Source: Acidobacteriaceae bacterium (lineage in GTDB: Bacteria > Acidobacteriota > Terriglobia > Terriglobales > Acidobacteriaceae). Taken from it: a stretch of 58,650 bases of DNA. Where the stretch lies: positions 31,191 to 89,840 of the forward strand of contig PKXU01000073.1 of the NCBI GenBank assembly GCA_003132445.1. The letters are read 5' to 3'. Under the pieces are notes generated by a model. The model was not told the DNA's origin. It saw only the letters and a program-made list of their open reading frames with translations, and ran no database searches. This document shows positions 1-58,650 of the stretch, piece by piece; the stretch's first letter is position 1, and each line of letters begins with the position of its first letter. The translations under genes were made by a program, and so were the position numbers.

Positions 1-282
1 ACGCTCAGCGGCGCGCCGAAGGTGCGTGCCATGCAGATCATCGAGGAACTCGAACCAACCCGCCGCGGGGTTTACGGCGGATCGGTACTATATGCGGATT
101 TCGCGGGCAATCTCGATTCGTGCATCGGTATTCGCACGCTGCTGATGCAAGGCAAGAAAGCTTTTCTGCAGGCGGGAGGCGGAATTGTCGCCGACTCCGA
201 CCCGGCCAGCGAATTCCAGGAATCGATGAACAAAGCGCAGGCCCTGCTGCGGGCAGTCGAGAAGGCGCGATCGAAGGATTAG
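1..282 (+). CDS. trpE: Anthranilate synthase component I, C-terminal part (truncated by window edge)
   Basis: The reading frame is open from the first base, so this is the 3' end of a longer gene; 93 residues are visible. They include SGAPKVRAM and the GVYGG stretch typical of the C-terminal catalytic half of chorismate-utilising enzymes (TrpE/PabB). TrpE makes anthranilate from chorismate with ammonia supplied by TrpG, the first step of tryptophan synthesis. A matching trpG lies about 1.4 kb away on the opposite strand, which supports TrpE over a menaquinone or siderophore homologue, although PabB cannot be fully excluded from the tail alone. Confidence 0.9.
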
Positions 283-365
283 CCGCTCCGTGTTACCGCC
301 GCGTCCGCCGGATTCTCGGTGGCTCCCGTATTCTCAGCGATGCGAGTGCGTTGGTGCGAGGGACG

Positions 366-1640
366 CTAGTGCGAGGGATGGGGCGGATTCGCCGCCGCTG
401 GAGTGCAGCGCGGCGTAAGATCCGGGGTGCCCGCGTCGGCGGTCTGTGAGTTGTGGGCGAAGCACCAGGGAACCAGCGTGGCCGGATAGCGCTGCCGCAC
501 ATATTGCGGAACATCAGATTCGTGCACCTCTTTAAACGAAAACCGGATTGTGCCATCGGAAGAGACCGTCCCCAGCAGATATCCGTAGATGTCTTGCTTT
601 GCGGATGACGGGGCGCCAGCCGGCAGCTTGTAGCGCATAGCGCCGGCGGTTCCGACAATCCAACCGGGCAGCGGCTTATCGCCGTTCCGCTTCAGCGCAG
701 GTGTGTCGAAAATATTCTCCATATAAAAATGCGAGTGGCTCGCGAGAACGTAAACAGGTTTGTGGCTTGCGTCGCGAAAATTGATCAGAGCTTTGTAGGC
801 ATTTTCGCCGCTGGGACGGGCGGCGGGATTGTCGCCCATGCTGTGCGAATTGGCAATGCTGTCGGGGAGCGCCTCATGCATGCCGACGACCACGCTCTTC
901 ACCTCAGGATTACCCTTCGCGCTTTCCAGACGATGCGCCAGCCAGGTGAGTTGAGCGTCAGAAAAAACATTGGTTGCGTTGTCGAGATAGATGAAATCGA
1001 CGCCGCCCTGAATCCAGTGATAATAGGGCTCGGGTTCTGCCAGTTCTTTGTCCTGCAAACGCTGGTTTCGGAGCACCGGCTGATCCAGCCAGTCGTGGAA
1101 TTGGCGGTTGAAGGCTTCTTCTGTTTTCGGTGGGATCACTTCGTGATTGCCAATTCCGAGATAGAAGGGAAGATTGCCGAAGGCGGCGACCTGGTTCGTT
1201 ACGAAATCGTTCCAGGCCAGTTTTTCGTAGGCTCCGCAGGCCACGGGCTGGCCATGATTCTGCGCTTCGAACTCCAAGTCCTCATCGATCTTGTAGATGG
1301 CGCGCAGGTCGCCTAAGTGCCAATAAAAGCTGGGGGTGAACTGGGCGCTGTGAGCGGCAATGGCAGGCATGACCACGTCTCCGCAATTGCGTGAGTCTCC
1401 GGACACGATAAAATTCCAGGACCTTTCGGGCGTCGGAGCTAGGGAACTCTTTTCAATTTCTTGGCTTGTCGATCGATTCGGAGCGGGCGCCGATTGACTC
1501 GCGCCCATGCCCGCGATCACAGTCAGCGCAAGGCCGAAGATCAGCGAACTGAAGATCAGCGAAACAGCCGAACGATTTCGCCAGACGAATTGAGGACTGC
1601 GGCTGAAACGCAACATATATCGATGTTCTGCCACGAACAT
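366..1640 (-). CDS. Secreted or membrane-anchored calcineurin-like metallophosphoesterase
   Basis: The 424-residue protein has a hydrophobic N-terminal segment (about residues 25-45 of the ATG-started form) that looks like a signal peptide or anchor. It then carries the ordered metal-binding motifs of the calcineurin-like phosphoesterase fold: SGDSRN, HLGDLR, GIGNHE, GMHE and SHSHF. These residues usually bind two metal ions and cleave phosphate esters. The substrate cannot be told from sequence. The frame is open further upstream to a TTG at 1658; the ATG at 1640 was chosen, and one at 1616 is also possible. It lies between trpE and trpG with no obvious functional link to them. Confidence 0.82.
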   Translation of the reverse strand: MFVAEHRYMLRFSRSPQFVWRNRSAVSLIFSSLIFGLALTVIAGMGASQSAPAPNRSTSQEIEKSSLAPTPERSWNFIVSGDSRNCGDVVMPAIAAHSAQFTPSFYWHLGDLRAIYKIDEDLEFEAQNHGQPVACGAYEKLAWNDFVTNQVAAFGNLPFYLGIGNHEVIPPKTEEAFNRQFHDWLDQPVLRNQRLQDKELAEPEPYYHWIQGGVDFIYLDNATNVFSDAQLTWLAHRLESAKGNPEVKSVVVGMHEALPDSIANSHSMGDNPAARPSGENAYKALINFRDASHKPVYVLASHSHFYMENIFDTPALKRNGDKPLPGWIVGTAGAMRYKLPAGAPSSAKQDIYGYLLGTVSSDGTIRFSFKEVHESDVPQYVRQRYPATLVPWCFAHNSQTADAGTPDLTPRCTPAAANPPHPSH

Positions 1641-1709
1641 CACGCGGCGAGAATACAAAACTGTCTGTGAAATTTGGGCTGGGGCCGATCATCCGCGACC
1701 GCAAGCGTT

Positions 1710-2285
1710 TTACAAAGCAAGAAAATTCTCCACCAGCTTCTTGCCCGCATCCGTCAACACGCTTTCGGGATGAAATTGAACGCCCTCAACCGGATGATGG
1801 CGGTGGCGCAGGCCCATGATGGTGCGAGTGCCGTCTTTTTCGGTGGTCCAAGCACTGACTTCCAATTCGGCGGGCAGGTTCTTTTCCTCGACGATAAGCG
1901 AATGATAGCGAGTGGCTGTCATGGGCATGGGAAGACCCTGGAATACAGTTTTGTTGTCGTGCATCACCGCGCTCGTCTTGCCATGCATGAGGTGAGACGC
2001 ACGCACCACGTGACCTCCGAACGCTTCGCCGATTGCCTGATGTCCCAGACAGACTCCGAGCAGCGGGATTTTGCCCGCGAAGTGCCGGATCAGCTCGATG
2101 CTGATCCCCGCCTCGTGCGGCGTGCACGGCCCCGGAGAAACGACAATCCGCTCGGGTCGCATGCTCTCAACTTCGCCAACCGTGACCTCATCGTTGCGGC
2201 GAACCTCGACTTTCGCTCCTGTTTCGCCGATGTACTGGACCAGGTTGTAGGTAAACGAATCGTAGTTGTCGAGTACGAAAATCAA
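1710..2285 (-). CDS. trpG: Anthranilate / aminodeoxychorismate synthase component II (glutamine amidotransferase)
   Basis: This 191-residue class I glutamine amidotransferase has the family's usual length. It starts with the diagnostic [11 protein letters not shown], has the catalytic cysteine in [12 protein letters not shown], and ends with the His-Glu pair of the triad in FHPESVLT. It hydrolyses glutamine and passes ammonia to TrpE (or PabB). Sequence alone does not separate TrpG from PabA; many bacteria use one protein for both. It is encoded on the strand opposite to trpE, so the two subunits are not co-transcribed here. Confidence 0.93.
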
Positions 2286-2528
2286 AGCTTTAATGCTCCT
2301 TACGCCAGCTTACACCGAACAAGATCGCAGAGTGGAATGCAGAATACAAAGTTTCGGCTTGGACCGCTTCTATCGCCCGCCTTCGAATGCTGAATCTTGC
2401 ACGAAACCACGCTGCACCCCCTGAACGGGCCACCTTCTCACCCAAGGGTGGTATTGACGGGTACACAGCTGCGGAGCATTCTCGTTCGTAAATCATGCCG
2501 ACGATAATAAGTGCCGCACGGAGGATGA

Positions 2529-2849
2529 ATGGTTGAGTCTCAGCAAGACAAGCGTGCGGCTCGGCGTTTTCCACTCCGCGTACCGGTCACTGTCGATCAC
2601 GAAAACGCGACGAAAGCTGCCCAGATTCGCGACGTCAGTGCGCGCGGCATTTCTTTTTACCTCGATTCCGCTGTGACCCAGGGATCGCCGATCGGATTTA
2701 CCTTAACTCTCCCGCCTGAGATCACGCTAACCGAGAGCATCCGTGTGCAATGCAAAGGCCGCGTGGTGCGGGTCGAGGACGGAAGTTCCGACGGTAAGCT
2801 GACCGTCGCAGCCGTCATCGAAGACTACGAATTCCTGCCGGAAGCTTGA
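2529..2849 (+). CDS. Stand-alone PilZ domain protein
   Basis: The protein is 106 residues and consists of a single PilZ domain. The c-di-GMP binding signature is complete: RFPLR (RxxxR) near residue 13 and DVSARG (D/NxSxxG) near residue 38. Known family members bind c-di-GMP and act as effectors. The start has a GGAGG only 4 nt upstream (2520-2524). It resembles the second PilZ protein at 44107 in length and in the RVxVRVEx region, so the two are probably paralogues. An element of inverted repeats (family C) follows directly. Confidence 0.88.
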   Translation: MVESQQDKRAARRFPLRVPVTVDHENATKAAQIRDVSARGISFYLDSAVTQGSPIGFTLTLPPEITLTESIRVQCKGRVVRVEDGSSDGKLTVAAVIEDYEFLPEA

Positions 2850-2850
2850 G

Positions 2851-2957
2851 AGCGGACCTCAGACCTCAGACGACGGACCTCGACGTTAGCCTCGAAGCTT
2901 TGGGAGCTGAGGTCAGAAGGCCGAGGGTCCCAGGGTCCGAGGTCCGACGCCCGTCCT
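2851..2957. repeat. Family C intergenic inverted repeat, copy 1
   Basis: The gap between the PilZ and AMIN genes is filled by imperfect 7-8-nt units of the type GGACCTCA on the left arm, and their complement (GAGGTCAG, GGTCCGAGGTCCG) on the right arm, around a central segment near 2895-2910. Folded, the two arms pair imperfectly. A second copy with the same unit logic lies at 5370-5440. Confidence 0.7.
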
Positions 2958-2983
2958 AACCACTTCTCTCGCAAGCATCGCAA

Positions 2984-4417
2984 GTGGTATGGTTCCTTCA
3001 AGCTTTCGAGGATGCCTTGCCGCGAACCGCTCTCCAATTTGTGTGCCTTGCCGTGGGGATAGCTCTTGTTGCCGTCTGGGTTGGGGCGCAAACTTTTGGC
3101 CCACCGCCACTGGTAAAGAGCGTTCGCATCATCCACGAACACGGTGTGCCGGTTGTGGAAATTTTATCCAGCGGCCCGGTCATTCCTGAAATACAGGTCC
3201 TTGATTCACCTCCGCGCTTAGTCATCGATTTGCCCAACTCACGCCTTGCGCTGATGCAGAAGCGGATCGCCGTTCAAAAAGAAAATATCCTCTCACTGCG
3301 CGTCAATCAGTATCAGCAAAGCCCTCCGGTAACGCGCATCGTTCTCGATTTGCTCGCGCCTTATGGATATTCTTGGGAGGGCGCGGGCACGCGCCTGCTG
3401 GTTCGTCTCAAGCCGCCGGAGGATGTCAATGCCAGCAAAAAATCGCCGACTCTACAGCCACCGACTGTTCCCGGGCTCTCGCTAAACGGCGCTCCGGCCG
3501 TACTTCCAGTCACCGGCGGGGCGGGCGCGCTGGTGCTGGCGGGAAGCCGACTTGGTTCCGGTTCAACGATCACGGCGGGCTCCGAAACGGCAATTCTCCG
3601 TTTGTCGCGCGGAGGAGAACTTCGCATCTGCCCAGGAACGAGCGTCTCAGTAACGCCCTCACAGACCAAGCGCGATCTGATGCTGGGCTTGGGAACCGGC
3701 GCAATTGAAGCGCACTATTCGTTGCGGGCTTCGGCCGATACTGTGCTCACTCCCGACTTCCGTATCCTGTTTGCCGGGCCGGGAGAGTTTCATTTCGCCA
3801 TCAGCGCTGATCCGCATGGCAATACTTGCGTGCGGGCACTCAAGGGAAACACGTCATCGGCGATCGTTTCAGAGTTGATCGGAGACCGGATTTATCAGGT
3901 CAAGCCGACCGAACAGGCGATGTTTCACTCTGGGCAGATCGACAAAGTTGATACGGATGTTCCGCTGGAGTGTGGATGTCCTCCGCCGTCTCCGCTCATG
4001 CGCGCCCAAGCTCCGTTTGCGCCGAACGTACCTGACTCCGAATTGCCGGCCAGGGCCCAAATCGGTAGCAGTGAAACTCCGGCTACATCTGCGGAAAATC
4101 CTTCTCTGGGCATGACCGCTTCGAACACGAAGTTGTCAAACGGACCGGAGACGGCGCCAGTGCCGGCTTCCCAGACCAACGAGGTTCATGTGCAGCTCGA
4201 TGCCCCACTAGTTTTTACTCCAAGGAATCGCGCAGCCAGCGCGTTGCCAGCCCCCGCGCAGGCCGCCAGAGATTTGCCGGTGGAGGATTCTCCGGCGCGT
4301 CAGGTGCATCTCGATACCGTGATTGATTCGCCAGTGCTGCCAGAAAAGCAAAGCAAGCCCGAGCATCGTGGTTTCTTCGGGCGCGTCAAAGGCTTTTTTT
4401 CTTCCGTCTTCGGCTGA
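2984..4417 (+). CDS. AMIN domain and FecR-like protein, exported
   Basis: The 477-residue protein begins with a hydrophobic segment ending near VGAQ (signal peptide), followed by an AMIN-type domain (about residues 40-135, with [12 protein letters not shown] and VTRIVLDL). A beta-rich FecR-like region follows (about 180-310). The second half is Pro/Ala/Ser-rich and low in complexity and ends in [19 protein letters not shown] domains target periplasmic proteins to the envelope or to peptidoglycan. The GTG at 2984 gives the longest form, but a TTG at 3017 has an AGGA just upstream and leaves a cleaner signal peptide, so it may be the real start. A TonB gene follows in the same direction. Confidence 0.78.
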
Positions 4418-4526
4418 GAATCTCTTCCTCAAATTTTTCGCCCCGGGAATCCTTTTCGAGCGGTCGCGCGTCATACGGCGAGTTGGGCTGAGATCGTACG
4501 CGACAACTCGTCGGCAGGAGTTCGCC

Positions 4527-5357
4527 ATGACCGCTGCATCTTCCGGACCGGGCCCCAATCTTTTTTCAATACTTTCAGGCGATAGCGGCGACCTGTATCG
4601 CACCAGGCGCGAGACTTTCGTCTTCTCGTTGCTCGCACAGGCCGCGATTCTGGGGCTGCTCATCTATTTCACGAGCTGTGTAATTCGCAACACTCCCGAA
4701 ATCTCCAGCCGTTTGCCGAAATTCAACGAGTTACAACGTGTGTTCTCGGGGCACAACGGTGGTGGAGGGGGCGGTCGCGACGTGATTCCGGCCTCGCACG
4801 GCAATCTTCCTAAGGCTTCGCTTGATACCCAGCTTGTGCCTCCGACAGTAATCCTTCCTAAGGAACCGCCGAAGCTTCCGGTGGAGCAGTCGGTGGTGGT
4901 AGCTCCGGAGGTCCAACTGCCGCCGGGCGGGCAGATCGGCGATCCCGCGTCGCAGTTCTCCCAGATGCTGTCCAACGGACCGGGTGGTCCCGGAGGAATC
5001 GGACCCGGCTGTTGCGATGGCATAGGACCTTCAAACGGCCCAGGAGTCGGGCCCGGTCCCTCCGAAATTTATCCGGCAGGAAAAATGGGTGTGACCGTTC
5101 CGCAGGTTATTTTTGATCCAGAGCCGAGTTTTTCTGACGAAGCGCGCAAAGCGAAAGCTCAGGGAATCGTGATGCTGGTGCTCGTCGTCGGAAAGGACGG
5201 GCGTCCGTACGATTTACGCATCGGGCAAAGTTTGGGTATGGGTTTGGACGAAAAGGCGATCGAGGCCGTACAGCGCTGGCGCTTCCGACCAGCCACTCTC
5301 AACGGCCAGCCGGTGGCAACGCAGATCGCGGTCCAAGTAGATTTTCGCCTATACTGA
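4527..5357 (+). CDS. TonB family energy-transducing protein
   Basis: The 276-residue protein has one N-terminal membrane segment (about residues 33-53), a Gly/Pro-rich periplasmic spacer with GGGGGG and GPGG runs, and a C-terminal TonB domain (about 190-276) with the typical VQRWRFRPATLNGQPV and a final aromatic VDFRLY. TonB proteins pass proton-motive energy from ExbB/ExbD to outer-membrane receptors; a candidate receptor is encoded at 38857. The start was set at the ATG at 4527 because GGCAGGAG lies 6 nt upstream; the frame is open further upstream but overlaps the previous gene. No exbB or exbD is present in the window. Confidence 0.88.
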   Translation: MTAASSGPGPNLFSILSGDSGDLYRTRRETFVFSLLAQAAILGLLIYFTSCVIRNTPEISSRLPKFNELQRVFSGHNGGGGGGRDVIPASHGNLPKASLDTQLVPPTVILPKEPPKLPVEQSVVVAPEVQLPPGGQIGDPASQFSQMLSNGPGGPGGIGPGCCDGIGPSNGPGVGPGPSEIYPAGKMGVTVPQVIFDPEPSFSDEARKAKAQGIVMLVLVVGKDGRPYDLRIGQSLGMGLDEKAIEAVQRWRFRPATLNGQPVATQIAVQVDFRLY

Positions 5358-5369
5358 GGCGAGCCAGGA

Positions 5370-5440
5370 AGGACATCGGACATCAGAGCTCGGAATCGGA
5401 CTCAGCTCGGCTAAAGTCCGAAGTCCGACGTCTGACGACG
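5370..5440. repeat. Family C intergenic inverted repeat, copy 2
   Basis: The convergent gap between the TonB gene and the YtxH-like gene contains GGACATCGGACATC on the left arm and AGTCCGAAGTCCGAC on the right arm, again 7-8-nt units in tandem and inverted to each other. Because both flanking genes end here, the element could act as a two-way terminator. Confidence 0.65.
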
Positions 5441-5446
5441 CTTTTC

Positions 5447-5761
5447 TTAGCTCCGATTGATCGCGCGTCTCAGGGGCTCGACCTTTTCCCGCAGATCATC
5501 GGCGATTTCGGCGCCTCGCGCGGCCGCGTCGCGAACTCGCTCGCCGGCTGCGCGCACGCGGTCCTTGGCCTCGTCCGCCCAATCGTCAAGAGCGCCCTTA
5601 GCGTCTTTATATCCACGTTGCAGATCGCGGCGCATCTGTTTGCCAGTTTTGGGCGCCAGCATGAGCGCGACCAAAGCTCCGGCGCCTAAACCTATCAGCA
5701 AAAACGTGACTGCTACACCGACGCTGCTGCCTTCTGAAGATTCGTAATTTCCGCTTGACAT
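5447..5761 (-). CDS. YtxH-like membrane-anchored stress protein
   Basis: The 104-residue protein has a single N-terminal membrane segment (about residues 14-36, with the GLGAGALVALMLAP hallmark), then KTGKQMRRDL and a long charged amphipathic helix rich in Ala, Arg and Asp. This is the pattern of YtxH-domain proteins, which are small envelope-associated proteins of unclear function. The ATG at 5761 has GAGGT 7 nt upstream; the open frame extends 20 codons further but without a better start. Confidence 0.8.
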   Translation of the reverse strand: MSSGNYESSEGSSVGVAVTFLLIGLGAGALVALMLAPKTGKQMRRDLQRGYKDAKGALDDWADEAKDRVRAAGERVRDAAARGAEIADDLREKVEPLRRAINRS

Positions 5762-6045
5762 GATAATGACCTCAATTTTTCCGCCCGGGAAAAAACCAGG
5801 CAATTTACCGAAGCTGCCCACACCTGCGGCGACAGTTTGATTCTAGTCCTGTTACTCGGCCTCGGCGAATCCAGAAAATAAGGAATGGACCGCGCTCAAC
5901 TTCGATGAGTTCGCGGTCGGGAAGGTTTCTTTTCCGACGCAGCTCAGTGTAAAATAATGCTTTAGCCCTCGTGGCGGCGGAACGCTTTGGTTCGCCTGTC
6001 TTCTGCCGGTTTGCACCACAATCGTACAAGGAGAATTTTCAAGCG

Positions 6046-6606
6046 ATGTCGATCCCTGCCACTCAGCTTCGTCCTGGCATGATCATCAAGCACAATAATG
6101 ATCTGCACTCCGTTTTCAGTGTTGAACACCGCACGCCCGGCAACCTGCGCGCCTTTATTCAGGCGAAGCTGCGCAATCTGCGTACCGGAGCCATGTTCGA
6201 ACACCGTTTTCGCTCGCCCGATCCCATCGAAAAAGTGAACGTGGACGAAGTCGAAATGCAGTTCCTCTACGCTGACGGCGACAGCTATTACTTCATGGAC
6301 ACCACGAACTACGAGCAGACCCATTTGAGCAAGGAAATCCTGGGCGATGCTGTCGATTACCTGATCGCCAACCTGGAAATCAAAGTGGAATTTTTCGACG
6401 GCAAGGCGGTGGGGATCGAGCTGCCCCAAACTGTAATCCTGACCGTGGTCGAGACCGAGCCGGGACTGAAGAGCGCCACTGCATCCAGCGTGACTAAGGC
6501 CGCCAGGACCGAAACTGGACTCGTGGTGCAGGTGCCGCCCTTCATCAACGAAGGCGAAAAAATTAAGGTCGATACCTCGGAGGGCGCATATCTGTCGCGC
6601 GCGTAA
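6046..6606 (+). CDS. efp: Translation elongation factor P
   Basis: The 186-residue protein has the normal three-domain EF-P length and ends with the C-terminal domain signature region (TETGLVVQVPPFINEGEKIKV). EF-P enters the ribosome E site and rescues stalling at polyproline. The start ATG has AAGGAG 12 nt upstream (6028-6033). The loop that contacts the P-site tRNA reads EHRTPGNLRAF, so the residue equivalent to the modified Lys34 of E. coli EF-P is Asn33. The usual lysine (EpmA/B or YmfI type) or arginine (EarP type) target is therefore missing. No modification enzyme gene is seen in the window. Confidence 0.96.
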   Translation: MSIPATQLRPGMIIKHNNDLHSVFSVEHRTPGNLRAFIQAKLRNLRTGAMFEHRFRSPDPIEKVNVDEVEMQFLYADGDSYYFMDTTNYEQTHLSKEILGDAVDYLIANLEIKVEFFDGKAVGIELPQTVILTVVETEPGLKSATASSVTKAARTETGLVVQVPPFINEGEKIKVDTSEGAYLSRA

Positions 6607-6610
6607 GGCC

Positions 6611-6716
6611 ATTGCTGATTGTTGATTGTTAATTTTTGATTGCTGATTGAAATCTTAAATACGCTTCGGAGTCATGGGCTTTTCAATCAACAATCAGAAA
6701 TCAACAATCAGCAATC
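6611..6716. repeat. Family A intergenic inverted repeat, copy 1
   Basis: Between efp and the acylphosphatase gene, the left arm (6611-6653) is built of TGATTGT/TGATTGC-type units. The right arm (6679-6716) is its reverse complement, built of AATCAACAATCAG units. The 25-nt centre is unrelated to that of the other copies. Three further A sites occur at 10951, 19050 (half) and 20225. Confidence 0.85.
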
Positions 6717-6726
6717 GACTCAAGGC

Positions 6727-7026
6727 ATGAGTTCCACCGAGAATTCAACTCTTACTCGCCGCTTTCTGGTCCGCGGACGCGTCCAGGGCGTTGGTTTCCG
6801 CTGGTTCGTCGAACGCGAGGCGCACATCCTGAGCATCGCCGGATGGGTGCGTAACAATCACGATGGCAGCGTGGAAGTTCTGGCCCAGGGGACTCGCGAC
6901 CAGCTTTCTGGATTGCATGCCCGCCTGCGCGACGGGCCACGCGCGGCTCGCGTGGATGCGGTCGAAGTGTCCGACGCCAGTCCGGTCGCCGGATTAAATT
7001 CATTTCGCATTGAAGGAGCGTGGTAG
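6727..7026 (+). CDS. acyP: Acylphosphatase
   Basis: The 99-residue protein carries the acylphosphatase signature VRGRVQGVGFRWFV, with the active-site Arg, and the second signature GWVRNNHDGSVEVLAQG, with the catalytic Asn. It hydrolyses carboxyl-phosphate bonds such as acetyl phosphate. The frame is open back into the repeat element, but the first ATG beyond the repeat (6727) gives a normal-length enzyme. The stop codon is directly followed by the ATG of apt, whose ribosome-binding site lies inside this gene, so the two are co-translated. Confidence 0.93.
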   Translation: MSSTENSTLTRRFLVRGRVQGVGFRWFVEREAHILSIAGWVRNNHDGSVEVLAQGTRDQLSGLHARLRDGPRAARVDAVEVSDASPVAGLNSFRIEGAW

Positions 7027-7578
7027 ATGCCATCGTCCGCCGTCCCGGCCATGGATGCAGATCACTTGAAGAAACTGATTCGCGAGATCCCTGATTTCCC
7101 GAAGAAAGGGATTCTGTTTTACGACATCACGACTCTGCTGAAGGATAAGACGGGATTCGCCACGCTGATCGACAAACTCGCCGAACATTACATATCGCAA
7201 GATATCGATCTGGTGCTGGGCATGGAAGCTCGCGGTTTCATCTTCGCGCCCGCACTGGCCTATCGTCTAGGTGCCGGATTCGTTCCCGTGCGCAAGCCCG
7301 GCAAACTTCCCGCCGAATGTGTGAAATATGACTACGCCCTCGAGTATGGCACCAATTCGCTGGAGATTCACAAGGATGCGATTCAGAAAGGGCAGCGCGT
7401 CCTGATTGTAGACGACCTCTTGGCCACGGGCGGCACTGCCGAAGCAACGGCCAAACTGGCGGAAATGCTTGGCGCCAAGATCGCGGGCCTGGGATTTGTG
7501 GTGGAGCTCGAATTCCTAAAGGGTCGGGACAAGCTCAGGAACTACGATGTAATGTCGCTTTTGTGTTACGACAAATAG
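7027..7578 (+). CDS. apt: Adenine phosphoribosyltransferase
   Basis: The 183-residue protein has the PRPP-binding motif [14 protein letters not shown] (about residues 123-136) and the N-terminal APT signature [15 protein letters not shown]. It converts adenine and PRPP to AMP in purine salvage. The ATG abuts the acylphosphatase stop, with GAAGGAG upstream. A strong hairpin at 7606-7631 lies just after the stop. Confidence 0.95.
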
Positions 7579-7605
7579 GGTTACATAAAATGGCTACATG
7601 AAAAG

Positions 7606-7631
7606 GGCCGGCGCTGTTGACAGCTCCGGCC
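7606..7631. terminator. Hairpin between convergent genes, probable terminator
   Basis: GGCCGG-C-GCTG, loop TTGA, CAGC-T-CCGGCC forms a strong stem with one mismatch, 27 nt after the apt stop. The right side is followed by ATCTT rather than a clean T run. The left side is preceded by AAAA, so on the minus strand the hairpin is followed by TTTTCAT. It may end transcription in both directions. Confidence 0.6.
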
Positions 7632-7661
7632 ATCTTAAACTCTGTACTGAAATTCAATCGC

Positions 7662-7919
7662 CTAGCGCAACACTCTCGCCACGATCAGCGCGATTCCTGC
7701 CCATACGCTGGCGCTAAATGCAGCGGAAAGAGCCAATCCTGAGATCACGCTGTGACGGACCTCTCGGTTACTCCCGGCTTCGTCCTCAAGCCAGGACGGT
7801 GTGAATCCAATTTCTCCCGAAACTCCACTCGTCGCGGCCCAGGAATCCTGAATCGCGGTTCTAGCGTGTATCCCGTTGGTGCTTGCTTGGGGGGACAGCT
7901 GCAAGACTTTGTAGCTCAA
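7662..7919 (-). CDS. Small hypothetical membrane protein
   Basis: This 85-residue protein is not recognised. It has one C-terminal hydrophobic segment (about residues 57-82) ending in ARVLR, and a polar N-terminal half. The start is taken as the TTG at 7919 because GAGGAGGT lies 6 nt upstream; an ATG nine codons earlier (7946) lies before that Shine-Dalgarno sequence and is unlikely. It ends convergently with apt. Confidence 0.5.
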   Translation of the reverse strand: MSYKVLQLSPQASTNGIHARTAIQDSWAATSGVSGEIGFTPSWLEDEAGSNREVRHSVISGLALSAAFSASVWAGIALIVARVLR

Positions 7920-8155
7920 CGAAGCACCTCCTCGAATTTGGTTCATTCAGGGCCGTATTTCAATCCCAGCCCAAGTCGCTCAATATGAGGTCTATCCTTT
8001 CAACCGGGTTGCCGACTTTCCTTGCTGCCGTAAGAATTCCACTTTCATTCCTTGCATTGCAATGAGCCGCGGAGAACGAGTGGCGAAATTCTGCCTGATC
8101 CGGTATCCCCTTGGTATACAGGAAAACCCTGATTTGCGATAGTTGGATTCGGACA

Positions 8156-8413
8156 TTAATCCTCTGAGAGCAACAATTGGGAGTCTTTGCGCAAGTAACC
8201 CTTCCGCCGGAACCAATCCTCCATCGCATCTTTGAGTTGGTCCACCGGCACGCTGGAACCGATCTCCATGCGCCCGTCGGAAAGCGGAAGAGTATCGTCG
8301 AAGACGCTGGCGTTGGTGAAGTTGCGCATGGAGAAGCTATCGAGCCACTTGAGCGGACAGGGAAGCTTGCGGCCATTCTCTTGATACTCGACTCGAATCT
8401 TGCGTGCGAACAT
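8156..8413 (-). CDS. Hypothetical protein, 85 residues
   Basis: The product starts at MFARKIRVEYQENG and is soluble and charged, with no membrane segment or known motif. It reads like a compact alpha/beta protein, with a predicted helix around VDQLKDAMEDWFRRKGY. The open frame extends upstream to 8485, but that part is Pro- and Arg-rich and unlike a natural N-terminus. No clear ribosome-binding site is visible. A distinctive sequence without stops argues for a real gene, but the evidence is limited. Confidence 0.5.
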   Translation of the reverse strand: MFARKIRVEYQENGRKLPCPLKWLDSFSMRNFTNASVFDDTLPLSDGRMEIGSSVPVDQLKDAMEDWFRRKGYLRKDSQLLLSED

Positions 8414-8761
8414 AAGTCGATTTAACCACAGGACGGCAGGCGCGGGCGGAGGAGAGACGCGGAGCAAAAAGGCCATGCTGCGCACGGCAGACAGCCGAGG
8501 GCGGCTGTCTCAACATATGACTCATCAATGCTCATGTTTCGATAGGCGGTTTCCTGTCTGACCTGAGCCGAGGCCGGTTGCAGCGCTCCAAAGCTGGCAA
8601 GCTCGGCCATCTCAAAACAGGGCTGTCGCATCCACGGCTCCAGATACCTTCTCTCAGGTGTCTAAACTCACGTAGGGGAATCGTCGCACGCAAGAGCAGC
8701 GCCGCCATTCGTTCTTTTTTTGACGCACTTTGTTGACGGTGACCCGCTTTATGGAGGAGTC
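8414..8761. other. Intergenic region upstream of the DUF4139 gene
   Basis: This divergent gap of about 350 nt lies between a hypothetical and the DUF4139 gene and should hold both promoters. Nothing with a convincing -35/-10 pair was found. A run of seven T (8713-8719) precedes the DUF4139 gene. No coding potential beyond short out-of-phase frames is apparent. Confidence 0.4.
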
Positions 8762-10948
8762 ATGCGCTCTATGAAAACCGCCGTTTTGTGGTTGGCGTTC
8801 GCCGTAGTCTCATCTGGCCAATCTTCATTCGCTCAACTTTCCATCAACCCATCTGCTACGCCGGCATCATCGCCGGACTCGGCCGCCCGGCTGCCGGTGA
8901 CCCACGTGATTCTCTACAAGAATGGCGTTGGCTACTTCGAACATTCTGGTCATGTTCGCGGCAACCAGGACGTTGACGTCGACTTCACCACCGCGCAACT
9001 GAACGATGTACTGAAGTCGCTAACCGTTCTCGATCTAGGGAAAGGACGCATTACCGGCGTCAGCTACAACTCGGCTGCGCCGCTGGAGCGTCGCCTCGGT
9101 TCGCTGCGTCTGCCGGTAGGAGAAAACCCCACCACGGCGCAGTTTCTCGATGCTCTGCGTGGCGCAAGGCTGGAGGTACGTAACGGCTCCGAAAGTGCTA
9201 CCGGACGCCTGTTAAGCATTGAAGAGAGGGATTTGCCGGGGAAAGATAATCAGAAGATCACACTGACGCAGATCTCTGTCGTAAGTGACAGCGGCGAAGT
9301 GCGCATCTTTGACCTCACTCCGTCCACCAGCGTTCGTGTAGTGGAGAAAGAAGTAACGGACGAAGTAGGCAAGTATCTCGGGCTGGTCGCATCGACCCGC
9401 GATCAGGATGTGCGGCGCATGACCATTTCTACCGCGGGAGAAGGCGAGCGTGGCCTTCTGGTCAGCTATATCAGCGAGGTGCCGGTGTGGAAGAGCACGT
9501 ATCGAATCGTGATTCCGAGCGACGGCAAGCCGCTGCTGCAGGGGTGGGCCATCGTCGATAACACGGTTGGCGAGGACTGGAAAGATGTTGAGTTGTCGCT
9601 GGTCGCGGGAGCGCCGCAATCGTTCCTGCAGGAATTATCGCAGCCCTACTACACGCGGCGGCCAGTGGTGGCGCTGCCGCAAAATGCGATGCTCACACCG
9701 CAAACGCATGAGGCGACGATGGAGGAGCAGGCGCAGGTTGTGAACGGCGAACTAACGACCCCCGCGGCGGCTCCGCAGGGTGTGGTCGGCGGGGTTGCGG
9801 GCGGTTCGATCGGCGGACCGGTCGGAATAGCCGGGCGAAAGCTTAAAAAGAGGGTTTCCCTCTCCGGCAGCGGTGGAGGGGTTGGGGGTGGGAACCTCAA
9901 GGCCTGGCTCGCCAGTCCCGATGCCACTCAAGTAGCGGACAATCTCGAGTCTGGAACTACTGTGGGCGAAACTCGTGATCTTGGCGACCTGTTCGAATAC
10001 AAGCTCAAAGATCGGATTACGATCCGCAAGAACCAATCGGCGCTCGTTCCGATCCTGCAATCGCGCATCGACGCGGAAAAAGTTTCGGTATGGAATCCTT
10101 CCGAAAGCTCCGTCCTGCGGGCGCTGTGGGTGAACAATACCAGCAATCTCACGCTCGACGGCGGCAGCTTCAACGTGCTCGAAGGCGACGCCTTTGCCGG
10201 CGAAGGGTTGATGGACGCGATCAAGCCGGGCGAGAAGCGGTTGCTCTCGTATGCGGCCGACCTCGGCGTGCTGGTCGATGCCAAACAAAAAAACGACAAT
10301 CAGCGCGTCACCAAAGTGATCATCGCGCACGGCCTGATGACGCAGTCGACCGAGGAACGCCAGGAAAATACTTATACGATTCGCAACCGCGATTCGTCCT
10401 CGCGCCAGGTTGTGATTGAACATCCGGCGCGTGCTGGCTGGAAACTTACTGACGACGAAAAGCCGGCGGAGAGTTCCGCATCCTTCCACCGCTTCCGCCT
10501 CACCGTGGAACCGATGAAGACGACCACGCTACTCGTGAAAGAATACCGTCCCATCAGCAACCGGTACCAGCTTTCGAACGTGACCGACAATGACATCAAA
10601 TTTTTCCTTGAGCAAAAAATGATCAATGCCGACGTGGAAAAGGCGCTGCGGCACATCGTCGCGCAAAAGAATGATGTTGCCGGGCTCGATGCCGTGATTG
10701 GCGCTCGCCGCTCCCAGGTGACAAGCATCGCCGACGATCAACAGCGAGTCCGCGAAAACATGAAGGCGTTAAAAGGCAGCGCCGAAGAAAAAGCTCTGGT
10801 CGAACGCTACGTTCGTGAACTCAATGAGCAGGAGGACCGCGTTCAGTCTCTGCGGCGCGAGATTGCCGAGACGCAACAGAAGCGGGATGCCGCTCAGAGC
10901 ACGCTCAACGGAATGATTGAAGCGCTGCAGATGGAGGTGACGCTGTAG
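8762..10948 (+). CDS. DUF4139 domain-containing exported protein
   Basis: The 728-residue protein has a signal peptide ending near SSFAQ. Its N-terminal part (HVILYKNGVGYFEHSG) and the long central beta-rich region (YISEVPVWKSTYRIV, LQGWAIVDNTVGEDWKDVELSLVAG) match the DUF4140/DUF4139 'mucoidy inhibitor A-like' architecture. A Gly-rich insert (about residues 350-385) interrupts the domain, and the C-terminal 110 residues are a charged coiled coil. Function is unknown; the protein is probably periplasmic. The start ATG at 8762 has GGAGG 4 nt upstream, and an earlier in-frame ATG at 8720 lacks one. Confidence 0.85.
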   Translation: MRSMKTAVLWLAFAVVSSGQSSFAQLSINPSATPASSPDSAARLPVTHVILYKNGVGYFEHSGHVRGNQDVDVDFTTAQLNDVLKSLTVLDLGKGRITGVSYNSAAPLERRLGSLRLPVGENPTTAQFLDALRGARLEVRNGSESATGRLLSIEERDLPGKDNQKITLTQISVVSDSGEVRIFDLTPSTSVRVVEKEVTDEVGKYLGLVASTRDQDVRRMTISTAGEGERGLLVSYISEVPVWKSTYRIVIPSDGKPLLQGWAIVDNTVGEDWKDVELSLVAGAPQSFLQELSQPYYTRRPVVALPQNAMLTPQTHEATMEEQAQVVNGELTTPAAAPQGVVGGVAGGSIGGPVGIAGRKLKKRVSLSGSGGGVGGGNLKAWLASPDATQVADNLESGTTVGETRDLGDLFEYKLKDRITIRKNQSALVPILQSRIDAEKVSVWNPSESSVLRALWVNNTSNLTLDGGSFNVLEGDAFAGEGLMDAIKPGEKRLLSYAADLGVLVDAKQKNDNQRVTKVIIAHGLMTQSTEERQENTYTIRNRDSSSRQVVIEHPARAGWKLTDDEKPAESSASFHRFRLTVEPMKTTTLLVKEYRPISNRYQLSNVTDNDIKFFLEQKMINADVEKALRHIVAQKNDVAGLDAVIGARRSQVTSIADDQQRVRENMKALKGSAEEKALVERYVRELNEQEDRVQSLRREIAETQQKRDAAQSTLNGMIEALQMEVTL

Positions 10949-10950
10949 GG

Positions 10951-11050
10951 AATTGTTGATTGATCATTTCTGATTGTTGATTGAAGATCGTAAGACGCCA
11001 GCGGCGGCCGTTTTCAATCAACAATCAAGAATCAAAAATCAACAATTGAT
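10951..11050. repeat. Family A intergenic inverted repeat, copy 2
   Basis: This element fills the convergent gap between the DUF4139 and pckA stop codons almost to the base. The left arm (10951-10985) has AATTGTTGATTG and TGATTGTTGATTG units. The right arm (11011-11050) has CAATCAACAATCAA units. The centre (about 10986-11010) is GC-rich and unique. Confidence 0.88.
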
Positions 11051-12631
11051 CTAACGCTGCACCTTCGGTCCGGCCGCTTTAACCTCCGGCGGCGCGTCGA
11101 AGTTCTCAAAGTTCTTAGCGAAGCGGTTGCGCAGTTCTTCGGCGGCTCGATCATACGCCGCTTTATCCGGCCACGCGTTGCGAGGATTCAAGAGGTATGG
11201 AGGCACACCGGGGCATTCTTTGGGAATGCTGAAACCGAATGTCGGCTCGATTTCAAATTCTTCTCGAATCAGTTCACCCTCGACCGCCGCGTCAACCATG
11301 GCGCGCGTATGCGGGATCGCCGTTCTCCTGCCTACGCCGTACGGTCCGCCCTGCCAGCCGGTGTTCACCAGCCAGCATTGCGCGTTGTGCTCGCGCAATC
11401 GGCGGCCAAGCATTTCCGCATACGTTTTCGGAGGCAGCGGCAGGAACGGCGAGCCGAAACAAGTCGAGAAAGTAGCCGTGGGTTCTTTGACGCCGGCTTC
11501 GGTGCCGGCCAGCTTCGCGGTATATCCCGACAAGAAGTGATACATCGCCTGTTCCGGCGTCAGCTTCGAAATCGGAGGCAGTACGCCAAACGCATCCGCA
11601 GTGAGAAATACGACATTTTTCGGATGCCCGCCGATGCCCGGAATCACGGCATTCTCGATGAAATCCACGGGATACGCAGCGCGCGTGTTTTCCGTCTTGC
11701 TGTCGTCGTTGTAGTCGGGAATACGCGTGTGCGGATCGAGAGTAACGTTCTCAAGCACGCAACCGAAGCGCAGCGCGTTCCAGATCTGGGGCTCGTTTTG
11801 CTTCGAAAGCTTAATACATTTGGCGTAGCATCCACCTTCGAAGTTGAAAACGCCCTCGGCGCTCCACCCGTGCTCGTCATCGCCGATCAAGTCGCGTGAG
11901 GGATCGGCTGACAGTGTTGTCTTGCCTGTGCCGGAAAGTCCGAAGAACAAGGCGCTTACTCCGTCGCGGCCTACATTGGCCGAACAATGCATGGGAAAGA
12001 CGTTCCGAGGAGGCAGCAGAAAGTTCATCACGCTGAAGATGCACTTCTTCATCTCGCCCGCATACGATGTTCCGCCTATCAAAACCGTACTCCGCGTGAA
12101 GTTCAACAGGATAAAAACTTCCGAGGCTACGGCATCCCGCTCGGGGTCGGCCTTGAACTCCGGAGCCGCGATTACTGTGAAATCCGGTCGATGATGCTTG
12201 AGTTCCTGGGCGGTGGGACGCAAAAATAACTGCCGTACAAAGAGATTGTGCCAGGCATATTCGTTCACAATGCGCACCGGCAGGCGGTAAGAGGGATCCG
12301 CGCCGCAAAACAGATCCTGCACAAAAAGTTCGCGTCCTCGCAGATGTTCCATCACCCGGTCATAAAGCGCGTCAAACTTTTCCGGCTCAAAAGGGGCATT
12401 CACAGCCCCCCATGCCACGGTGTTCGCCGTGGTCTTGTCTTTCACGATGAACTTATCCTTCGGTGAGCGCCCGGTGCGATTGGTATACCCGACCAGCGTT
12501 CCGTTAGCCGCCAATTTCGCCTCGTTGCGCCGAATGGAGTGCTCCACCAGTACTGCCGGAGACAGATTGAAGTGGGTCCGGCCTTCGTTCAGCAACGCGG
12601 CAACATCGCTGACGTGTACCGTGGTAGCCAT
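11051..12631 (-). CDS. pckA: Phosphoenolpyruvate carboxykinase (ATP)
   Basis: The 526-residue protein has the ATP-type PEPCK hallmarks: the kinase-1a P-loop GLSGTGKTT (231-239), the metal-binding LIGDDEHGW just after it, and the oxaloacetate-binding NRTGRSPKDK near residue 51. It decarboxylates and phosphorylates oxaloacetate to PEP at the start of gluconeogenesis. Length is normal for the family. A GAGGAGAACCC sequence lies just before the ATG. It is monocistronic as far as can be seen, ending against a family A repeat. Confidence 0.96.
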   Translation of the reverse strand: MATTVHVSDVAALLNEGRTHFNLSPAVLVEHSIRRNEAKLAANGTLVGYTNRTGRSPKDKFIVKDKTTANTVAWGAVNAPFEPEKFDALYDRVMEHLRGRELFVQDLFCGADPSYRLPVRIVNEYAWHNLFVRQLFLRPTAQELKHHRPDFTVIAAPEFKADPERDAVASEVFILLNFTRSTVLIGGTSYAGEMKKCIFSVMNFLLPPRNVFPMHCSANVGRDGVSALFFGLSGTGKTTLSADPSRDLIGDDEHGWSAEGVFNFEGGCYAKCIKLSKQNEPQIWNALRFGCVLENVTLDPHTRIPDYNDDSKTENTRAAYPVDFIENAVIPGIGGHPKNVVFLTADAFGVLPPISKLTPEQAMYHFLSGYTAKLAGTEAGVKEPTATFSTCFGSPFLPLPPKTYAEMLGRRLREHNAQCWLVNTGWQGGPYGVGRRTAIPHTRAMVDAAVEGELIREEFEIEPTFGFSIPKECPGVPPYLLNPRNAWPDKAAYDRAAEELRNRFAKNFENFDAPPEVKAAGPKVQR

Positions 12632-12952
12632 GGGTTCTCCTCAAAAAACAGGCGCAAAACGCCAAACAAACTATTGTCCCTCAAAACTCATGCTGCTGCC
12701 AAATTCTTGTGCCTGAGTGCAGCCGTTTTTCAGGCGGAACGAATAGCCTGCCCATTAGTCGTGTCTATGGGAGATCCCTCAGCGGCTGAAGTACGCCGCG
12801 TTTCGGGACGACCGCGTCGTACGAGAATAAATTTAAGCCAGATATCTGCCCCCCTGTTTATTGGAGAAGATTCACGACGGGCTGGATTGCTTGGTCCGGC
12901 GGGCTTCGTCTTTGAAGAAAGGCTGGAGGACAACAGGAGCGCGGCAGAGACG
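12632..12952. other. Non-coding gap upstream of pckA
   Basis: About 320 nt between the pckA start and the end of the small zinc-ribbon gene, both on the minus strand. It should contain the pckA promoter. I see no gene-like frame; the frames open here lack start signals and are biased in composition like antisense frames. No clear terminator hairpin is visible. Confidence 0.35.
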
Positions 12953-13135
12953 TTATTCCGTGGTCTTATAGCCGCAGGCCTTGCGGCAATCGTCACAGTA
13001 CATCAATCCGTCGTCACAAACTCGGATATCAATCACGGATTGACATAGGCAGCAGTACTTCCCGCAATCACAGGAACTCTCGGGCAGTTCGCATTGCGCG
13101 CAAAGATATTTGGCGGAGCCAGTTCCGGTATTCAT
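12953..13135 (-). CDS. Small cysteine-rich zinc-ribbon-like protein
   Basis: The 60-residue protein has ten cysteines. Pairs such as LCAQC, CDCGKYCCLC and YCDDC suggest one or two treble-clef or zinc-ribbon sites. It begins MNTGTGSAKYLCAQC; the frame is open 24 codons further upstream, but that part is atypical. No strong ribosome-binding site is seen. It lies divergently from murE with about 126 nt between the starts. The role is unknown; binding to nucleic acid or protein is typical for such small zinc proteins. Confidence 0.6.
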   Translation of the reverse strand: MNTGTGSAKYLCAQCELPESSCDCGKYCCLCQSVIDIRVCDDGLMYCDDCRKACGYKTTE

Positions 13136-13247
13136 GAAAATACTGTAGCGTGCTCGATGCTCAGCAAAAAAATGACCTTGGTAATCGCCATGAGGCAAAG
13201 ACCGCAAGAGAATTTTTTCTTCGCCAACACCCGATTCCTGCGTGGCC

Positions 13248-13253
13248 TATAAT
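13248..13253 (+). promoter_or_regulatory. Consensus -10 box just before murE, possible leaderless start
   Basis: TATAAT occurs 8 nt before the murE ATG (13262). No Shine-Dalgarno sequence lies between them. If this is the -10 box, transcription would begin within a few bases of the ATG, giving a leaderless or nearly leaderless mRNA. The -35 region is not convincing. Confidence 0.4.
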
Positions 13254-13261
13254 TCCCAGCA

Positions 13262-14782
13262 ATGACCTTTCAATCTCTCCTGGATGGCGCGGAAGTTCTC
13301 AGTCAGAGTGGGAATCCGACGATCGGCGGTGTGGAATACGACTCGCGAAGAGTCAAACCCGGCTGCGTTTTTGTGGCCATGCATGGGAACACTGCTGACG
13401 GCAATCGCTTCATCGATCAGGCGATCCAGGGCGGAGCGGTCGCGGTGGTCACGGACTCGCCTGCCGAGACCCCGCGCGAGGGCGTCGCTTGGGCCCTCGT
13501 ACCACATGGCCGGAGAGCTTTGGCGCGATTAAGCGCGAATTTTTACAAGCGTCCAGCCGAGCGCATAGCGATCACCGGAATTACCGGCACCAACGGGAAG
13601 AGCACTACGGCGTATTTGGTCGAGTCGATCCTCACGGCCGCAGGGCGCAAGAGCGCTCTGATCGGGACCATTGAATATCATGTGGCCGACCAAGTCTACC
13701 CCGCGCCGCACACCACCCCGGAAGCGCTCGAATTGTTCAGGCTTCTCAACCAGGCGCTGGGGGCGGGCGCAACCGAAGCCGTCATGGAAGTTTCGTCGCA
13801 CGCGCTGGTTCAGGAACGCATATTCGGAGTGCCCTTCGATGTCGCTGTCTTCACCAACCTGACGCGCGACCACCTCGACTACCACAAGACGATGAACCAA
13901 TATTTTGCCGCGAAAAGAATTCTGTTTGAAGGCTGTGGCACTGAGCCGCCACGTTACGCGGTGATTAACGGTGACGATGAATACGGTACGAAGCTGGCTG
14001 CATTGAGTAAAAAGCGCAGTGCCGTCGTACTGAGTTACGGTTGGAATCACGGCGATTTTCACGCCGAGAAAGTAGACATCAACCCGCGCGGCACACGCTT
14101 CGATATGGTCACACCTCGCGAGAAGATCTCTATTTTTTCTCCTCTGATCGGGCGCGTGAATGTATATAACATTCTGGCCGCGGCGGCTGCCTGCTACTCG
14201 CGGAGCATCGATTCGCAAGCCATTGCCCGCGGGGTTGAGGCGCTGACTCATGTGCCAGGGCGATTCGAGCGAGTCGATTGCGGCCAGCTCTTCACCGTGG
14301 TTGTGGATTATGCTCATACCGACGACGCCTTAAAAAACCTGACGGCACTGGCGCGCGAGTTCGTATCGCGCGATGGCGGCAGCGCGAGAGTCGTGACCGT
14401 GTTTGGCTGTGGAGGCGATCGCGATCGCGCCAAGCGTCCGCTCATGGGCGATGCGGCTGGGCGGGGCAGCGATTTTGTAGTGCTGACCTCCGACAATCCA
14501 CGCAGCGAAGATCCGCGCGCGATTATCAATGACGCCTTAGTCGGCCTTCAGAAATCCGGCGTGAAATACAGTGTCGAAGTTGATCGCCGCAAGGCCATTC
14601 AGCTGGCCATCAGCCAGGCGCGCCCCGGTGACATTGTGCTGCTGGCTGGCAAAGGGCATGAGAAGGTACAGATCACGCGCGAAGGATCACATCCTTTCGA
14701 CGATGTTGCCGTAGCCCGCGAGGCATTGCTGGATTTGGGTTTCGAATGTAAACAGACGCGCGGCGCAGGAAGCCGGGCATGA
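13262..14782 (+). CDS. murE: UDP-MurNAc-L-Ala-D-Glu:meso-diaminopimelate ligase
   Basis: The 506-residue Mur ligase has the ATP-binding loop ITGTNGKSTT (about residues 104-113). The C-terminal motif SDNPRSEDP is the DNPR signature of enzymes that add meso-diaminopimelate, so the organism should have DAP-type peptidoglycan. It acts in the cytoplasm as the third Mur ligase. It is the first gene of the cell-wall cluster; its stop overlaps the murF start (ATGA, 14779-14782). There is no mraZ, rsmH, ftsL or ftsI upstream, where they often occur. Confidence 0.96.
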   Translation: MTFQSLLDGAEVLSQSGNPTIGGVEYDSRRVKPGCVFVAMHGNTADGNRFIDQAIQGGAVAVVTDSPAETPREGVAWALVPHGRRALARLSANFYKRPAERIAITGITGTNGKSTTAYLVESILTAAGRKSALIGTIEYHVADQVYPAPHTTPEALELFRLLNQALGAGATEAVMEVSSHALVQERIFGVPFDVAVFTNLTRDHLDYHKTMNQYFAAKRILFEGCGTEPPRYAVINGDDEYGTKLAALSKKRSAVVLSYGWNHGDFHAEKVDINPRGTRFDMVTPREKISIFSPLIGRVNVYNILAAAAACYSRSIDSQAIARGVEALTHVPGRFERVDCGQLFTVVVDYAHTDDALKNLTALAREFVSRDGGSARVVTVFGCGGDRDRAKRPLMGDAAGRGSDFVVLTSDNPRSEDPRAIINDALVGLQKSGVKYSVEVDRRKAIQLAISQARPGDIVLLAGKGHEKVQITREGSHPFDDVAVAREALLDLGFECKQTRGAGSRA

Positions 14783-16185
14783 AGCTTCCGCTCGCTAAAA
14801 TTGCAGAATTTATCTCGGCTGCAACAATATCCCCTTCGAGCGCTCACGAGAGTGCGGCTTCGTCATCGGAAGTAATACAAGGCTATTCCATTGACTCGCG
14901 TACGGTTGCGCCAGGAGAACTTTTCTTTGCAGTGATCGGCGAACGGCTGGATGGCCACGACTATGTAATCGCTGCCCTGGAAAAAAGAGCCGCCGCCGCC
15001 GTCGTCCGAAAAGATCAACTGCATCGCTATCCTGATAAGACTCGTCTGCTGGCCGTGAATGACACGCTCGTAGCGCTGCAAACATTGGCGACCGCGGTAC
15101 GCAAGCTCTGGGGCAAGCCGCTGGTTGGCGTCACCGGCTCGGCCGGGAAGACGACAACCAAAGAAGCGATTGCGCACGTGCTCAGTGCTCGCTTCCGAGT
15201 GCTCAAATCCGAAGGCAATTTCAATAATCATTTCGGGCTTCCCCTCATGCTTTTGAAGCTGGAATCCGAGCACGACACTGCAGTCATCGAGATGGGGATG
15301 TCGCACACCGGTGAAATTCGCGCGCTGGCGAGAATTGCCCAGCCGGAGATCGGTGTAGTGACCAACGTTGCTCCAGTTCACCTGGAGTTTTTCGATTCGA
15401 TTGCCGGCATTGCGCGCGCAAAGTATGAATTGATCGAATCTCTCCCGGCCGGCGGAACCGCTGTGCTGAATGCCGATGATGAGTACGTTTCGCAGTTCGG
15501 CCGCGATTTCAAAGGGCATGTAATCACTTATGGAATGAGGGCAATGGCGGACGTATGCGCCGAGAATGTGCACACTCGTGGGACCGAAGGCTCGGAATTT
15601 GATCTCGTCCTGTCTAGCGGACGAGAGCACGCGCGTCTGCCGCTGGTTGGCGAGCACAACGTTTTGAACGCGCTGGCGGCGGTGGCGGTGGGCATAGCTC
15701 GCGGCATGAAGCTGTCGGAGGCTGTGGGCGCACTCGCCACTCTGAGGCCACCAGATAAGCGCGGCCAGGTTCTCCAACTGGGTAACATCACGGTCATCAA
15801 CGATTGCTACAATTCCAATCCGAAGGCGCTGCATGCCATGGTCGATGCCCTGGCGGCGATGCACGCCGCGCGTCGGATTGTGGTGGCGGGAGAAATGCTG
15901 GAACTCGGGCCTGCCGCGGCAGAAATGCATCGCGACGCTGGTCAGCATATTGCCGAGAAGAAGATTGATGTCGTGGTCGGAGTGCGCGGACACGCGCAAG
16001 CCATGGTCGATGGCGCCAGGAGTACAGGAACTGAAGCCATTTTTATGGCGACGACCGAGGAAGTCGGCGAATGGTTGGCTCGCGAAACTCGAGACGGCGA
16101 CGTAGTACTGCTCAAAGCATCGCGCGGAGTGAAACTGGAAAAGGCGCTGGAGACCTGGAAAGCTTTGCGTGACTCGACTCGTTGA
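14779..16185 (+). CDS. murF: UDP-MurNAc-tripeptide:D-Ala-D-Ala ligase
   Basis: The 468-residue protein has the Mur ligase ATP loop VTGSAGKTTTKEA and the NDCYNSNPKAL motif characteristic of MurF. It adds D-Ala-D-Ala to complete the pentapeptide. It starts four bases inside murE, so the two are translationally coupled. The ddl gene that would supply its dipeptide substrate is not in this cluster. A family B repeat follows. Confidence 0.96.
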   Translation: MKLPLAKIAEFISAATISPSSAHESAASSSEVIQGYSIDSRTVAPGELFFAVIGERLDGHDYVIAALEKRAAAAVVRKDQLHRYPDKTRLLAVNDTLVALQTLATAVRKLWGKPLVGVTGSAGKTTTKEAIAHVLSARFRVLKSEGNFNNHFGLPLMLLKLESEHDTAVIEMGMSHTGEIRALARIAQPEIGVVTNVAPVHLEFFDSIAGIARAKYELIESLPAGGTAVLNADDEYVSQFGRDFKGHVITYGMRAMADVCAENVHTRGTEGSEFDLVLSSGREHARLPLVGEHNVLNALAAVAVGIARGMKLSEAVGALATLRPPDKRGQVLQLGNITVINDCYNSNPKALHAMVDALAAMHAARRIVVAGEMLELGPAAAEMHRDAGQHIAEKKIDVVVGVRGHAQAMVDGARSTGTEAIFMATTEEVGEWLARETRDGDVVLLKASRGVKLEKALETWKALRDSTR

Positions 16186-16194
16186 GAACTATGA

Positions 16195-16276
16195 TTCACC
16201 ACGGAGGCACAGAGAGACAGAGAAGATCAAATTCCATTTTTTGCTCCTCTCCGTGCCTCTGTGGCTCCGTGGTGAA
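16195..16276. repeat. Family B intergenic inverted repeat, copy 1
   Basis: Between murF and mraY, the left arm reads TTCACCACGGAGGCACAGAG and continues with GACAGAG units; the right arm is its complement (CCGTGCCTCTGTGGCTCCGTGGTGAA as a series of 7-8-nt units). The centre is short and AT-rich, about 25 nt around ATTCCATTTTTTG. It lies inside what is probably one operon. Confidence 0.88.
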
Positions 16277-16313
16277 AATTGGGATTGAAGTTTGTAGGGA
16301 AGACGGAGGCTGA

Positions 16314-17447
16314 TTGCTCTACTGGCTGTTGTTCGTCAAGCTGCAACACTCGGTTGCGCCCTTCCGCATTTTTCGCTACGTCACCTTCCGCACTGCATTC
16401 GCCAGCCTCACTGCTCTCTTCACCGCTCTCATCGTAGGCCCGCTGGTCATCGGCCGTCTGCGTGATTTCCAGATCGGGCAATACATCCGCGAAGAAGGAC
16501 CGAAGGCTCATCAGAAAAAAGCCGGCACCCCCACCATGGGAGGGTTACTGATCGTTATCGCCATTGTGGTTCCCACACTGTTGTGGGCTGATTTGAGCAA
16601 TCGTTTTGTGTGGATCGCCGTGTTTTCCACTTGCGTCTTCGCGGCCATCGGATTCACTGACGATTACACCAAGGTGACTCGCCGCCGGAACCTGGGACTG
16701 ACAAGTCGCGCGAAATTAGGATTGCAGATCGCCACCAGCATCGTGATCGCCTCCATGCTGATTGCGATGCAAACCTACGGCTTGTATTCCACGAAAATGT
16801 TCGTTCCGTTCCTGAAGCAGTTCCACCCTGATTTAGTGGTAAGCAGCTTAGAGCGCTACCCGCACATCTGGCCGCTCGCCTTTCTGCCCTTTATCGCATT
16901 TGTGGCGCTGGTGATTGTCGGGTCCAGCAATGCGGTCAATCTCACCGATGGACTAGACGGACTGGCCATAGGATGTACGGTGATCGCCGCGGGCGCACTG
17001 ACCGTGTTGACGTATGTCAGCGGTCACGCCACGTTCGCGACTTATCTGGAATTACAACGTATGCCGCAGGTTGCCGAATTAACTATCTTCTGTGGCGCTA
17101 TGGTAGGGGCCTCGATCGGTTTTCTTTGGTACAACGCGCATCCCGCAGAAGTTTTCATGGGGGATGTGGGATCGCTCGCGCTGGGAGGCGCGATCGGCAC
17201 CGTCGCCGTCATTATCAAACAAGAACTATTGCTGCCATTCATTGGCGGTGTATTCGTGATCGAGGCAGTGTCGGTGATCCTGCAGGTCGGTTCTTACAAG
17301 CTGCGTAAGAAACGCATCTTTAAGATGGCCCCGCTGCATCATCACTTCGAGTTGCTGGGTTGGTCGGAGTCCAAAATTATCGTGCGTTTCTGGATCGCCT
17401 CGCTGATATTCGCCCTGTTCGCGCTGACGACACTGAAACTAAGATAG
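16314..17447 (+). CDS. mraY: Phospho-N-acetylmuramoyl-pentapeptide transferase
   Basis: The 377-residue protein has about ten membrane segments. It carries GTPTMGG, the catalytic aspartates in [30 protein letters not shown] and the cytoplasmic [11 protein letters not shown]. It moves phospho-MurNAc-pentapeptide from UDP to undecaprenyl phosphate, making lipid I at the inner membrane. The start is a TTG with GGAGG 5 nt upstream (16306-16310), and the protein then begins MLYWLL like other MraY proteins. Confidence 0.96.
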
Positions 17448-17453
17448 GAAGAC

Positions 17454-17614
17454 TTCACCACAGAGACACAGAAGCACAGAGAAAAAAAGCAAGAACAACG
17501 AACAAAAAGCAAGCGACAAGAAAAGATCATCTGAGCGACGCACGATTGATGGCAATGGCGAGTGGTTGAAGGAGATAGCATTGATTCTCCGTGTCTCTGT
17601 GACTCTGTGGTGAA
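17454..17614. repeat. Family B intergenic inverted repeat, copy 2, long centre
   Basis: The left arm (17454-17485) is TTCACCACAGAGACACAGAA followed by GCACAGAG. The right arm (17584-17614) is the complement, ending CTGTGGTGAA. The centre is about 100 nt, much longer than in copy 1. The arms are near-identical to copy 1 at the outer end and diverge toward the centre. Confidence 0.88.
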
Positions 17615-17623
17615 GTGTTCTGA

Positions 17624-19018
17624 ATGGATCTCAAAGGAAAACGCGTGCTGGTGGTGGGCCTGGGAAAGTCAGGCGTGGCGTCGGCGCTGTTCTTGAAGGC
17701 GCAGGGCGCGCAAGTTACTGTCTCTGACACCAAGAGCGGAGACGAGCTGCGAAACGAGATTCCCGTTCTGCTCGACCACGGAATCACGGTCGAGACCGGA
17801 GGCCATGGCGACCGCACTTTCCGCGGCCAGGACCTGATCGTGGTCAGCCCCGGCGTTCCGGTCGATGCGCCGCCACTGGTGCAGGCGCGTGCATTAGGCG
17901 AGGCCGTAATCGGCGAAGTCGAGCTCGCGGCGCAATTCCTGCACGGGCCCATCGTTGCCATTACCGGCTCGAATGGTAAAACCACGACCACGACGCTTAC
18001 CGGCGAGATCATGACTGCCGGGGGTTTTCCTACGCTGGTCGGCGGAAATATCGGGACGCCCGCGATTTCGTTGGCCGAGCGTGCCCAGCCGGAAACGGTC
18101 ATCGTGCTGGAGGTTTCGAGCTTTCAGCTGGAAACGATTCGAACCTTCCGCCCGAAAGTCGCGGTGGTGTTGAATGTTACGCCCGATCATCTTGACCGCC
18201 ATCGAACGTTTGAAGTTTATGTGGATGCGAAGGCGCGCATCTTCGAAAATCAGCGATCCGGGAAAAACCCGGAAGATGGCGATTTTGCCGTGCTGAATGC
18301 CGATGATCCCACCTGCGCATCCATGGCCTCGCGCACGCGCGCACAGGTTTATTGGTTTAGCCGCCAGAAAGAAGTGCAGCAGGGCGCGTGGGTGCGCGAT
18401 GGGAACATCTTGTTTCGCGATGCGAAAGGACAGCATCGCGAGATCATGCAGGTCTCAGAAATTCCGCTCAAAGGAGCGCACAACCTCGAGAACGTGCTGG
18501 CAGCAGTTTGCGCCGGAACCTTGATGGGCTGCGCGCCCGAGAAGATTCGCCAGGCAGTGCACGATTTCAAGGCAGTGGAGCACCGCCTTGAATTTGTGGC
18601 GACCATCGGCGGTGTGGATTATTACAACGATTCCAAGGCCACGAATGTCGATGCGACGATCAAGGCGCTGGAATCCTTTCCCGCGAATATTCACCTGATT
18701 CTCGGGGGAAAGGACAAAGGCAGCGATTACTCCGTGCTCAACGATCTGCTCCGCCAGCGTGTGAAGCGCGTCTATACCATCGGAGCCGCGGCGACAAAGA
18801 TTGAGTCGCAAATCGTTGCTTCGAAAAGCGGAGGGCCCGAAGTCGTGCATGCGGAGACGTTGGAGAACGCCATCCGTAAGGCAAATTCGGTGGCGAAGCC
18901 TGGCGACGTCGTCCTGCTCGCTCCCGCCTGCGCCAGTTTTGATCAATTCAGAAATTACGAGCACCGCGGCCAGATGTTCAAAGAAATCGTAAAGGCCCTC
19001 ACTACGGGAAAATCTTAG
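17624..19018 (+). CDS. murD: UDP-MurNAc-L-alanine:D-glutamate ligase
   Basis: The 464-residue protein begins with the nucleotide-binding LVVGLGKSGVASA and has the Mur ligase ATP loop ITGSNGKTTTTTL, NVTPDHLDRH and the C-terminal YNDSKATNVDAT and LILGGKDKGSDY motifs typical of MurD. It adds D-Glu in the second ligase step. It starts 9 nt after the family B repeat, inside the cluster. Confidence 0.96.
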   Translation: MDLKGKRVLVVGLGKSGVASALFLKAQGAQVTVSDTKSGDELRNEIPVLLDHGITVETGGHGDRTFRGQDLIVVSPGVPVDAPPLVQARALGEAVIGEVELAAQFLHGPIVAITGSNGKTTTTTLTGEIMTAGGFPTLVGGNIGTPAISLAERAQPETVIVLEVSSFQLETIRTFRPKVAVVLNVTPDHLDRHRTFEVYVDAKARIFENQRSGKNPEDGDFAVLNADDPTCASMASRTRAQVYWFSRQKEVQQGAWVRDGNILFRDAKGQHREIMQVSEIPLKGAHNLENVLAAVCAGTLMGCAPEKIRQAVHDFKAVEHRLEFVATIGGVDYYNDSKATNVDATIKALESFPANIHLILGGKDKGSDYSVLNDLLRQRVKRVYTIGAAATKIESQIVASKSGGPEVVHAETLENAIRKANSVAKPGDVVLLAPACASFDQFRNYEHRGQMFKEIVKALTTGKS

Positions 19019-19049
19019 CCACTCGTAAGGACGAACCTGCCCGAACCAA

Positions 19050-19116
19050 GACAATCAACAATCAAAATTCAACAATCAACAATTCCTTCACCGTGCCTTC
19101 GCCTCTCCGTGGTGAA
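19050..19116. repeat. Joined half-elements of families A and B
   Basis: Positions 19050-19085 hold only the right-arm type of family A (CAATCAACAATCAAAATTC), with no left arm nearby. Positions 19087-19116 hold only the right-arm type of family B (ending CTCCGTGGTGAA). They lie end to end between murD and ftsW, so this looks like a recombined or eroded junction of two elements. Confidence 0.75.
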
Positions 19117-19127
19117 ATGAACTTCTC

Positions 19128-20219
19128 ATGGCGAAGCGTGTGAGCGTCGACCGCTGGCTGTTTACCATTACCATGCTGCTCGTCTTTGTAGGTTTGGTGA
19201 TGGTATTTTCAGCCTCCGCGGTAATGGCGCGGGAGCGCTTCGGTTCACCCTATGCCTTCGTTTCGAAACAATTGATTTGGGCTGTTGCCGGACTCGCGGC
19301 AATGATCGCTGCCACCCGCGTCGACTATCGACGCTACAAACATCCGGCACTGGTGTTTTCGATGATGGGCTTCACCACCCTATTGCTCATCTCCGTCTTC
19401 TTTCTTGATCGTTCCCACAACACTCATCGTTGGATTCACGCCGGCGGATTTTCTTTTCAGCCCTCCGAGTTGGCGAAGCCGATGCTGATTCTGTTTCTTG
19501 CCTACTTCCTCGAGAATCGCGCCAAGACCATCAACGATGTGCGCAACACCCTGCTCCCTGCCGCTGCCCCCGTGCTCCTGTTCTTGGGTTTGATCGTGCT
19601 GCAGCCCGATCTGGGCACGGCCATTGCCTGCGCGGGAGTTGCTGCCTGTATTCTCTATGTGGCGGGCATGCGCATGCGATATTTTGCTTACTCCTTCGCG
19701 GCGTCGCTCGTGCCACTTTATTTTCTGATCTTTCACGTAGGTTTTCGCCGCGCTAGAATCCTCGCTTTTTTAAATCCCTACGCGGACAGCCAGAAAACTG
19801 GATTCCACATCATTCAATCGCTGATTGCCGTCGGGACGGGTGGCGTTACGGGTACGGGACTGATGGAAGGCAAGCAAAAGCTTTTTTATTTGCCGGAGCC
19901 GCACACGGATTTTATTTTCGCCGTTACCGCGGAGGAACTCGGCCTGGTCGGCGCCCTGCTTGTAGTCGCGCTCTTTGCCATCTTTCTGTGGCGCGGAATG
20001 CGCGTCTCTTGGCGTACGGAAGACCTTTTCGGCCGTTACCTGGCCGTTGGAATTACCAGCATGGTGGTGTTGCAGGCGTTCATCAACATCAGCGTGGTCC
20101 TCGGCATGATGCCGACCAAAGGCATTCCGCTCCCGCTCGTCTCTTACGGGGGATCGTCGCTCTTCGTCACTCTAGCCTGCGTAGGCGTGTTGCTGAACAT
20201 CACCAAGCAATCGGAATGA
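19128..20219 (+). CDS. ftsW: Lipid II polymerase / cell-division SEDS protein FtsW
   Basis: The 363-residue protein has about ten membrane segments and the SEDS signature near the C-terminus, KGIPLPLVSYGGSS. SEDS proteins polymerise glycan strands with a partner class B penicillin-binding protein. Placement between murD and murG points to FtsW rather than RodA. The usual partner FtsI is not in the window; the small penicillin-binding protein at 30851 could be related in function. Confidence 0.94.
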   Translation: MAKRVSVDRWLFTITMLLVFVGLVMVFSASAVMARERFGSPYAFVSKQLIWAVAGLAAMIAATRVDYRRYKHPALVFSMMGFTTLLLISVFFLDRSHNTHRWIHAGGFSFQPSELAKPMLILFLAYFLENRAKTINDVRNTLLPAAAPVLLFLGLIVLQPDLGTAIACAGVAACILYVAGMRMRYFAYSFAASLVPLYFLIFHVGFRRARILAFLNPYADSQKTGFHIIQSLIAVGTGGVTGTGLMEGKQKLFYLPEPHTDFIFAVTAEELGLVGALLVVALFAIFLWRGMRVSWRTEDLFGRYLAVGITSMVVLQAFINISVVLGMMPTKGIPLPLVSYGGSSLFVTLACVGVLLNITKQSE

Positions 20220-20224
20220 AATGC

Positions 20225-20333
20225 AATTGCTGATTGTTGATTTTTGATTGCTGATTTGACCTTTCTCTTTCAACAGAAGAGCCGCCCACTTGGCCTTTCA
20301 ATCAACAATCAAGAATCAAAAATCAGCAATCAT
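20225..20333. repeat. Family A intergenic inverted repeat, copy 4
   Basis: Between ftsW and murG, the left arm (20225-20259) has AATTGCTGATTGTTGATTTT units and the right arm (20296-20333) has TCAATCAACAATCAAGAATC units. The 35-nt centre is unlike that of other copies. The murG start lies only about 15 nt further on. Confidence 0.88.
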
Positions 20334-20347
20334 TTATAGTGGCCTTC

Positions 20348-21448
20348 ATGCGGGCAATCGTAGCGGGCGGCGGCACCGGCGGACACGTTATTCCCGCTCT
20401 GGCTATTGCCAATCAGCTCAAGAAGACTTATGCCGCGGAGGTACTGTTTATTGGTACCGCGCGCGGCATCGAGAACCGGCTTGTGCCCGCGGCCGGATTC
20501 CCGCTGCAGCTGGTGCGCGTTGGTGCATTGAAAAATGTCAGCTTAACGACGCGCTTGAAGACGGCCTTCGACTTGCCGCGAGCCGGGTGGGATGCGGGCC
20601 GCATGCTCAATCAGTTCGCACCCGACGTAGTGATTGGCGTGGGCGGGTACGCTTCCGGCCCAGCAATGTTGGCGGCGGTGGTCAAACAAATTCCAACGCT
20701 GGCCTTCGAGCCCAACGTTGTTCCCGGCTTCGCCAATCGTATGGTCGCGCGATTTGTTTCGGGGGCGGCGGTGCACTTCCAGGAAACGGCGAAATATTTT
20801 CGCCACGCGGAGGTTACAGGTGTCCCGGTGCGGCAGGCTTTTTTCGAAATCGCGCCCAAGCGTGGCGGCGTTCCAACTTTGCTGGTGTTCGGTGGAAGCC
20901 AGGGCGCGCACGCCATCAATGATGCGATGATTCGCTGTTTGCCGGTCTTGCAGCGCGAGGCCCCCGGCATTCACATCATTCACCAGACGGGCGAGCGTGA
21001 CTATAATGGCGCGCTGGCGGCGTATCAGTCCGTACAGAATAAGGCTGGATCGGAGCACGTATTCAGCTTCGAAGTTTCCAAGTTTATCGACGACATGCCG
21101 GCGGCTTTTGCGCGCGCCGATCTGCTGGTATGCCGTTCGGGCGCAAGCACGGTCGCCGAAATTGCGGCAGCGGGAAAACCCGCCGTGTTCGTTCCGTTTC
21201 CGCGCGCGGCGGATGATCATCAGCGCGTGAACGCCGAAGCCCTGGCACGTCATGGAGCTGCCGTAGTTGTGGAGGAATCGAAGCTGGAGGGCGTCTGGCT
21301 GGCCGAGACGATTGCGGCCCTGCTGCAAGACTCGCAGCGTCTGCAGCGCATGAGCCAGGCCGCGCGCGAGTTGTCGCATCCCAACGCCGCCCGGGATATT
21401 GCTGCAATGGCTGCGAGAATCGCGGGAATTGAGAGCGTGTCAGCATGA
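20348..21448 (+). CDS. murG: UDP-GlcNAc:lipid I N-acetylglucosaminyltransferase
   Basis: The 366-residue GT28 protein has the N-terminal [15 protein letters not shown] loop and the C-terminal donor-binding region [25 protein letters not shown]. It adds GlcNAc to lipid I on the inner face of the membrane, giving lipid II. The ATG at 20348 gives the standard N-terminus MRAIVAGGG; a GTG three codons earlier is also possible. No clear Shine-Dalgarno sequence lies between the family A repeat and the start. The stop overlaps the next gene (ATGA). Confidence 0.96.
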
Positions 21449-21666
21449 TTCGGCGAGCACTTTTAGCCATCCTGGGACTAGCGGTGACTATTGCCGGCTT
21501 GGGATGTTTCGGGTACACCTTCTTCTCCACCGCGGAGCCGAGCTTCGGGCCGCCAACGTCTACTGAGAAGGCGCTCACCGTAGCGATCCCCGCGTTGGGG
21601 ATTGCCTTGGGCGGAGTCGGCATGTGGCTGCTACGTCGTTCTCTGAGCCGCGGAGAGCCGCGTTAA
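21445..21666 (+). CDS. Small two-span membrane protein between murG and murC
   Basis: The 73-residue protein has two hydrophobic segments (about residues 5-27 and 44-64), separated by a short polar loop with [12 protein letters not shown], and a basic C-terminus [11 protein letters not shown] do not recognise it. The ATG overlaps the murG stop, so translation is coupled, and murC starts about 30 nt later. Tight placement suggests a small envelope or division accessory protein, but that is inference. Confidence 0.65.
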
Positions 21667-21698
21667 TCCGGGTGGATCCGTGGCCCAGAAGTTGACTT

Positions 21699-23114
21699 AT
21701 GTTCGCGAAAATTCAACGCATCCATTTCGTAGGCATCGGCGGTATCGGCATGAGCGGCATTGCCGAGGTGCTGCTCAATCTTGGCTATAAAGTTTCCGGC
21801 TCTGACCTGAAAAGTTCTTCAGTGACCCAGCGGCTCGCCGGGCTGGGTGCGGCAATCTATGAAGGACATCGCGCAGAAAATATCGCCGGCGCCGAAGTTA
21901 TCGTTACCAGTTCCGCCATCGCCATCGAGAATCCAGAAGTTATCGCAGCGCACAACCTTCACATTCCCGTGATCCGGCGCGCCGAGATGCTGGCTGAATT
22001 GATGCGCCTGAAATACGGCATCGCCATCGCCGGCATGCATGGCAAAACGACCACAACCTCAATGGTGGCGGCCGTATTGGCTGCCGGTGGCCTCGATCCG
22101 ACCGTGGTAGTGGGCGGCCGCGTAGATGCCCTGGGATCGAATGCGCGCCTGGGAAAGTCGCACTACCTGGTGGCTGAAGCCGACGAGAGCGACCGCAGCT
22201 TTCTTAAGTTAACCCCAATACTCTCTGTCGTCACCAACATCGACCGCGAGCACATGGACACTTACCGCAACATGCGCGACGTGAAGAAAACGTTTCTCGA
22301 CTTCATGGACCGCGTGCCGTTTTACGGAATGATCGTCGCCTGCAATGACGATCCGCTGCTGCGGCGCCTGTTGCCCGATGTTCAGCGCCGCACCGTGACC
22401 TACGGAACCAGGCGCGGCTCCGACTTCCTGATCAAACTTGATGCCAAGAAAGAAATCTCTGCCGGCGATTCGCGTCCGTTGAGCCGCTTCCGCGTCAGCT
22501 ATCAAAAAAAAGATCTGGGCGAATTCACGCTGCACGTGCCCGGAGTGCACAACGTCCTGAATGCGACTGCTGCGATCGCCGTCGGCGTGGGTCTCGATGT
22601 TGAGGTTGAGTCGATCCGCACGGCGCTCGATCAGTTCCGCGGGGTTGACCGCCGGTTCCAGTTGCGCGGACGCGCCGGGGGCGTCAGCGTCATCGACGAT
22701 TACGGCCATCACCCCACTGAAATCAAGGCCACGCTGGCCGCAGCGCGGCAGTGCGGCTTCCGCAAAATTCACGTTATTTTTCAGCCGCATCGCTATACTC
22801 GCACCCGCGACCTGATGGAAGAATTCACTACCGCTTTTGGCGACGCGGATTCACTGTTCGTCCTTGACATCTACGCCGCGAGCGAGAAGCCCATCGAAGG
22901 CATCACCGGAGAAGTCCTGGCGCAGCGCATTCGGGAAAAAAGCGCGAAGAGTGTTCGGTACGTCAGTTCCCCGGCCGAAGGCGTCGATGCCGCTGCGGCG
23001 GTCGCGCAAGGTGGCGATATGATTCTCACCCTCGGCGCCGGCAGTGTCTCGCAGTTCGGGTCCATGATTCTCGAGAAGTTGAAAGAACGGGAGGTTGCGC
23101 ATGCAGGCAGCTAG
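21699..23114 (+). CDS. murC: UDP-N-acetylmuramate:L-alanine ligase
   Basis: The 471-residue protein starts IQRIHFVGIGGIGMSGIAEVL, the MurC nucleotide-binding hallmark. It has the ATP loop GMHGKTTTTSM and the central domain motif EADESDRSFL. It adds L-Ala to UDP-MurNAc, the first ligase step. The 3' end overlaps the next gene by 14 nt. murB, which makes its substrate and often follows murC, is absent here. Confidence 0.96.
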   Translation: MFAKIQRIHFVGIGGIGMSGIAEVLLNLGYKVSGSDLKSSSVTQRLAGLGAAIYEGHRAENIAGAEVIVTSSAIAIENPEVIAAHNLHIPVIRRAEMLAELMRLKYGIAIAGMHGKTTTTSMVAAVLAAGGLDPTVVVGGRVDALGSNARLGKSHYLVAEADESDRSFLKLTPILSVVTNIDREHMDTYRNMRDVKKTFLDFMDRVPFYGMIVACNDDPLLRRLLPDVQRRTVTYGTRRGSDFLIKLDAKKEISAGDSRPLSRFRVSYQKKDLGEFTLHVPGVHNVLNATAAIAVGVGLDVEVESIRTALDQFRGVDRRFQLRGRAGGVSVIDDYGHHPTEIKATLAAARQCGFRKIHVIFQPHRYTRTRDLMEEFTTAFGDADSLFVLDIYAASEKPIEGITGEVLAQRIREKSAKSVRYVSSPAEGVDAAAAVAQGGDMILTLGAGSVSQFGSMILEKLKEREVAHAGS

Positions 23115-24246
23115 TCCGGCTGTTCCAACACTCAAAATTCTCTGGCGGCATTTACCTGGAGGCATTGTTCTTCTCATTGCTTCAATATCGCTCGCGGTAA
23201 TGTGCGCCGCGCAGCAGCCTCCAGCCCAGCCTGCGACAAAAGTGACGCCCACCGAAGGCGATTACGTGAGCCACGACTTCCGTTTCAAGTCGGGCGAGAC
23301 TCTTCCCGAACTGCGGCTGCACTACATAACGCTTGGCAAACCGGAGCGAGATGCGAATGGCAAAGTCACCAATGCGGTGCTCATTCTTCACGGCACCGGC
23401 GGCTCCGGTCGGCAATTCCTGGCTCCGCAATTTGCAGACGTGTTGTTTGGACCCCGTCAACTGCTCGACACCAGCCGTTATTTCATTGTCCTGCCCGACG
23501 GGATCGGTCACGGAAAATCGAGCAAGCCCAGCGACGGAATGCATGCCCGCTTTCCTCACTACGACTACGACGACATGGTGGCGGCGCAGCATGAACTGTT
23601 GGAAAAAGGACTGAGCGTGAACCATCTGCGCCTGATTCTGGGCACGTCGATGGGCTGCATGCACTCCTGGGTCTGGGGCGAGACTTATCCCGATTTCATG
23701 GATGCCTTGATGCCACTCGCTTGTTTGCCGATGCAAATTGCGGGACGGAACCGCCTGTGGCGCGAGATGGTCATCGAAGGAATCCGTCAGGATCCCGACT
23801 GGGAGAATGGCGACTACACGACCGAACCGCGCGCGGCATTGCAAATATCCGCCGATTTTCTGCTCATTGCCGGGAGCGCCCCGCTTCAGATGCAGAAGAG
23901 CCTTCCCAGTCGCGATGCCGCCGACCAGTACCTCGACGCTTCAATGAAGCGCATCACTGCCAGCCTGGACGCCAACGATTTTCTTTATGCCGTGAGTGCC
24001 TCGCGCAACTACGATCCGTCTGGACAGATGGGAACAATCGAGGCGCCGGTCATGTTCGTGAATTCAGCTGATGATTTCATCAACCCTCCAGAGTTGGGCA
24101 TCGCGGAGCGCGAAATCAAACATGTAAAGAATGGCCGCTTTGTATTGATCCCTGTTTCCGAGCAGACTCACGGGCACGGCACGCACACCTGGGCCGCGGT
24201 CTGGCAACAGTATTTGCGAGAGTTGCTGGCTTCTTCGCAACATTGA
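23101..24246 (+). CDS. Exported alpha/beta hydrolase, homoserine O-acetyltransferase-like
   Basis: The 381-residue protein has an N-terminal hydrophobic segment ending CAAQQP (signal peptide), then an alpha/beta-hydrolase fold of the MetX type: oxyanion region LILHGTGGSG, nucleophile in GTSMGCMHS, acid in NSADDFINPPE and histidine in THGHGTHTW. MetX itself is cytoplasmic, so an exported paralogue more likely hydrolyses or transfers an acyl group in the periplasm. The ATG at 23101, with GGAGG 6 nt upstream inside murC, was chosen over a TTG two codons earlier. It sits where murB/ddl often occur. Confidence 0.85.
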   Translation: MQAASPAVPTLKILWRHLPGGIVLLIASISLAVMCAAQQPPAQPATKVTPTEGDYVSHDFRFKSGETLPELRLHYITLGKPERDANGKVTNAVLILHGTGGSGRQFLAPQFADVLFGPRQLLDTSRYFIVLPDGIGHGKSSKPSDGMHARFPHYDYDDMVAAQHELLEKGLSVNHLRLILGTSMGCMHSWVWGETYPDFMDALMPLACLPMQIAGRNRLWREMVIEGIRQDPDWENGDYTTEPRAALQISADFLLIAGSAPLQMQKSLPSRDAADQYLDASMKRITASLDANDFLYAVSASRNYDPSGQMGTIEAPVMFVNSADDFINPPELGIAEREIKHVKNGRFVLIPVSEQTHGHGTHTWAAVWQQYLRELLASSQH

Positions 24247-24258
24247 AGGCATCTGCCG

Positions 24259-25527
24259 TCATTTCGAGTTGGGAGCGGTCGTGCCGATCGAGGCTACGGC
24301 AACCGAATGGAACTCCGGCCCCAATTTGGCGACTGCGGCCCGCAGTTCGGCGATGCCGTATCCTGACTTGTAAAAAGTTATCTGGCCATTCGCATCGATG
24401 AGAACGCCGAGCGGAATTCCTATCCGATGGAACGCCTTTCCCAGCGAACCATCCTCGTCGTGATAATTGGTCCACGCGATGTGTTCGCGCGCCAGGTATG
24501 AGGCCGCGGCGCTGGTGTCTCTATCGCTGTCAACGCTCATCCAAACCAGACCCTTGTCCGCGGTTTCCGCGTAGAGTTTTTCTAGCCCCGGCATCAGATC
24601 GACGCACGGAGTGCACCACGTCGCCCAGAATTCCACAAATACGGGTTTGCCGCGAAAGCCGCTGAGCATGATGATTTTTCCGTCGGACGATTTGAGCTGA
24701 ATTGCAGGTTCGGCCTTCCCCGTCAAATCGGCCGGTTCGACGGACGCGGAATTCTGGGCATAGACATTTGGAAAGTCGGTCACCAATTTCGCGTCGGCGG
24801 GCGCGACGAATGCGAATGAGCTGGCAGGTTCCCTCTGGTCCAGCTCCACAACCGTGTACGTCACGGTCGTTTCCGTAGATCGTGGAATGCGCCCGCCTGC
24901 CGTCGTGGGCGCAAGAGTGTCGCCGCGCCTGACGGTCTTAAGCACTAACTTGCGCGACTTATCGATCCACACCGTCCACTCGTACTCGATGGCGCTGCGA
25001 GGGGACGGTTCGTCGAAATAGTGGATCACATAACAATCAGTACTCTTGCCGTCAACCGAGATGCTTTCATCTGGCAGAAACGTGGCGGATTTCACGCGGT
25101 CGGCGCGATGGGCCAGTTGAGTGATGATCGACTTGGCCGTCATCAGCGGCATCTCTTGCGGCCCGATGACGCGACCCAATAAGGGATCGTCGGACGAAGC
25201 CGGCTGTTGCGTATAAGCGTGGTCGTAAGGGTGATAATTCCACTGCATCTTTCCATCGGAAACCAGGATTGCCGATCCGAATCCCCCGCGCGCGCAGTAG
25301 CGATAGCGGCCGTCCGCCATGACAATTGCGGTTAGCAGCGTTTTATCCCAATGCCGGCTCAGTTCGTTGCTCGAGGTCTGCTCTTCGACCGCCTCGATGT
25401 GATACGACCTGGCATCCGCATAACGCTGACTGACCTCATTCAGAAGAGAGAGCGCATCTGTAGTGGACGCGCTCGACACACTTTGAGGCAGCGCAAAAAC
25501 GAGGACTAGAAGAATCGGAAAGGGCAT
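24259..25527 (-). CDS. Exported protein with LolA-like N-terminal and TlpA-like thioredoxin C-terminal domain
   Basis: The 422-residue protein has a signal peptide (FPILLVLVFALPQSVSSA). A beta-rich region follows (about residues 25-240) resembling lipoprotein-localisation (LolA/DUF2092-type) folds, with YEWTVWIDKSRKLVLKT. The C-terminal thioredoxin domain of TlpA/ResA type has the active site WCTPC near residue 300 and the cis-proline region GIPLGVLID. It is probably a periplasmic thiol-disulfide reductase fused to a lipid- or substrate-binding module. The ATG at 25527 starts the signal peptide; the frame is open to 25632. It runs against the surrounding cell-wall genes. Confidence 0.8.
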   Translation of the reverse strand: MPFPILLVLVFALPQSVSSASTTDALSLLNEVSQRYADARSYHIEAVEEQTSSNELSRHWDKTLLTAIVMADGRYRYCARGGFGSAILVSDGKMQWNYHPYDHAYTQQPASSDDPLLGRVIGPQEMPLMTAKSIITQLAHRADRVKSATFLPDESISVDGKSTDCYVIHYFDEPSPRSAIEYEWTVWIDKSRKLVLKTVRRGDTLAPTTAGGRIPRSTETTVTYTVVELDQREPASSFAFVAPADAKLVTDFPNVYAQNSASVEPADLTGKAEPAIQLKSSDGKIIMLSGFRGKPVFVEFWATWCTPCVDLMPGLEKLYAETADKGLVWMSVDSDRDTSAAASYLAREHIAWTNYHDEDGSLGKAFHRIGIPLGVLIDANGQITFYKSGYGIAELRAAVAKLGPEFHSVAVASIGTTAPNSK

Positions 25528-25645
25528 ACTCTTCACCCCATGGAGTGGAATTTTACACTCGGCCGGGAAACATTTGTTTGCCCCTGGATGTATTTTGCTA
25601 ACCGATTGAAACGGCCTTCGTCTATCAGCCATAAGGGTTAAGGCG

Positions 25646-26248
25646 ATGAAAGCAAATCAGGCATGGGGTTGGCTCGCGGCAGCGGTACTGGCTGCCGGGT
25701 TGAACGCAAATTATTACGATGGCGGCTTTCAATGGGCCCACCGGATTGCCGACCGCGTCGGACCCAGTTCGTCTGCAGTATTCGCTCTGGCCACCGAGCA
25801 AGCCGACCAGTTTCTGGCCCAGACCCAGCTACTGACGGCGCACGTCGAATCTGCTTCGTGCCGGTTGGCCACGACGTTGGCGAGCCTCCAGAGTACAATC
25901 GTGGGCCGGTCGTTGATAGGACGGACGATGCTGGGCCGAACGACGACTGCGCAGTCTCCGCGGGAGACCGACTCTTTCGAACTAGTCTCCGTCCGCCCAG
26001 AAGTTCAGTTTGTAAAATTGGAAGCCAGGCGCGCGCGGATGGAAAATGAGATTGCGGCCCGCGCTGTTCATTTTCGTGTCGCGTCCGCTGCTCTTGCTCC
26101 TGTCGTCTTCAAGCCTCTTCCGCCCCCGGTGGTTTGTTCTCGCGTCCGTGTGAACATTCCGCAAATGCCAATCATCAAAATGCCAATGATCAAAATGCCA
26201 GTAGCGCCAACCATTCAGATTGAGACCGATTCCGCTGGTCCCATCTAA
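25646..26248 (+). CDS. Hypothetical exported protein
   Basis: The 200-residue protein is not recognised. It has an N-terminal hydrophobic segment (WGWLAAAVLAAGLNA) like a signal peptide, an Ala/Thr/Arg-rich middle, and a C-terminal stretch with short repeated units QMPIIKMPMIKMPV. The start has a weak AAGGCG just upstream. It precedes ftsQ by about 200 nt in the same direction. Confidence 0.55.
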   Translation: MKANQAWGWLAAAVLAAGLNANYYDGGFQWAHRIADRVGPSSSAVFALATEQADQFLAQTQLLTAHVESASCRLATTLASLQSTIVGRSLIGRTMLGRTTTAQSPRETDSFELVSVRPEVQFVKLEARRARMENEIAARAVHFRVASAALAPVVFKPLPPPVVCSRVRVNIPQMPIIKMPMIKMPVAPTIQIETDSAGPI

Positions 26249-26454
26249 TTTCGATTGCGTGTTGAACCGCTCACGGTAGGCAGCCGTCTCGATTGTTTCG
26301 GCCAGCGCGCAGCCCTTCGGCCCAATCACGAGTGCTCGTGTCCAATCGGATTCCCGCCTATGCAAATTCTCTTTCTTTTTTTCTATCTCAATTCGAGAAA
26401 TGCAGCTATATTGAAAAAGCTCAGCGATTCCTTGGCGACAACTGACCTGAACTG

Positions 26455-27792
26455 ATGGCGCGTAAGTCCAGCGGCACCATCTTGCAGGAGGAGTTGTACC
26501 CACCTAGCGCCCAGCCTGCGCGCGAGCAGATCGATGACGCGCGCCTGATGGGTCTGGATGTCGACGAGGAATCTCCATTCCTGCGCGGGCAAAAGCGCGT
26601 CTCCGCCCGTCGCAGTTCGCTTCCCAAAAAGACTGCCAGTCGCCTGCTGTGGGCAACGCTCGCGGCGGCAATTCTATGCGTCGTGGCAGTCGCAGCTGGT
26701 GCTGTGTATGAATACGGACAACGCTCCTGGCGCTTCCGCGTGGAATCAAGCGACAACATCGAAGTCACCGGCATGCAGAACGTCACCAAAGCGCAAATCA
26801 TGGAAGTGATGGGCGCCGACATCGGACGCAACATTTTCTTCATTCCGCTGGCCCAGCAGAAGGCGCAACTCGAACAGATTCCATGGGTGGAGTCGGCCAG
26901 CGTGATGCGCTTCGTTCCCAACCGCCTGAAAGTCGAAGTGCACGAGCGCACCCCGGTGGCATTTGCTCGTGTGGGACCGCGAATTTTTTTGATTGACGCG
27001 GGCGGAACGCTGATGGAATTGCCACAAAAGCACAAATATTCTTTTCCCGTAATTGTCGGAATGAATCCCGGCGAGCCTCTTTCCACGCGCGCCCCGCGCA
27101 TGAAAGCTTACAACGAACTGGTAAAGGATCTGGATGCGGGCGGCGCTCGCTATTCGCAGGACTTAAGTGAAGTGGATCTGTCTGATCTCGATAACCTGAA
27201 GGTCCGGGTGAATGACCCCGCCGGAGACGTGCTGGTGGAGCTGGGATCTTCTGAATATCTGAAGCGCTACAAAACCTACGTAAGCCATGTGCAGGAGTGG
27301 CGGCAACAATTTCAGAAGTTGGAGTCGGTGAGCCTGCGTTACGACAACCAGGTAATCGTCAACCCTGATATGGAAGGCAGGCCCAGGCAGCCGGCACTGG
27401 CGGCTTCGGCGGCCCGAGCGGCCGCTGCTGCCGGCGTGAAACCGGCAGCGCTGATTACACGCATCGGTCCGCATGACCGCACCGTTCCTAAGCCGGCGTT
27501 TGAGTTGAATGAGAAAAAGCTTGATGCCAATTCGGAGGCGGCAAAAAAGACCGCGACACCCGCAAAGCTTAAAACGAAGACGGTCAGGGGAGCGAATTCA
27601 AGAAACCCGACTTCACAAAAGAAGACCGCGAAGGCGGCCGCGCGACCCAAAACGAATGCGGGGCTGGTCCATACTTCTGCCCATAATCCGGAAACAAAAA
27701 AGCAGTCGGTTCCTACAGCGAGCGCGCATCCGGCAATTCCGAAACCGAGTCCGGCAATTTCGAAGCAGCAGTCCAATACAAGTTCAGATTAA
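26455..27792 (+). CDS. ftsQ: Cell-division protein FtsQ with long basic C-terminal tail
   Basis: The protein is 445 residues. After a charged cytoplasmic N-terminus there is one membrane segment (about 64-84), a POTRA domain (about 98-165, IEVTGMQNVTKAQIMEVMG) and the FtsQ beta domain to about 300. FtsQ links early and late divisome proteins in the periplasm. The last 140 residues are an Ala/Lys/Pro/Thr-rich, low-complexity periplasmic tail absent from most FtsQ proteins of about 270 residues. It is the first of three division genes (ftsQ-ftsA-ftsZ). No Shine-Dalgarno sequence is evident. Confidence 0.9.
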   Translation: MARKSSGTILQEELYPPSAQPAREQIDDARLMGLDVDEESPFLRGQKRVSARRSSLPKKTASRLLWATLAAAILCVVAVAAGAVYEYGQRSWRFRVESSDNIEVTGMQNVTKAQIMEVMGADIGRNIFFIPLAQQKAQLEQIPWVESASVMRFVPNRLKVEVHERTPVAFARVGPRIFLIDAGGTLMELPQKHKYSFPVIVGMNPGEPLSTRAPRMKAYNELVKDLDAGGARYSQDLSEVDLSDLDNLKVRVNDPAGDVLVELGSSEYLKRYKTYVSHVQEWRQQFQKLESVSLRYDNQVIVNPDMEGRPRQPALAASAARAAAAAGVKPAALITRIGPHDRTVPKPAFELNEKKLDANSEAAKKTATPAKLKTKTVRGANSRNPTSQKKTAKAAARPKTNAGLVHTSAHNPETKKQSVPTASAHPAIPKPSPAISKQQSNTSSD

Positions 27793-27817
27793 TTGAAGTC
27801 GAGGGATTTCATACAAG

Positions 27818-29038
27818 ATGGCGAATCAGCAGGGAAGTTTCCTCACCGCGATCGACGTAGGCAGCGCCAAGACCTGCGCGCTGATGGCGGAGTTCACTGA
27901 TGCCGGCCTACGCTACCGGGGTCATGGCGTCGCCGAATCCAGAGGCTCGCGCAAAGGCGTGATCGTCGAACTCGACAAGGCCGTGGCCGCGATTCAGAAG
28001 GCGGTTGAAGCCGCCGAAGACATCGCCGGCGCTGCGGTCGAACAAGCCATCGTCGGCATCGGAGGAGTGCATGTTCGCGGCATTAACAGCCACGGCGGCA
28101 TCACCGTGGGCACGCGACCGCGAGAAATCGGACGCGATGAGATCAAGCAGGCGGTCGACCGCGCCCGTGCGATTCCGCTGCCCAACGATCGCGAAATTCT
28201 TCATCTGCTGCCCCAGGAATTCATCCTCGACGATCAGGCCGGCGTGCATGACCCGCTAGGCATGATGGCGGCTCGCCTCGAAGTTCGCGTCCACATGGTA
28301 ACGGCGGCGACCAGTGCCACCCAAAACGTGATTACGGCTGTCAATCGCGCAGGCGTGCATGTGGATGACACCGTATTCGAACCGCTGGCGGCTGCCGACT
28401 CGGTGTTGCGCAATGACGAGCGGGAAATGGGCGTATGCCTGGCAGATGTTGGCGCGGGTTCGACTGAGCTCGTGGTCTTTCAGCAGGGCGCCGTGGTTCA
28501 CACAGGAGTGATTCCGGTTGGCGGCGATCACTTTACCAGCGATTTGTCGGTCGGCCTTTGCACGCCTCTTGCGGAAGCGGAAAAGATCAAAAAAATATAC
28601 GGCAACGCTATCGTCACTCTCATTCCAGAGGGCAATGAAGTCGAAGTTCCGTCCGTGGGCGATCGTCCATCACGGCTCATGCCGCAGCGTCTGGTCGCTG
28701 AAATCTTGGAGCCGCGCGCGCGCGAGCTTTTCGAAATGATGCGCGAGAACTTGCGCCAGAGCGGCATGTTCGATATTTGCCTCGCCGGAATCGTGCTCAC
28801 AGGAGGCGCGTCGCGGCTGCCCGGAATCTTCGACGTAGCGGAGTCGGTCTTGCGCCGTTCGGTCCGGCTTTCGTGGCCGGCCCCGCTGGCGAAAATGCCA
28901 TCAACGCTGTCCGAGCCGGAGTTTGCCACCGTGCTCGGAATGGTGAACTATGGCCAACGCGCCCGCGTCGCGCGTGGCCTGCAAGAAGATCGGTGGGGAT
29001 CGAGATTGAAAGCACTATTGGTCGGTAAGGGAGCGTAG
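27818..29038 (+). CDS. ftsA: Cell-division protein FtsA
   Basis: The 406-residue actin-like ATPase has phosphate-1 loop IDVGSAKTCALM, the 1C domain following it, phosphate-2 loop LADVGAGSTELVVF and the adenosine motif VLTGGASRLPGI. FtsA tethers FtsZ to the membrane through a C-terminal amphipathic helix; here the C-terminus RWGSRLKALLVGKGA is a plausible one. It starts 25 nt after ftsQ. A family D repeat separates it from ftsZ. Confidence 0.95.
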   Translation: MANQQGSFLTAIDVGSAKTCALMAEFTDAGLRYRGHGVAESRGSRKGVIVELDKAVAAIQKAVEAAEDIAGAAVEQAIVGIGGVHVRGINSHGGITVGTRPREIGRDEIKQAVDRARAIPLPNDREILHLLPQEFILDDQAGVHDPLGMMAARLEVRVHMVTAATSATQNVITAVNRAGVHVDDTVFEPLAAADSVLRNDEREMGVCLADVGAGSTELVVFQQGAVVHTGVIPVGGDHFTSDLSVGLCTPLAEAEKIKKIYGNAIVTLIPEGNEVEVPSVGDRPSRLMPQRLVAEILEPRARELFEMMRENLRQSGMFDICLAGIVLTGGASRLPGIFDVAESVLRRSVRLSWPAPLAKMPSTLSEPEFATVLGMVNYGQRARVARGLQEDRWGSRLKALLVGKGA

Positions 29039-29040
29039 GG

Positions 29041-29128
29041 CAAAGTTTCAAAGTTTCAAAGCTTCAAAGCTTCAACGTTTCAAGGCAAAGACGCTGAAAC
29101 TCTGCAGCTCTGAAACTTTGAAACTTGA
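29041..29128. repeat. Family D intergenic inverted repeat
   Basis: Between ftsA and ftsZ, the left arm is CAAAGTTTCAAAGTTTCAAA, continuing with GCTTCAAAGCTTCAACG units. The right arm is GAAACTCTGCAGCTCTGAAA followed by CTTTGAAACTTG. The unit is 8 nt (GTTTCAAA). The centre is about AGGCAAAGACGC. The ftsZ ribosome-binding site begins just after the right arm. Confidence 0.85.
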
Positions 29129-29148
29129 ATTCAAGGGAGTGGATAAAA

Positions 29149-30465
29149 ATGAAAAACGATTCAGGCATTCGCATCAGCTTCAACGAAGAGGCCCGCAACG
29201 ACGCCAAGATCAAGGTCATCGGCGTAGGTGGAGGCGGAGGCAATGCAGTCAATCGAATGATGGACGCCGGTGTGGAAGGCATCGAATTCATCGCCGCCAA
29301 TACCGACCTGCAGGCGCTGCGCATGTCGCATGCGCCCGTCAAACTGCAACTCGGCGTGAAACTGACCAATGGGCTGGGCGCTGGCGCGAATCCTGAAGTT
29401 GGCCGCAAAGCCGCGCTCGAAGATTCCGATAAAATCATCGAAGCCCTCGAAGGCGCCGACATGGTGTTCGTCACCACCGGCCTCGGCGGCGGCACCGGTA
29501 CCGGAGCCGCTCCCATTATCGCGTCTCTGGCGTGCGAAATGGGCGCTTTGACTGTTGCGGTAGTCACCAAGCCTTTTTCGTTCGAGGGCAAACGCCGTAT
29601 GGCGCAAGCCGAACGCGGCATCGCCGAATTGATGGAGTCGGTTGACACCACGATTGTGATTCCGAACGAAAAGCTGCTTGCCGTTGCCGAAGATGCTGGC
29701 TTCTTCGAATCCTTCCGCATTGCCGACGATATTCTTCGCCAGGGCGTGCAGGGAATCTCCGACATCATCACCATTCCCGGCATCATCAATCGCGACTTCG
29801 CCGACGTGAAGACCATTATGGCGCGCATGGGATATGCCGTTATGGGCACGGCTTCGGCCAGCGGTTCAAAGCGCACGATCGAGGCCGCGCAAAAAGCGAT
29901 TGCGTCTCCGCTGCTGGAGGCGGGTGCGATCGATGGCGCGCGCGGCATCCTCATCAATATCACCGGTTCAGCATCGCTCAAACTGGCTGAAGTGCAGCAG
30001 GCCTGCTCCATCATTCAGAGTGCCGCGCATGAAGATGCCAACATCATCTTTGGCGCGGTGTTGGACGAGAAGATGAAGGATGCGGTGAAGATCACCGTCA
30101 TCGCGACCGGTTTCCGCGAGGCTCCCTCCGCCCGGCCGCGCGCGTATGAAACTCGCACGTCCTTTGCCGCGGCACATGAGGATGCCATGGAATTCTCCGA
30201 AGAACGGCAATCGCACGATCCTGCGCCCCCCTCCATGCCTAAGCACATCATGGAGTCGACCACTTCGGAGGGCAGCGTGGCAGAAGACTCGTGTGCGGAC
30301 GATGTTGTGCCCGTACCTATGGCGCGTGCCTCGGATCATCTGGCGGGTGATGTGGTTTCGCTCGACAGCATGCGTGACAGCCTGCGGGGAGCTATCGTGA
30401 AGAACTTCGAGCAAGATGACCTCGATGTGCCCGCGTTCCTGCGCAAGCGCAACGAAGTAATGTAG
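29149..30465 (+). CDS. ftsZ: Cell-division GTPase FtsZ
   Basis: The 438-residue tubulin homologue has [13 protein letters not shown] near the N-terminus, the tubulin signature [11 protein letters not shown], and the T7-loop region [12 protein letters not shown] linker of about 100 residues leads to the conserved C-terminal peptide [12 protein letters not shown], which binds FtsA. FtsZ forms the division ring. The ATG at 29149 follows GGGAG by 9 nt; a TTG at 29125 inside the repeat is less likely. Confidence 0.97.
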
Positions 30466-30850
30466 TTTCCAGAAGTTTTGCACAGGGGAGCGCTGAGAGA
30501 AACTGGGATTCGGCGGCAGAAGGCGCAATGCTTGGTGAAGATAAAAGTCTTTCACCTTGTGAGAAGTATCTTTGCAGTAACTAGGTAACGCATTACTGAA
30601 GGGGTCTGAACCCCCGTAATCGGTGCCTATGTCCTTGCTCTATAACGAGTTAAGGAAACACTTAAGTTTTTAAGCAGTCATACATTTTCGTTGCCAGCAG
30701 ACGCTAAGTCCCGTAATATCAATGCGGTCGAGTAGTCCGGCGCAGTTACCAATAAGTGGCATGGTTCGTGCATCGAATCATTAGTGCTTGAAGCGTCTCA
30801 GGTTGAACGTCGCCATTGAACAAGGGAAGCGGCCGGGGAGCGAATCAAAA
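30466..30850. other. Long structured non-coding gap between ftsZ and the penicillin-binding gene
   Basis: About 385 nt without a gene. It holds GGTGAA...TTCACC around an AT-rich loop (30533-30556), a hairpin TTAC-GGGGT-CTGA-ACCCC-GTAA (about 30592-30622), and TTAAG-GAAACA-CTTAA (about 30651-30666). The first may end ftsZ transcription. The rest may be a promoter with a structured leader for the next gene. No known riboswitch consensus was recognised. Confidence 0.4.
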
Positions 30851-32077
30851 GTGTCCACTGTGAAGAGCCTTCTTCGTCTGTTGCTGGCCGTGAGCACCTG
30901 CCTGCCTTTGGCTGGAATGAGTTGGGGCGTAGACATCAATACCAACGCGCACCCTTCGACAAAGTCGAAAACTTCGACCCGCAAGATCAGCGAAACCCAG
31001 CGTACTCGACGCCGCATGCACCACTTAGCGCGCAGCCGCAGCGCGAACCTTACGCGGGCTTCGGTTACGACGCGCCGCCATCGCTATTATGAGCGCTTTC
31101 ACATGAGCTCGTTCGCCGAAGGCATTGCCGCCGGCGACATTACGACCGGCGAAGATCCTGTCGTGCGCCAGGCCGCGATTGATGCGCTTGGCAACATGAA
31201 CGGCACGGTCGTCGCGATTGAACCGACCAGCGGACGGGTGCTGGCCATGGTCAATCAGAAGCTGGCTCTTTCGAGCGGCGCCCAGCCTTGTTCCACCATC
31301 AAACTCTCAGTGGCGCTGGCCGCGTTGAGCGAAGGCTTGGTCTCGAAGGAAACCGAGGTTGCGCTCGGTGGACGCAGCCACATGAACCTGACCACGGCGA
31401 TCGCGCATTCCAACAACGCCTACTTCGAAGCGCTCGGACGCAAGCTGGGTTTCGAAAAAGTCGCCTACTACGCTCATCAATACGGGCTTGGCGAACTCGC
31501 GGGCTATGACATTCCCGGTGAACAACTGGGCAACTATCCGGACGAAGCGATTCCAGAGAAACTGGGCGGGGTTGGCAAGATGTGCTCCTTCGGCGAAGGA
31601 GTTTCCATGACGCCGCTGCAACTGGGCGCCATGGTTTCGGCAATCGCGAATGGAGGCACGCTTTACTACTTACAGCACCCCACCACTGCCGAAGAAGTTG
31701 CGAGCTTTCAGCCGCGCATCAAGCGCCAGCTCGATATCGCTCCTTTGATTCCCGAACTCTCTGACGGCATGGCCGGAGCCGTTCAGTATGGCACTGCCCG
31801 CAGCCTTCGCTTAAACTTCAACGAAGAAGAAATTTTGGGGAAAACCGGAACTTGTTCTCACGCCGGAACCCGCTTCGGCTGGTTCGCCTCTTACGCCAAC
31901 ACCAGCGTGGGCCGGGTCGTAGTCGTCGTTTTCCTGGAGGGCGGGCGTCCTACTTTCGGTCCTAAGGCCGCGGAGATTGCCGGTCACATGTATCGCAACA
32001 TGTACGACCACAATTTCTTTATTGCCGCTCATGGATTTCCGGCCAACTCAGCCGCGGTCAACACAGTCAACCCTTAA
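30851..32077 (+). CDS. Stand-alone penicillin-binding transpeptidase domain protein
   Basis: The 408-residue protein has an N-terminal hydrophobic segment (signal peptide or anchor) and a transpeptidase domain with all three motifs: active-site Ser in PCSTIKLS (SxxK), HSNNAYF (SxN) and LGKTGTC (KTG). GVSMTPLQLGAMVSAIANGG is typical of FtsI/PBP2-type enzymes. The usual N-terminal dimerisation domain of class B proteins is missing, so it is much shorter than FtsI. The GTG at 30851 was chosen (GGGGAG 10 nt upstream); a TTG at 30788 is also in frame. It probably cross-links peptidoglycan or acts as a DD-peptidase. Confidence 0.85.
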   Translation: MSTVKSLLRLLLAVSTCLPLAGMSWGVDINTNAHPSTKSKTSTRKISETQRTRRRMHHLARSRSANLTRASVTTRRHRYYERFHMSSFAEGIAAGDITTGEDPVVRQAAIDALGNMNGTVVAIEPTSGRVLAMVNQKLALSSGAQPCSTIKLSVALAALSEGLVSKETEVALGGRSHMNLTTAIAHSNNAYFEALGRKLGFEKVAYYAHQYGLGELAGYDIPGEQLGNYPDEAIPEKLGGVGKMCSFGEGVSMTPLQLGAMVSAIANGGTLYYLQHPTTAEEVASFQPRIKRQLDIAPLIPELSDGMAGAVQYGTARSLRLNFNEEEILGKTGTCSHAGTRFGWFASYANTSVGRVVVVVFLEGGRPTFGPKAAEIAGHMYRNMYDHNFFIAAHGFPANSAAVNTVNP

Positions 32078-32170
32078 TCAATTCCGCAAGCTTCTACTAC
32101 CTGAAGAGACGCAGCCCGCCCGCGTCTGTTTGACATTTACTGCGATATTTACTGCCTTACCGACGTGTCA

Positions 32171-32197
32171 CAGAAAAGCCCAGCCAGTTGGCTGGGC
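32171..32197 (-). terminator. Rho-independent terminator of the adaptor/ATPase operon
   Basis: GCCCAGCC, loop AGTT, GGCTGGGC (32178-32197) gives a perfect 8-bp stem. On the minus strand it is followed by TTTTCTG, 25 nt beyond the ATPase stop. It marks the end of the two-gene minus-strand operon and shows that no third gene (permease) follows. Confidence 0.85.
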
Positions 32198-32221
32198 GTA
32201 GGAAGTTCCGAAAGAATCAGT

Positions 32222-32980
32222 TCAATTCCGTTGTCCAGGTCCCTTGCTCTCATCGCTGGCGATAACGCCGTCTTTGATGTGAATGACGCGATGCGCATAT
32301 TCTGCGATATCGCCTTCGTGCGTAACCAGAATGATCGTGTTGCCCTCGGCGTGCAGCCGGTCAAACAGCGCCATAATCTCCACGCCAGTTTGTGAGTCCA
32401 GGTTGCCCGTAGGTTCGTCCGCCAGAATGATCGAAGGTTTATTGACCAGAGCGCGCGCAATGGCGACGCGCTGTCGCTGACCGCCGGATAATTCATTCGG
32501 CTTATGGCTCATGCGGGATTCCATGCCCACTGCGGCAAGTGACTTCTTCGCCCGTTCCATGCGCTCATCGGTAGGAACGCCGGCATAGATCAACGGTAAT
32601 TCCACATTGTGCAGCGCCGTGGCCCGGGCCAGCAGGTTGAACGTCTGGAACACGAATCCGATTTCTTTGTTGCGGATGCGTGCCAGTTCATCATCGTCGA
32701 GCTCGCTCACCAGTTGGCTGTTCAGCCAATACTTTCCCTGGGAAGGCGTATCCAGGCAGCCGATCAGATTCATCAGCGTCGACTTGCCCGATCCCGAAGG
32801 CCCCATGATAGCGACATACTCGTTGCGCTGGATGCGAAGATTTACTCCACGCAGCGCGTGTACTTGCTGCTCGGATCCCATGTCGTAGGTCTTCCAAAGA
32901 TCTTCGGCCGCGATCATGCACGATTCCGGCGGCGCCAGATTTGCGGTGGTGGGCATACTGATAACTTCGGCGGTTGCCAT
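32222..32980 (-). CDS. ABC transporter ATP-binding protein (MacB/LolD-like)
   Basis: The 252-residue protein has Walker [11 protein letters not shown]-loop region [17 protein letters not shown], signature [15 protein letters not shown] and Walker [14 protein letters not shown] followed by the switch His in VTHEGD. It belongs to the LolD/MacB ATPase family that drives FtsX-like permeases in lipoprotein release or efflux. The ATG at 32980 has AGGAG 7 nt upstream. It follows the adaptor gene, but no permease gene lies before the terminator. Confidence 0.92.
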
Positions 32981-33116
32981 TTTTTTCTCCTGGTACGGTT
33001 CCACTGACCTCTCCGACCGATGGATTCAGGGCTGCTGTCTACAGGCTCCGTTTTGCCAGACTTCGTATTTCGAGACCTCTACCGGCTTCCCATTGGACGT
33101 ACCAGCCCGGCTAAGG

Positions 33117-34511
33117 TTATGACTCTTCGTCTTCTTTCTTGGGCACACTGTTATCGATCTTCACGCTGCTTCCTGGGCGCAAAGTTCGTAAGACTTTGTA
33201 GCTCCCGGTAATTACTTCGTCCCCTTCTTTCAGGCCCTCGAGCACTTCAATATCCGTAGTTCCAGTAATCCCGGTCGTGACTGGAACGAACACCGCCTTC
33301 TTATTACGGATGACGAAAACTCCCTGCAAGGCATCGTCTTTCTTTCCCTTCGATGCGGCTTCTTTGGCTACAGGTGCCGCGGCGTGGACCGAACCCGGCG
33401 GATTATTTTGTTGCTCGATCTGCTCCTTGGTGCGCAAAGTCAGCGCCTGGATGGGCAGTGCCAGGGCATTATTTCGGGTTGCGGTCGTAATCTTGGCCGT
33501 GGTTGAGAGTCCGGGACGAAGATCGCGCGGGGCGTCCTGGACGTTCACGACGACTTTGAAATCTTTAGCTTCCTCGCTGGCGGTTGCCTGCTGCGACGTG
33601 GAAACTCCGCTGGAGCGAACGATCGCATTGTCGCCAATCTCGGAAACCGTTCCATGAAAAACCTTCTTCGGAATCGCATCGATCGTTATCTCGGCCGACT
33701 GTCCGAGACGCACGTTCACAATGTCAGTCTCGTCTACCATCACTTCGGCGGTAATAATCGACATGTCGGCGATCGTCATCAGCGTGCTGCCCGGAGCATT
33801 CTGAATGCCCATGACCACCGTTTCGCCCTCTCGCACCGGCAAATTTGTAACTACGCCCTCGAATGGTGCGTTGTAGCTCGTCTTTTGCAATACGTCGGTC
33901 ACGCGGGTCAAGTTCGCGCGATTTTGCGTTACGTGTTTATTGGCGGAATCGGTTTGCGCTTTGGCCTGCGCCACCCGAGCCTGCGCCTGTACCAACCCCG
34001 AGTCGGCCGTGGCCCACGCATTCTTGCGGCTGTCGAAATCAGACTTAGAAATCAGCCCATCTTTGTACAGATTCTGCGTGCGCTCCCAGTCCAGCTTATT
34101 GCGGTCGTAGTCAGCCTGGGCGCGCTGCAGGTCCGCCTCCGATGTCTTCAGCGCGGCATCGGCGGCGAGTGCATCGGTCTCCGCGGCCTGCAGGGAAGCT
34201 TCGTTGGCGTTCACATCGGCCGATGACTGAACGTTCTCCAGTTGCGCCAACATTTGACCCTTCTTTACATGATCGCCCTCCCTTACGTAGAGGTGGGTGA
34301 TCTTGCCGAAAGCGTTCGCGCCGACGTTGACGTAAGTCTTCGGTTTGATCTCACCCGAAGCGCTTACCACCGTGGCCAGATCCTGCCGTTGCACTTTCCC
34401 CGTTTGTACAGTTGCTACATTCTTGCTGCTTTGATGAACGGTAAAGCCGACAATAATTGCAAGTAAAACCGCAATGCCGGCTCCGATCACGATTTTTTTC
34501 CAAGGTTTCAT
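33117..34511 (-). CDS. Efflux periplasmic adaptor (MacA / HlyD family)
   Basis: The 464-residue membrane-fusion protein has one N-terminal membrane segment (about residues 6-26), a first half-lipoyl segment (ASGEIKPKTYVNVGANAFG, VREGDHVKKGQMLAQLE), a long Ala/Gln/Asp-rich coiled-coil hairpin (about 90-210), a second lipoyl half (YNAPFEGVVTNLPVREGE), then beta-barrel and membrane-proximal domains. Such adaptors join an inner-membrane transporter to an outer-membrane channel. It is first in a minus-strand operon with the ATPase at 32222. The spacing is about 136 nt. Confidence 0.92.
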   Translation of the reverse strand: MKPWKKIVIGAGIAVLLAIIVGFTVHQSSKNVATVQTGKVQRQDLATVVSASGEIKPKTYVNVGANAFGKITHLYVREGDHVKKGQMLAQLENVQSSADVNANEASLQAAETDALAADAALKTSEADLQRAQADYDRNKLDWERTQNLYKDGLISKSDFDSRKNAWATADSGLVQAQARVAQAKAQTDSANKHVTQNRANLTRVTDVLQKTSYNAPFEGVVTNLPVREGETVVMGIQNAPGSTLMTIADMSIITAEVMVDETDIVNVRLGQSAEITIDAIPKKVFHGTVSEIGDNAIVRSSGVSTSQQATASEEAKDFKVVVNVQDAPRDLRPGLSTTAKITTATRNNALALPIQALTLRTKEQIEQQNNPPGSVHAAAPVAKEAASKGKKDDALQGVFVIRNKKAVFVPVTTGITGTTDIEVLEGLKEGDEVITGSYKVLRTLRPGSSVKIDNSVPKKEDEES

Positions 34512-35076
34512 GATTCCCGTCTAAACCCGGGCGATTTATCTCCCACGGAAGGCCCCGTTTGACGCAACCTTTTTCTAGAGCAAATTGACCCTTGCTGCTC
34601 GCTTAGAGTTAAGGATACACACCCTCTGTTACGATCCTTGCCCCGAAAAAGTTCCCGTAAGCAAGCATGATGATGCGAGGTGAACGAGACCCGTAGCGTG
34701 GGACATGATAGGTACTGCCCCGGAACGCTTTATTATAGCCCGACTGCGATCCCGTTTGGCAGTGATCCTGATCTGCGCCCGCTTTTCAGAATTCGGAAGC
34801 ACCCGAAAGCGAAGCCGGAACGGATCTTGCCGAGGAATCCTGTACGGTCCCAGGGCAAGCCGGCTCAGGCCAGGGCGACGCCGACGCATAGGGAAATCTA
34901 AAGATTCCCGCTGCGATAACATTTCGTGGGCTTGGGCAACTCGCCGGCAGAGGCAGCCTCTAAAAAATACAGTTCCAGCTTTGTTTTCGTTGATTCTCCG
35001 GGCAGACTTAACCTTGCTTTCATAGGACGAACGGCCTAAAATGGCAAGACTAGTTGTGTTGGCAGGAGTCCCTCTC
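34512..35076. other. Divergent non-coding gap upstream of the adaptor and GWxTD genes
   Basis: About 565 nt that should carry two divergent promoters. Short frames on both strands are Arg/Pro-rich and lack ribosome-binding sites, so I see no gene. The stretch around 34620-34735 contains several short inverted repeats, and TTTATTATA at 34729-34737 could be a -10 region, but nothing is decisive. Confidence 0.4.
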
Positions 35077-36882
35077 ATGTTCCGGGTAGATTCACAGGTT
35101 CTTCTTAGAATTCTGTTCGTTTCCGCAGGTCTGGTGGTCGTCGGCGGTGTTAGCGCCGTCGCTCAGGACCAGGCGGACCAGAAATCCGTTCCCGCTCAAG
35201 TCCAGCCCGCATCGGCCCAGCCGACGGCGGTGGCAGCGCAGACAGATGCTGCGCAAACCCAACCCGCCGCGCAAGCCAAGCCTGACGCCGTTGATCCGCT
35301 GAAGCGTCCTACCAACGAGAAACAGAAAAAGAAAAATGAGCGCGCTCTCAAACAAGAATTAAGCCGCCCTTATAAAAAATGGCTGGAAGAAGACGTCGTC
35401 TGGATCATCACCGACGAGGAACGCGCAGCGTTTAAGCAGTTGAGCAACGACGAGGAGCGCGATAATTTTATTGAGGCCTTCTGGCAGCGGCGCGACCCCA
35501 CGCCCGACACTGAAGAGAACGAATACAAGGAAGAGCACTACCAGCGCATCGCGTATGCGAACGAGCACTTCGCCGCAGGTATACCGGGATGGAAAACCGA
35601 TCGCGGACGAATGTACATCGTTTTCGGCAAGCCCGATGAAATCGATTCGCATCCCTCAGGTGGAACCTACGAACGCCCCATGGAAGAGGGCGGCGGCGAG
35701 ACCTCGACTTTTCCTTTTGAGGACTGGCGCTATCGTTACATCGAGGGTATCGGCCAGGAAGTTATCATGGAGTTCGTCGACACTTGCATGTGCGGCGATT
35801 ATCACATGACTCTGGACCGTTCTGAGAAAGACGCACTGCTCATGACCCCCAACGCCGGACTGACCCTTTATGAGCAGATGGGAATGGCAAATAAATCCCA
35901 ACGTTTCCAGGGAAGCGGATTAGAGCGCCTGGGCATGGGACCTGAGAGCGCTACGCTCCAGACTAAAGAGTTCGACCGCCTGGAGCAGTTCGCCAAACTG
36001 CAGGCCGCTCCTAAAGTGAAATTTGCGGATCTCGAGGAGGAAGTGAACTCCAAGATGATCCTGAATCCGATGCCGTTTGATGTGCGCACGGACTTCGTGA
36101 AAGTGACGAGTGATACCGTTCTGGTGCCGATCGCGATTCAGTTGAAGAATCGCGACATCACTTTCGTGAATAAAGACGGCATCCAACGCGGTACGGTGAA
36201 TATCTTTGCTCGCTTGACCACGCTGACCGGCAAAGTGGTCCAGACTTTTGAAGATCCCGTGCAGGTAGATGTCCCCGCTGAGCTTCTTCCCCGCACAGCC
36301 GAAAATTCCTCCATTTATACCAAGGCCGTACCGCTGCGCCCGGGATTGTACAAGCTCTATGTTGCGGTGAAAGACGTGAATGGCGACCGCAAAGGGGTTT
36401 GGAGCCGCAGCATCAAGGTTCCCGAATTTTCCGACGACAAGCTTTCCACTTCGACTCTGGTGGTTGCCGACGTGATGGAACCAGTTCCCACGAAGGACAT
36501 CGGTACTGGAATGTTCGTGATCGGAACTACCAAAGTCCGGCCACGCGTGGCGCCGGCCGACGGCAAGCCAGCCCTCTTTAAAAGGGACAAAGATCCCAAG
36601 TTGAATTTCTGGATGCAGGTCTATAATCTCGGCGTGGATGAGAAGACGCACAAGCCTTCCGCCACATTCGAGTACGACATCACTAACCTCGCAACCAACA
36701 GGCAAGTGGTTCAGAAAACAGAAACGACCGATACCATGGGAAACGTGGGCGAACAGGTAACGCTGCAGAAATCGATCGTGGCCGCCAACCTGCCGCCTGG
36801 CACGTACAAGATCGAAATCAAGGTGAACGACAACGTCTCGAAACAAACGGTGAATCCGTCGGCGCTCTTTGCCGTGGAATAA
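35077..36882 (+). CDS. GWxTD domain-containing exported protein
   Basis: The 601-residue protein has a signal peptide ending near SAVAQ, a Gln/Ala-rich linker (about 30-70), and the GWxTD domain (about residues 85-240), whose hallmark reads GWKTDRGRMYIVFGKPDEI. Beta-rich domains follow to the C-terminus. GWxTD proteins are frequent in Acidobacteriota and Bacteroidota, and their function is not established; an envelope role is likely. The ATG at 35077 has AGGAG 8 nt upstream; an ATG 12 codons earlier lacks one. The next gene overlaps or follows directly. Confidence 0.88.
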   Translation: MFRVDSQVLLRILFVSAGLVVVGGVSAVAQDQADQKSVPAQVQPASAQPTAVAAQTDAAQTQPAAQAKPDAVDPLKRPTNEKQKKKNERALKQELSRPYKKWLEEDVVWIITDEERAAFKQLSNDEERDNFIEAFWQRRDPTPDTEENEYKEEHYQRIAYANEHFAAGIPGWKTDRGRMYIVFGKPDEIDSHPSGGTYERPMEEGGGETSTFPFEDWRYRYIEGIGQEVIMEFVDTCMCGDYHMTLDRSEKDALLMTPNAGLTLYEQMGMANKSQRFQGSGLERLGMGPESATLQTKEFDRLEQFAKLQAAPKVKFADLEEEVNSKMILNPMPFDVRTDFVKVTSDTVLVPIAIQLKNRDITFVNKDGIQRGTVNIFARLTTLTGKVVQTFEDPVQVDVPAELLPRTAENSSIYTKAVPLRPGLYKLYVAVKDVNGDRKGVWSRSIKVPEFSDDKLSTSTLVVADVMEPVPTKDIGTGMFVIGTTKVRPRVAPADGKPALFKRDKDPKLNFWMQVYNLGVDEKTHKPSATFEYDITNLATNRQVVQKTETTDTMGNVGEQVTLQKSIVAANLPPGTYKIEIKVNDNVSKQTVNPSALFAVE

Positions 36883-36949
36883 TACGGCCGTGGAGTACCA
36901 CGGAAAGAACAATAACTCCCTGCGATTCTCCCCCAGGGGGTGGGGTGGA

Positions 36950-38650
36950 GTGAGACTGCATAACCTGAAATTTCGTAGCCTCGGAACTTGGACTATCCTG
37001 CTGGGATTGTCGCTTCCCGTTTGGGCTGCCGAGCAGCCGGGAGCGATCTCGGGATATGTCCGAAGTAATTCGGGCACTCCGCAGATGGGAGCGGTCGTGC
37101 AGATCCTCGGCGCGGCCAATCGCACCCTGACCGTTTTCACCGACGGAGCCGGTTTCTATACAGCTACCGGGCTACTGCCTGGTTTCTACTCCCTCAAAGT
37201 TACAGCGCCTTCTTTTCTGCCCGCATGGCGCGAAAGAGTCGGACTTCGCCCCGGCGCCAGCCTTAACGTCAACGTGACTTTGAGCACTTTATTGGGCGTC
37301 ATGCAGTTGGGCCCGATCCGTCCCGTTCAGGATGATGATGACTGGAAGTGGACTCTGCGATCAGTGGCGAACCGGCCAATTCTGCGCGTGTTGGATGACC
37401 CCATTTCCAATGGGATCGCGGACCCCGCCGAAAAGCAAAGCCACAGTTTGAGCGGCACTCTCTCGTTTCTAGCCGGTTCAGCTGTGGGCGGTTACGGCAC
37501 CGGGTCCGACATGAATACCGGCTTTACTCTGGAGCGCTCGATCTATTCCGAGGGACAACTCGCTTTCAGTGGTGAAGTAGGCTATAGCGGCAATACTGTG
37601 CCTGCCGGAGTGCTGCGCACAACTTTTTCCAATCGATTGGACGATGGTTCCGCGCCCACGCTAGGTGTCACGGTGCGCCGTTTTTCTCCGACCGATCCCA
37701 GCCTGCATAATGCCGCCTTGCAGGGGCTTTCCCTTTCTGCAGGGGACGACTTCACAGTCGCCGATGTCCTGGAATTAAAATTCGGCAGTGAGCTTCAAAC
37801 TGTCCAATTCCTTGGACATGCAAGCGCGTTTCGCCCCTACGGCTCGGCTCATCTTCAAGTCACACCCAACACTGTTCTCGAGTATGACTATGCCACGTCT
37901 CGTCCCGATCCGCGGGCAGAGAAGGGATTTGATTCTTCTCCGGCTGACCTCAGTGAATCCAATCCTCGCATCAGCTTGCTCAATTTCACTCCCAGAATCG
38001 AAAGCGCTCACCATAACGAAGTAAGCCTCTCGCGGCGTGTGGGAAAGAACAAGATTCAAGTCGCTGCCTACTCCGACCGCGTGGACGATCCTGCGCTGCT
38101 CGGTACCGGTTTGCCCGCCACTGCCGGCGGATTCCTGTTACCCGACGTTTCCTCGGGTACCTTCACTTATGGCGGCAACACTCTCGATACCAGCGGACTT
38201 AGGTTCGTGCTACAGCGCAAGTTTTCCAATGATCTGACCGGCACCATCGACTGCGCCTATGGCGGTGTTCTCAATCTGTCGCAGCCAGATGTGTCCCTTC
38301 AACAGGTTCAGCAATACTTGACAACTCAGCGCCGTCATACGGTTGCTGCGAAATTGAGCGGAACAACAGCGCACACGCATACGCGCTGGATCGCTTCTTA
38401 TCGCTGGGTGAATGGCCCAGCTCTCACCCCGGTCGACATGTATAACGCTTCGATCGGACAAAGTGATCCTTTCCTGAACATTTTTATCCGCCAGCCCATC
38501 CCCAACTTGGGCGGCCACGTAGAAGCTATCATCGACGTGCGCAATCTCCTGGCGCAAGGCTACGTTCCCGTCCTCGCTCAAGACGGTCAAACCGTCTATC
38601 TTGTCCAGACCGCACGTTCTGTTCGCGGCGGCGTTTCGTTCACCTTCTAA
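36950..38650 (+). CDS. Outer-membrane-type protein with N-terminal carboxypeptidase-regulatory-like domain
   Basis: The 566-residue protein begins with a signal peptide (TWTILLGLSLPVWAAEQ), followed by a carboxypeptidase-regulatory-like beta-sandwich (about 30-110, ISGYVRSNSGTPQMGAVVQIL...GFYSLKVTAPSF). The rest is rich in alternating polar and hydrophobic strands, and the protein ends VRGGVSFTF with a terminal Phe, the usual outer-membrane insertion signal. It is shorter than TonB-dependent receptors, with no clear plug domain. The GTG at 36950 follows a G-rich stretch and starts the signal peptide; the frame is open back to 36869. It is probably co-expressed with the GWxTD gene. Confidence 0.75.
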   Translation: MRLHNLKFRSLGTWTILLGLSLPVWAAEQPGAISGYVRSNSGTPQMGAVVQILGAANRTLTVFTDGAGFYTATGLLPGFYSLKVTAPSFLPAWRERVGLRPGASLNVNVTLSTLLGVMQLGPIRPVQDDDDWKWTLRSVANRPILRVLDDPISNGIADPAEKQSHSLSGTLSFLAGSAVGGYGTGSDMNTGFTLERSIYSEGQLAFSGEVGYSGNTVPAGVLRTTFSNRLDDGSAPTLGVTVRRFSPTDPSLHNAALQGLSLSAGDDFTVADVLELKFGSELQTVQFLGHASAFRPYGSAHLQVTPNTVLEYDYATSRPDPRAEKGFDSSPADLSESNPRISLLNFTPRIESAHHNEVSLSRRVGKNKIQVAAYSDRVDDPALLGTGLPATAGGFLLPDVSSGTFTYGGNTLDTSGLRFVLQRKFSNDLTGTIDCAYGGVLNLSQPDVSLQQVQQYLTTQRRHTVAAKLSGTTAHTHTRWIASYRWVNGPALTPVDMYNASIGQSDPFLNIFIRQPIPNLGGHVEAIIDVRNLLAQGYVPVLAQDGQTVYLVQTARSVRGGVSFTF

Positions 38651-38856
38651 GCGCGAACTGCGTCCGCCGACACAAACCTTTTGTATTGAAAGTTTTACGT
38701 GGGCGCATCGGAAAAACCGATTCTAAAATTCTCCTTCACAGCTAGTTCATACACCTTTCCATATTTCAATACAGTAAAGTCCGTATTCTCGTATCTCCTT
38801 ACCCCCGCCTCCTTCTTACAACTTATTGGAATACATATAGTTACAGAAAATTTACA
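38651..38856. other. AT-rich gap upstream of the TonB-type receptor
   Basis: About 200 nt, more AT-rich than its surroundings. It contains ATCGG-AAAAA-CCGAT (about 38706-38720), a small hairpin that could end the previous transcript. No gene is seen. The promoter of the receptor probably lies here, but no clear -10/-35 pair can be named. Confidence 0.4.
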
Positions 38857-41800
38857 TTGGCTCAAAAAGTGCCTTCTTATGTTCCTACCAGGACTTGGCT
38901 CGGGGCGATCGTCAAGCCCGAAAAATCGACTTCACATCGAGGGCGACAATGGAGAGGCATATGCGACATTGGTTTGGTCTTATTTCTTGCAGTCATGCTA
39001 ATTGCGGCCAGCGCATTCGGGCAGACGTTCCGCGGCTCGATCAACGGCACTGTGACCGATCCCACAGGAGCGGTGGTTCCCAGCGCTAGCGTCAAGGCTA
39101 CCGATAATGCGACGGGGGTGGTTCACGACGCCACCACAACAAGTGATGGCCAGTTTTCCTTTCAGGACTTGGGTCTGGGAACTTACACCATCACGGTCAG
39201 CGCAGCAGGTTTCACTCCGGTTACAGTAGAAAAAATTGAAGTAACCGCTGGCGGCGCTTACACGCTGCCGGTCAAGCTGAAGGTTGGATCCGCAGGGACC
39301 TCTGTGGAAGTCTCGGCCGCCGCTTTGTCGCTCGATACTACGACCGCGGCGCAAGACAATACTCTTACCACCGAGGCAGTGGAAGACGTTCCCATGAACG
39401 GGCGTGACTTCACCCAATTTGCGGCAGTCCAACCCGGCTACGGTGGATACTCCGTAGGCGGCTTCGGTTCACTCAATGGCACTCGCGCCAACCAGATGAA
39501 CTGGCAGATCGACGGCGTCGACAACAATGACTTCTGGCACAACATTCCTGCGGTAAACCAGGGCGGTGTGTCCGGCATTGCGGGCGTGATCATGCCGCTC
39601 GATGCCATCGATGAGTTTGGAGCCCAAACTCAATCCACCGCCGAAGGCGGACGCAACGCCGGCGGCATCGTGAACGTGGTACTGAAGTCAGGCAGCAACG
39701 ACATTCATGGCAGCGTGTATTATTTCAACCGCAACACTGCATTCGGCGCGGCCTCGCCTTTCTTCAATCCCAGCACGCTCCCGGCCGACGTCTCTCATGC
39801 CAAGCCTCCCCTGCGCAATGAGAATTATGGTTTCTCGCTCGGTGGCCCGATTTTTAAGGACAAGACATTCTGGTTCGTTACGTTCGAGAGGCAAAAATAT
39901 ACCATCGGCCTCTCCGGGCTCAATACCGAGCCTTCTCAGGCCTATCAGAATGACGCGCTTGCCTTGCTCGCCGCGAACGGCATCCCAGAGAGCCCGATCT
40001 CGCAGCAGATGGCGGCGAACTTCTGGCCCAGCTACATCAACAATCTGCCCGCGCAGCCGGATAACTATTTTGCTACTAATCCTTCCATTGGGTACAGCTA
40101 CAACGGCGTAATCAAACTCGACCACAACTTCAATGACAAGGAACATCTTTCTGCCCGATGGTTTGGCGGACAAGGTGACCAGATTGCGCCGCTCGGCGGA
40201 AGCGCGGCTTTGGCGACGGCAAGTTCGAACTTGTCGTACTACTTCGAGAAGGCGCCGATCCACGTTTACAACTACGCCATTACGCTGAATTCTGTTCTTA
40301 CACCGCGCATGACAAACCAGCTTCTGTTTGGAGTGAACTATTTCAATCAGGTGTTCAACGACGCCAACCACAGTTTCAACACAGCGTCCTACGGTCTCGA
40401 TCTCAGCCCGGATGCGCTGATCAATGGCCAGCCGATTCTGGGCGCTCCAAATATTGTCATCAACGGTTTCGAGCAGGTCGGAATCACGGCTCCTGAAGGC
40501 CGGAACGACATCACCGGAATGCTGGCCGACATAGTTTCTTACAACATCGGCAAGCATCAGTTCCGCTTTGGCGGCGAGTTCCGCCAGGGCCATGTGGACG
40601 AATTTTACTTCCGCAAGTCGCTGGGTAAGTTCGTGTTTGACGGCTCGCAAGGACCGTGGGCGACGTATTGCACCGCGAATCCAACTGCCACGGGCTGCAC
40701 GAACGCTTTGGGCGCTGTCGATCCCAACATCTTCGCTCTCGCGGATTTCCTGGCGGGCGATATTCAGTCCGGAGGCATTGCGGTCGGCGATGCGGAACGA
40801 AAAATCGTAGTCAATGGCATCGATTTCTTCGGCCAGGACGCGTGGCAGGTCACCCGCAGATTCAACCTCAACTGGGGTCTGCGGTGGGACTACTTCGGTC
40901 CGCTGCATAACGGAACCAAGGACCTTGCAGTATTCGACGCCAATGCGGGTGAAATCAAGATCCAGGGTAATGGCATCAGCAGCATCTTTCCCCCGGACAA
41001 AAACAACTTTGCCCCACGCCTCGGCTTCGCTTATCAACCCACCAGCCACGAAGATTTGGTGGTGCGCGGCGGTATCGGAGTTTTCTACGATCAGATCAAC
41101 ATGAATCCGTTCCTCGATTTCCGTCCCCCTAATAACGCCGACGGACTCGAGGACAATCCAGCCGGTCCGCATCCGGTTTCCACCTACAGCTTGACCAACA
41201 CGCAATGGCAGCCGGGCGTGGCTTTGTTTCCTGGCGTTTCGACCTGCATCACCGGTAACGTCGCTACCGATCCGAACTGCGGCACTTCCGTCTACGACGT
41301 CTTTTCGGTCAGCCAGAATTTCCGCACGCCGTACTTTTTCAACTACAACCTGAACGTCCAGAAGAGCTTCGGGAACGGTATGGCTGTGTGGCAGGTGGGC
41401 TATGTGGGCAGCGAAGGCCGCAAGCTCTCGATTATGCTGGACATCAATCAATTCGGCCAGCTTTCAACGCAATACCCGAACTTTGGAGGAGTTAATCAGC
41501 TCAACAGCATCGGCACCTCCAACTACAATTCGTTGCAGAGCACGTTGCGGCTGCGGGCCTGGCACGGGCTGACTACAACGCTTGCTTATACATGGGCGCA
41601 CGAACTGGATGAGGTTTCAGCTTATCGAGGCGCTCTGCCGTATGACAGCACCAATCTGAAAGCCGAGTACGGCAACGGCGACTTCGATACCCGGCAGAAT
41701 CTCTCGGCGACTCTTACCTGGGACATTCCTGGATCCGAGCACGGCCCGAAGTGGCTGTCGCACGGATGGTCGATCAACAGTCTAATGACCTTCCACGGCG

Positions 41801-42258
41801 GCCAGCCGCTGGATGAAGTCCGCACCGGATATGACATTATCGGCGACCCATTTGCCGGTGTGTCGCACAGCTTCGTGAAGACTGCGGCGTTCACCGGAGT
41901 GCAATGGATCAACCCGGCTGCGTTCTGTCTGCCTGTAGCGGACGGCGGCGCACCCGGTTCCTGCTCCGGACCGAACGTCTTCGGCGGCGACCTGCGTCGC
42001 AACCAGATTTACGGTCCCGGTTTCGCCGATGTCGATATGTCCGTGTTCAAGAACATTCCGATCACTGAGCGCTTCCACGCCCAGTTCCGCGCGGAGCTCT
42101 TCAACGTCTTCAATCGCATCAATCTCGCTTCCGGCGTCGGCGCCACCAGTCCCGGCAGTGGCGCTATTACCGATACCATTGGCGACTTCAATGGAGCCCC
42201 TGGGATCGGCCCCGGCGAAGCGTTCAACATGCAGTTAGGTTTGAAGATACTTTTCTAA
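38857..42258 (+). CDS. TonB-dependent receptor-like outer-membrane protein with carboxypeptidase-regulatory domain
   Basis: The 1133-residue protein has a hydrophobic export signal (LVLFLAVMLIAASAFGQ, about residues 40-56), a carboxypeptidase-regulatory-like domain (about 57-140), a plug-like region (VEDVPMNGRDF, and NQMNWQIDGVDNNDFWHN) and a large beta-barrel ending in MQLGLKILF. This is the Oar-like receptor type abundant in Acidobacteriota, often tied to uptake of plant-derived or complex substrates. The substrate is unknown. The true start is uncertain: a TTG at 38857 gives a long basic leader before the signal, and no good ribosome-binding site is seen. Confidence 0.9.
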   Translation: MAQKVPSYVPTRTWLGAIVKPEKSTSHRGRQWRGICDIGLVLFLAVMLIAASAFGQTFRGSINGTVTDPTGAVVPSASVKATDNATGVVHDATTTSDGQFSFQDLGLGTYTITVSAAGFTPVTVEKIEVTAGGAYTLPVKLKVGSAGTSVEVSAAALSLDTTTAAQDNTLTTEAVEDVPMNGRDFTQFAAVQPGYGGYSVGGFGSLNGTRANQMNWQIDGVDNNDFWHNIPAVNQGGVSGIAGVIMPLDAIDEFGAQTQSTAEGGRNAGGIVNVVLKSGSNDIHGSVYYFNRNTAFGAASPFFNPSTLPADVSHAKPPLRNENYGFSLGGPIFKDKTFWFVTFERQKYTIGLSGLNTEPSQAYQNDALALLAANGIPESPISQQMAANFWPSYINNLPAQPDNYFATNPSIGYSYNGVIKLDHNFNDKEHLSARWFGGQGDQIAPLGGSAALATASSNLSYYFEKAPIHVYNYAITLNSVLTPRMTNQLLFGVNYFNQVFNDANHSFNTASYGLDLSPDALINGQPILGAPNIVINGFEQVGITAPEGRNDITGMLADIVSYNIGKHQFRFGGEFRQGHVDEFYFRKSLGKFVFDGSQGPWATYCTANPTATGCTNALGAVDPNIFALADFLAGDIQSGGIAVGDAERKIVVNGIDFFGQDAWQVTRRFNLNWGLRWDYFGPLHNGTKDLAVFDANAGEIKIQGNGISSIFPPDKNNFAPRLGFAYQPTSHEDLVVRGGIGVFYDQINMNPFLDFRPPNNADGLEDNPAGPHPVSTYSLTNTQWQPGVALFPGVSTCITGNVATDPNCGTSVYDVFSVSQNFRTPYFFNYNLNVQKSFGNGMAVWQVGYVGSEGRKLSIMLDINQFGQLSTQYPNFGGVNQLNSIGTSNYNSLQSTLRLRAWHGLTTTLAYTWAHELDEVSAYRGALPYDSTNLKAEYGNGDFDTRQNLSATLTWDIPGSEHGPKWLSHGWSINSLMTFHGGQPLDEVRTGYDIIGDPFAGVSHSFVKTAAFTGVQWINPAAFCLPVADGGAPGSCSGPNVFGGDLRRNQIYGPGFADVDMSVFKNIPITERFHAQFRAELFNVFNRINLASGVGATSPGSGAITDTIGDFNGAPGIGPGEAFNMQLGLKILF

Positions 42259-42276
42259 CCTGACGTACGGTGATTT

Positions 42277-42308
42277 GCCCCTGCCGCGCCACGGCAGAGG
42301 CTTTTTTT
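42277..42308 (+). terminator. Rho-independent terminator after the TonB-type receptor
   Basis: GCCCCTGCCG, loop CGCCA, CGGCAGAGGC followed by seven T. It lies 18 nt after the receptor stop codon and closes that transcription unit. Confidence 0.85.
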
Positions 42309-42449
42309 CGTCGATAGCGCCGGGTCGGGCGTCACAAGGCCAGCCCTCGTCATCCGTCCAACGTCTTTCGTCACCTCGCTGCCTAGTTACGCCGATGTTA
42401 CCCTCTGTTTGTAAGCGCACCTCATAAAGCTTTGTTTCGGAGATCTAGC

Positions 42450-43931
42450 ATGCGCAACCCGTCTGGAATGAGTAGTCATTTCATGAGAATTAGCGCCGTC
42501 TTAATTTTCGGTGTCTATGTATCCGCTCCGCTTTATGCGCATCACCTCAAAAAGGGCGCAACGACCAGCCTGCCTGTAACTACTCAATCCTCCCAGGCGC
42601 GCGAACTCTACGCGAAGGGAATGATTGATTACGAGAATCTTTATCTGGAGCGCTGCAATGACGATTGGCGCGCGGCCGTCAAAGAAGATCCCACTCTCGC
42701 CGTCGCCTGGGCTTGGATCGCTTTCAACAGTTCCAATCCTGTGGAAGTAAGCCACGCGCGCGCCAAGGCCAAAGAATTCGCGCCGAAGGCAACGCCGGGC
42801 GAACAGCTAATGGTTGCCTGGATTTCCAAAGTGCAAGAAGGAGATTTTCTCGGCGGCATCTCTGCCATGAATGACATGCTGGAGATGTATCCCCACGATA
42901 AGCACCTGTTTTATCTTGCTGGCAACTGGCTAATGGGAGAAAACGGACCGGACCAAGCCCAGCGCATGATGGAGAAAGCTCTGGCCATCGACAAAAATTT
43001 CCCACCTGCTCTGAACGATCTTGCCTATGCCGAGGCTCGCAACCGGAGATTTGTTACGGCGTTTGCGGCTATGGATCGCTATGTGGCTCTGCTTCCCAAG
43101 GAACCGAATCCGCAAGATTCCTACGGGGAACTGCTGCGCATGGCGGGCAACTTCGAGGGATCCCTTGCGCACTATCGCGCTGCGCTCAAGATCGATCCGG
43201 ATTTCGTGACCTCGCAGGTCGGTCTGGGCGACACTTACGCTCTCATGGGCAATCAGGCGCAGGCCCGTATTGAATATGACAAGGCCATCCGCTTCGCTCA
43301 CAATGAAGCCGACCGCCTGACTTACAGCATGCAGAAGGCGATGACTTATGTGCGCGAGGGAAGAATCGCGGAAGCTGACAGGGAATATCTGGTGATCGCG
43401 GCAACCGCCCGCGCCAAGGAACAAGGCTTACAGGAATCGCAGGCCCTCCGTCAATTGGCGGAGTATCAGAAGGACGACACCGTCGCGTTAAGAAATCTGC
43501 AGGCAGCCGAAGACGCGCTCCATCGTCACTCGGTCATTTCTCCTTCCGATCGCGATGAAGAGATGTCGCGCATCCTGCGCAATCGCGTTGTGCGGGCCGC
43601 CAGCGCTGGCAACCATGCTCTCGCCGACGGGTCGCTGCAACAACTCGAATCTCTGGCCAACAGCAGCCGCAACCGCGTGATTCAGAGTTCTTATCAGGGC
43701 GCTGCCGGCGCGTTGCTTATGAGCCAGAAGAAGTATCAGGACGCGATCGCACCCCTCGAAGAGGATCAAGACGATCCCTTCAGCATGGAATTGCTGGTGC
43801 AGGCCTACTATCAGACCTCCGCAACCGATAAGCTCCACGAGGTGGAAGCCAAGCTACGCGGAACCAACGTGCCTACCATAGAGCAGGCTCTTGTAGTCCC
43901 CGCGGTTCGCAGCAAGCGGCCTATTATCTAG
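42450..43931 (+). CDS. Exported tetratricopeptide-repeat protein
   Basis: The 493-residue protein has a signal peptide ending near PLYAHH, then helical TPR-like repeats through most of its length, clearest around YGELLRMAGNFEGSLAHYRAALKIDPDF and the next unit. TPR arrays bind partner proteins or peptides; no enzyme motif is seen. The ATG at 42450 follows GGAG by 8 nt; a TTG at 42432 is also in frame. It stands alone after a terminator. Confidence 0.78.
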   Translation: MRNPSGMSSHFMRISAVLIFGVYVSAPLYAHHLKKGATTSLPVTTQSSQARELYAKGMIDYENLYLERCNDDWRAAVKEDPTLAVAWAWIAFNSSNPVEVSHARAKAKEFAPKATPGEQLMVAWISKVQEGDFLGGISAMNDMLEMYPHDKHLFYLAGNWLMGENGPDQAQRMMEKALAIDKNFPPALNDLAYAEARNRRFVTAFAAMDRYVALLPKEPNPQDSYGELLRMAGNFEGSLAHYRAALKIDPDFVTSQVGLGDTYALMGNQAQARIEYDKAIRFAHNEADRLTYSMQKAMTYVREGRIAEADREYLVIAATARAKEQGLQESQALRQLAEYQKDDTVALRNLQAAEDALHRHSVISPSDRDEEMSRILRNRVVRAASAGNHALADGSLQQLESLANSSRNRVIQSSYQGAAGALLMSQKKYQDAIAPLEEDQDDPFSMELLVQAYYQTSATDKLHEVEAKLRGTNVPTIEQALVVPAVRSKRPII

Positions 43932-44106
43932 AAGCTAGCTGCAAACAGGTTCGGGCGGGTAGGGAAGGGTACGGCGTCCGTCCGCCCACCAAATCGCGAA
44001 CGAACCGAGATTTCGACCATATCGGAACTTTCCTTTCTCGACGCCTGCCGGAACGTCTCGTCCAATTTCCCGCCTTGGTGTAGAGTAGTTGGGCAGTTCG
44101 CCAGCC

Positions 44107-44427
44107 ATGAAGATCGATACAGAGCGCCGCGCCGGTACTAGAATTCCTTCGCGCGTTCCCGCGCGGGTGCGAACACCGCAGGGCGCCGATCAGACCGCCC
44201 AGACCCGCGATGTCAGCGCCAACGGAGTTTTTCTTTATACGACTTCGCGCATGGAAAAGGGTTCGGACGTAGAACTGGTTTTGATTCTTCCGCCGGAACT
44301 CACTGCGGGCGAGAAATGCTGGGTCTGCTGTCAGGCTACAATCGTTCGAGTCGAGGAAGAGGGTTCAGCGTTTGGCGTGGCCGCCCGGATCCGACGCATG
44401 GATCTTCTGCCCGAAGCCGCGGTCTGA
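44107..44427 (+). CDS. Stand-alone PilZ domain protein, second copy
   Basis: The 106-residue protein has the c-di-GMP motifs RIPSR (RxxxR) and DVSANG (D/NxSxxG). It resembles the PilZ protein at 2529 in length, in the LPPELT/LPPEIT segment and in the TIVRVEEE region, so the two are probably paralogues. The ATG at 44107 was chosen; a TTG six codons earlier is possible. Confidence 0.85.
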   Translation: MKIDTERRAGTRIPSRVPARVRTPQGADQTAQTRDVSANGVFLYTTSRMEKGSDVELVLILPPELTAGEKCWVCCQATIVRVEEEGSAFGVAARIRRMDLLPEAAV

Positions 44428-44622
44428 TCGAATTCCGCGCCATTTCAGGGCACTTTCCCGAAAAAATTCCCGTTCTTGCCTCGTCGAGTGGAATGCACAT
44501 TCACGATTGGATTAATATATTCGAAAATCTTAGGAAAAGGCTTCCCATTGCAGTGCGCTCCTGCAATAATGGCGGCCCTAGAATTGCTCTGGCCAATTTA
44601 AGCTTCCGAGGTGGGCCCAGGT

Positions 44623-44967
44623 ATGTTAATTGAAAAACTGGCGGCCGGTGTGGTGCAGGTACAGACACCCATTGGTCCGCGTTACGTGATGCCATCCTTT
44701 CTTCAGCGGCTATACTTGATATGGATGTTCCGCAATTTTCCCATTCTCCCTCACGCCGTGCTCAATCTGCGGCAGCAAAGGATGATCAATCGCATGTGCA
44801 GCGAACAACGTTTTGCTTCGATGGCATATGCTGATGGCATGGATGAGGCGCCGGTCATCGGCACGGTCGAGCGCCGTCCGCCGATCGGAGCCGATCAGTT
44901 GTCCATGCGGCGGCCCGTGACCAGCGAGTCGAGAAATCTGACAGCGGAAGCACGCCAGCGTTTGTAA
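44623..44967 (+). CDS. Conserved-looking hypothetical protein, 114 residues
   Basis: I do not recognise a family. The N-terminal half looks structured (IGPRYVMPSFLQRLYLIWMF, then NFPILPHAVLNLRQQRMINRMC), with aromatic and basic residues like a small membrane-associated or nucleic-acid-binding protein. The C-terminal half is polar. The ATG at 44623 follows AGGTGGG by about 8 nt. It lies 196 nt after the PilZ gene in the same direction. Confidence 0.55.
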   Translation: MLIEKLAAGVVQVQTPIGPRYVMPSFLQRLYLIWMFRNFPILPHAVLNLRQQRMINRMCSEQRFASMAYADGMDEAPVIGTVERRPPIGADQLSMRRPVTSESRNLTAEARQRL

Positions 44968-45057
44968 CGTCAGTAAGTCCAAAGAATTTCTTCGTGTGGT
45001 CTCAGAAATCGGTGTGCGGTTTTCCTCGCTGCGACGCTCCATCTCGCCTGCAGGGCG

Positions 45058-46307
45058 ATGAGAAACTCCTGGCTCGTTGAACCTGGGTCCGCACTGCGGC
45101 CAGCGATTGGATCTTACGAGCGGGCGCTGGCCCTAAATCCGGGAAAATACGAAGCCCTTCATAATCTGGGAAACGTCTTCCAGTCGCAGGGCAGGCTGGA
45201 AGCGGCTAAGGAATGTTATGAAAAGGTATTAATTTCGCAACCCAATTACGCCAAGGCCTGGCACAGCCTTGGCACGATTTTTCACTCCTTGGGCGATATG
45301 GATGCGGCATTAGCCCAATACCGAGCAGCCCTGGCTTTGCAATCAGATTTTGCTGAAGCCGCTTTCGGCGAATCGCTGGCACAATTATTTCGCGGCGAAT
45401 TCAGCACAGGCTGGCGCAACTACGAACGGCGCTGGCAGAGCAAAGAACACGTAACGCCCATGCGTTCTTATCCGCAACCGCTCTGGTCGGGCGCCAAGCT
45501 CGCCACAGGACGTTTGTTGATTTGGGGAGAGCAGGGTGTCGGCGACGAAATCATGTTTGCCGGACTTATCCCGGACGTGGTGAGCATAAACAATTCTTGC
45601 CTGTTGGAGTGCGATTCGCGGCTGAGGCCGCTCTTCGCTCGTTCGTTTCCCGACGTGCAAGTGATTTCTAGCCGACTTAGTGCGCAGGAAGATCTGCGAT
45701 CTCAAGAGCCGGCGGCGGAGGTGGACTTTTCTGCGCATTTGCCCAGCGGGAGTTTGCCGCGTTTGTTCCGAAAAAATCGCGCTTCTTTTGCCGCCGCGCC
45801 CTACCTCATTCCTGATCCGGTTGCGCGAAAGACATTCCGCGCCCGTTATGCCGATGGTCGCCGCCTGATCGGGCTGGCTTGGCATACGAACAATCGCAAG
45901 ACGGGCCGCTCCCGATCCGTTGAGCTATCTCTCTTTGCTTCGTTATTTGCGCGACCCGATATTCGCTGGATTAGCCTGCAATATGGAGATCGTGAATCGT
46001 TAGAAAAGCAGGCGTCAGCGGCAGCGGCGCCGGTTTTGATCGATCTCTCAGTTGATCAATTCGCAAACATCGATTTATTTGCGGCACAAATTGCAGCGCT
46101 GGACCTGGTGGTCACCATCGACAATTCGACTGCCCATCTCGCGGGCGCGTTGGGATTCCCACATTTGTTCTGCTGCCGTTCGCGGCAGATTGGCGATCGC
46201 TGCAAACGGGCGACGAGTGCCTTTGGTATCCGAGCCTGCGACTCTTCCGGCAAACAGCAGGAGGCGATTGGCACTCAGTGGTACAAAGAATACGCGATGC
46301 CTTGTAA
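45058..46307 (+). pseudogene. TPR / glycosyltransferase-like gene with a frame break near the 3' end
   Basis: The main frame has TPR units (about residues 15-110, YEALHNLGNVFQSQGRLEAA), then a glycosyltransferase-9-like domain (LLIWGEQGVGDEIMFAGLI, VVTIDNSTAHLAGALGF). After GFP, at 46160/46161, homology moves to another frame: LLPFAADWRSLQTGDECLWY then PSLRLFRQT, ending at the TAA at 46305-46307. A missing single base explains this. As it stands, the original frame runs on to 46335 with an unrelated tail, giving 425 residues. The N-terminus is also short, beginning nearly at a TPR. The gene is either a pseudogene or has a sequencing error. Confidence 0.75.
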
Positions 46308-46589
46308 ACTCGTCATCGCCAAGCAAAGAGTTTAGATAGCTCTACAGCGGTTTTTTCCTACCTCACACGCTCCCGTACTCTGAGAAGATGACGCTCTTTG
46401 CTCTCTTCCGTCGACAGCAGATTGTCATCTTCGGTGCGTAAGGACGGACTCCGATGTTTCCATGAACTTCTGCGGTGATCGCCGAGTCTCGGCAAGGATT
46501 CTAATGCGTCAAAGGTTGCTGGCGTAATTTGCATGCACAACGGCATGTTTTGCATACCGTAGCACGCGGCGATCATCTAAATTAAGTAC

Positions 46590-47648
46590 ATGCGAAACGC
46601 CAAAGCTTACTCCGCTGCCAGCGCGACATCGCCGCTCGCCTTTAGCACGATCCCGAGGCGCGAACCAACCGAACACGACGTACAGATCGAAATACTGTTC
46701 TGCGGTATTTGCCACTCTGATCTTCACTCCGTGCGGAATGAGTGGAGCGAATTTATGCCCACTGTGTATCCGATTGTTCCGGGCCACGAGATTGTCGGTC
46801 GCGTCACCAAGGTCGGCCGCGCTGTTACGAAGTTCAAGCCGGGCGACCTCGCCGCAGTTGGCTGCATGGTCGATTCGGACGGCACCTGTCCCGAGTGTCG
46901 GGCTGGCTTTGAGCAGTTCTGCCCGAACCTCACACTCACGTTTAATATGCCGGACAAGCACCTGGGAGGCGTCACCTATGGCGGCTACTCCGAGAGCATT
47001 GTCGTGGACCAGAAATTCGTTCTGCGCGTTCCTTCGAATTTGAACCTCGCCGCAACTGCTCCTTTGCTCTGCGCCGGAATCACCACCTACTCGCCCATGC
47101 GCCGGTGGGGCGTCACGAAGGGAAAAAAAGTTGGCGTAATCGGGCTAGGCGGCCTGGGCCACATGGCCGTGAAGTTCGCTCATGCGCTCGCCGCCCAAGT
47201 AGTTGTCTTCACGACTTCACCGAATAAGAAGGAGGACGCGCTTCGTCTTGGCGCCGATGCAGTCGTGGTCTCGCGCAATGCCGACGAGATGCAGAAGCCC
47301 ACCGAGAGCTTCGATTTCATCCTCGATGCCGTTTCTGCCGACCACGACATCAACGCCTATCTCAACCTGCTCCGCCGCGACGGAAACTTAACGATCGTGG
47401 GTGCGCCGGCGAAGCCTCTTGCCGTCTCTGCCTTCGGGCTGATCACGCGGCGTCGCAGTTTTTCGGGCTCGAACATCGGCGGCATCGCCGAAACCCAGGA
47501 GATGCTCGATTTCTGTGGACACCACGACATCACCGCCGATGTCGAGGTCATCCCAATCCAGAAGGTCAACGAAGCCTACGAGAGACTGCTCAAGTCAGAC
47601 GTGAAGTACCGCTTCTCTATCGATATGGCTTCTCTCAGATCTGAATGA
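46590..47648 (+). CDS. Zinc-dependent NAD(P)-linked alcohol dehydrogenase (YahK / cinnamyl-alcohol type)
   Basis: The 352-residue medium-chain dehydrogenase has catalytic-zinc residues Cys41 and His66-Glu67 (GICHSD, PGHE) and the nucleotide loop VIGLGGLGHMAVKFA. It should reduce aldehydes to alcohols with NADPH or the reverse. The structural-zinc lobe reads DSDGTCPECRAGFEQFC: Cys100, Cys103 and Cys111 are present, but the first position of the CxxCxxCx7C set is Asp97. An aldo/keto reductase gene follows 54 nt downstream. No clear Shine-Dalgarno sequence precedes the ATG; TAAATT lies just upstream. Confidence 0.92.
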   Translation: MRNAKAYSAASATSPLAFSTIPRREPTEHDVQIEILFCGICHSDLHSVRNEWSEFMPTVYPIVPGHEIVGRVTKVGRAVTKFKPGDLAAVGCMVDSDGTCPECRAGFEQFCPNLTLTFNMPDKHLGGVTYGGYSESIVVDQKFVLRVPSNLNLAATAPLLCAGITTYSPMRRWGVTKGKKVGVIGLGGLGHMAVKFAHALAAQVVVFTTSPNKKEDALRLGADAVVVSRNADEMQKPTESFDFILDAVSADHDINAYLNLLRRDGNLTIVGAPAKPLAVSAFGLITRRRSFSGSNIGGIAETQEMLDFCGHHDITADVEVIPIQKVNEAYERLLKSDVKYRFSIDMASLRSE

Positions 47649-47690
47649 ACGATGAATAAGCACTCTCGCTTCTCGGCTAGTCGAATTTGA

Positions 47691-48695
<1,005 letters not shown>

Positions 48696-48875
48696 GAAAT
48701 TGGAACGAATGCCGAGGTGTTATATGGGGTTGAAATCTAGGGCTGGGCATTCATGGGCTGCAGCTCGGAACGATGTTCGCGCGAGCTAGACATCAAGTCG
48801 CGTTCAGTATGCGCGGACGGACGGGAGCAGGCGTGCGACCGGTTTCGAGAATTGAACGTGAAAGGAGTAACCAGG

Positions 48876-49195
48876 ATGAGTAAAGAACCGACAGCTGCGC
48901 AGAAGATGCTCGGTGACTTCGCCCCAAAGCTGGTTGATCTAACAGATCGCGTACTTTTCGGAGAAGTATGGGAGCGCCCGGAGCTTTCCAAGCGCGACCG
49001 TAGTCTAGCCACCGTGGCGGCGCTGGTCGCGATGAATCGTCCGGATCAGTTGCGGTTTCACCTGGGCTATGCCGTGCAGAATGGCGTCAAGAAGGAGGAA
49101 TTGATTGAGGTCATCACGCATCTGGCGTTTTATCAGGCTGGCCGAACGCAATGAGCGCCATCATGGTCGCAAAAGAGGTGTTCTCCAAGGGCTGA
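48876..49195 (+). pseudogene. Carboxymuconolactone decarboxylase family gene, frameshifted near the 3' end
   Basis: The frame from the ATG at 48876 (AAGGAG upstream) reads MSKEPTAAQKMLGDFAPKL and then the family core RSLATVAALVAMNRPDQL, ...NGVKKEELIEVITHLAFY. It then ends early as QAGRTQ at 49154. Adding one base after 49133 restores AGWPNAMSAIMVAKEVFSKG and a stop at 49193-49195, the usual family ending. So one base is missing. The family includes AhpD-like and peroxidase-related proteins. The broken product is 92 residues. Confidence 0.72.
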
Positions 49196-49674
49196 AAGCC
49201 GGAAGCTATTCAGATGCTCCTTTCGTTAAAGTGGTGAGCGCGGAAGGAATCGAACCTTCAACCTACTGATTAAGAGTTATGTTTCCCGATGTGGCTACAG
49301 CGTAGACAACTGTAGTCGTCACAATAACTTAACGATCAAAAGACCCGCATGGACGGTTTCCGAAAAGCGCTGGAAAAGTTGGCGAAATCGAACGGCATCT
49401 AATTGCGAAGGACACAAAAAGGACACAGCGCACGCGCCGATAGTCCCGGCAACTGATTCCCTTCCCGCCAGTCTGGGAGCTTTGCGTTCTCTAAAATCCC
49501 ATTCTGTCTGTAGCCCAAATCCGTTGCCGGGTTGTGCGTGGTCGTGATGGGCAGCAACATGGTTGGAATTATACGGGTCCGTGCTCTTGAGTTTTGATGT
49601 GGACAGTCGTGGCAGCGCAAAGCAGCGCAATCCGTGTCCTCATCGCGAAATCCTTCCTTGCATGGAGGCCGAAA
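49196..49674. other. Gap with tRNA fragment and possible integrase remnant
   Basis: About 480 nt. It contains the tRNA-Lys 3' fragment at 49232-49276. A short plus-strand frame (49328-49408, with MDGFRKALEKLAKSNGI then stop) resembles the charged C-terminal helix of an integrase, but it is too short to call. No other gene is seen. Confidence 0.45.
49232..49276 (-). other. 3' fragment of a tRNA-Lys(CUU) gene, probable att site
   Basis: Read on the minus strand, the 45 nt run from the anticodon loop CTCTTAA through the stem TCAGT, variable loop, T arm GAAGG-TTCGATT-CCTTC, acceptor strand CGCGCTC, then A and CCA. The 5' half (acceptor GAGCGCG, D arm, and the ACTGA side of the anticodon stem) is absent; homology stops exactly at the anticodon loop. 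This is the extent usually duplicated when an element integrates by site-specific recombination into a tRNA gene. Confidence 0.75.
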
Positions 49675-50418
49675 TCAATCGGCCAAGACCGGTAGGGAGG
49701 AGCTTTCCGCTTTCTGGAATTGACTCGCAACCGATTCCGGAAGTGCCTCTTCTAGCTTTCGTGATAGCCATTCTTGAAGCTCAGACTTGTGCTCCTTCGA
49801 AAGCGACACAAAGCGAACACCGAGATGGCCCGTTTTCAGCCAGCAGATCGTCGATTCTGCCACGAACGGTCCTTTGTGATCGGGTAACGTGAACTGAATC
49901 TGCACGTCCTCTCCGATTTTAAGCGGAACGAACGTGCTCAGGGCCATGCCCCCTGCGCTGATGTTCACGCCCTGGCAGCGAACTTCCGGTATGTTTCGTC
50001 TTAGAACGGTTACCGGAATAGAGATGGGACACCGGAAATAGCGCCGTCGTTCTCTCAGTATCAGTCCGTAGGCAGGCTTAAGTGCGCTGCGGATTGACTG
50101 CGTAGACAGAGGCCTCTCAAAGACAAACTCCGACCTCTTCCGGAAGGCTGTGCCTTCCGCATCACTGCCGCTGATGGCAAACGTCACCGCTGTTCGGTTC
50201 GATGGGGAGAGATGCACCTCGTCCAAGATCAGTCCGGACTGTTCTCCTAGTTGGAGATCAACGATAACGGCATCGAACTTTCGTCGGTTCAATAGACCAA
50301 CGGCCGCTGGCACTTCCTGACAGACATCAGGCGAAATGGACAATTCTTGTAGGGCGTGGCTGAACTGCTGAATTGTGACTGGATCAGCGGACACCAAAAG
50401 CGCAACTCCGACTGCCAT
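49675..50418 (-). CDS. Receiver-like domain fused to PilZ domain
   Basis: The 247-residue protein has a divergent receiver domain (about residues 3-115) with the likely phosphorylation Asp in AVIVDLQLG; the conserved Lys is replaced (FERPLS) and only one acidic residue remains in the metal pocket. A PilZ domain follows (about 120-225) with RRYFR (RxxxR) and NISAGG. It probably binds c-di-GMP. It is 30 nt downstream of the GGDEF-EAL gene on the same strand, so one operon makes, degrades and senses the signal. The ATG at 50418 has AAGGAG 11 nt upstream. Confidence 0.82.
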   Translation of the reverse strand: MAVGVALLVSADPVTIQQFSHALQELSISPDVCQEVPAAVGLLNRRKFDAVIVDLQLGEQSGLILDEVHLSPSNRTAVTFAISGSDAEGTAFRKRSEFVFERPLSTQSIRSALKPAYGLILRERRRYFRCPISIPVTVLRRNIPEVRCQGVNISAGGMALSTFVPLKIGEDVQIQFTLPDHKGPFVAESTICWLKTGHLGVRFVSLSKEHKSELQEWLSRKLEEALPESVASQFQKAESSSLPVLAD

Positions 50419-50448
50419 AATGAAATACACTCCTTATAATGTCTTCGG

Positions 50449-53118
50449 TCACGATTGTCTCCCGGTTGCTTGTGCTCGGGCCTGCGGCTCGGGACTGTCG
50501 CCGCGTAGCTTGCCAGCAACTTTGTCAACTGCCAAAGGCTTGCTGAAATAGTAACCTTGAATCTCGTCACACTGGTGCGCCCGCAGGAATGACATTTGTG
50601 CTTCGGTTTCTACGCCTTCAGCAATGACCTTGAGCCTCAGGCTTTTCGCCATGCTGATGATTGCGGTTGTGATCGCCGCGTCATCAGGATTCACGGCGAC
50701 ATCTCGGATAAACACGCGGTCGATTTTGAGCTTGCTGACCCGAAACTGTCTCAAGTAGCTGAAGCTGGAATAGCCAGTTCCGAAGTCGTCAATCGCTAGG
50801 GTCACCCCCATGGCCTTTAATTCCTGAACAACTGATAACATCAGGTCCGCATTGGCTAGGAGTAGGCTTTCTGTTAGCTCCAGTTCGAGGTATTGCGGGG
50901 CGAGCCCGGTCTCGTGGAGCACCCTCTGAATGAGTCCGCAGAAGCCCTCTTGACGAAACTGGACCGCAGATACGTTCACCGCTACCGACACTGCGGGAAT
51001 CCCCTCGTCTTGCCATTTCCGAGCCTGTGAACAGGCTGTCCTGAGCACCCATTCCCCAATCGGCACGATCAGTCCGATGTTCTCAGCAATTCGTATGAAC
51101 CTGTCCGGGGGCACAAGGCCCAATTCCGGGTGTTGCCAGCGGAGGAGTGCTTCCAGTCCGGTGATCCTGCCCGTGGCAATATCCATCTGCGGTTGATACA
51201 TCAGAAAAAGTTGTTCTTGGGCAAGTGCCGAACGCAAGCCGCTTTCTAAGGTCAACCGCTCGACCGCCTGCGCGTTCATGTCTTCGGTGAAGAAGCGAAA
51301 GTTGTTACGGCCGTCCGCCTTGGCGCTATACATAGCCGCATCGGCGTTCTTGATCAGCGTTTCGCAATCCGCGCCGTGTTCCGGGAAAATGCTGATGCCG
51401 ATGCTGCAACTAACATTGAGGGAGTGCCCTTGAATGACAAATTCAGCGGTCATTGCATCCATAAGCCGTTCAGCGGCAACGGCTGCGTCGGGTGTGTCCT
51501 TTACGTGAGTCAACGCGATCAGGAATTCGTCGCCACCGAGCCGGGCGACGGTGTCCTGCTCACGCCCCCACGCCTTAAGTCGTTCTGCAACTTCCTGCAG
51601 GAGGAGGTCGCCAACCGAATGCCCTAGTGAGTCGTTGATATCTTTAAACCTGTCGAGGTCAAGGAACAAAAGCCCGAGTTTGTTCTTTTGCCGACGAGCA
51701 CTGGCGAGGGCCTGATTCAATCGATCCTGAAGAAGCCTGCGATTGGGTAGCCCCGTCAGAGCATCGTAAAAGGCTAAGAATTGGACTTGTTCCTCGGCGA
51801 CTTTGCGCTCTGTGATGTCCTCAATTATGCCTTCATGGAGCATGATGTTGCCGCCGGCGTCACGCACTGCTCTCAAATTCGTCAACACCCACTTTTTTGT
51901 GCGATCTCTACGGTAGACTTCCACTTCGGCACCACGCACTACGCCCTTCTCGCCCAGCACATGTCTCAATTCATCCATCTGGTTGGGATGGACAAATAGC
52001 TGGAGTACTACGTTCGAGACTTCCGCGAGGAACTGTTCCGGAGAATCGTAGCCATGCATTTGCGCCAACGCGTAGTTGACGCTTAGAGGCCGACCTTCGG
52101 GAGTGGTCTGAAAAATTCCAACGACCGCATCTTCGAAGATAGTCCGGTACTTTTCTTCCGCTTGCCGAAGGGCTTGCTCAGCCTGCTTACGTTCGGTAAT
52201 GTCCTGCTTGATGGCCACGAAGTGTGTATCGGCGGCATTGTCGACGTCTTGGATCACAGGCGTGATCGTCATCTCTTCGGTGTAGGTTGTTCCATCTTTT
52301 CGCCTATTCACAATCTCGCCTTGCCACACCTCGCCTGATGAAATGGTTGACCAGAGCTTAGCGTAATAGCTTTCAGGTTGCTCTCCGGATTTCCACAGGC
52401 GAGGATTCTTGCCCAATGCCTCTTCCTTGCTGTAGCCAGTCATGGTCGTAAACGCATGATTTACCCAGACGATTGTTCCGTGTCGGTCTGTGATTGTGAT
52501 CGCGTTTGCGGCCGCTTCTAGCGCGGCTGATTGCAGTCGCGATTGTTTTTCTGTGCGCCTGAAAGCAGTAATATCTCGTGCAATCCTCGACACCCCGACA
52601 AGTTTCCCAGTTTCGTCTCTGATCGGAGAAAGCGACAGGGACACGTCGATGATCGTGCCATCGCTCTTGAGGCGTTGCGTCCGAAAGGACGCTATGGTGT
52701 TCCCTTCTGCAACCTTTTGCAAAAGAACGTGAAGCTCCGCATGTTTCTCTGGCGGAACGAGAAACGAAATGTTCCGACCTAGTGCTTCGACAGCAGAATA
52801 GCCATAAACCCGCTCTGCCCCACGATTCCAGTTAGTTACGTTGCCATCCAGCTCTGTGCCAATTATGGCGTCGTCCGATTGTCCGACGATGGCCGCGAGC
52901 CGCAGCAGTTCTTGTTGCGCAGCTTTCTCCCGCTGACGAACGATGAAGCTGATGCAGAACCCAACACAGCCTGCGAAGAGGACGGCGGTGATGTCAGATG
53001 CCAGAGCGGACAGTCGAGAAAACACTATTTGCTTCGTGATCTCGTAGACCACCATCGCGCACAACGCCACGAGTCCGACGCGCAAAGCCCTGAGGATTTG
53101 AGACTGCTTAGACATCAT
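50449..53118 (-). CDS. Membrane-anchored PAS-PAS-PAS-GGDEF-EAL c-di-GMP enzyme
   Basis: The 889-residue protein has two membrane segments (about residues 12-60), three PAS domains (about 70-195, 195-320, 325-445), a GGDEF domain (about 450-610) and an EAL domain (about 625-870). The cyclase site is intact (RLGGDEF), with the inhibitory I-site REQD five residues before it. The EAL site is intact (LEALLRW) and DDFGTGYSSFSYL is present. It could therefore both make and break c-di-GMP, with activity set by the PAS sensors. A receiver/PilZ gene follows in the same operon. Confidence 0.93.
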   Translation of the reverse strand: MMSKQSQILRALRVGLVALCAMVVYEITKQIVFSRLSALASDITAVLFAGCVGFCISFIVRQREKAAQQELLRLAAIVGQSDDAIIGTELDGNVTNWNRGAERVYGYSAVEALGRNISFLVPPEKHAELHVLLQKVAEGNTIASFRTQRLKSDGTIIDVSLSLSPIRDETGKLVGVSRIARDITAFRRTEKQSRLQSAALEAAANAITITDRHGTIVWVNHAFTTMTGYSKEEALGKNPRLWKSGEQPESYYAKLWSTISSGEVWQGEIVNRRKDGTTYTEEMTITPVIQDVDNAADTHFVAIKQDITERKQAEQALRQAEEKYRTIFEDAVVGIFQTTPEGRPLSVNYALAQMHGYDSPEQFLAEVSNVVLQLFVHPNQMDELRHVLGEKGVVRGAEVEVYRRDRTKKWVLTNLRAVRDAGGNIMLHEGIIEDITERKVAEEQVQFLAFYDALTGLPNRRLLQDRLNQALASARRQKNKLGLLFLDLDRFKDINDSLGHSVGDLLLQEVAERLKAWGREQDTVARLGGDEFLIALTHVKDTPDAAVAAERLMDAMTAEFVIQGHSLNVSCSIGISIFPEHGADCETLIKNADAAMYSAKADGRNNFRFFTEDMNAQAVERLTLESGLRSALAQEQLFLMYQPQMDIATGRITGLEALLRWQHPELGLVPPDRFIRIAENIGLIVPIGEWVLRTACSQARKWQDEGIPAVSVAVNVSAVQFRQEGFCGLIQRVLHETGLAPQYLELELTESLLLANADLMLSVVQELKAMGVTLAIDDFGTGYSSFSYLRQFRVSKLKIDRVFIRDVAVNPDDAAITTAIISMAKSLRLKVIAEGVETEAQMSFLRAHQCDEIQGYYFSKPLAVDKVAGKLRGDSPEPQARAQATGRQS

Positions 53119-53984
53119 ATGAGTAAGAAGTGTGCTTCCACTCCGCCCCTTCCCCTAATTCGACTACGCAATCGGCCGGGGGCCTAATTACCGAAGTTCC
53201 GGCCGCTTGCGGCGGCCGGGGTGTGCGTCCTTCTAGTCTGTTTACGCTTCACCAATCCGTGTCATGGTCGCGTAGCGCAGGAAACCTGTCGCGAGAGCAG
53301 CTAAGAAAAATGGCTCAAAACGTATACCCGTGGGCCAGCAGTCAGCGCTGGCAAAACAGGGGCAAAAAGCCGCATAAAATGAGGTTGAGGATTTCACCCT
53401 TATGGGCCGGGGGCTGAAAAATCTTTAAGTAAGTCCAAAAACGTTTTTTCTGATTCCTGATTCACCTACTTGGCGACGAAGCAGAACTGCTGAGGCTGAG
53501 GCTGAGGCTGCCGCCTCCGCGTTGGCCGTCCTGTTTTTGTCAATTGACAGTTCCCGGTAATCGGGCTTGCGTCGCGACGAGAGGCTGTCCGTTCGTTGCA
53601 AACTGACCAGTTCTTTAAAGATCTCTAGCCGCAATAGTGTCGGAGCGGACATTCGAGGCAATTTCTGGCGCCGGTGCTTTCGATTTGGGCTGACTTCCTA
53701 CATGCCGACTAAGGGAAGGGCTTTGGGTTCCATTCGCATAACCGCCGGAAAGGCGCGGGATGCGTTGTGCGCAGCCAGGTGCTTCAACAAGGCTGTTGCA
53801 CGAGATGTGGCTAATCTCGTTACCCCGACCGCTATTGCACAGGAGCTGGTTGCTGTACCAATGCTCTCGGCGCTAGCCGACATAAGCTGTTACTGCGTCT
53901 TAGTGCGGTCACCGAGGCCGATCAAAGCTTTCAACACCGCTTCGATGCCAGTGCAGTGTGCGCCCATCAGATTCGCCACTTTGA
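53119..53984. other. Gap upstream of the MacB remnant
   Basis: About 870 nt without a recognised gene. It contains a perfect 8-bp hairpin CCGGCCGC/GCGGCCGG (53199-53219) and three copies of TGAGGC in a row (53491-53508). A plus-strand frame is open through 53567-53984 into the MacB fragment, but its product does not resemble a MacB N-terminus. The promoter of the GGDEF-EAL gene should lie at the left edge. Confidence 0.4.
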
Positions 53985-54366
53985 AGGCGATCATGCTCGC
54001 GGCTGTGGCTTCGGTCTCGTTGGTCGTGGGCGGCATCGGCATTATGAATATTATGCTCATCTCCGTCCGTGAGCGGACGCGAGAAATTGGATTGCGCCAG
54101 GCCATCGGCGCGAAGACGCGCGACATTCTGACCCAGTTTCTGGTTGAGGCGGTAACGCTTTCCATCGCCGGCGGGTTCGTCGGAATCGTGCTCGGGATCG
54201 CTACATCCGCGCTCATCTCGCGTCTGGCGGGGTGGGCGACGGCCGTCGGCCCCGGAGCGATATTGCTTGCGGTCTTTTCTCCGCTCTGGTCGGGATCGGC
54301 TTTGGCTATTACCCTGCGAGAAAGGCCGCCTATCTCGATCCAATCGAAGCCTTGCGGTACGAATAG
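53985..54366 (+). pseudogene. MacB / FtsX-type ABC permease, C-terminal remnant with frameshift
   Basis: The segment encodes the last two or three membrane spans of a MacB-type permease: [37 protein letters not shown], and [20 protein letters not shown]. At the T run 54275-54278 the frame must shift by one base to continue [20 protein letters not shown] and PIEALRYE with a TAG at 54364-54366. The ATPase-like or periplasmic N-terminal part is gone. It is a dead fragment, perhaps the relic of a permease like the one missing from the 32222-34511 operon. Confidence 0.82.
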
Positions 54367-54523
54367 CAGTTCGAGTGCACGGCAACAGCAGCAACACCGC
54401 AGTCCAACCACAGAGACGCCCGCGCCGGGTTGGTTGGCGCTTACGGGATTTTCACCAGCGAATTGCCAGCGCTGGGGTTGACTCTCTCAGGGAGAGAGGT
54501 GGACAACCGAATCCACGCTCACG

Positions 54524-55312
54524 CTAGTGCGGAGCCGTGTAGAAATACGGATCATGATCGTAATCGTGGTCACGGTCGCTACGTATGCGTACCTGCTGCT
54601 GGCGTATCCGCTCTAAGTAGTCAGCCACACTCGATACAAAGCCAGAAGCCAACCCCGCCAAGGGAAGGCCGAACCGAGGCCCGAGCAGACGCACAGCGAT
54701 ATGGCCCCCGGCGCTGATCGACATGATCAAAATCACGATCTTCCAGATCGTCCGAGGATTAATGGCGCTGAACGGACCAACGTATCGATCAGGAACCAAC
54801 GGAAGTACCACCAGCGCTGCGGCCGCGAAGATAAGAGCATCGGTCAGTTCCTCCTCGCTGAGCACATCACGTATGAAATGGTGAATTCGGGTTCGAGCCA
54901 TGAGCGCGATCGCGACCGTCACCGCCAGGGCCGAAGCGGTTACCGGCTCTTTCAAGGCAAATCCGCCGAGTAGTACGGTCAGCAAGAGAGCGGTTTCGGT
55001 GGTCAGACCAGGATCTTGCTCTTCGGTGCGCATGTATCCGATTGCACACAGGCCAGCTACTCCGAGAAAGGTTATCGCTAGCAGTGGCACGCCCCCCAAT
55101 GCCAAGCTCACTCCGCCTGACAGAGAAGCAATCATGAACGTCCGGATACCGGCCGGGGAGCGCGACGGACCCTCCCCTTTTCGCCGTTCCAGCTCCGCAC
55201 CGGTGAGCAGGCCGATTCCGAGAGCGGCGGCAAAAAGGTCATAGACGCCTGGCATGGACGGAATATTCATCGCTAAACATTTTCGGCTAGGCACGCCAGC
55301 CAAGCTAGACAT
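54524..55312 (-). CDS. MgtC/DUF4010-family membrane protein, C-terminally truncated and fused
   Basis: The 262-residue protein has an MgtC/SapB-like N-terminal part (ALGIGLLTGAELERRKGEG, about residues 26-45) and then membrane spans of the DUF4010 family, up to GLPLAGLASGFVSSVA near residue 228. Family members are about 420 residues and continue with further membrane spans. Here the protein instead ends in a charged tail, YLERIRQQQVRIRSDRDHDY and so on, unlike the rest, so the gene seems cut and joined to another sequence. The ATG at 55312 has GAGGA just upstream. Confidence 0.7.
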   Translation of the reverse strand: MSSLAGVPSRKCLAMNIPSMPGVYDLFAAALGIGLLTGAELERRKGEGPSRSPAGIRTFMIASLSGGVSLALGGVPLLAITFLGVAGLCAIGYMRTEEQDPGLTTETALLLTVLLGGFALKEPVTASALAVTVAIALMARTRIHHFIRDVLSEEELTDALIFAAAALVVLPLVPDRYVGPFSAINPRTIWKIVILIMSISAGGHIAVRLLGPRFGLPLAGLASGFVSSVADYLERIRQQQVRIRSDRDHDYDHDPYFYTAPH

Positions 55313-55698
55313 TTCTTCCTCGAACACGAGAACAGAACCGGCGCACCGCTGCAGATTCGGCTTCTGTGGTCTACCCCGAAGTGAGCCATTTTGAACAGAC
55401 GCGACCCCGAGAAGTTTTTTAGATTTCAGACTAGACTAAATCTCGGCCACTAGAGTTTCTCAACCGGAACGTGAGTAGCCATGGCCAGGCACAAAACAAA
55501 AATCCCACGGATGGCTCGCACCAAGCGCGCCCCGGTTTCGACAAGATCACTGGCCGAACATGGCTGACCGCGCCCGGTCGCAAGGCGATGGCCAGCCCGC
55601 AACAAGATAGTCCAGTGACAGGCCATCGCCCATTTGACGCTCGCACCACTACCCGGGGTGGGAGATCGAAGCCAGCCCGGAGTTGAAAGGAGATTCCC
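55313..55698. other. Gap between the DUF4010 and DUF3309-like genes
   Basis: About 385 nt with two divergent promoters expected. A 28-codon frame starting near 55480 is very basic (MARHKTKIPRMARTKR...) but lacks a good ribosome-binding site, so it is not called. No terminator or repeat was recognised. Confidence 0.35.
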
Positions 55699-55866
55699 AT
55701 GTTACTGATCGTGCTCATTATTATCCTGCTACTCGCGTTCGGCGGTGGTGGTGGCTACTACGGATATCAGAGGTGGGGGACGGGCGGAGGCGTCGGAATC
55801 TTTGGGCTGGTCCTGATCATTCTCGTGCTTTTCTACGTGTTCGGCGGAATGCATATGCCCCATTGA
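55699..55866 (+). CDS. Small DUF3309-like membrane protein
   Basis: The 55-residue protein reads MLLIVLIIILLLAFGGGGG, then YYGYQRWGTGGGVGIFGLV and a second hydrophobic stretch ending FGGMHMPH. This two-span, Gly-rich pattern matches the small DUF3309 family found in many soil bacteria; the function is unknown. AAGGAG lies 8 nt before the ATG. A longer frame overlapping it in another phase is Arg-rich and lacks such a pattern. Confidence 0.75.
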   Translation: MLLIVLIIILLLAFGGGGGYYGYQRWGTGGGVGIFGLVLIILVLFYVFGGMHMPH

Positions 55867-55923
55867 AGTTCGGAGGGGTTTGGTGGATCGGACGCCGCAA
55901 GGCGCCGACGAGGCGTGAGGCGA

Positions 55924-56624
55924 TCAGAGAACGAATGCGAGAACTGGAACATCCGGAGGGAGGACCGTAGGGCATCGAGGACGCGCCGGATAACTTCGGA
56001 CTCGAAAAATGAGGCAAGACGCAGCGATTTCGGGGTCGAGGGGTGTCATCACCTGGGGCAGCGCTTCCACCACGGTCACATGGAACCCGTGGCGATGCAG
56101 TTGCTCGGCCATTTCGAGTCCGATATAGCCACCGCCAACCACGACGGAGCGACAACCCTGACAATGTTTCGACCACTCCATGATTTTTTCCACATCGGGG
56201 ATGTCTCGTACGACGAAATGATTTGGGCACTCAATTCCGGGGATGTGCGGCTTCAAGGGTGATGCGCCCGTAGAAAGAATCAGCGCGTCGTAGGTTTCCT
56301 CGTATTCGCAGCCGGTTTCCAGCTCTCGCACCCGGATGCGCCTGGCCGGGCAGTCGATGCGGATGACCTCGGTATTGATGCGCACATCAAGATTGAAGCG
56401 CGCCTTGAGGCTGTCCGGCGTTTGCACGAGCAAGCTGTCTTGTTCGGCGATCTCACCACCGACAAAATACGGTAGCCCGCAGTTGGCAAACGACACATGC
56501 GGGCCGCGCTCGAACATGATGATCTCGCAGTCCTCGCACAACCGTCGCGCGCGCGCGCTGCGGCGCTGGCCCCGCCTGCGACACCACCGACGATGATGAG
56601 GCGTTTGTTGCTCAGGCATTTCAT
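55924..56624 (-). pseudogene. CoA-disulfide-reductase-like flavoprotein, frameshifted and truncated
   Basis: From the ATG at 56624 the protein begins MKCLSNKRLIIVGGVAGGAS, the FAD-binding loop. At a run of alternating C and G (about 56545-56557) the frame shifts, and the rest continues in another phase: RRLCEDCEIIMFERGPHVSF, then NCGLPYFVGG with the CoA-reductase cysteine, and the NAD loop VVVGGGYIGLEMAEQL. Two extra bases (one CG unit) explain the shift. Homology stops near 56021, after about 200 of some 550 residues, and an unrelated tail runs to 55924. It is a dead gene. Confidence 0.8.
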
Positions 56625-57488
56625 TAGAATCTGATGATTGTGCGAACTTGGTTCGATTCTATCCTCCCTGAACCTTTCGCACCGAATAGTGAAATTACCG
56701 TCACGACAGAACCGACTTAATTATCCGGCCTCTACAGTCATCCAAACGATTGTGACCGTTTGAATCCGCTGGACTCGACAGATCGTGTCTTGGGTCGGAA
56801 TTTGCAGGACGTACGCCATGAAAAATGAGCAATCTCACTTGCCATCATGACCGCGTGCCCACGCAAACAAGCTCAGGTCCGTGCGTCAGAATTGACCCTG
56901 TCGCCCGCGAGGCACCGCAAACGACTCTCCGCCAACTTGCTCCGAGTCGAGTTGCCCGTACGGAGAAACAGAACCCTTTGACGTGTAGTCGTCGTCATCA
57001 TCTAGCGATTCCTGGTGGTGGCGTTACGCGAACGCGAACTGGTTCAGACCGAGTCTGCTCTAACGCCGCCTTGGCCGTCCGCCACCGCCGCGAAGCCTAC
57101 CGCTAAACACATCCCGCAACACCGGATAGACACCGGATGTGCGCCGGACAAAGCCCAAACACTCATTGGACGCCGTGTGCTTTCCGGCTGTGCGCGCGCC
57201 TTGCGCCGAAGGCGCAAGGGATGCTTCCTCGGCCCCCATTTGTTTCTCACATTTTTTCGATGGCTGGAAGCAACACAGGAGCGGAGAGGGAGGTTAGTCA
57301 AGGCCGCATTCTTTGCGCCTCGTAGCGGTCGGAGCGAAGCGCAGAGCCTTGACTGGCCTCCCGCACTCAGTACACTCGCCAGCGGAAAAAATGGGAGATC
57401 AACCGTTCCCGTGGCCGCCGAGTTTTTCCCGCTGCGCTTTCTTTCTGTCCGCCTGCTGCCGCATCGCACGGTACTCGGCCACCGAGGC
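56625..57488. other. Non-coding gap with hairpins before the ribbon-helix-helix gene
   Basis: About 860 nt with no convincing gene. It holds a perfect 9-bp hairpin CCTTGCGCC-GAA-GGCGCAAGG (57199-57219), which on the minus strand closes with a stable UUCG loop. It also holds the large inverted repeat at 57288-57362. A 27-codon minus-strand frame (57399-57482) directly follows the next gene's stop and could be a tiny gene, but support is weak. Confidence 0.4.
57288..57362. repeat. Imperfect inverted repeat downstream of the ribbon-helix-helix gene
   Basis: The arms are GGGAGG-TTA-GTCAAGGC and GCCTTGAC-TGG-CCTCCC around a 41-nt centre that itself has weaker inverted symmetry (TTTGCGC ... GCGCAGA). 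It could be a transcription terminator for the minus-strand gene, or part of a transfer origin given the neighbouring mobilisation-type protein. Confidence 0.6.
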
Positions 57489-57869
57489 TCAGCGCCGCGC
57501 TTCGTGGTCTTTGAGCCGGTCCCGAGCCACACGCGCCTTCTGCTTCTTGACCTCGTCCACGATCCCGTCGAATCCCTCTTGCGTTATCGCCTCGCCCTTC
57601 GCCAGCGGACCCAGCAGGTTGACCAACAGCAGCCGGCACGCCGTGATCTCCACCATCTCCGCACTGGGTCGAAGGCCCGTCTGGTCCTGTTCGATCTCGC
57701 GCAGCACCAGCCCGCGGATCAGCTCCGCCTGCGTCTGCTTCTGCTTCGCCGCCAACACCTCCAGCTCGTGCAGCTCCGCCTCGTTCAGCTTCGTCCCCAC
57801 GTGATGCACTCGGAACCGCGCCCGCTTGGCCGCCTCCGCTGCCAGGTTCTTCTCATCGAGCAGCGCCAT
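57489..57869 (-). CDS. Ribbon-helix-helix / MobC-like plasmid mobilisation protein
   Basis: The 126-residue protein starts MALLDEKNLAAEAAKRARF and has a ribbon-helix-helix-like segment, VGTKLNEAELHELEVLAAKQ then KQTQAELIRGLVLREI, as in MobC-type relaxosome accessory proteins. The C-terminal half is helical. Such proteins bind the transfer origin next to a relaxase. GGAGGGTGGAGCG lies right before the ATG at 57869; the frame stays open far upstream into the intron, but that part is not coding. No relaxase is in the window. Confidence 0.65.
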   Translation of the reverse strand: MALLDEKNLAAEAAKRARFRVHHVGTKLNEAELHELEVLAAKQKQTQAELIRGLVLREIEQDQTGLRPSAEMVEITACRLLLVNLLGPLAKGEAITQEGFDGIVDEVKKQKARVARDRLKDHEARR

Positions 57870-58012
57870 CGCTCCACCCTCCCGACACCCGCGTTTTACG
57901 CAGGTATACACGGGTTTCCTCACGGAACCCCGGAATACGCTATCTACCGGATGCCAGGATGGTTCCCCGAGAGCACTCGCAGGTTTCCCTACAGTTCCCT
58001 CCCAGGGGTGGA

Positions 58013-58650
58013 GTGTCGTAGCGTCAACCCGATGCCGTAGGCAGCGTGCTTGCACCACCACAACTGGTGGAGTAGGCAAGGCCGTCGGCATCGAATCCGG
58101 CAAGATGTAGCGAATGAAAGAGTCGTACGGCGAAGGCCTAGCAAGCCACGCCGGCTCCGAGTCTTGCGGGCACGGTCGTAAGGCCGGATACGAAGCGTAG
58201 ACAGGAGGAACTATGGGCCAGGTTATTGAGCCGCGAAATACCCCTAACTTCAGGACGCCGACGCCCTGACACAACGCGGAAGGCAACATCCGGTCCAGCG
58301 CCATCGCAAGCTGGGTCGGAGTCCTGCGCGGTCTGTGACCCTGGCACGTAGGGACACATCTTGCACGGAAGTTGAGAGATCCCGGGTTCTCCCGAAGGCC
58401 AGCGTTTTCGGGACGCATCGGGAAGTCCAAGGACAGAAGACGATGATGAACGAACACGGGAAGTCGGACAGACCCATAGTACCGGGGAAGTCTCCGAACA
58501 AAACCAGAACAACGGCGGCGGAGGAGATGGAGGGAAGGGGTCTGGCCAAGGGGAACCTGAGCCAGCAAAACGCGTTCCGGACTCAGAGCCGGGTCGACGC
58601 GCCCAGCGAGCTGGCGCAGGTACGACAAACGGCAACATTGAACAAGGATG
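58013..58650 (+). mobile_element. Group II intron, 5' part (runs off the window)
   Basis: A likely 5' boundary GTGTCG lies at 58013. It is followed by the pattern of a bacterial group II intron domain I, with segments such as GATGCCGTAGGCAGCGTG, CGTACGGCGAAGGCCTAGCA, GGGCACGGTCGTAAGGCC and GAGCCGCGAAATACCCCTAA. Domain IV would hold the reverse-transcriptase gene starting at 58443. The intron sits just upstream of the MobC-like gene, as is usual for these elements in plasmids and mobile DNA. The 3' half is outside the window. Confidence 0.8.
58443..58650 (+). CDS. ltrA: Group II intron reverse transcriptase / maturase, N-terminal part
   Basis: The visible 69 codons begin MMNEHGKSDRPIVPGKSPNK and continue with VEGRGLAKGN-like (MEGRGLAKGNLSQQNAFRTQ) and APSELAQVRQTA. 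This is the leader typical of group II intron-encoded proteins, before the reverse-transcriptase domain. The protein helps intron splicing and retrohoming. The coding sequence is cut by the window end. AAGGACAG lies a few bases before the first ATG. Confidence 0.82.
   Translation, partial: MMNEHGKSDRPIVPGKSPNKTRTTAAEEMEGRGLAKGNLSQQNAFRTQSRVDAPSELAQVRQTATLNKD

Follow-up and report, generated by a model that had tools for sequence, protein, structure and literature searches.

Intergenic elements with inverted arms of short tandem units in an Acidobacteriaceae genome and their probable kinship with small gene-bearing mobile elements

Several gaps between genes in a 58,650-nt stretch of an Acidobacteriaceae contig (hereafter, the window) hold elements built on one plan, an arm of imperfect tandem units, a unique centre and the inverted arm, with unit sequences that are unrelated between families. 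This raises the question of which process gives rise to a single architecture from different sequences. A preliminary description of the window had taken the unrelated families as a sign of a shared process, a view that our results bear out, and in our opinion the elements of the window probably belong to a class of small mobile elements, as miniature copies that lack a gene.

Elements of the window and their placement

The preliminary description assigned nine gaps to the inverted-arm plan. This holds for most of them (Table 1), and an ungapped scan for inverted arms recovers six of the nine (three of family B, two of C and one of D). It does not hold for the murD-ftsW gap, which holds one B-like and one C-like arm without an inverted element (fold z = 0.0), and the family A copy at 2851-2950 is weak because 22 of 200 shuffles fold equally well. 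Folded as single-stranded DNA and compared with shuffles, five B, C and D gaps gave z values of -3.9 to -7.8, the element at 17448-17620 being too long for inclusion, and six control gaps folded likewise gave +0.9 to -1.7. The D element is placed in the ftsA-ftsZ gap because Pfam confirms FtsQ, FtsA and FtsZ. At the Rfam gathering score, no element has a match in the whole window, the sole match being a piece of a group II intron at 58119-58341.

Table 1. Elements and single arms in the window (scan, recovered by the ungapped scan; fold, in the set of five folded gaps)
Positions	Strand	Family and unit	Gap	Observations
2851..2950	.	A (unit ~GGACCTC)		gapped inverted arms, weak; tandem rows; fold z -1.3
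5365..5440	.	A, copy		gapped inverted arms; tandem rows; fold z -3.1
6611..6716	.	B (ATTGTTG, 7 nt)	EF-P / acylphosphatase genes	inverted arms; scan (6617-6716), fold
10951..11047	.	B, period 7	convergent gap preceding PEPCK gene	occupies the gap; scan, fold
16195..16276	.	C (CACRGAGN, 8 nt)	murF-mraY	scan, fold
17448..17620	.	C, period 8	mraY-murD	spans whole gap, stop to start codon; scan
19045..19084	.	single B-like arm	murD-ftsW	kept across genus
19088..19117	.	single C-like arm	murD-ftsW	kept across genus
20226..20330	.	B, period 7	ftsW-murG	scan, fold
29043..29126	.	D (GTTTCAAA, 8 nt)	ftsA-ftsZ	scan, fold

Such elements recur in the own genome and in relatives, and their number exceeds what random sequence yields: at an equal threshold, the own genome (745 kb) gave 22 hairpins, the genus (438 kb) 48 and other loci (652 kb) 15, versus none in first-order Markov shuffles (one shuffle per set). 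Arm periods of 7, 8 or 10 were seen, and the many unit families span 7-10 nt. With respect to genes, the elements lie, as had been proposed, in gaps between operon genes and at convergent gene ends, next to stop codons. In the own genome, 16 of the occupied gaps are co-directional, five convergent and none divergent, and 15 of 22 elements in roomy gaps have a stop codon at most 30 nt away, versus 5.9 expected. Divergent gaps are likewise free of elements in genome G353, whose count of 21 includes four REP-like ones (periods 6, 11, 12 and 12) that are probably outside the class. The claim that none lies within a gene is nearly right, as an overlap with a predicted ORF was seen for two of the 24 elements called in the own genome, one of them a G+C-rich hairpin of period 11 that is outside the class. 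The inverted partner of an arm is located on its inner side in 206 cases and on its outer side in seven, and hence nearly always the same end faces outward.

Full-size versions with one small gene, and their spread

A full element measures about 450 bp: a single gene, some 125 codons long, stands between two arms that are each made up of a few tandem 7-10-nt units, the second arm being the first in inverted orientation. The gene codes for either a four-helix-bundle protein (TIGR02436/PF05635) or a GxxExxY protein (TIGR04256/PF13366). Family C arms enclose GxxExxY ORFs, which have matches to PF13366 and TIGR04256 and belong to the PD-(D/E)XK superfamily, at three loci (L242, L243 and L244), and in the window's genus all three sampled C pairs of gene-size spacing enclose GxxExxY (twice in G028, once in G001). 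Among the loci examined, 13 C-armed pairs have loops of more than 300 nt, six of which enclose GxxExxY and seven nothing or other ORFs; for loops of 380-414 nt, the gene is present in six of seven. The guess that the elements are targets of a REP-type nuclease was thus near the mark in that family C surrounds a PD-(D/E)XK superfamily gene in relatives, but not as regards REP/RAYT as such. For families A, B and D, no associated gene was found. The B-armed pair L400 has a 463-nt loop whose ORFs could not be linked to the class.

In the own genome, arms of 7-nt units frame the four-helix-bundle gene, known as the 23S rRNA-intervening-sequence protein, at L025:1523-1870, where it is open, and at L027:9990-10463, where it is broken; the gene is likewise framed by 7-nt arms in G188 (L181). 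The L025 copy sits in a divergent gap, and its unit, AGTTCTC, is also present in gene-less copies of the own genome. When genes of the two kinds were scored on named plasmids from four phyla, inverted tandem-unit arms were present on both sides of 17 of 22, versus one of 106 control genes, which were drawn from Sulfotelmatobacter and G353 loci rather than from the plasmids scored. By kind, 13 of 14 four-helix and four of eight GxxExxY genes are framed, two of the framed cases being near the threshold (L436 and L437), and one and four, respectively, are without arms. The four-helix gene mostly goes with 7-nt units and GxxExxY mostly with 8-10-nt units. In viral contigs, single GxxExxY and four-helix queries gave no match and an alignment query gave one locus; phage records gave no GxxExxY match. 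The four-helix proteins match the bAvd profile weakly (E 1.5e-8 to 6e-4, under the profile cut-off), which leaves room for an RNA-templated route.

The spread of the elements is patchy: they were found in 29 of 297 Acidobacteriota and, within the phylum to which a Verrucomicrobiales genome belongs, in 39 of 288 genomes, and the C pattern was missing from all 26 genomes represented by other loci, which include three Acidobacteriota. An identical three-unit C arm is shared across different families and phyla, and a single family occupies several gaps of one genome more often than expected (17 versus 9.6, p 0.002). Conversely, one gap can hold a different family in a sister species, a swap between genomes that are 92.8% identical. 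Homologous recombination was considered for this swap (L094/L097) and rejected, the flanking 100-nt windows being 89-100% identical right to either edge of the gap, which would permit a very short tract. The centres of gene-less copies are dissimilar by eye.

Origin of the elements

The architecture, the gene link, the arm polarity, the niche, the patchy multi-copy spread and the turnover of families at fixed sites are observed features. Their probable explanation is that the elements move, and that the small protein, or a recruited host enzyme, may act on the arms in trans, in which case gene-less copies would move too. Landing between stop and start codons may be tolerated if the insert, once transcribed, folds out of the mRNA, by analogy with the RNase III excision of 23S rRNA intervening sequences, although this step gains no support from the arm mismatches, which show no G.T excess. 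No insertion event of a window-type element was seen. Among 41 own-genome elements, target duplications of at least 6 nt flank three, versus 0.38 expected (uncorrected p 0.006), those of at least 5 nt flank five, versus 2.3 expected (p 0.08), and those of at least 7 nt none. The clean 5-bp duplications present in G353/G337 (nine of 11 copies) belong to an outer MITE and not to the arms.

It is unlikely that the arms were instead born in place by slippage and template switching, with the small genes as passengers between two independent arms. The numerous unrelated unit sequences, the one-arm slippage seen in L238, where one arm is many units long, the absence of target duplications from most own-genome elements and the fact that unrelated genes are also enclosed by arm pairs would fit such a birth, but it leaves unexplained the C arm common to distant taxa, the fixed polarity and the recurrent framing of two gene families, and the outer flanks show no element-specific copying in single lineages. 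Element-specific inverted flanks were considered as a mark of fold-back birth and rejected: these flanks were seen in a mixed set of Verrucomicrobiota and IMG/VR sequences (39 elements) and were missing in single-lineage sets (5, 11 and 12 elements).

We also regard as improbable that selection maintains the elements as RNA hairpins which stabilise 3' ends, mark processing sites or act as attenuators, roles for which any foldable sequence would serve and units would hence differ. The strong folds, the proximity to stop codons, the absence from divergent gaps (own genome and G353) and the unchanged plan of different sequences at one site agree with this. However, mismatches between arms on the oriented strand are as often G.T (50) as A.C (48), and no covariation between arms was seen in single-lineage sets. 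In the genus set, arms are no more similar within one element than between elements (two of ten rows being out of register); the within-element excess of similarity in the mixed Verrucomicrobiota and IMG/VR set is ascribed to its mixed lineages. Since G.T and A.C are balanced and covariation is absent within one lineage, mRNA pairing is not the kept feature. Moreover, none of 15 sites resembling intrinsic terminators (G+C-rich stem, T run) found by a consensus scan of 2000-21900, a range that excludes the 29043 element, lies in an element. The suggestion of mRNA stability hairpins or attenuators is therefore not upheld for what is conserved, and it would not account for the arm sequences shared across phyla or for the genes between arms.

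Mobilisation of REP/BIME-like elements by RAYT (Y1) transposases is very improbable. The gene-end niche equals that of REPs (PMC3733652), and C-positive genomes have a mean of 5.8 Y1_Tnp matches versus 2.45 (p 0.0014), but Y1 count is unrelated to C copy number (rho -0.02), three genomes with the C pattern are without a Y1 match (G203, G354 and G007, all incomplete), and a tandem-arm hairpin is present at one of ten Y1 loci. In addition, the folding energies of nine single arms lie between 0 and -2.9 kcal/mol and in no case beat those of shuffled sequence. On these grounds, RAYT/REP was rejected as main driver. Loss of SbcCD, a nuclease that acts on hairpins, might make a genome permissive for the elements; SbcD was above the cut-off in none of 24 C-positive and in four of 40 C-negative genomes (p 0.29).

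Relation to known systems

Tentatively, the mobile-element explanation can be widened: bacteria may have a large class of mobile elements, so far unrecognised, in which inverted arms of 7-10-nt tandem units enclose one gene, about 125 codons long and of either kind, and which has given rise to swarms of miniatures without the gene in the gaps from stop to start codon. Within this class, 23S rRNA intervening sequences and the heptamers known from cyanobacteria and Xanthomonas would count as special cases. If true, this would provide a context and a testable role for the GxxExxY and the four-helix-bundle/23S rRNA-intervening-sequence protein families, both widespread; account for the origin of scattered heptamer and octamer repeats in many bacteria; imply that operon gaps (mur, fts, fab, cas) are rewritten fast with the genes left intact; and make the old question of the mobile-element descent of 23S rRNA intervening sequences directly testable. 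For the exact unit strings, a literature search listed three papers, unrelated by title; for the arm-gene link, an earlier published report may exist beyond the 25 of 18,921 papers listed.

The statement that no described system has this exact design was too strong, because Xanthomonas has already been described as having inverted pairs of the heptamer GGGAATC, which favour gene ends in a similar way (PMC4692102). According to the cited sections of that paper, GGGAATC in Xanthomonas and GGGGA(C/T)T in Nostoc form tandem heptamers between aligned ORFs, often less than 50 bp from a stop codon and rarely at divergent ORFs, and two Xanthomonas genomes hold 70 and 75 inverted, convergent pairs. They share with the window's elements the tandem units, the inverted pairs and the gene-end preference, but constitute a single family, studied as G-quadruplex; the authors report no general association with mobile elements, and the term 'four helix' is absent from their text (PMC4692102). 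The TAACTGA repeats of marine Beggiatoaceae are, as far as the cited part goes, also intergenic heptamers scattered over distant taxa, but they are direct repeats, mostly upstream of starts, with one inverted case (PMC4679880).

REP/BIME-RAYT systems resemble the elements in being intergenic, multi-copy and arranged as inverted doublets at gene ends, but REPs, as described in the portions cited, are themselves palindromic, whereas single arms here do not fold (PMC2817692, PMC3733652). MITEs have terminal inverted repeats, as is the case here, where the inverted arms have a fixed polarity. Inverted ends built of tandem repeats are a foldback-type feature: the Drosophila foldback transposon Galileo likewise has inverted ends with internal repetition, one- and two-end remnants and exchange between copies but, in the account cited, is far longer, eukaryotic and endowed with a P-type transposase (PMC3573991). 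The 23S rRNA intervening sequences, as far as the cited material describes them, lie in rRNA, whereas the elements here lie between protein genes, have tandem-unit arms of many families and include gene-less miniatures. Inverted ends around a PF05635 ORF are a trait of the four-helix kind only (L025, L181 and the framed plasmid genes), the window's copies being without the gene. In that kind, the likeness extends to size, complementary ends that form a long stem and a single ORF of the PF05635 family; the intervening sequence of Coxiella burnetii with its S23p ORF measures 428 nt, and the cited part of that report discusses a suspected mobile origin (PMC4990558).

Small genes between the tandem-unit arms

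C pairs about 410-440 nt apart were seen in the pattern match lists, and in loci L242, L243 and L244 the interval between the C arms holds a GxxExxY ORF (PF13366, E 1e-35 in L242 and 8e-39 in L244; TIGR04256, E 3e-36 in L242), which changed our reading of the elements. In the window's genus, GxxExxY was present in all three C pairs of this spacing that were examined (two in genome G028 and one in G001, the latter with TIGR04256 E 8e-47). Unrelated genes between the arms, or G+C-rich coding repeats, account for many of the 63 rows from a scan of 414 loci for tandem-armed pairs with loops above 300 nt; C-armed pairs with such loops contained GxxExxY in 6/13 cases, and in 6/7 at loops of 380-414 nt. 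Four of six GxxExxY matches in the profile scan exceeded the arm threshold; arms are also present in L244, beyond the searched range, and in L191, with a lower period score. Residues D82, E92 and K94, which we take to be a PD-(D/E)XK active site, are invariant in an alignment of seven GxxExxY proteins. Arms of 7-nt units also surround four-helix-bundle ORFs, a broken one in the window's own genome (L027; an 82-residue piece, TIGR02436 E 1e-16) and one in genome G188 (L181; TIGR02436 E 4e-24), and the profile scan identified an open four-helix gene in the own genome (PF05635 E 4e-39), located in a divergent gap and adjoining a short masked stretch (Table).

A tblastn search of PLSDB yielded 8 GxxExxY and 16 four-helix records, of which the arm test covered 8/8 and 14/16 (n=22). 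Inverted tandem-unit arms framed 17 of the 22 genes (four-helix, 13/14; GxxExxY, 4/8), L436 and L437 being only just above the arm threshold, and 1 of 106 control genes of 100-153 aa, that one being an own-genome gene between C arms. Those lacking arms were, among the eight GxxExxY genes, from Treponema, Fusobacteria, Prevotella and Persicobacter records and, among the 14 four-helix genes, from Pseudanabaena PCC 7367. The units vary between plasmid records (e.g. TAGGGAG, GGTGACA, GGGAACA, AGTCAGG), and therefore it is the plan that is common, not the sequence. Several of the small genes have operon-like neighbours on both sides. These are fabD and fabG in Sphingomonas and, in Bacteroides, radA and the gene next to it. 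In the same way, four-helix genes are found between cas6 and cas4 on Anabaena and Pseudanabaena plasmids (L422, L423), and between cas10 and a Cmr3-family gene on a Picosynechococcus plasmid (L436).

Coordinates of elements and side observations (own genome unless stated)
Locus	Position	Feature
Window	19043-19127	ftsW leader with two single arms
Window	58119-58341 (+)	Group II intron Rfam match near window end (RF02005, E 6.5e-55)
L025	1523-1870	Open four-helix gene, CAGTTCTCAGTTCTCAG arms
L006	7152	AGTTCTC-unit copy without gene
L032	6155	AGTTCTC-unit copy without gene
L034	6704	AGTTCTC-unit copy without gene
L035	6738	AGTTCTC-unit copy without gene
L035 (contig C166)	10878-11453	C arms around ~149-codon ORF of neither gene family
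L007	6258-6362	GCGGACGCATTCGTCCG non-tandem hairpin repeat, perhaps an ordinary REP-like family
L023	18471-18562	GCGGACGCATTCGTCCG non-tandem hairpin repeat, as in L007
L144 (genome G319)	17447	C pair inside loop of a CACGAAGG pair
L365 (IMG/VR)	5569-7790	Phage-like genes flanked by tandem-unit inverted arms
L369, L394-L398 (IMG/VR)		As L365; certain of these viral contigs are near copies of one another

Elements of the window and their distribution

The window corresponds to bases 31191-89840 of contig C156 (assembly of 5.12 Mb, 203 contigs), and among the named records related to its MurD are Candidatus Sulfotelmatobacter and further Acidobacteriota. The preliminary description placed elements of one plan in nine gaps; the inverted-arm scan found ungapped arms in six. 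Two more have gapped arms, both being family A copies, of which one is weak, and murD-ftsW, the ninth gap, is instead a mosaic of two single arms. At the same threshold, shuffled sequence gave 0 hairpins (one Markov shuffle per set). The ftsW leader combines two single arms, a B-like and a C-like one. It reads GAACCAAaACAaTCAACA.TCA..., then CTCCgTGGTGAAATGAA, and is shared by the window and, at the orthologous gap, 22 other loci. Its conservation across the genus exceeds that of the ends of five other gaps; the leader may be two half elements that were domesticated as a pair.

That unrelated unit families share one plan was borne out by at least nine such families in paired form in the mur-fts gaps of 26 loci, and additional own-genome units include AGTTCTC, CGGAAGC, GGATTAG and GGACTTC. 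Among hairpins with arms of at least 22 nt, arm periods of 7, 8 or 14 occur in 16/21 in the 745 kb of own-genome sequence, where densities are biased upward because some stretches were picked after pattern-search matches, in 23/45 in genus loci, period 10 also included, and in 1/9 in other-lineage loci. The family C arm, CCAC-RGAG-N-CACRGAG-N-CACRGAG, is common to the own genome, G319 (same family) and G353 (other family of the phylum). The expected presence in relatives is confirmed by C pattern matches in a sample of the phylum (29 of 297 genomes, 23/166 genera; up to 188 matches per genome). The pattern also occurs in 39/288 genomes sampled from the phylum to which a Verrucomicrobiales genome belongs; two of these, G622 and G388, look like plain microsatellite cases judging by control counts. 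It occurs in 0/26 genomes reached via other loci, and in at least 120 stretches of IMG/VR, a collection that may include host DNA. In 20-kb samples, 315 kb of C-positive genomes yielded 21 further tandem-armed hairpins (9/20 genomes) and 668 kb of C-negative genomes yielded 7 (6/40 genomes), part of the 7 being poly-G or coding repeats. B and C copy numbers spread widely over 41 genomes, with at most a weak correlation (rho 0.26, p 0.10).

Polarity, turnover and arm pairing

An inverted partner lies within 350 nt of 171/231 C arms and 42/91 B arms, on the inner side in 206 cases and on the outer side in 7. Own-genome elements occupy 16 co-directional and 5 convergent gaps, with two others inside predicted ORFs and one at an end; divergent gaps make up 32% of intergenic bases, yet contain none. 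The corresponding co-directional, convergent, divergent and end counts are 17, 3, 0 and 1 in G353 and 34, 1, 2 and 1 in genus loci, all gap classes resting on a custom gene caller rather than standard annotation. In co-directional gaps with at least 60 spare bases, the upstream stop codon is no more than 30 nt away from 15/22 elements, against 5.9 expected.

The mraY-murD gap carries family C in most loci, family B in L089 and L045, the CACGAAGG family in L092, L094 and L049, CACGGAT in L093, L096 and L100, and CAGTGGT in L101. L094 and L097 are 92.8% identical over 12.5 kb but differ in family at this gap, the flanking windows being 89-100% identical; the murF-mraY element is present in L094 and absent from L097, probably through loss, since other species have it. 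One family recurs at several gaps of a genome more often than expected (17 versus 9.6, p 0.002). In G353 and G337 (L220-L239), a MITE ending in AGGACTTACGCA measures 116-329 bp and has an interior that varies between copies; 5-bp target duplications flank 9 of the 11 distinct copies. By reading, its cores are nine C (six by the script's pattern), one CGCAAAG and one REP-like hairpin. Together with the nesting in G319, this indicates that cores are nested in, and swapped between, other elements.

Selection for a stem in sense RNA would fit the mRNA hairpins suggested initially. In 52 oriented hairpins, G.T and A.C mismatches are about equal (50 and 48), and the compensatory changes sought between arms did not appear in the ten C elements compared at orthologous sites, where arm likeness is 0.807 within and 0.813 between elements, two of the ten being out of register. 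Within-element arms are likewise no more alike than between-element arms in the own, genus and G353 sets; they are more alike in a Verrucomicrobiota and IMG/VR set, in which lineages are mixed. A stem kept in sense RNA is therefore not supported, and the proposed fold-out step gains no support from these data either.

Proposed movement and known systems

We have demonstrated the architecture, gene link, polarity, niche, patchiness and turnover of these elements. The class would be mobile, and its gene-less forms would be moved in trans. Most likely, the GxxExxY protein would cut at arm-bearing hairpins or gap targets. For the four-helix kind a host enzyme would be needed, because to our knowledge its protein has no nuclease motif. 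The arm-gene link may have been reported earlier, our literature coverage being open-access text. According to PMC4990558, 23S rRNA intervening sequences offer a precedent for an insert cut out of a transcript, and share their protein family with the four-helix kind. The published Xanthomonas heptamer family (PMC4692102) resembles the elements reported here in its inverted pairs and its niche.
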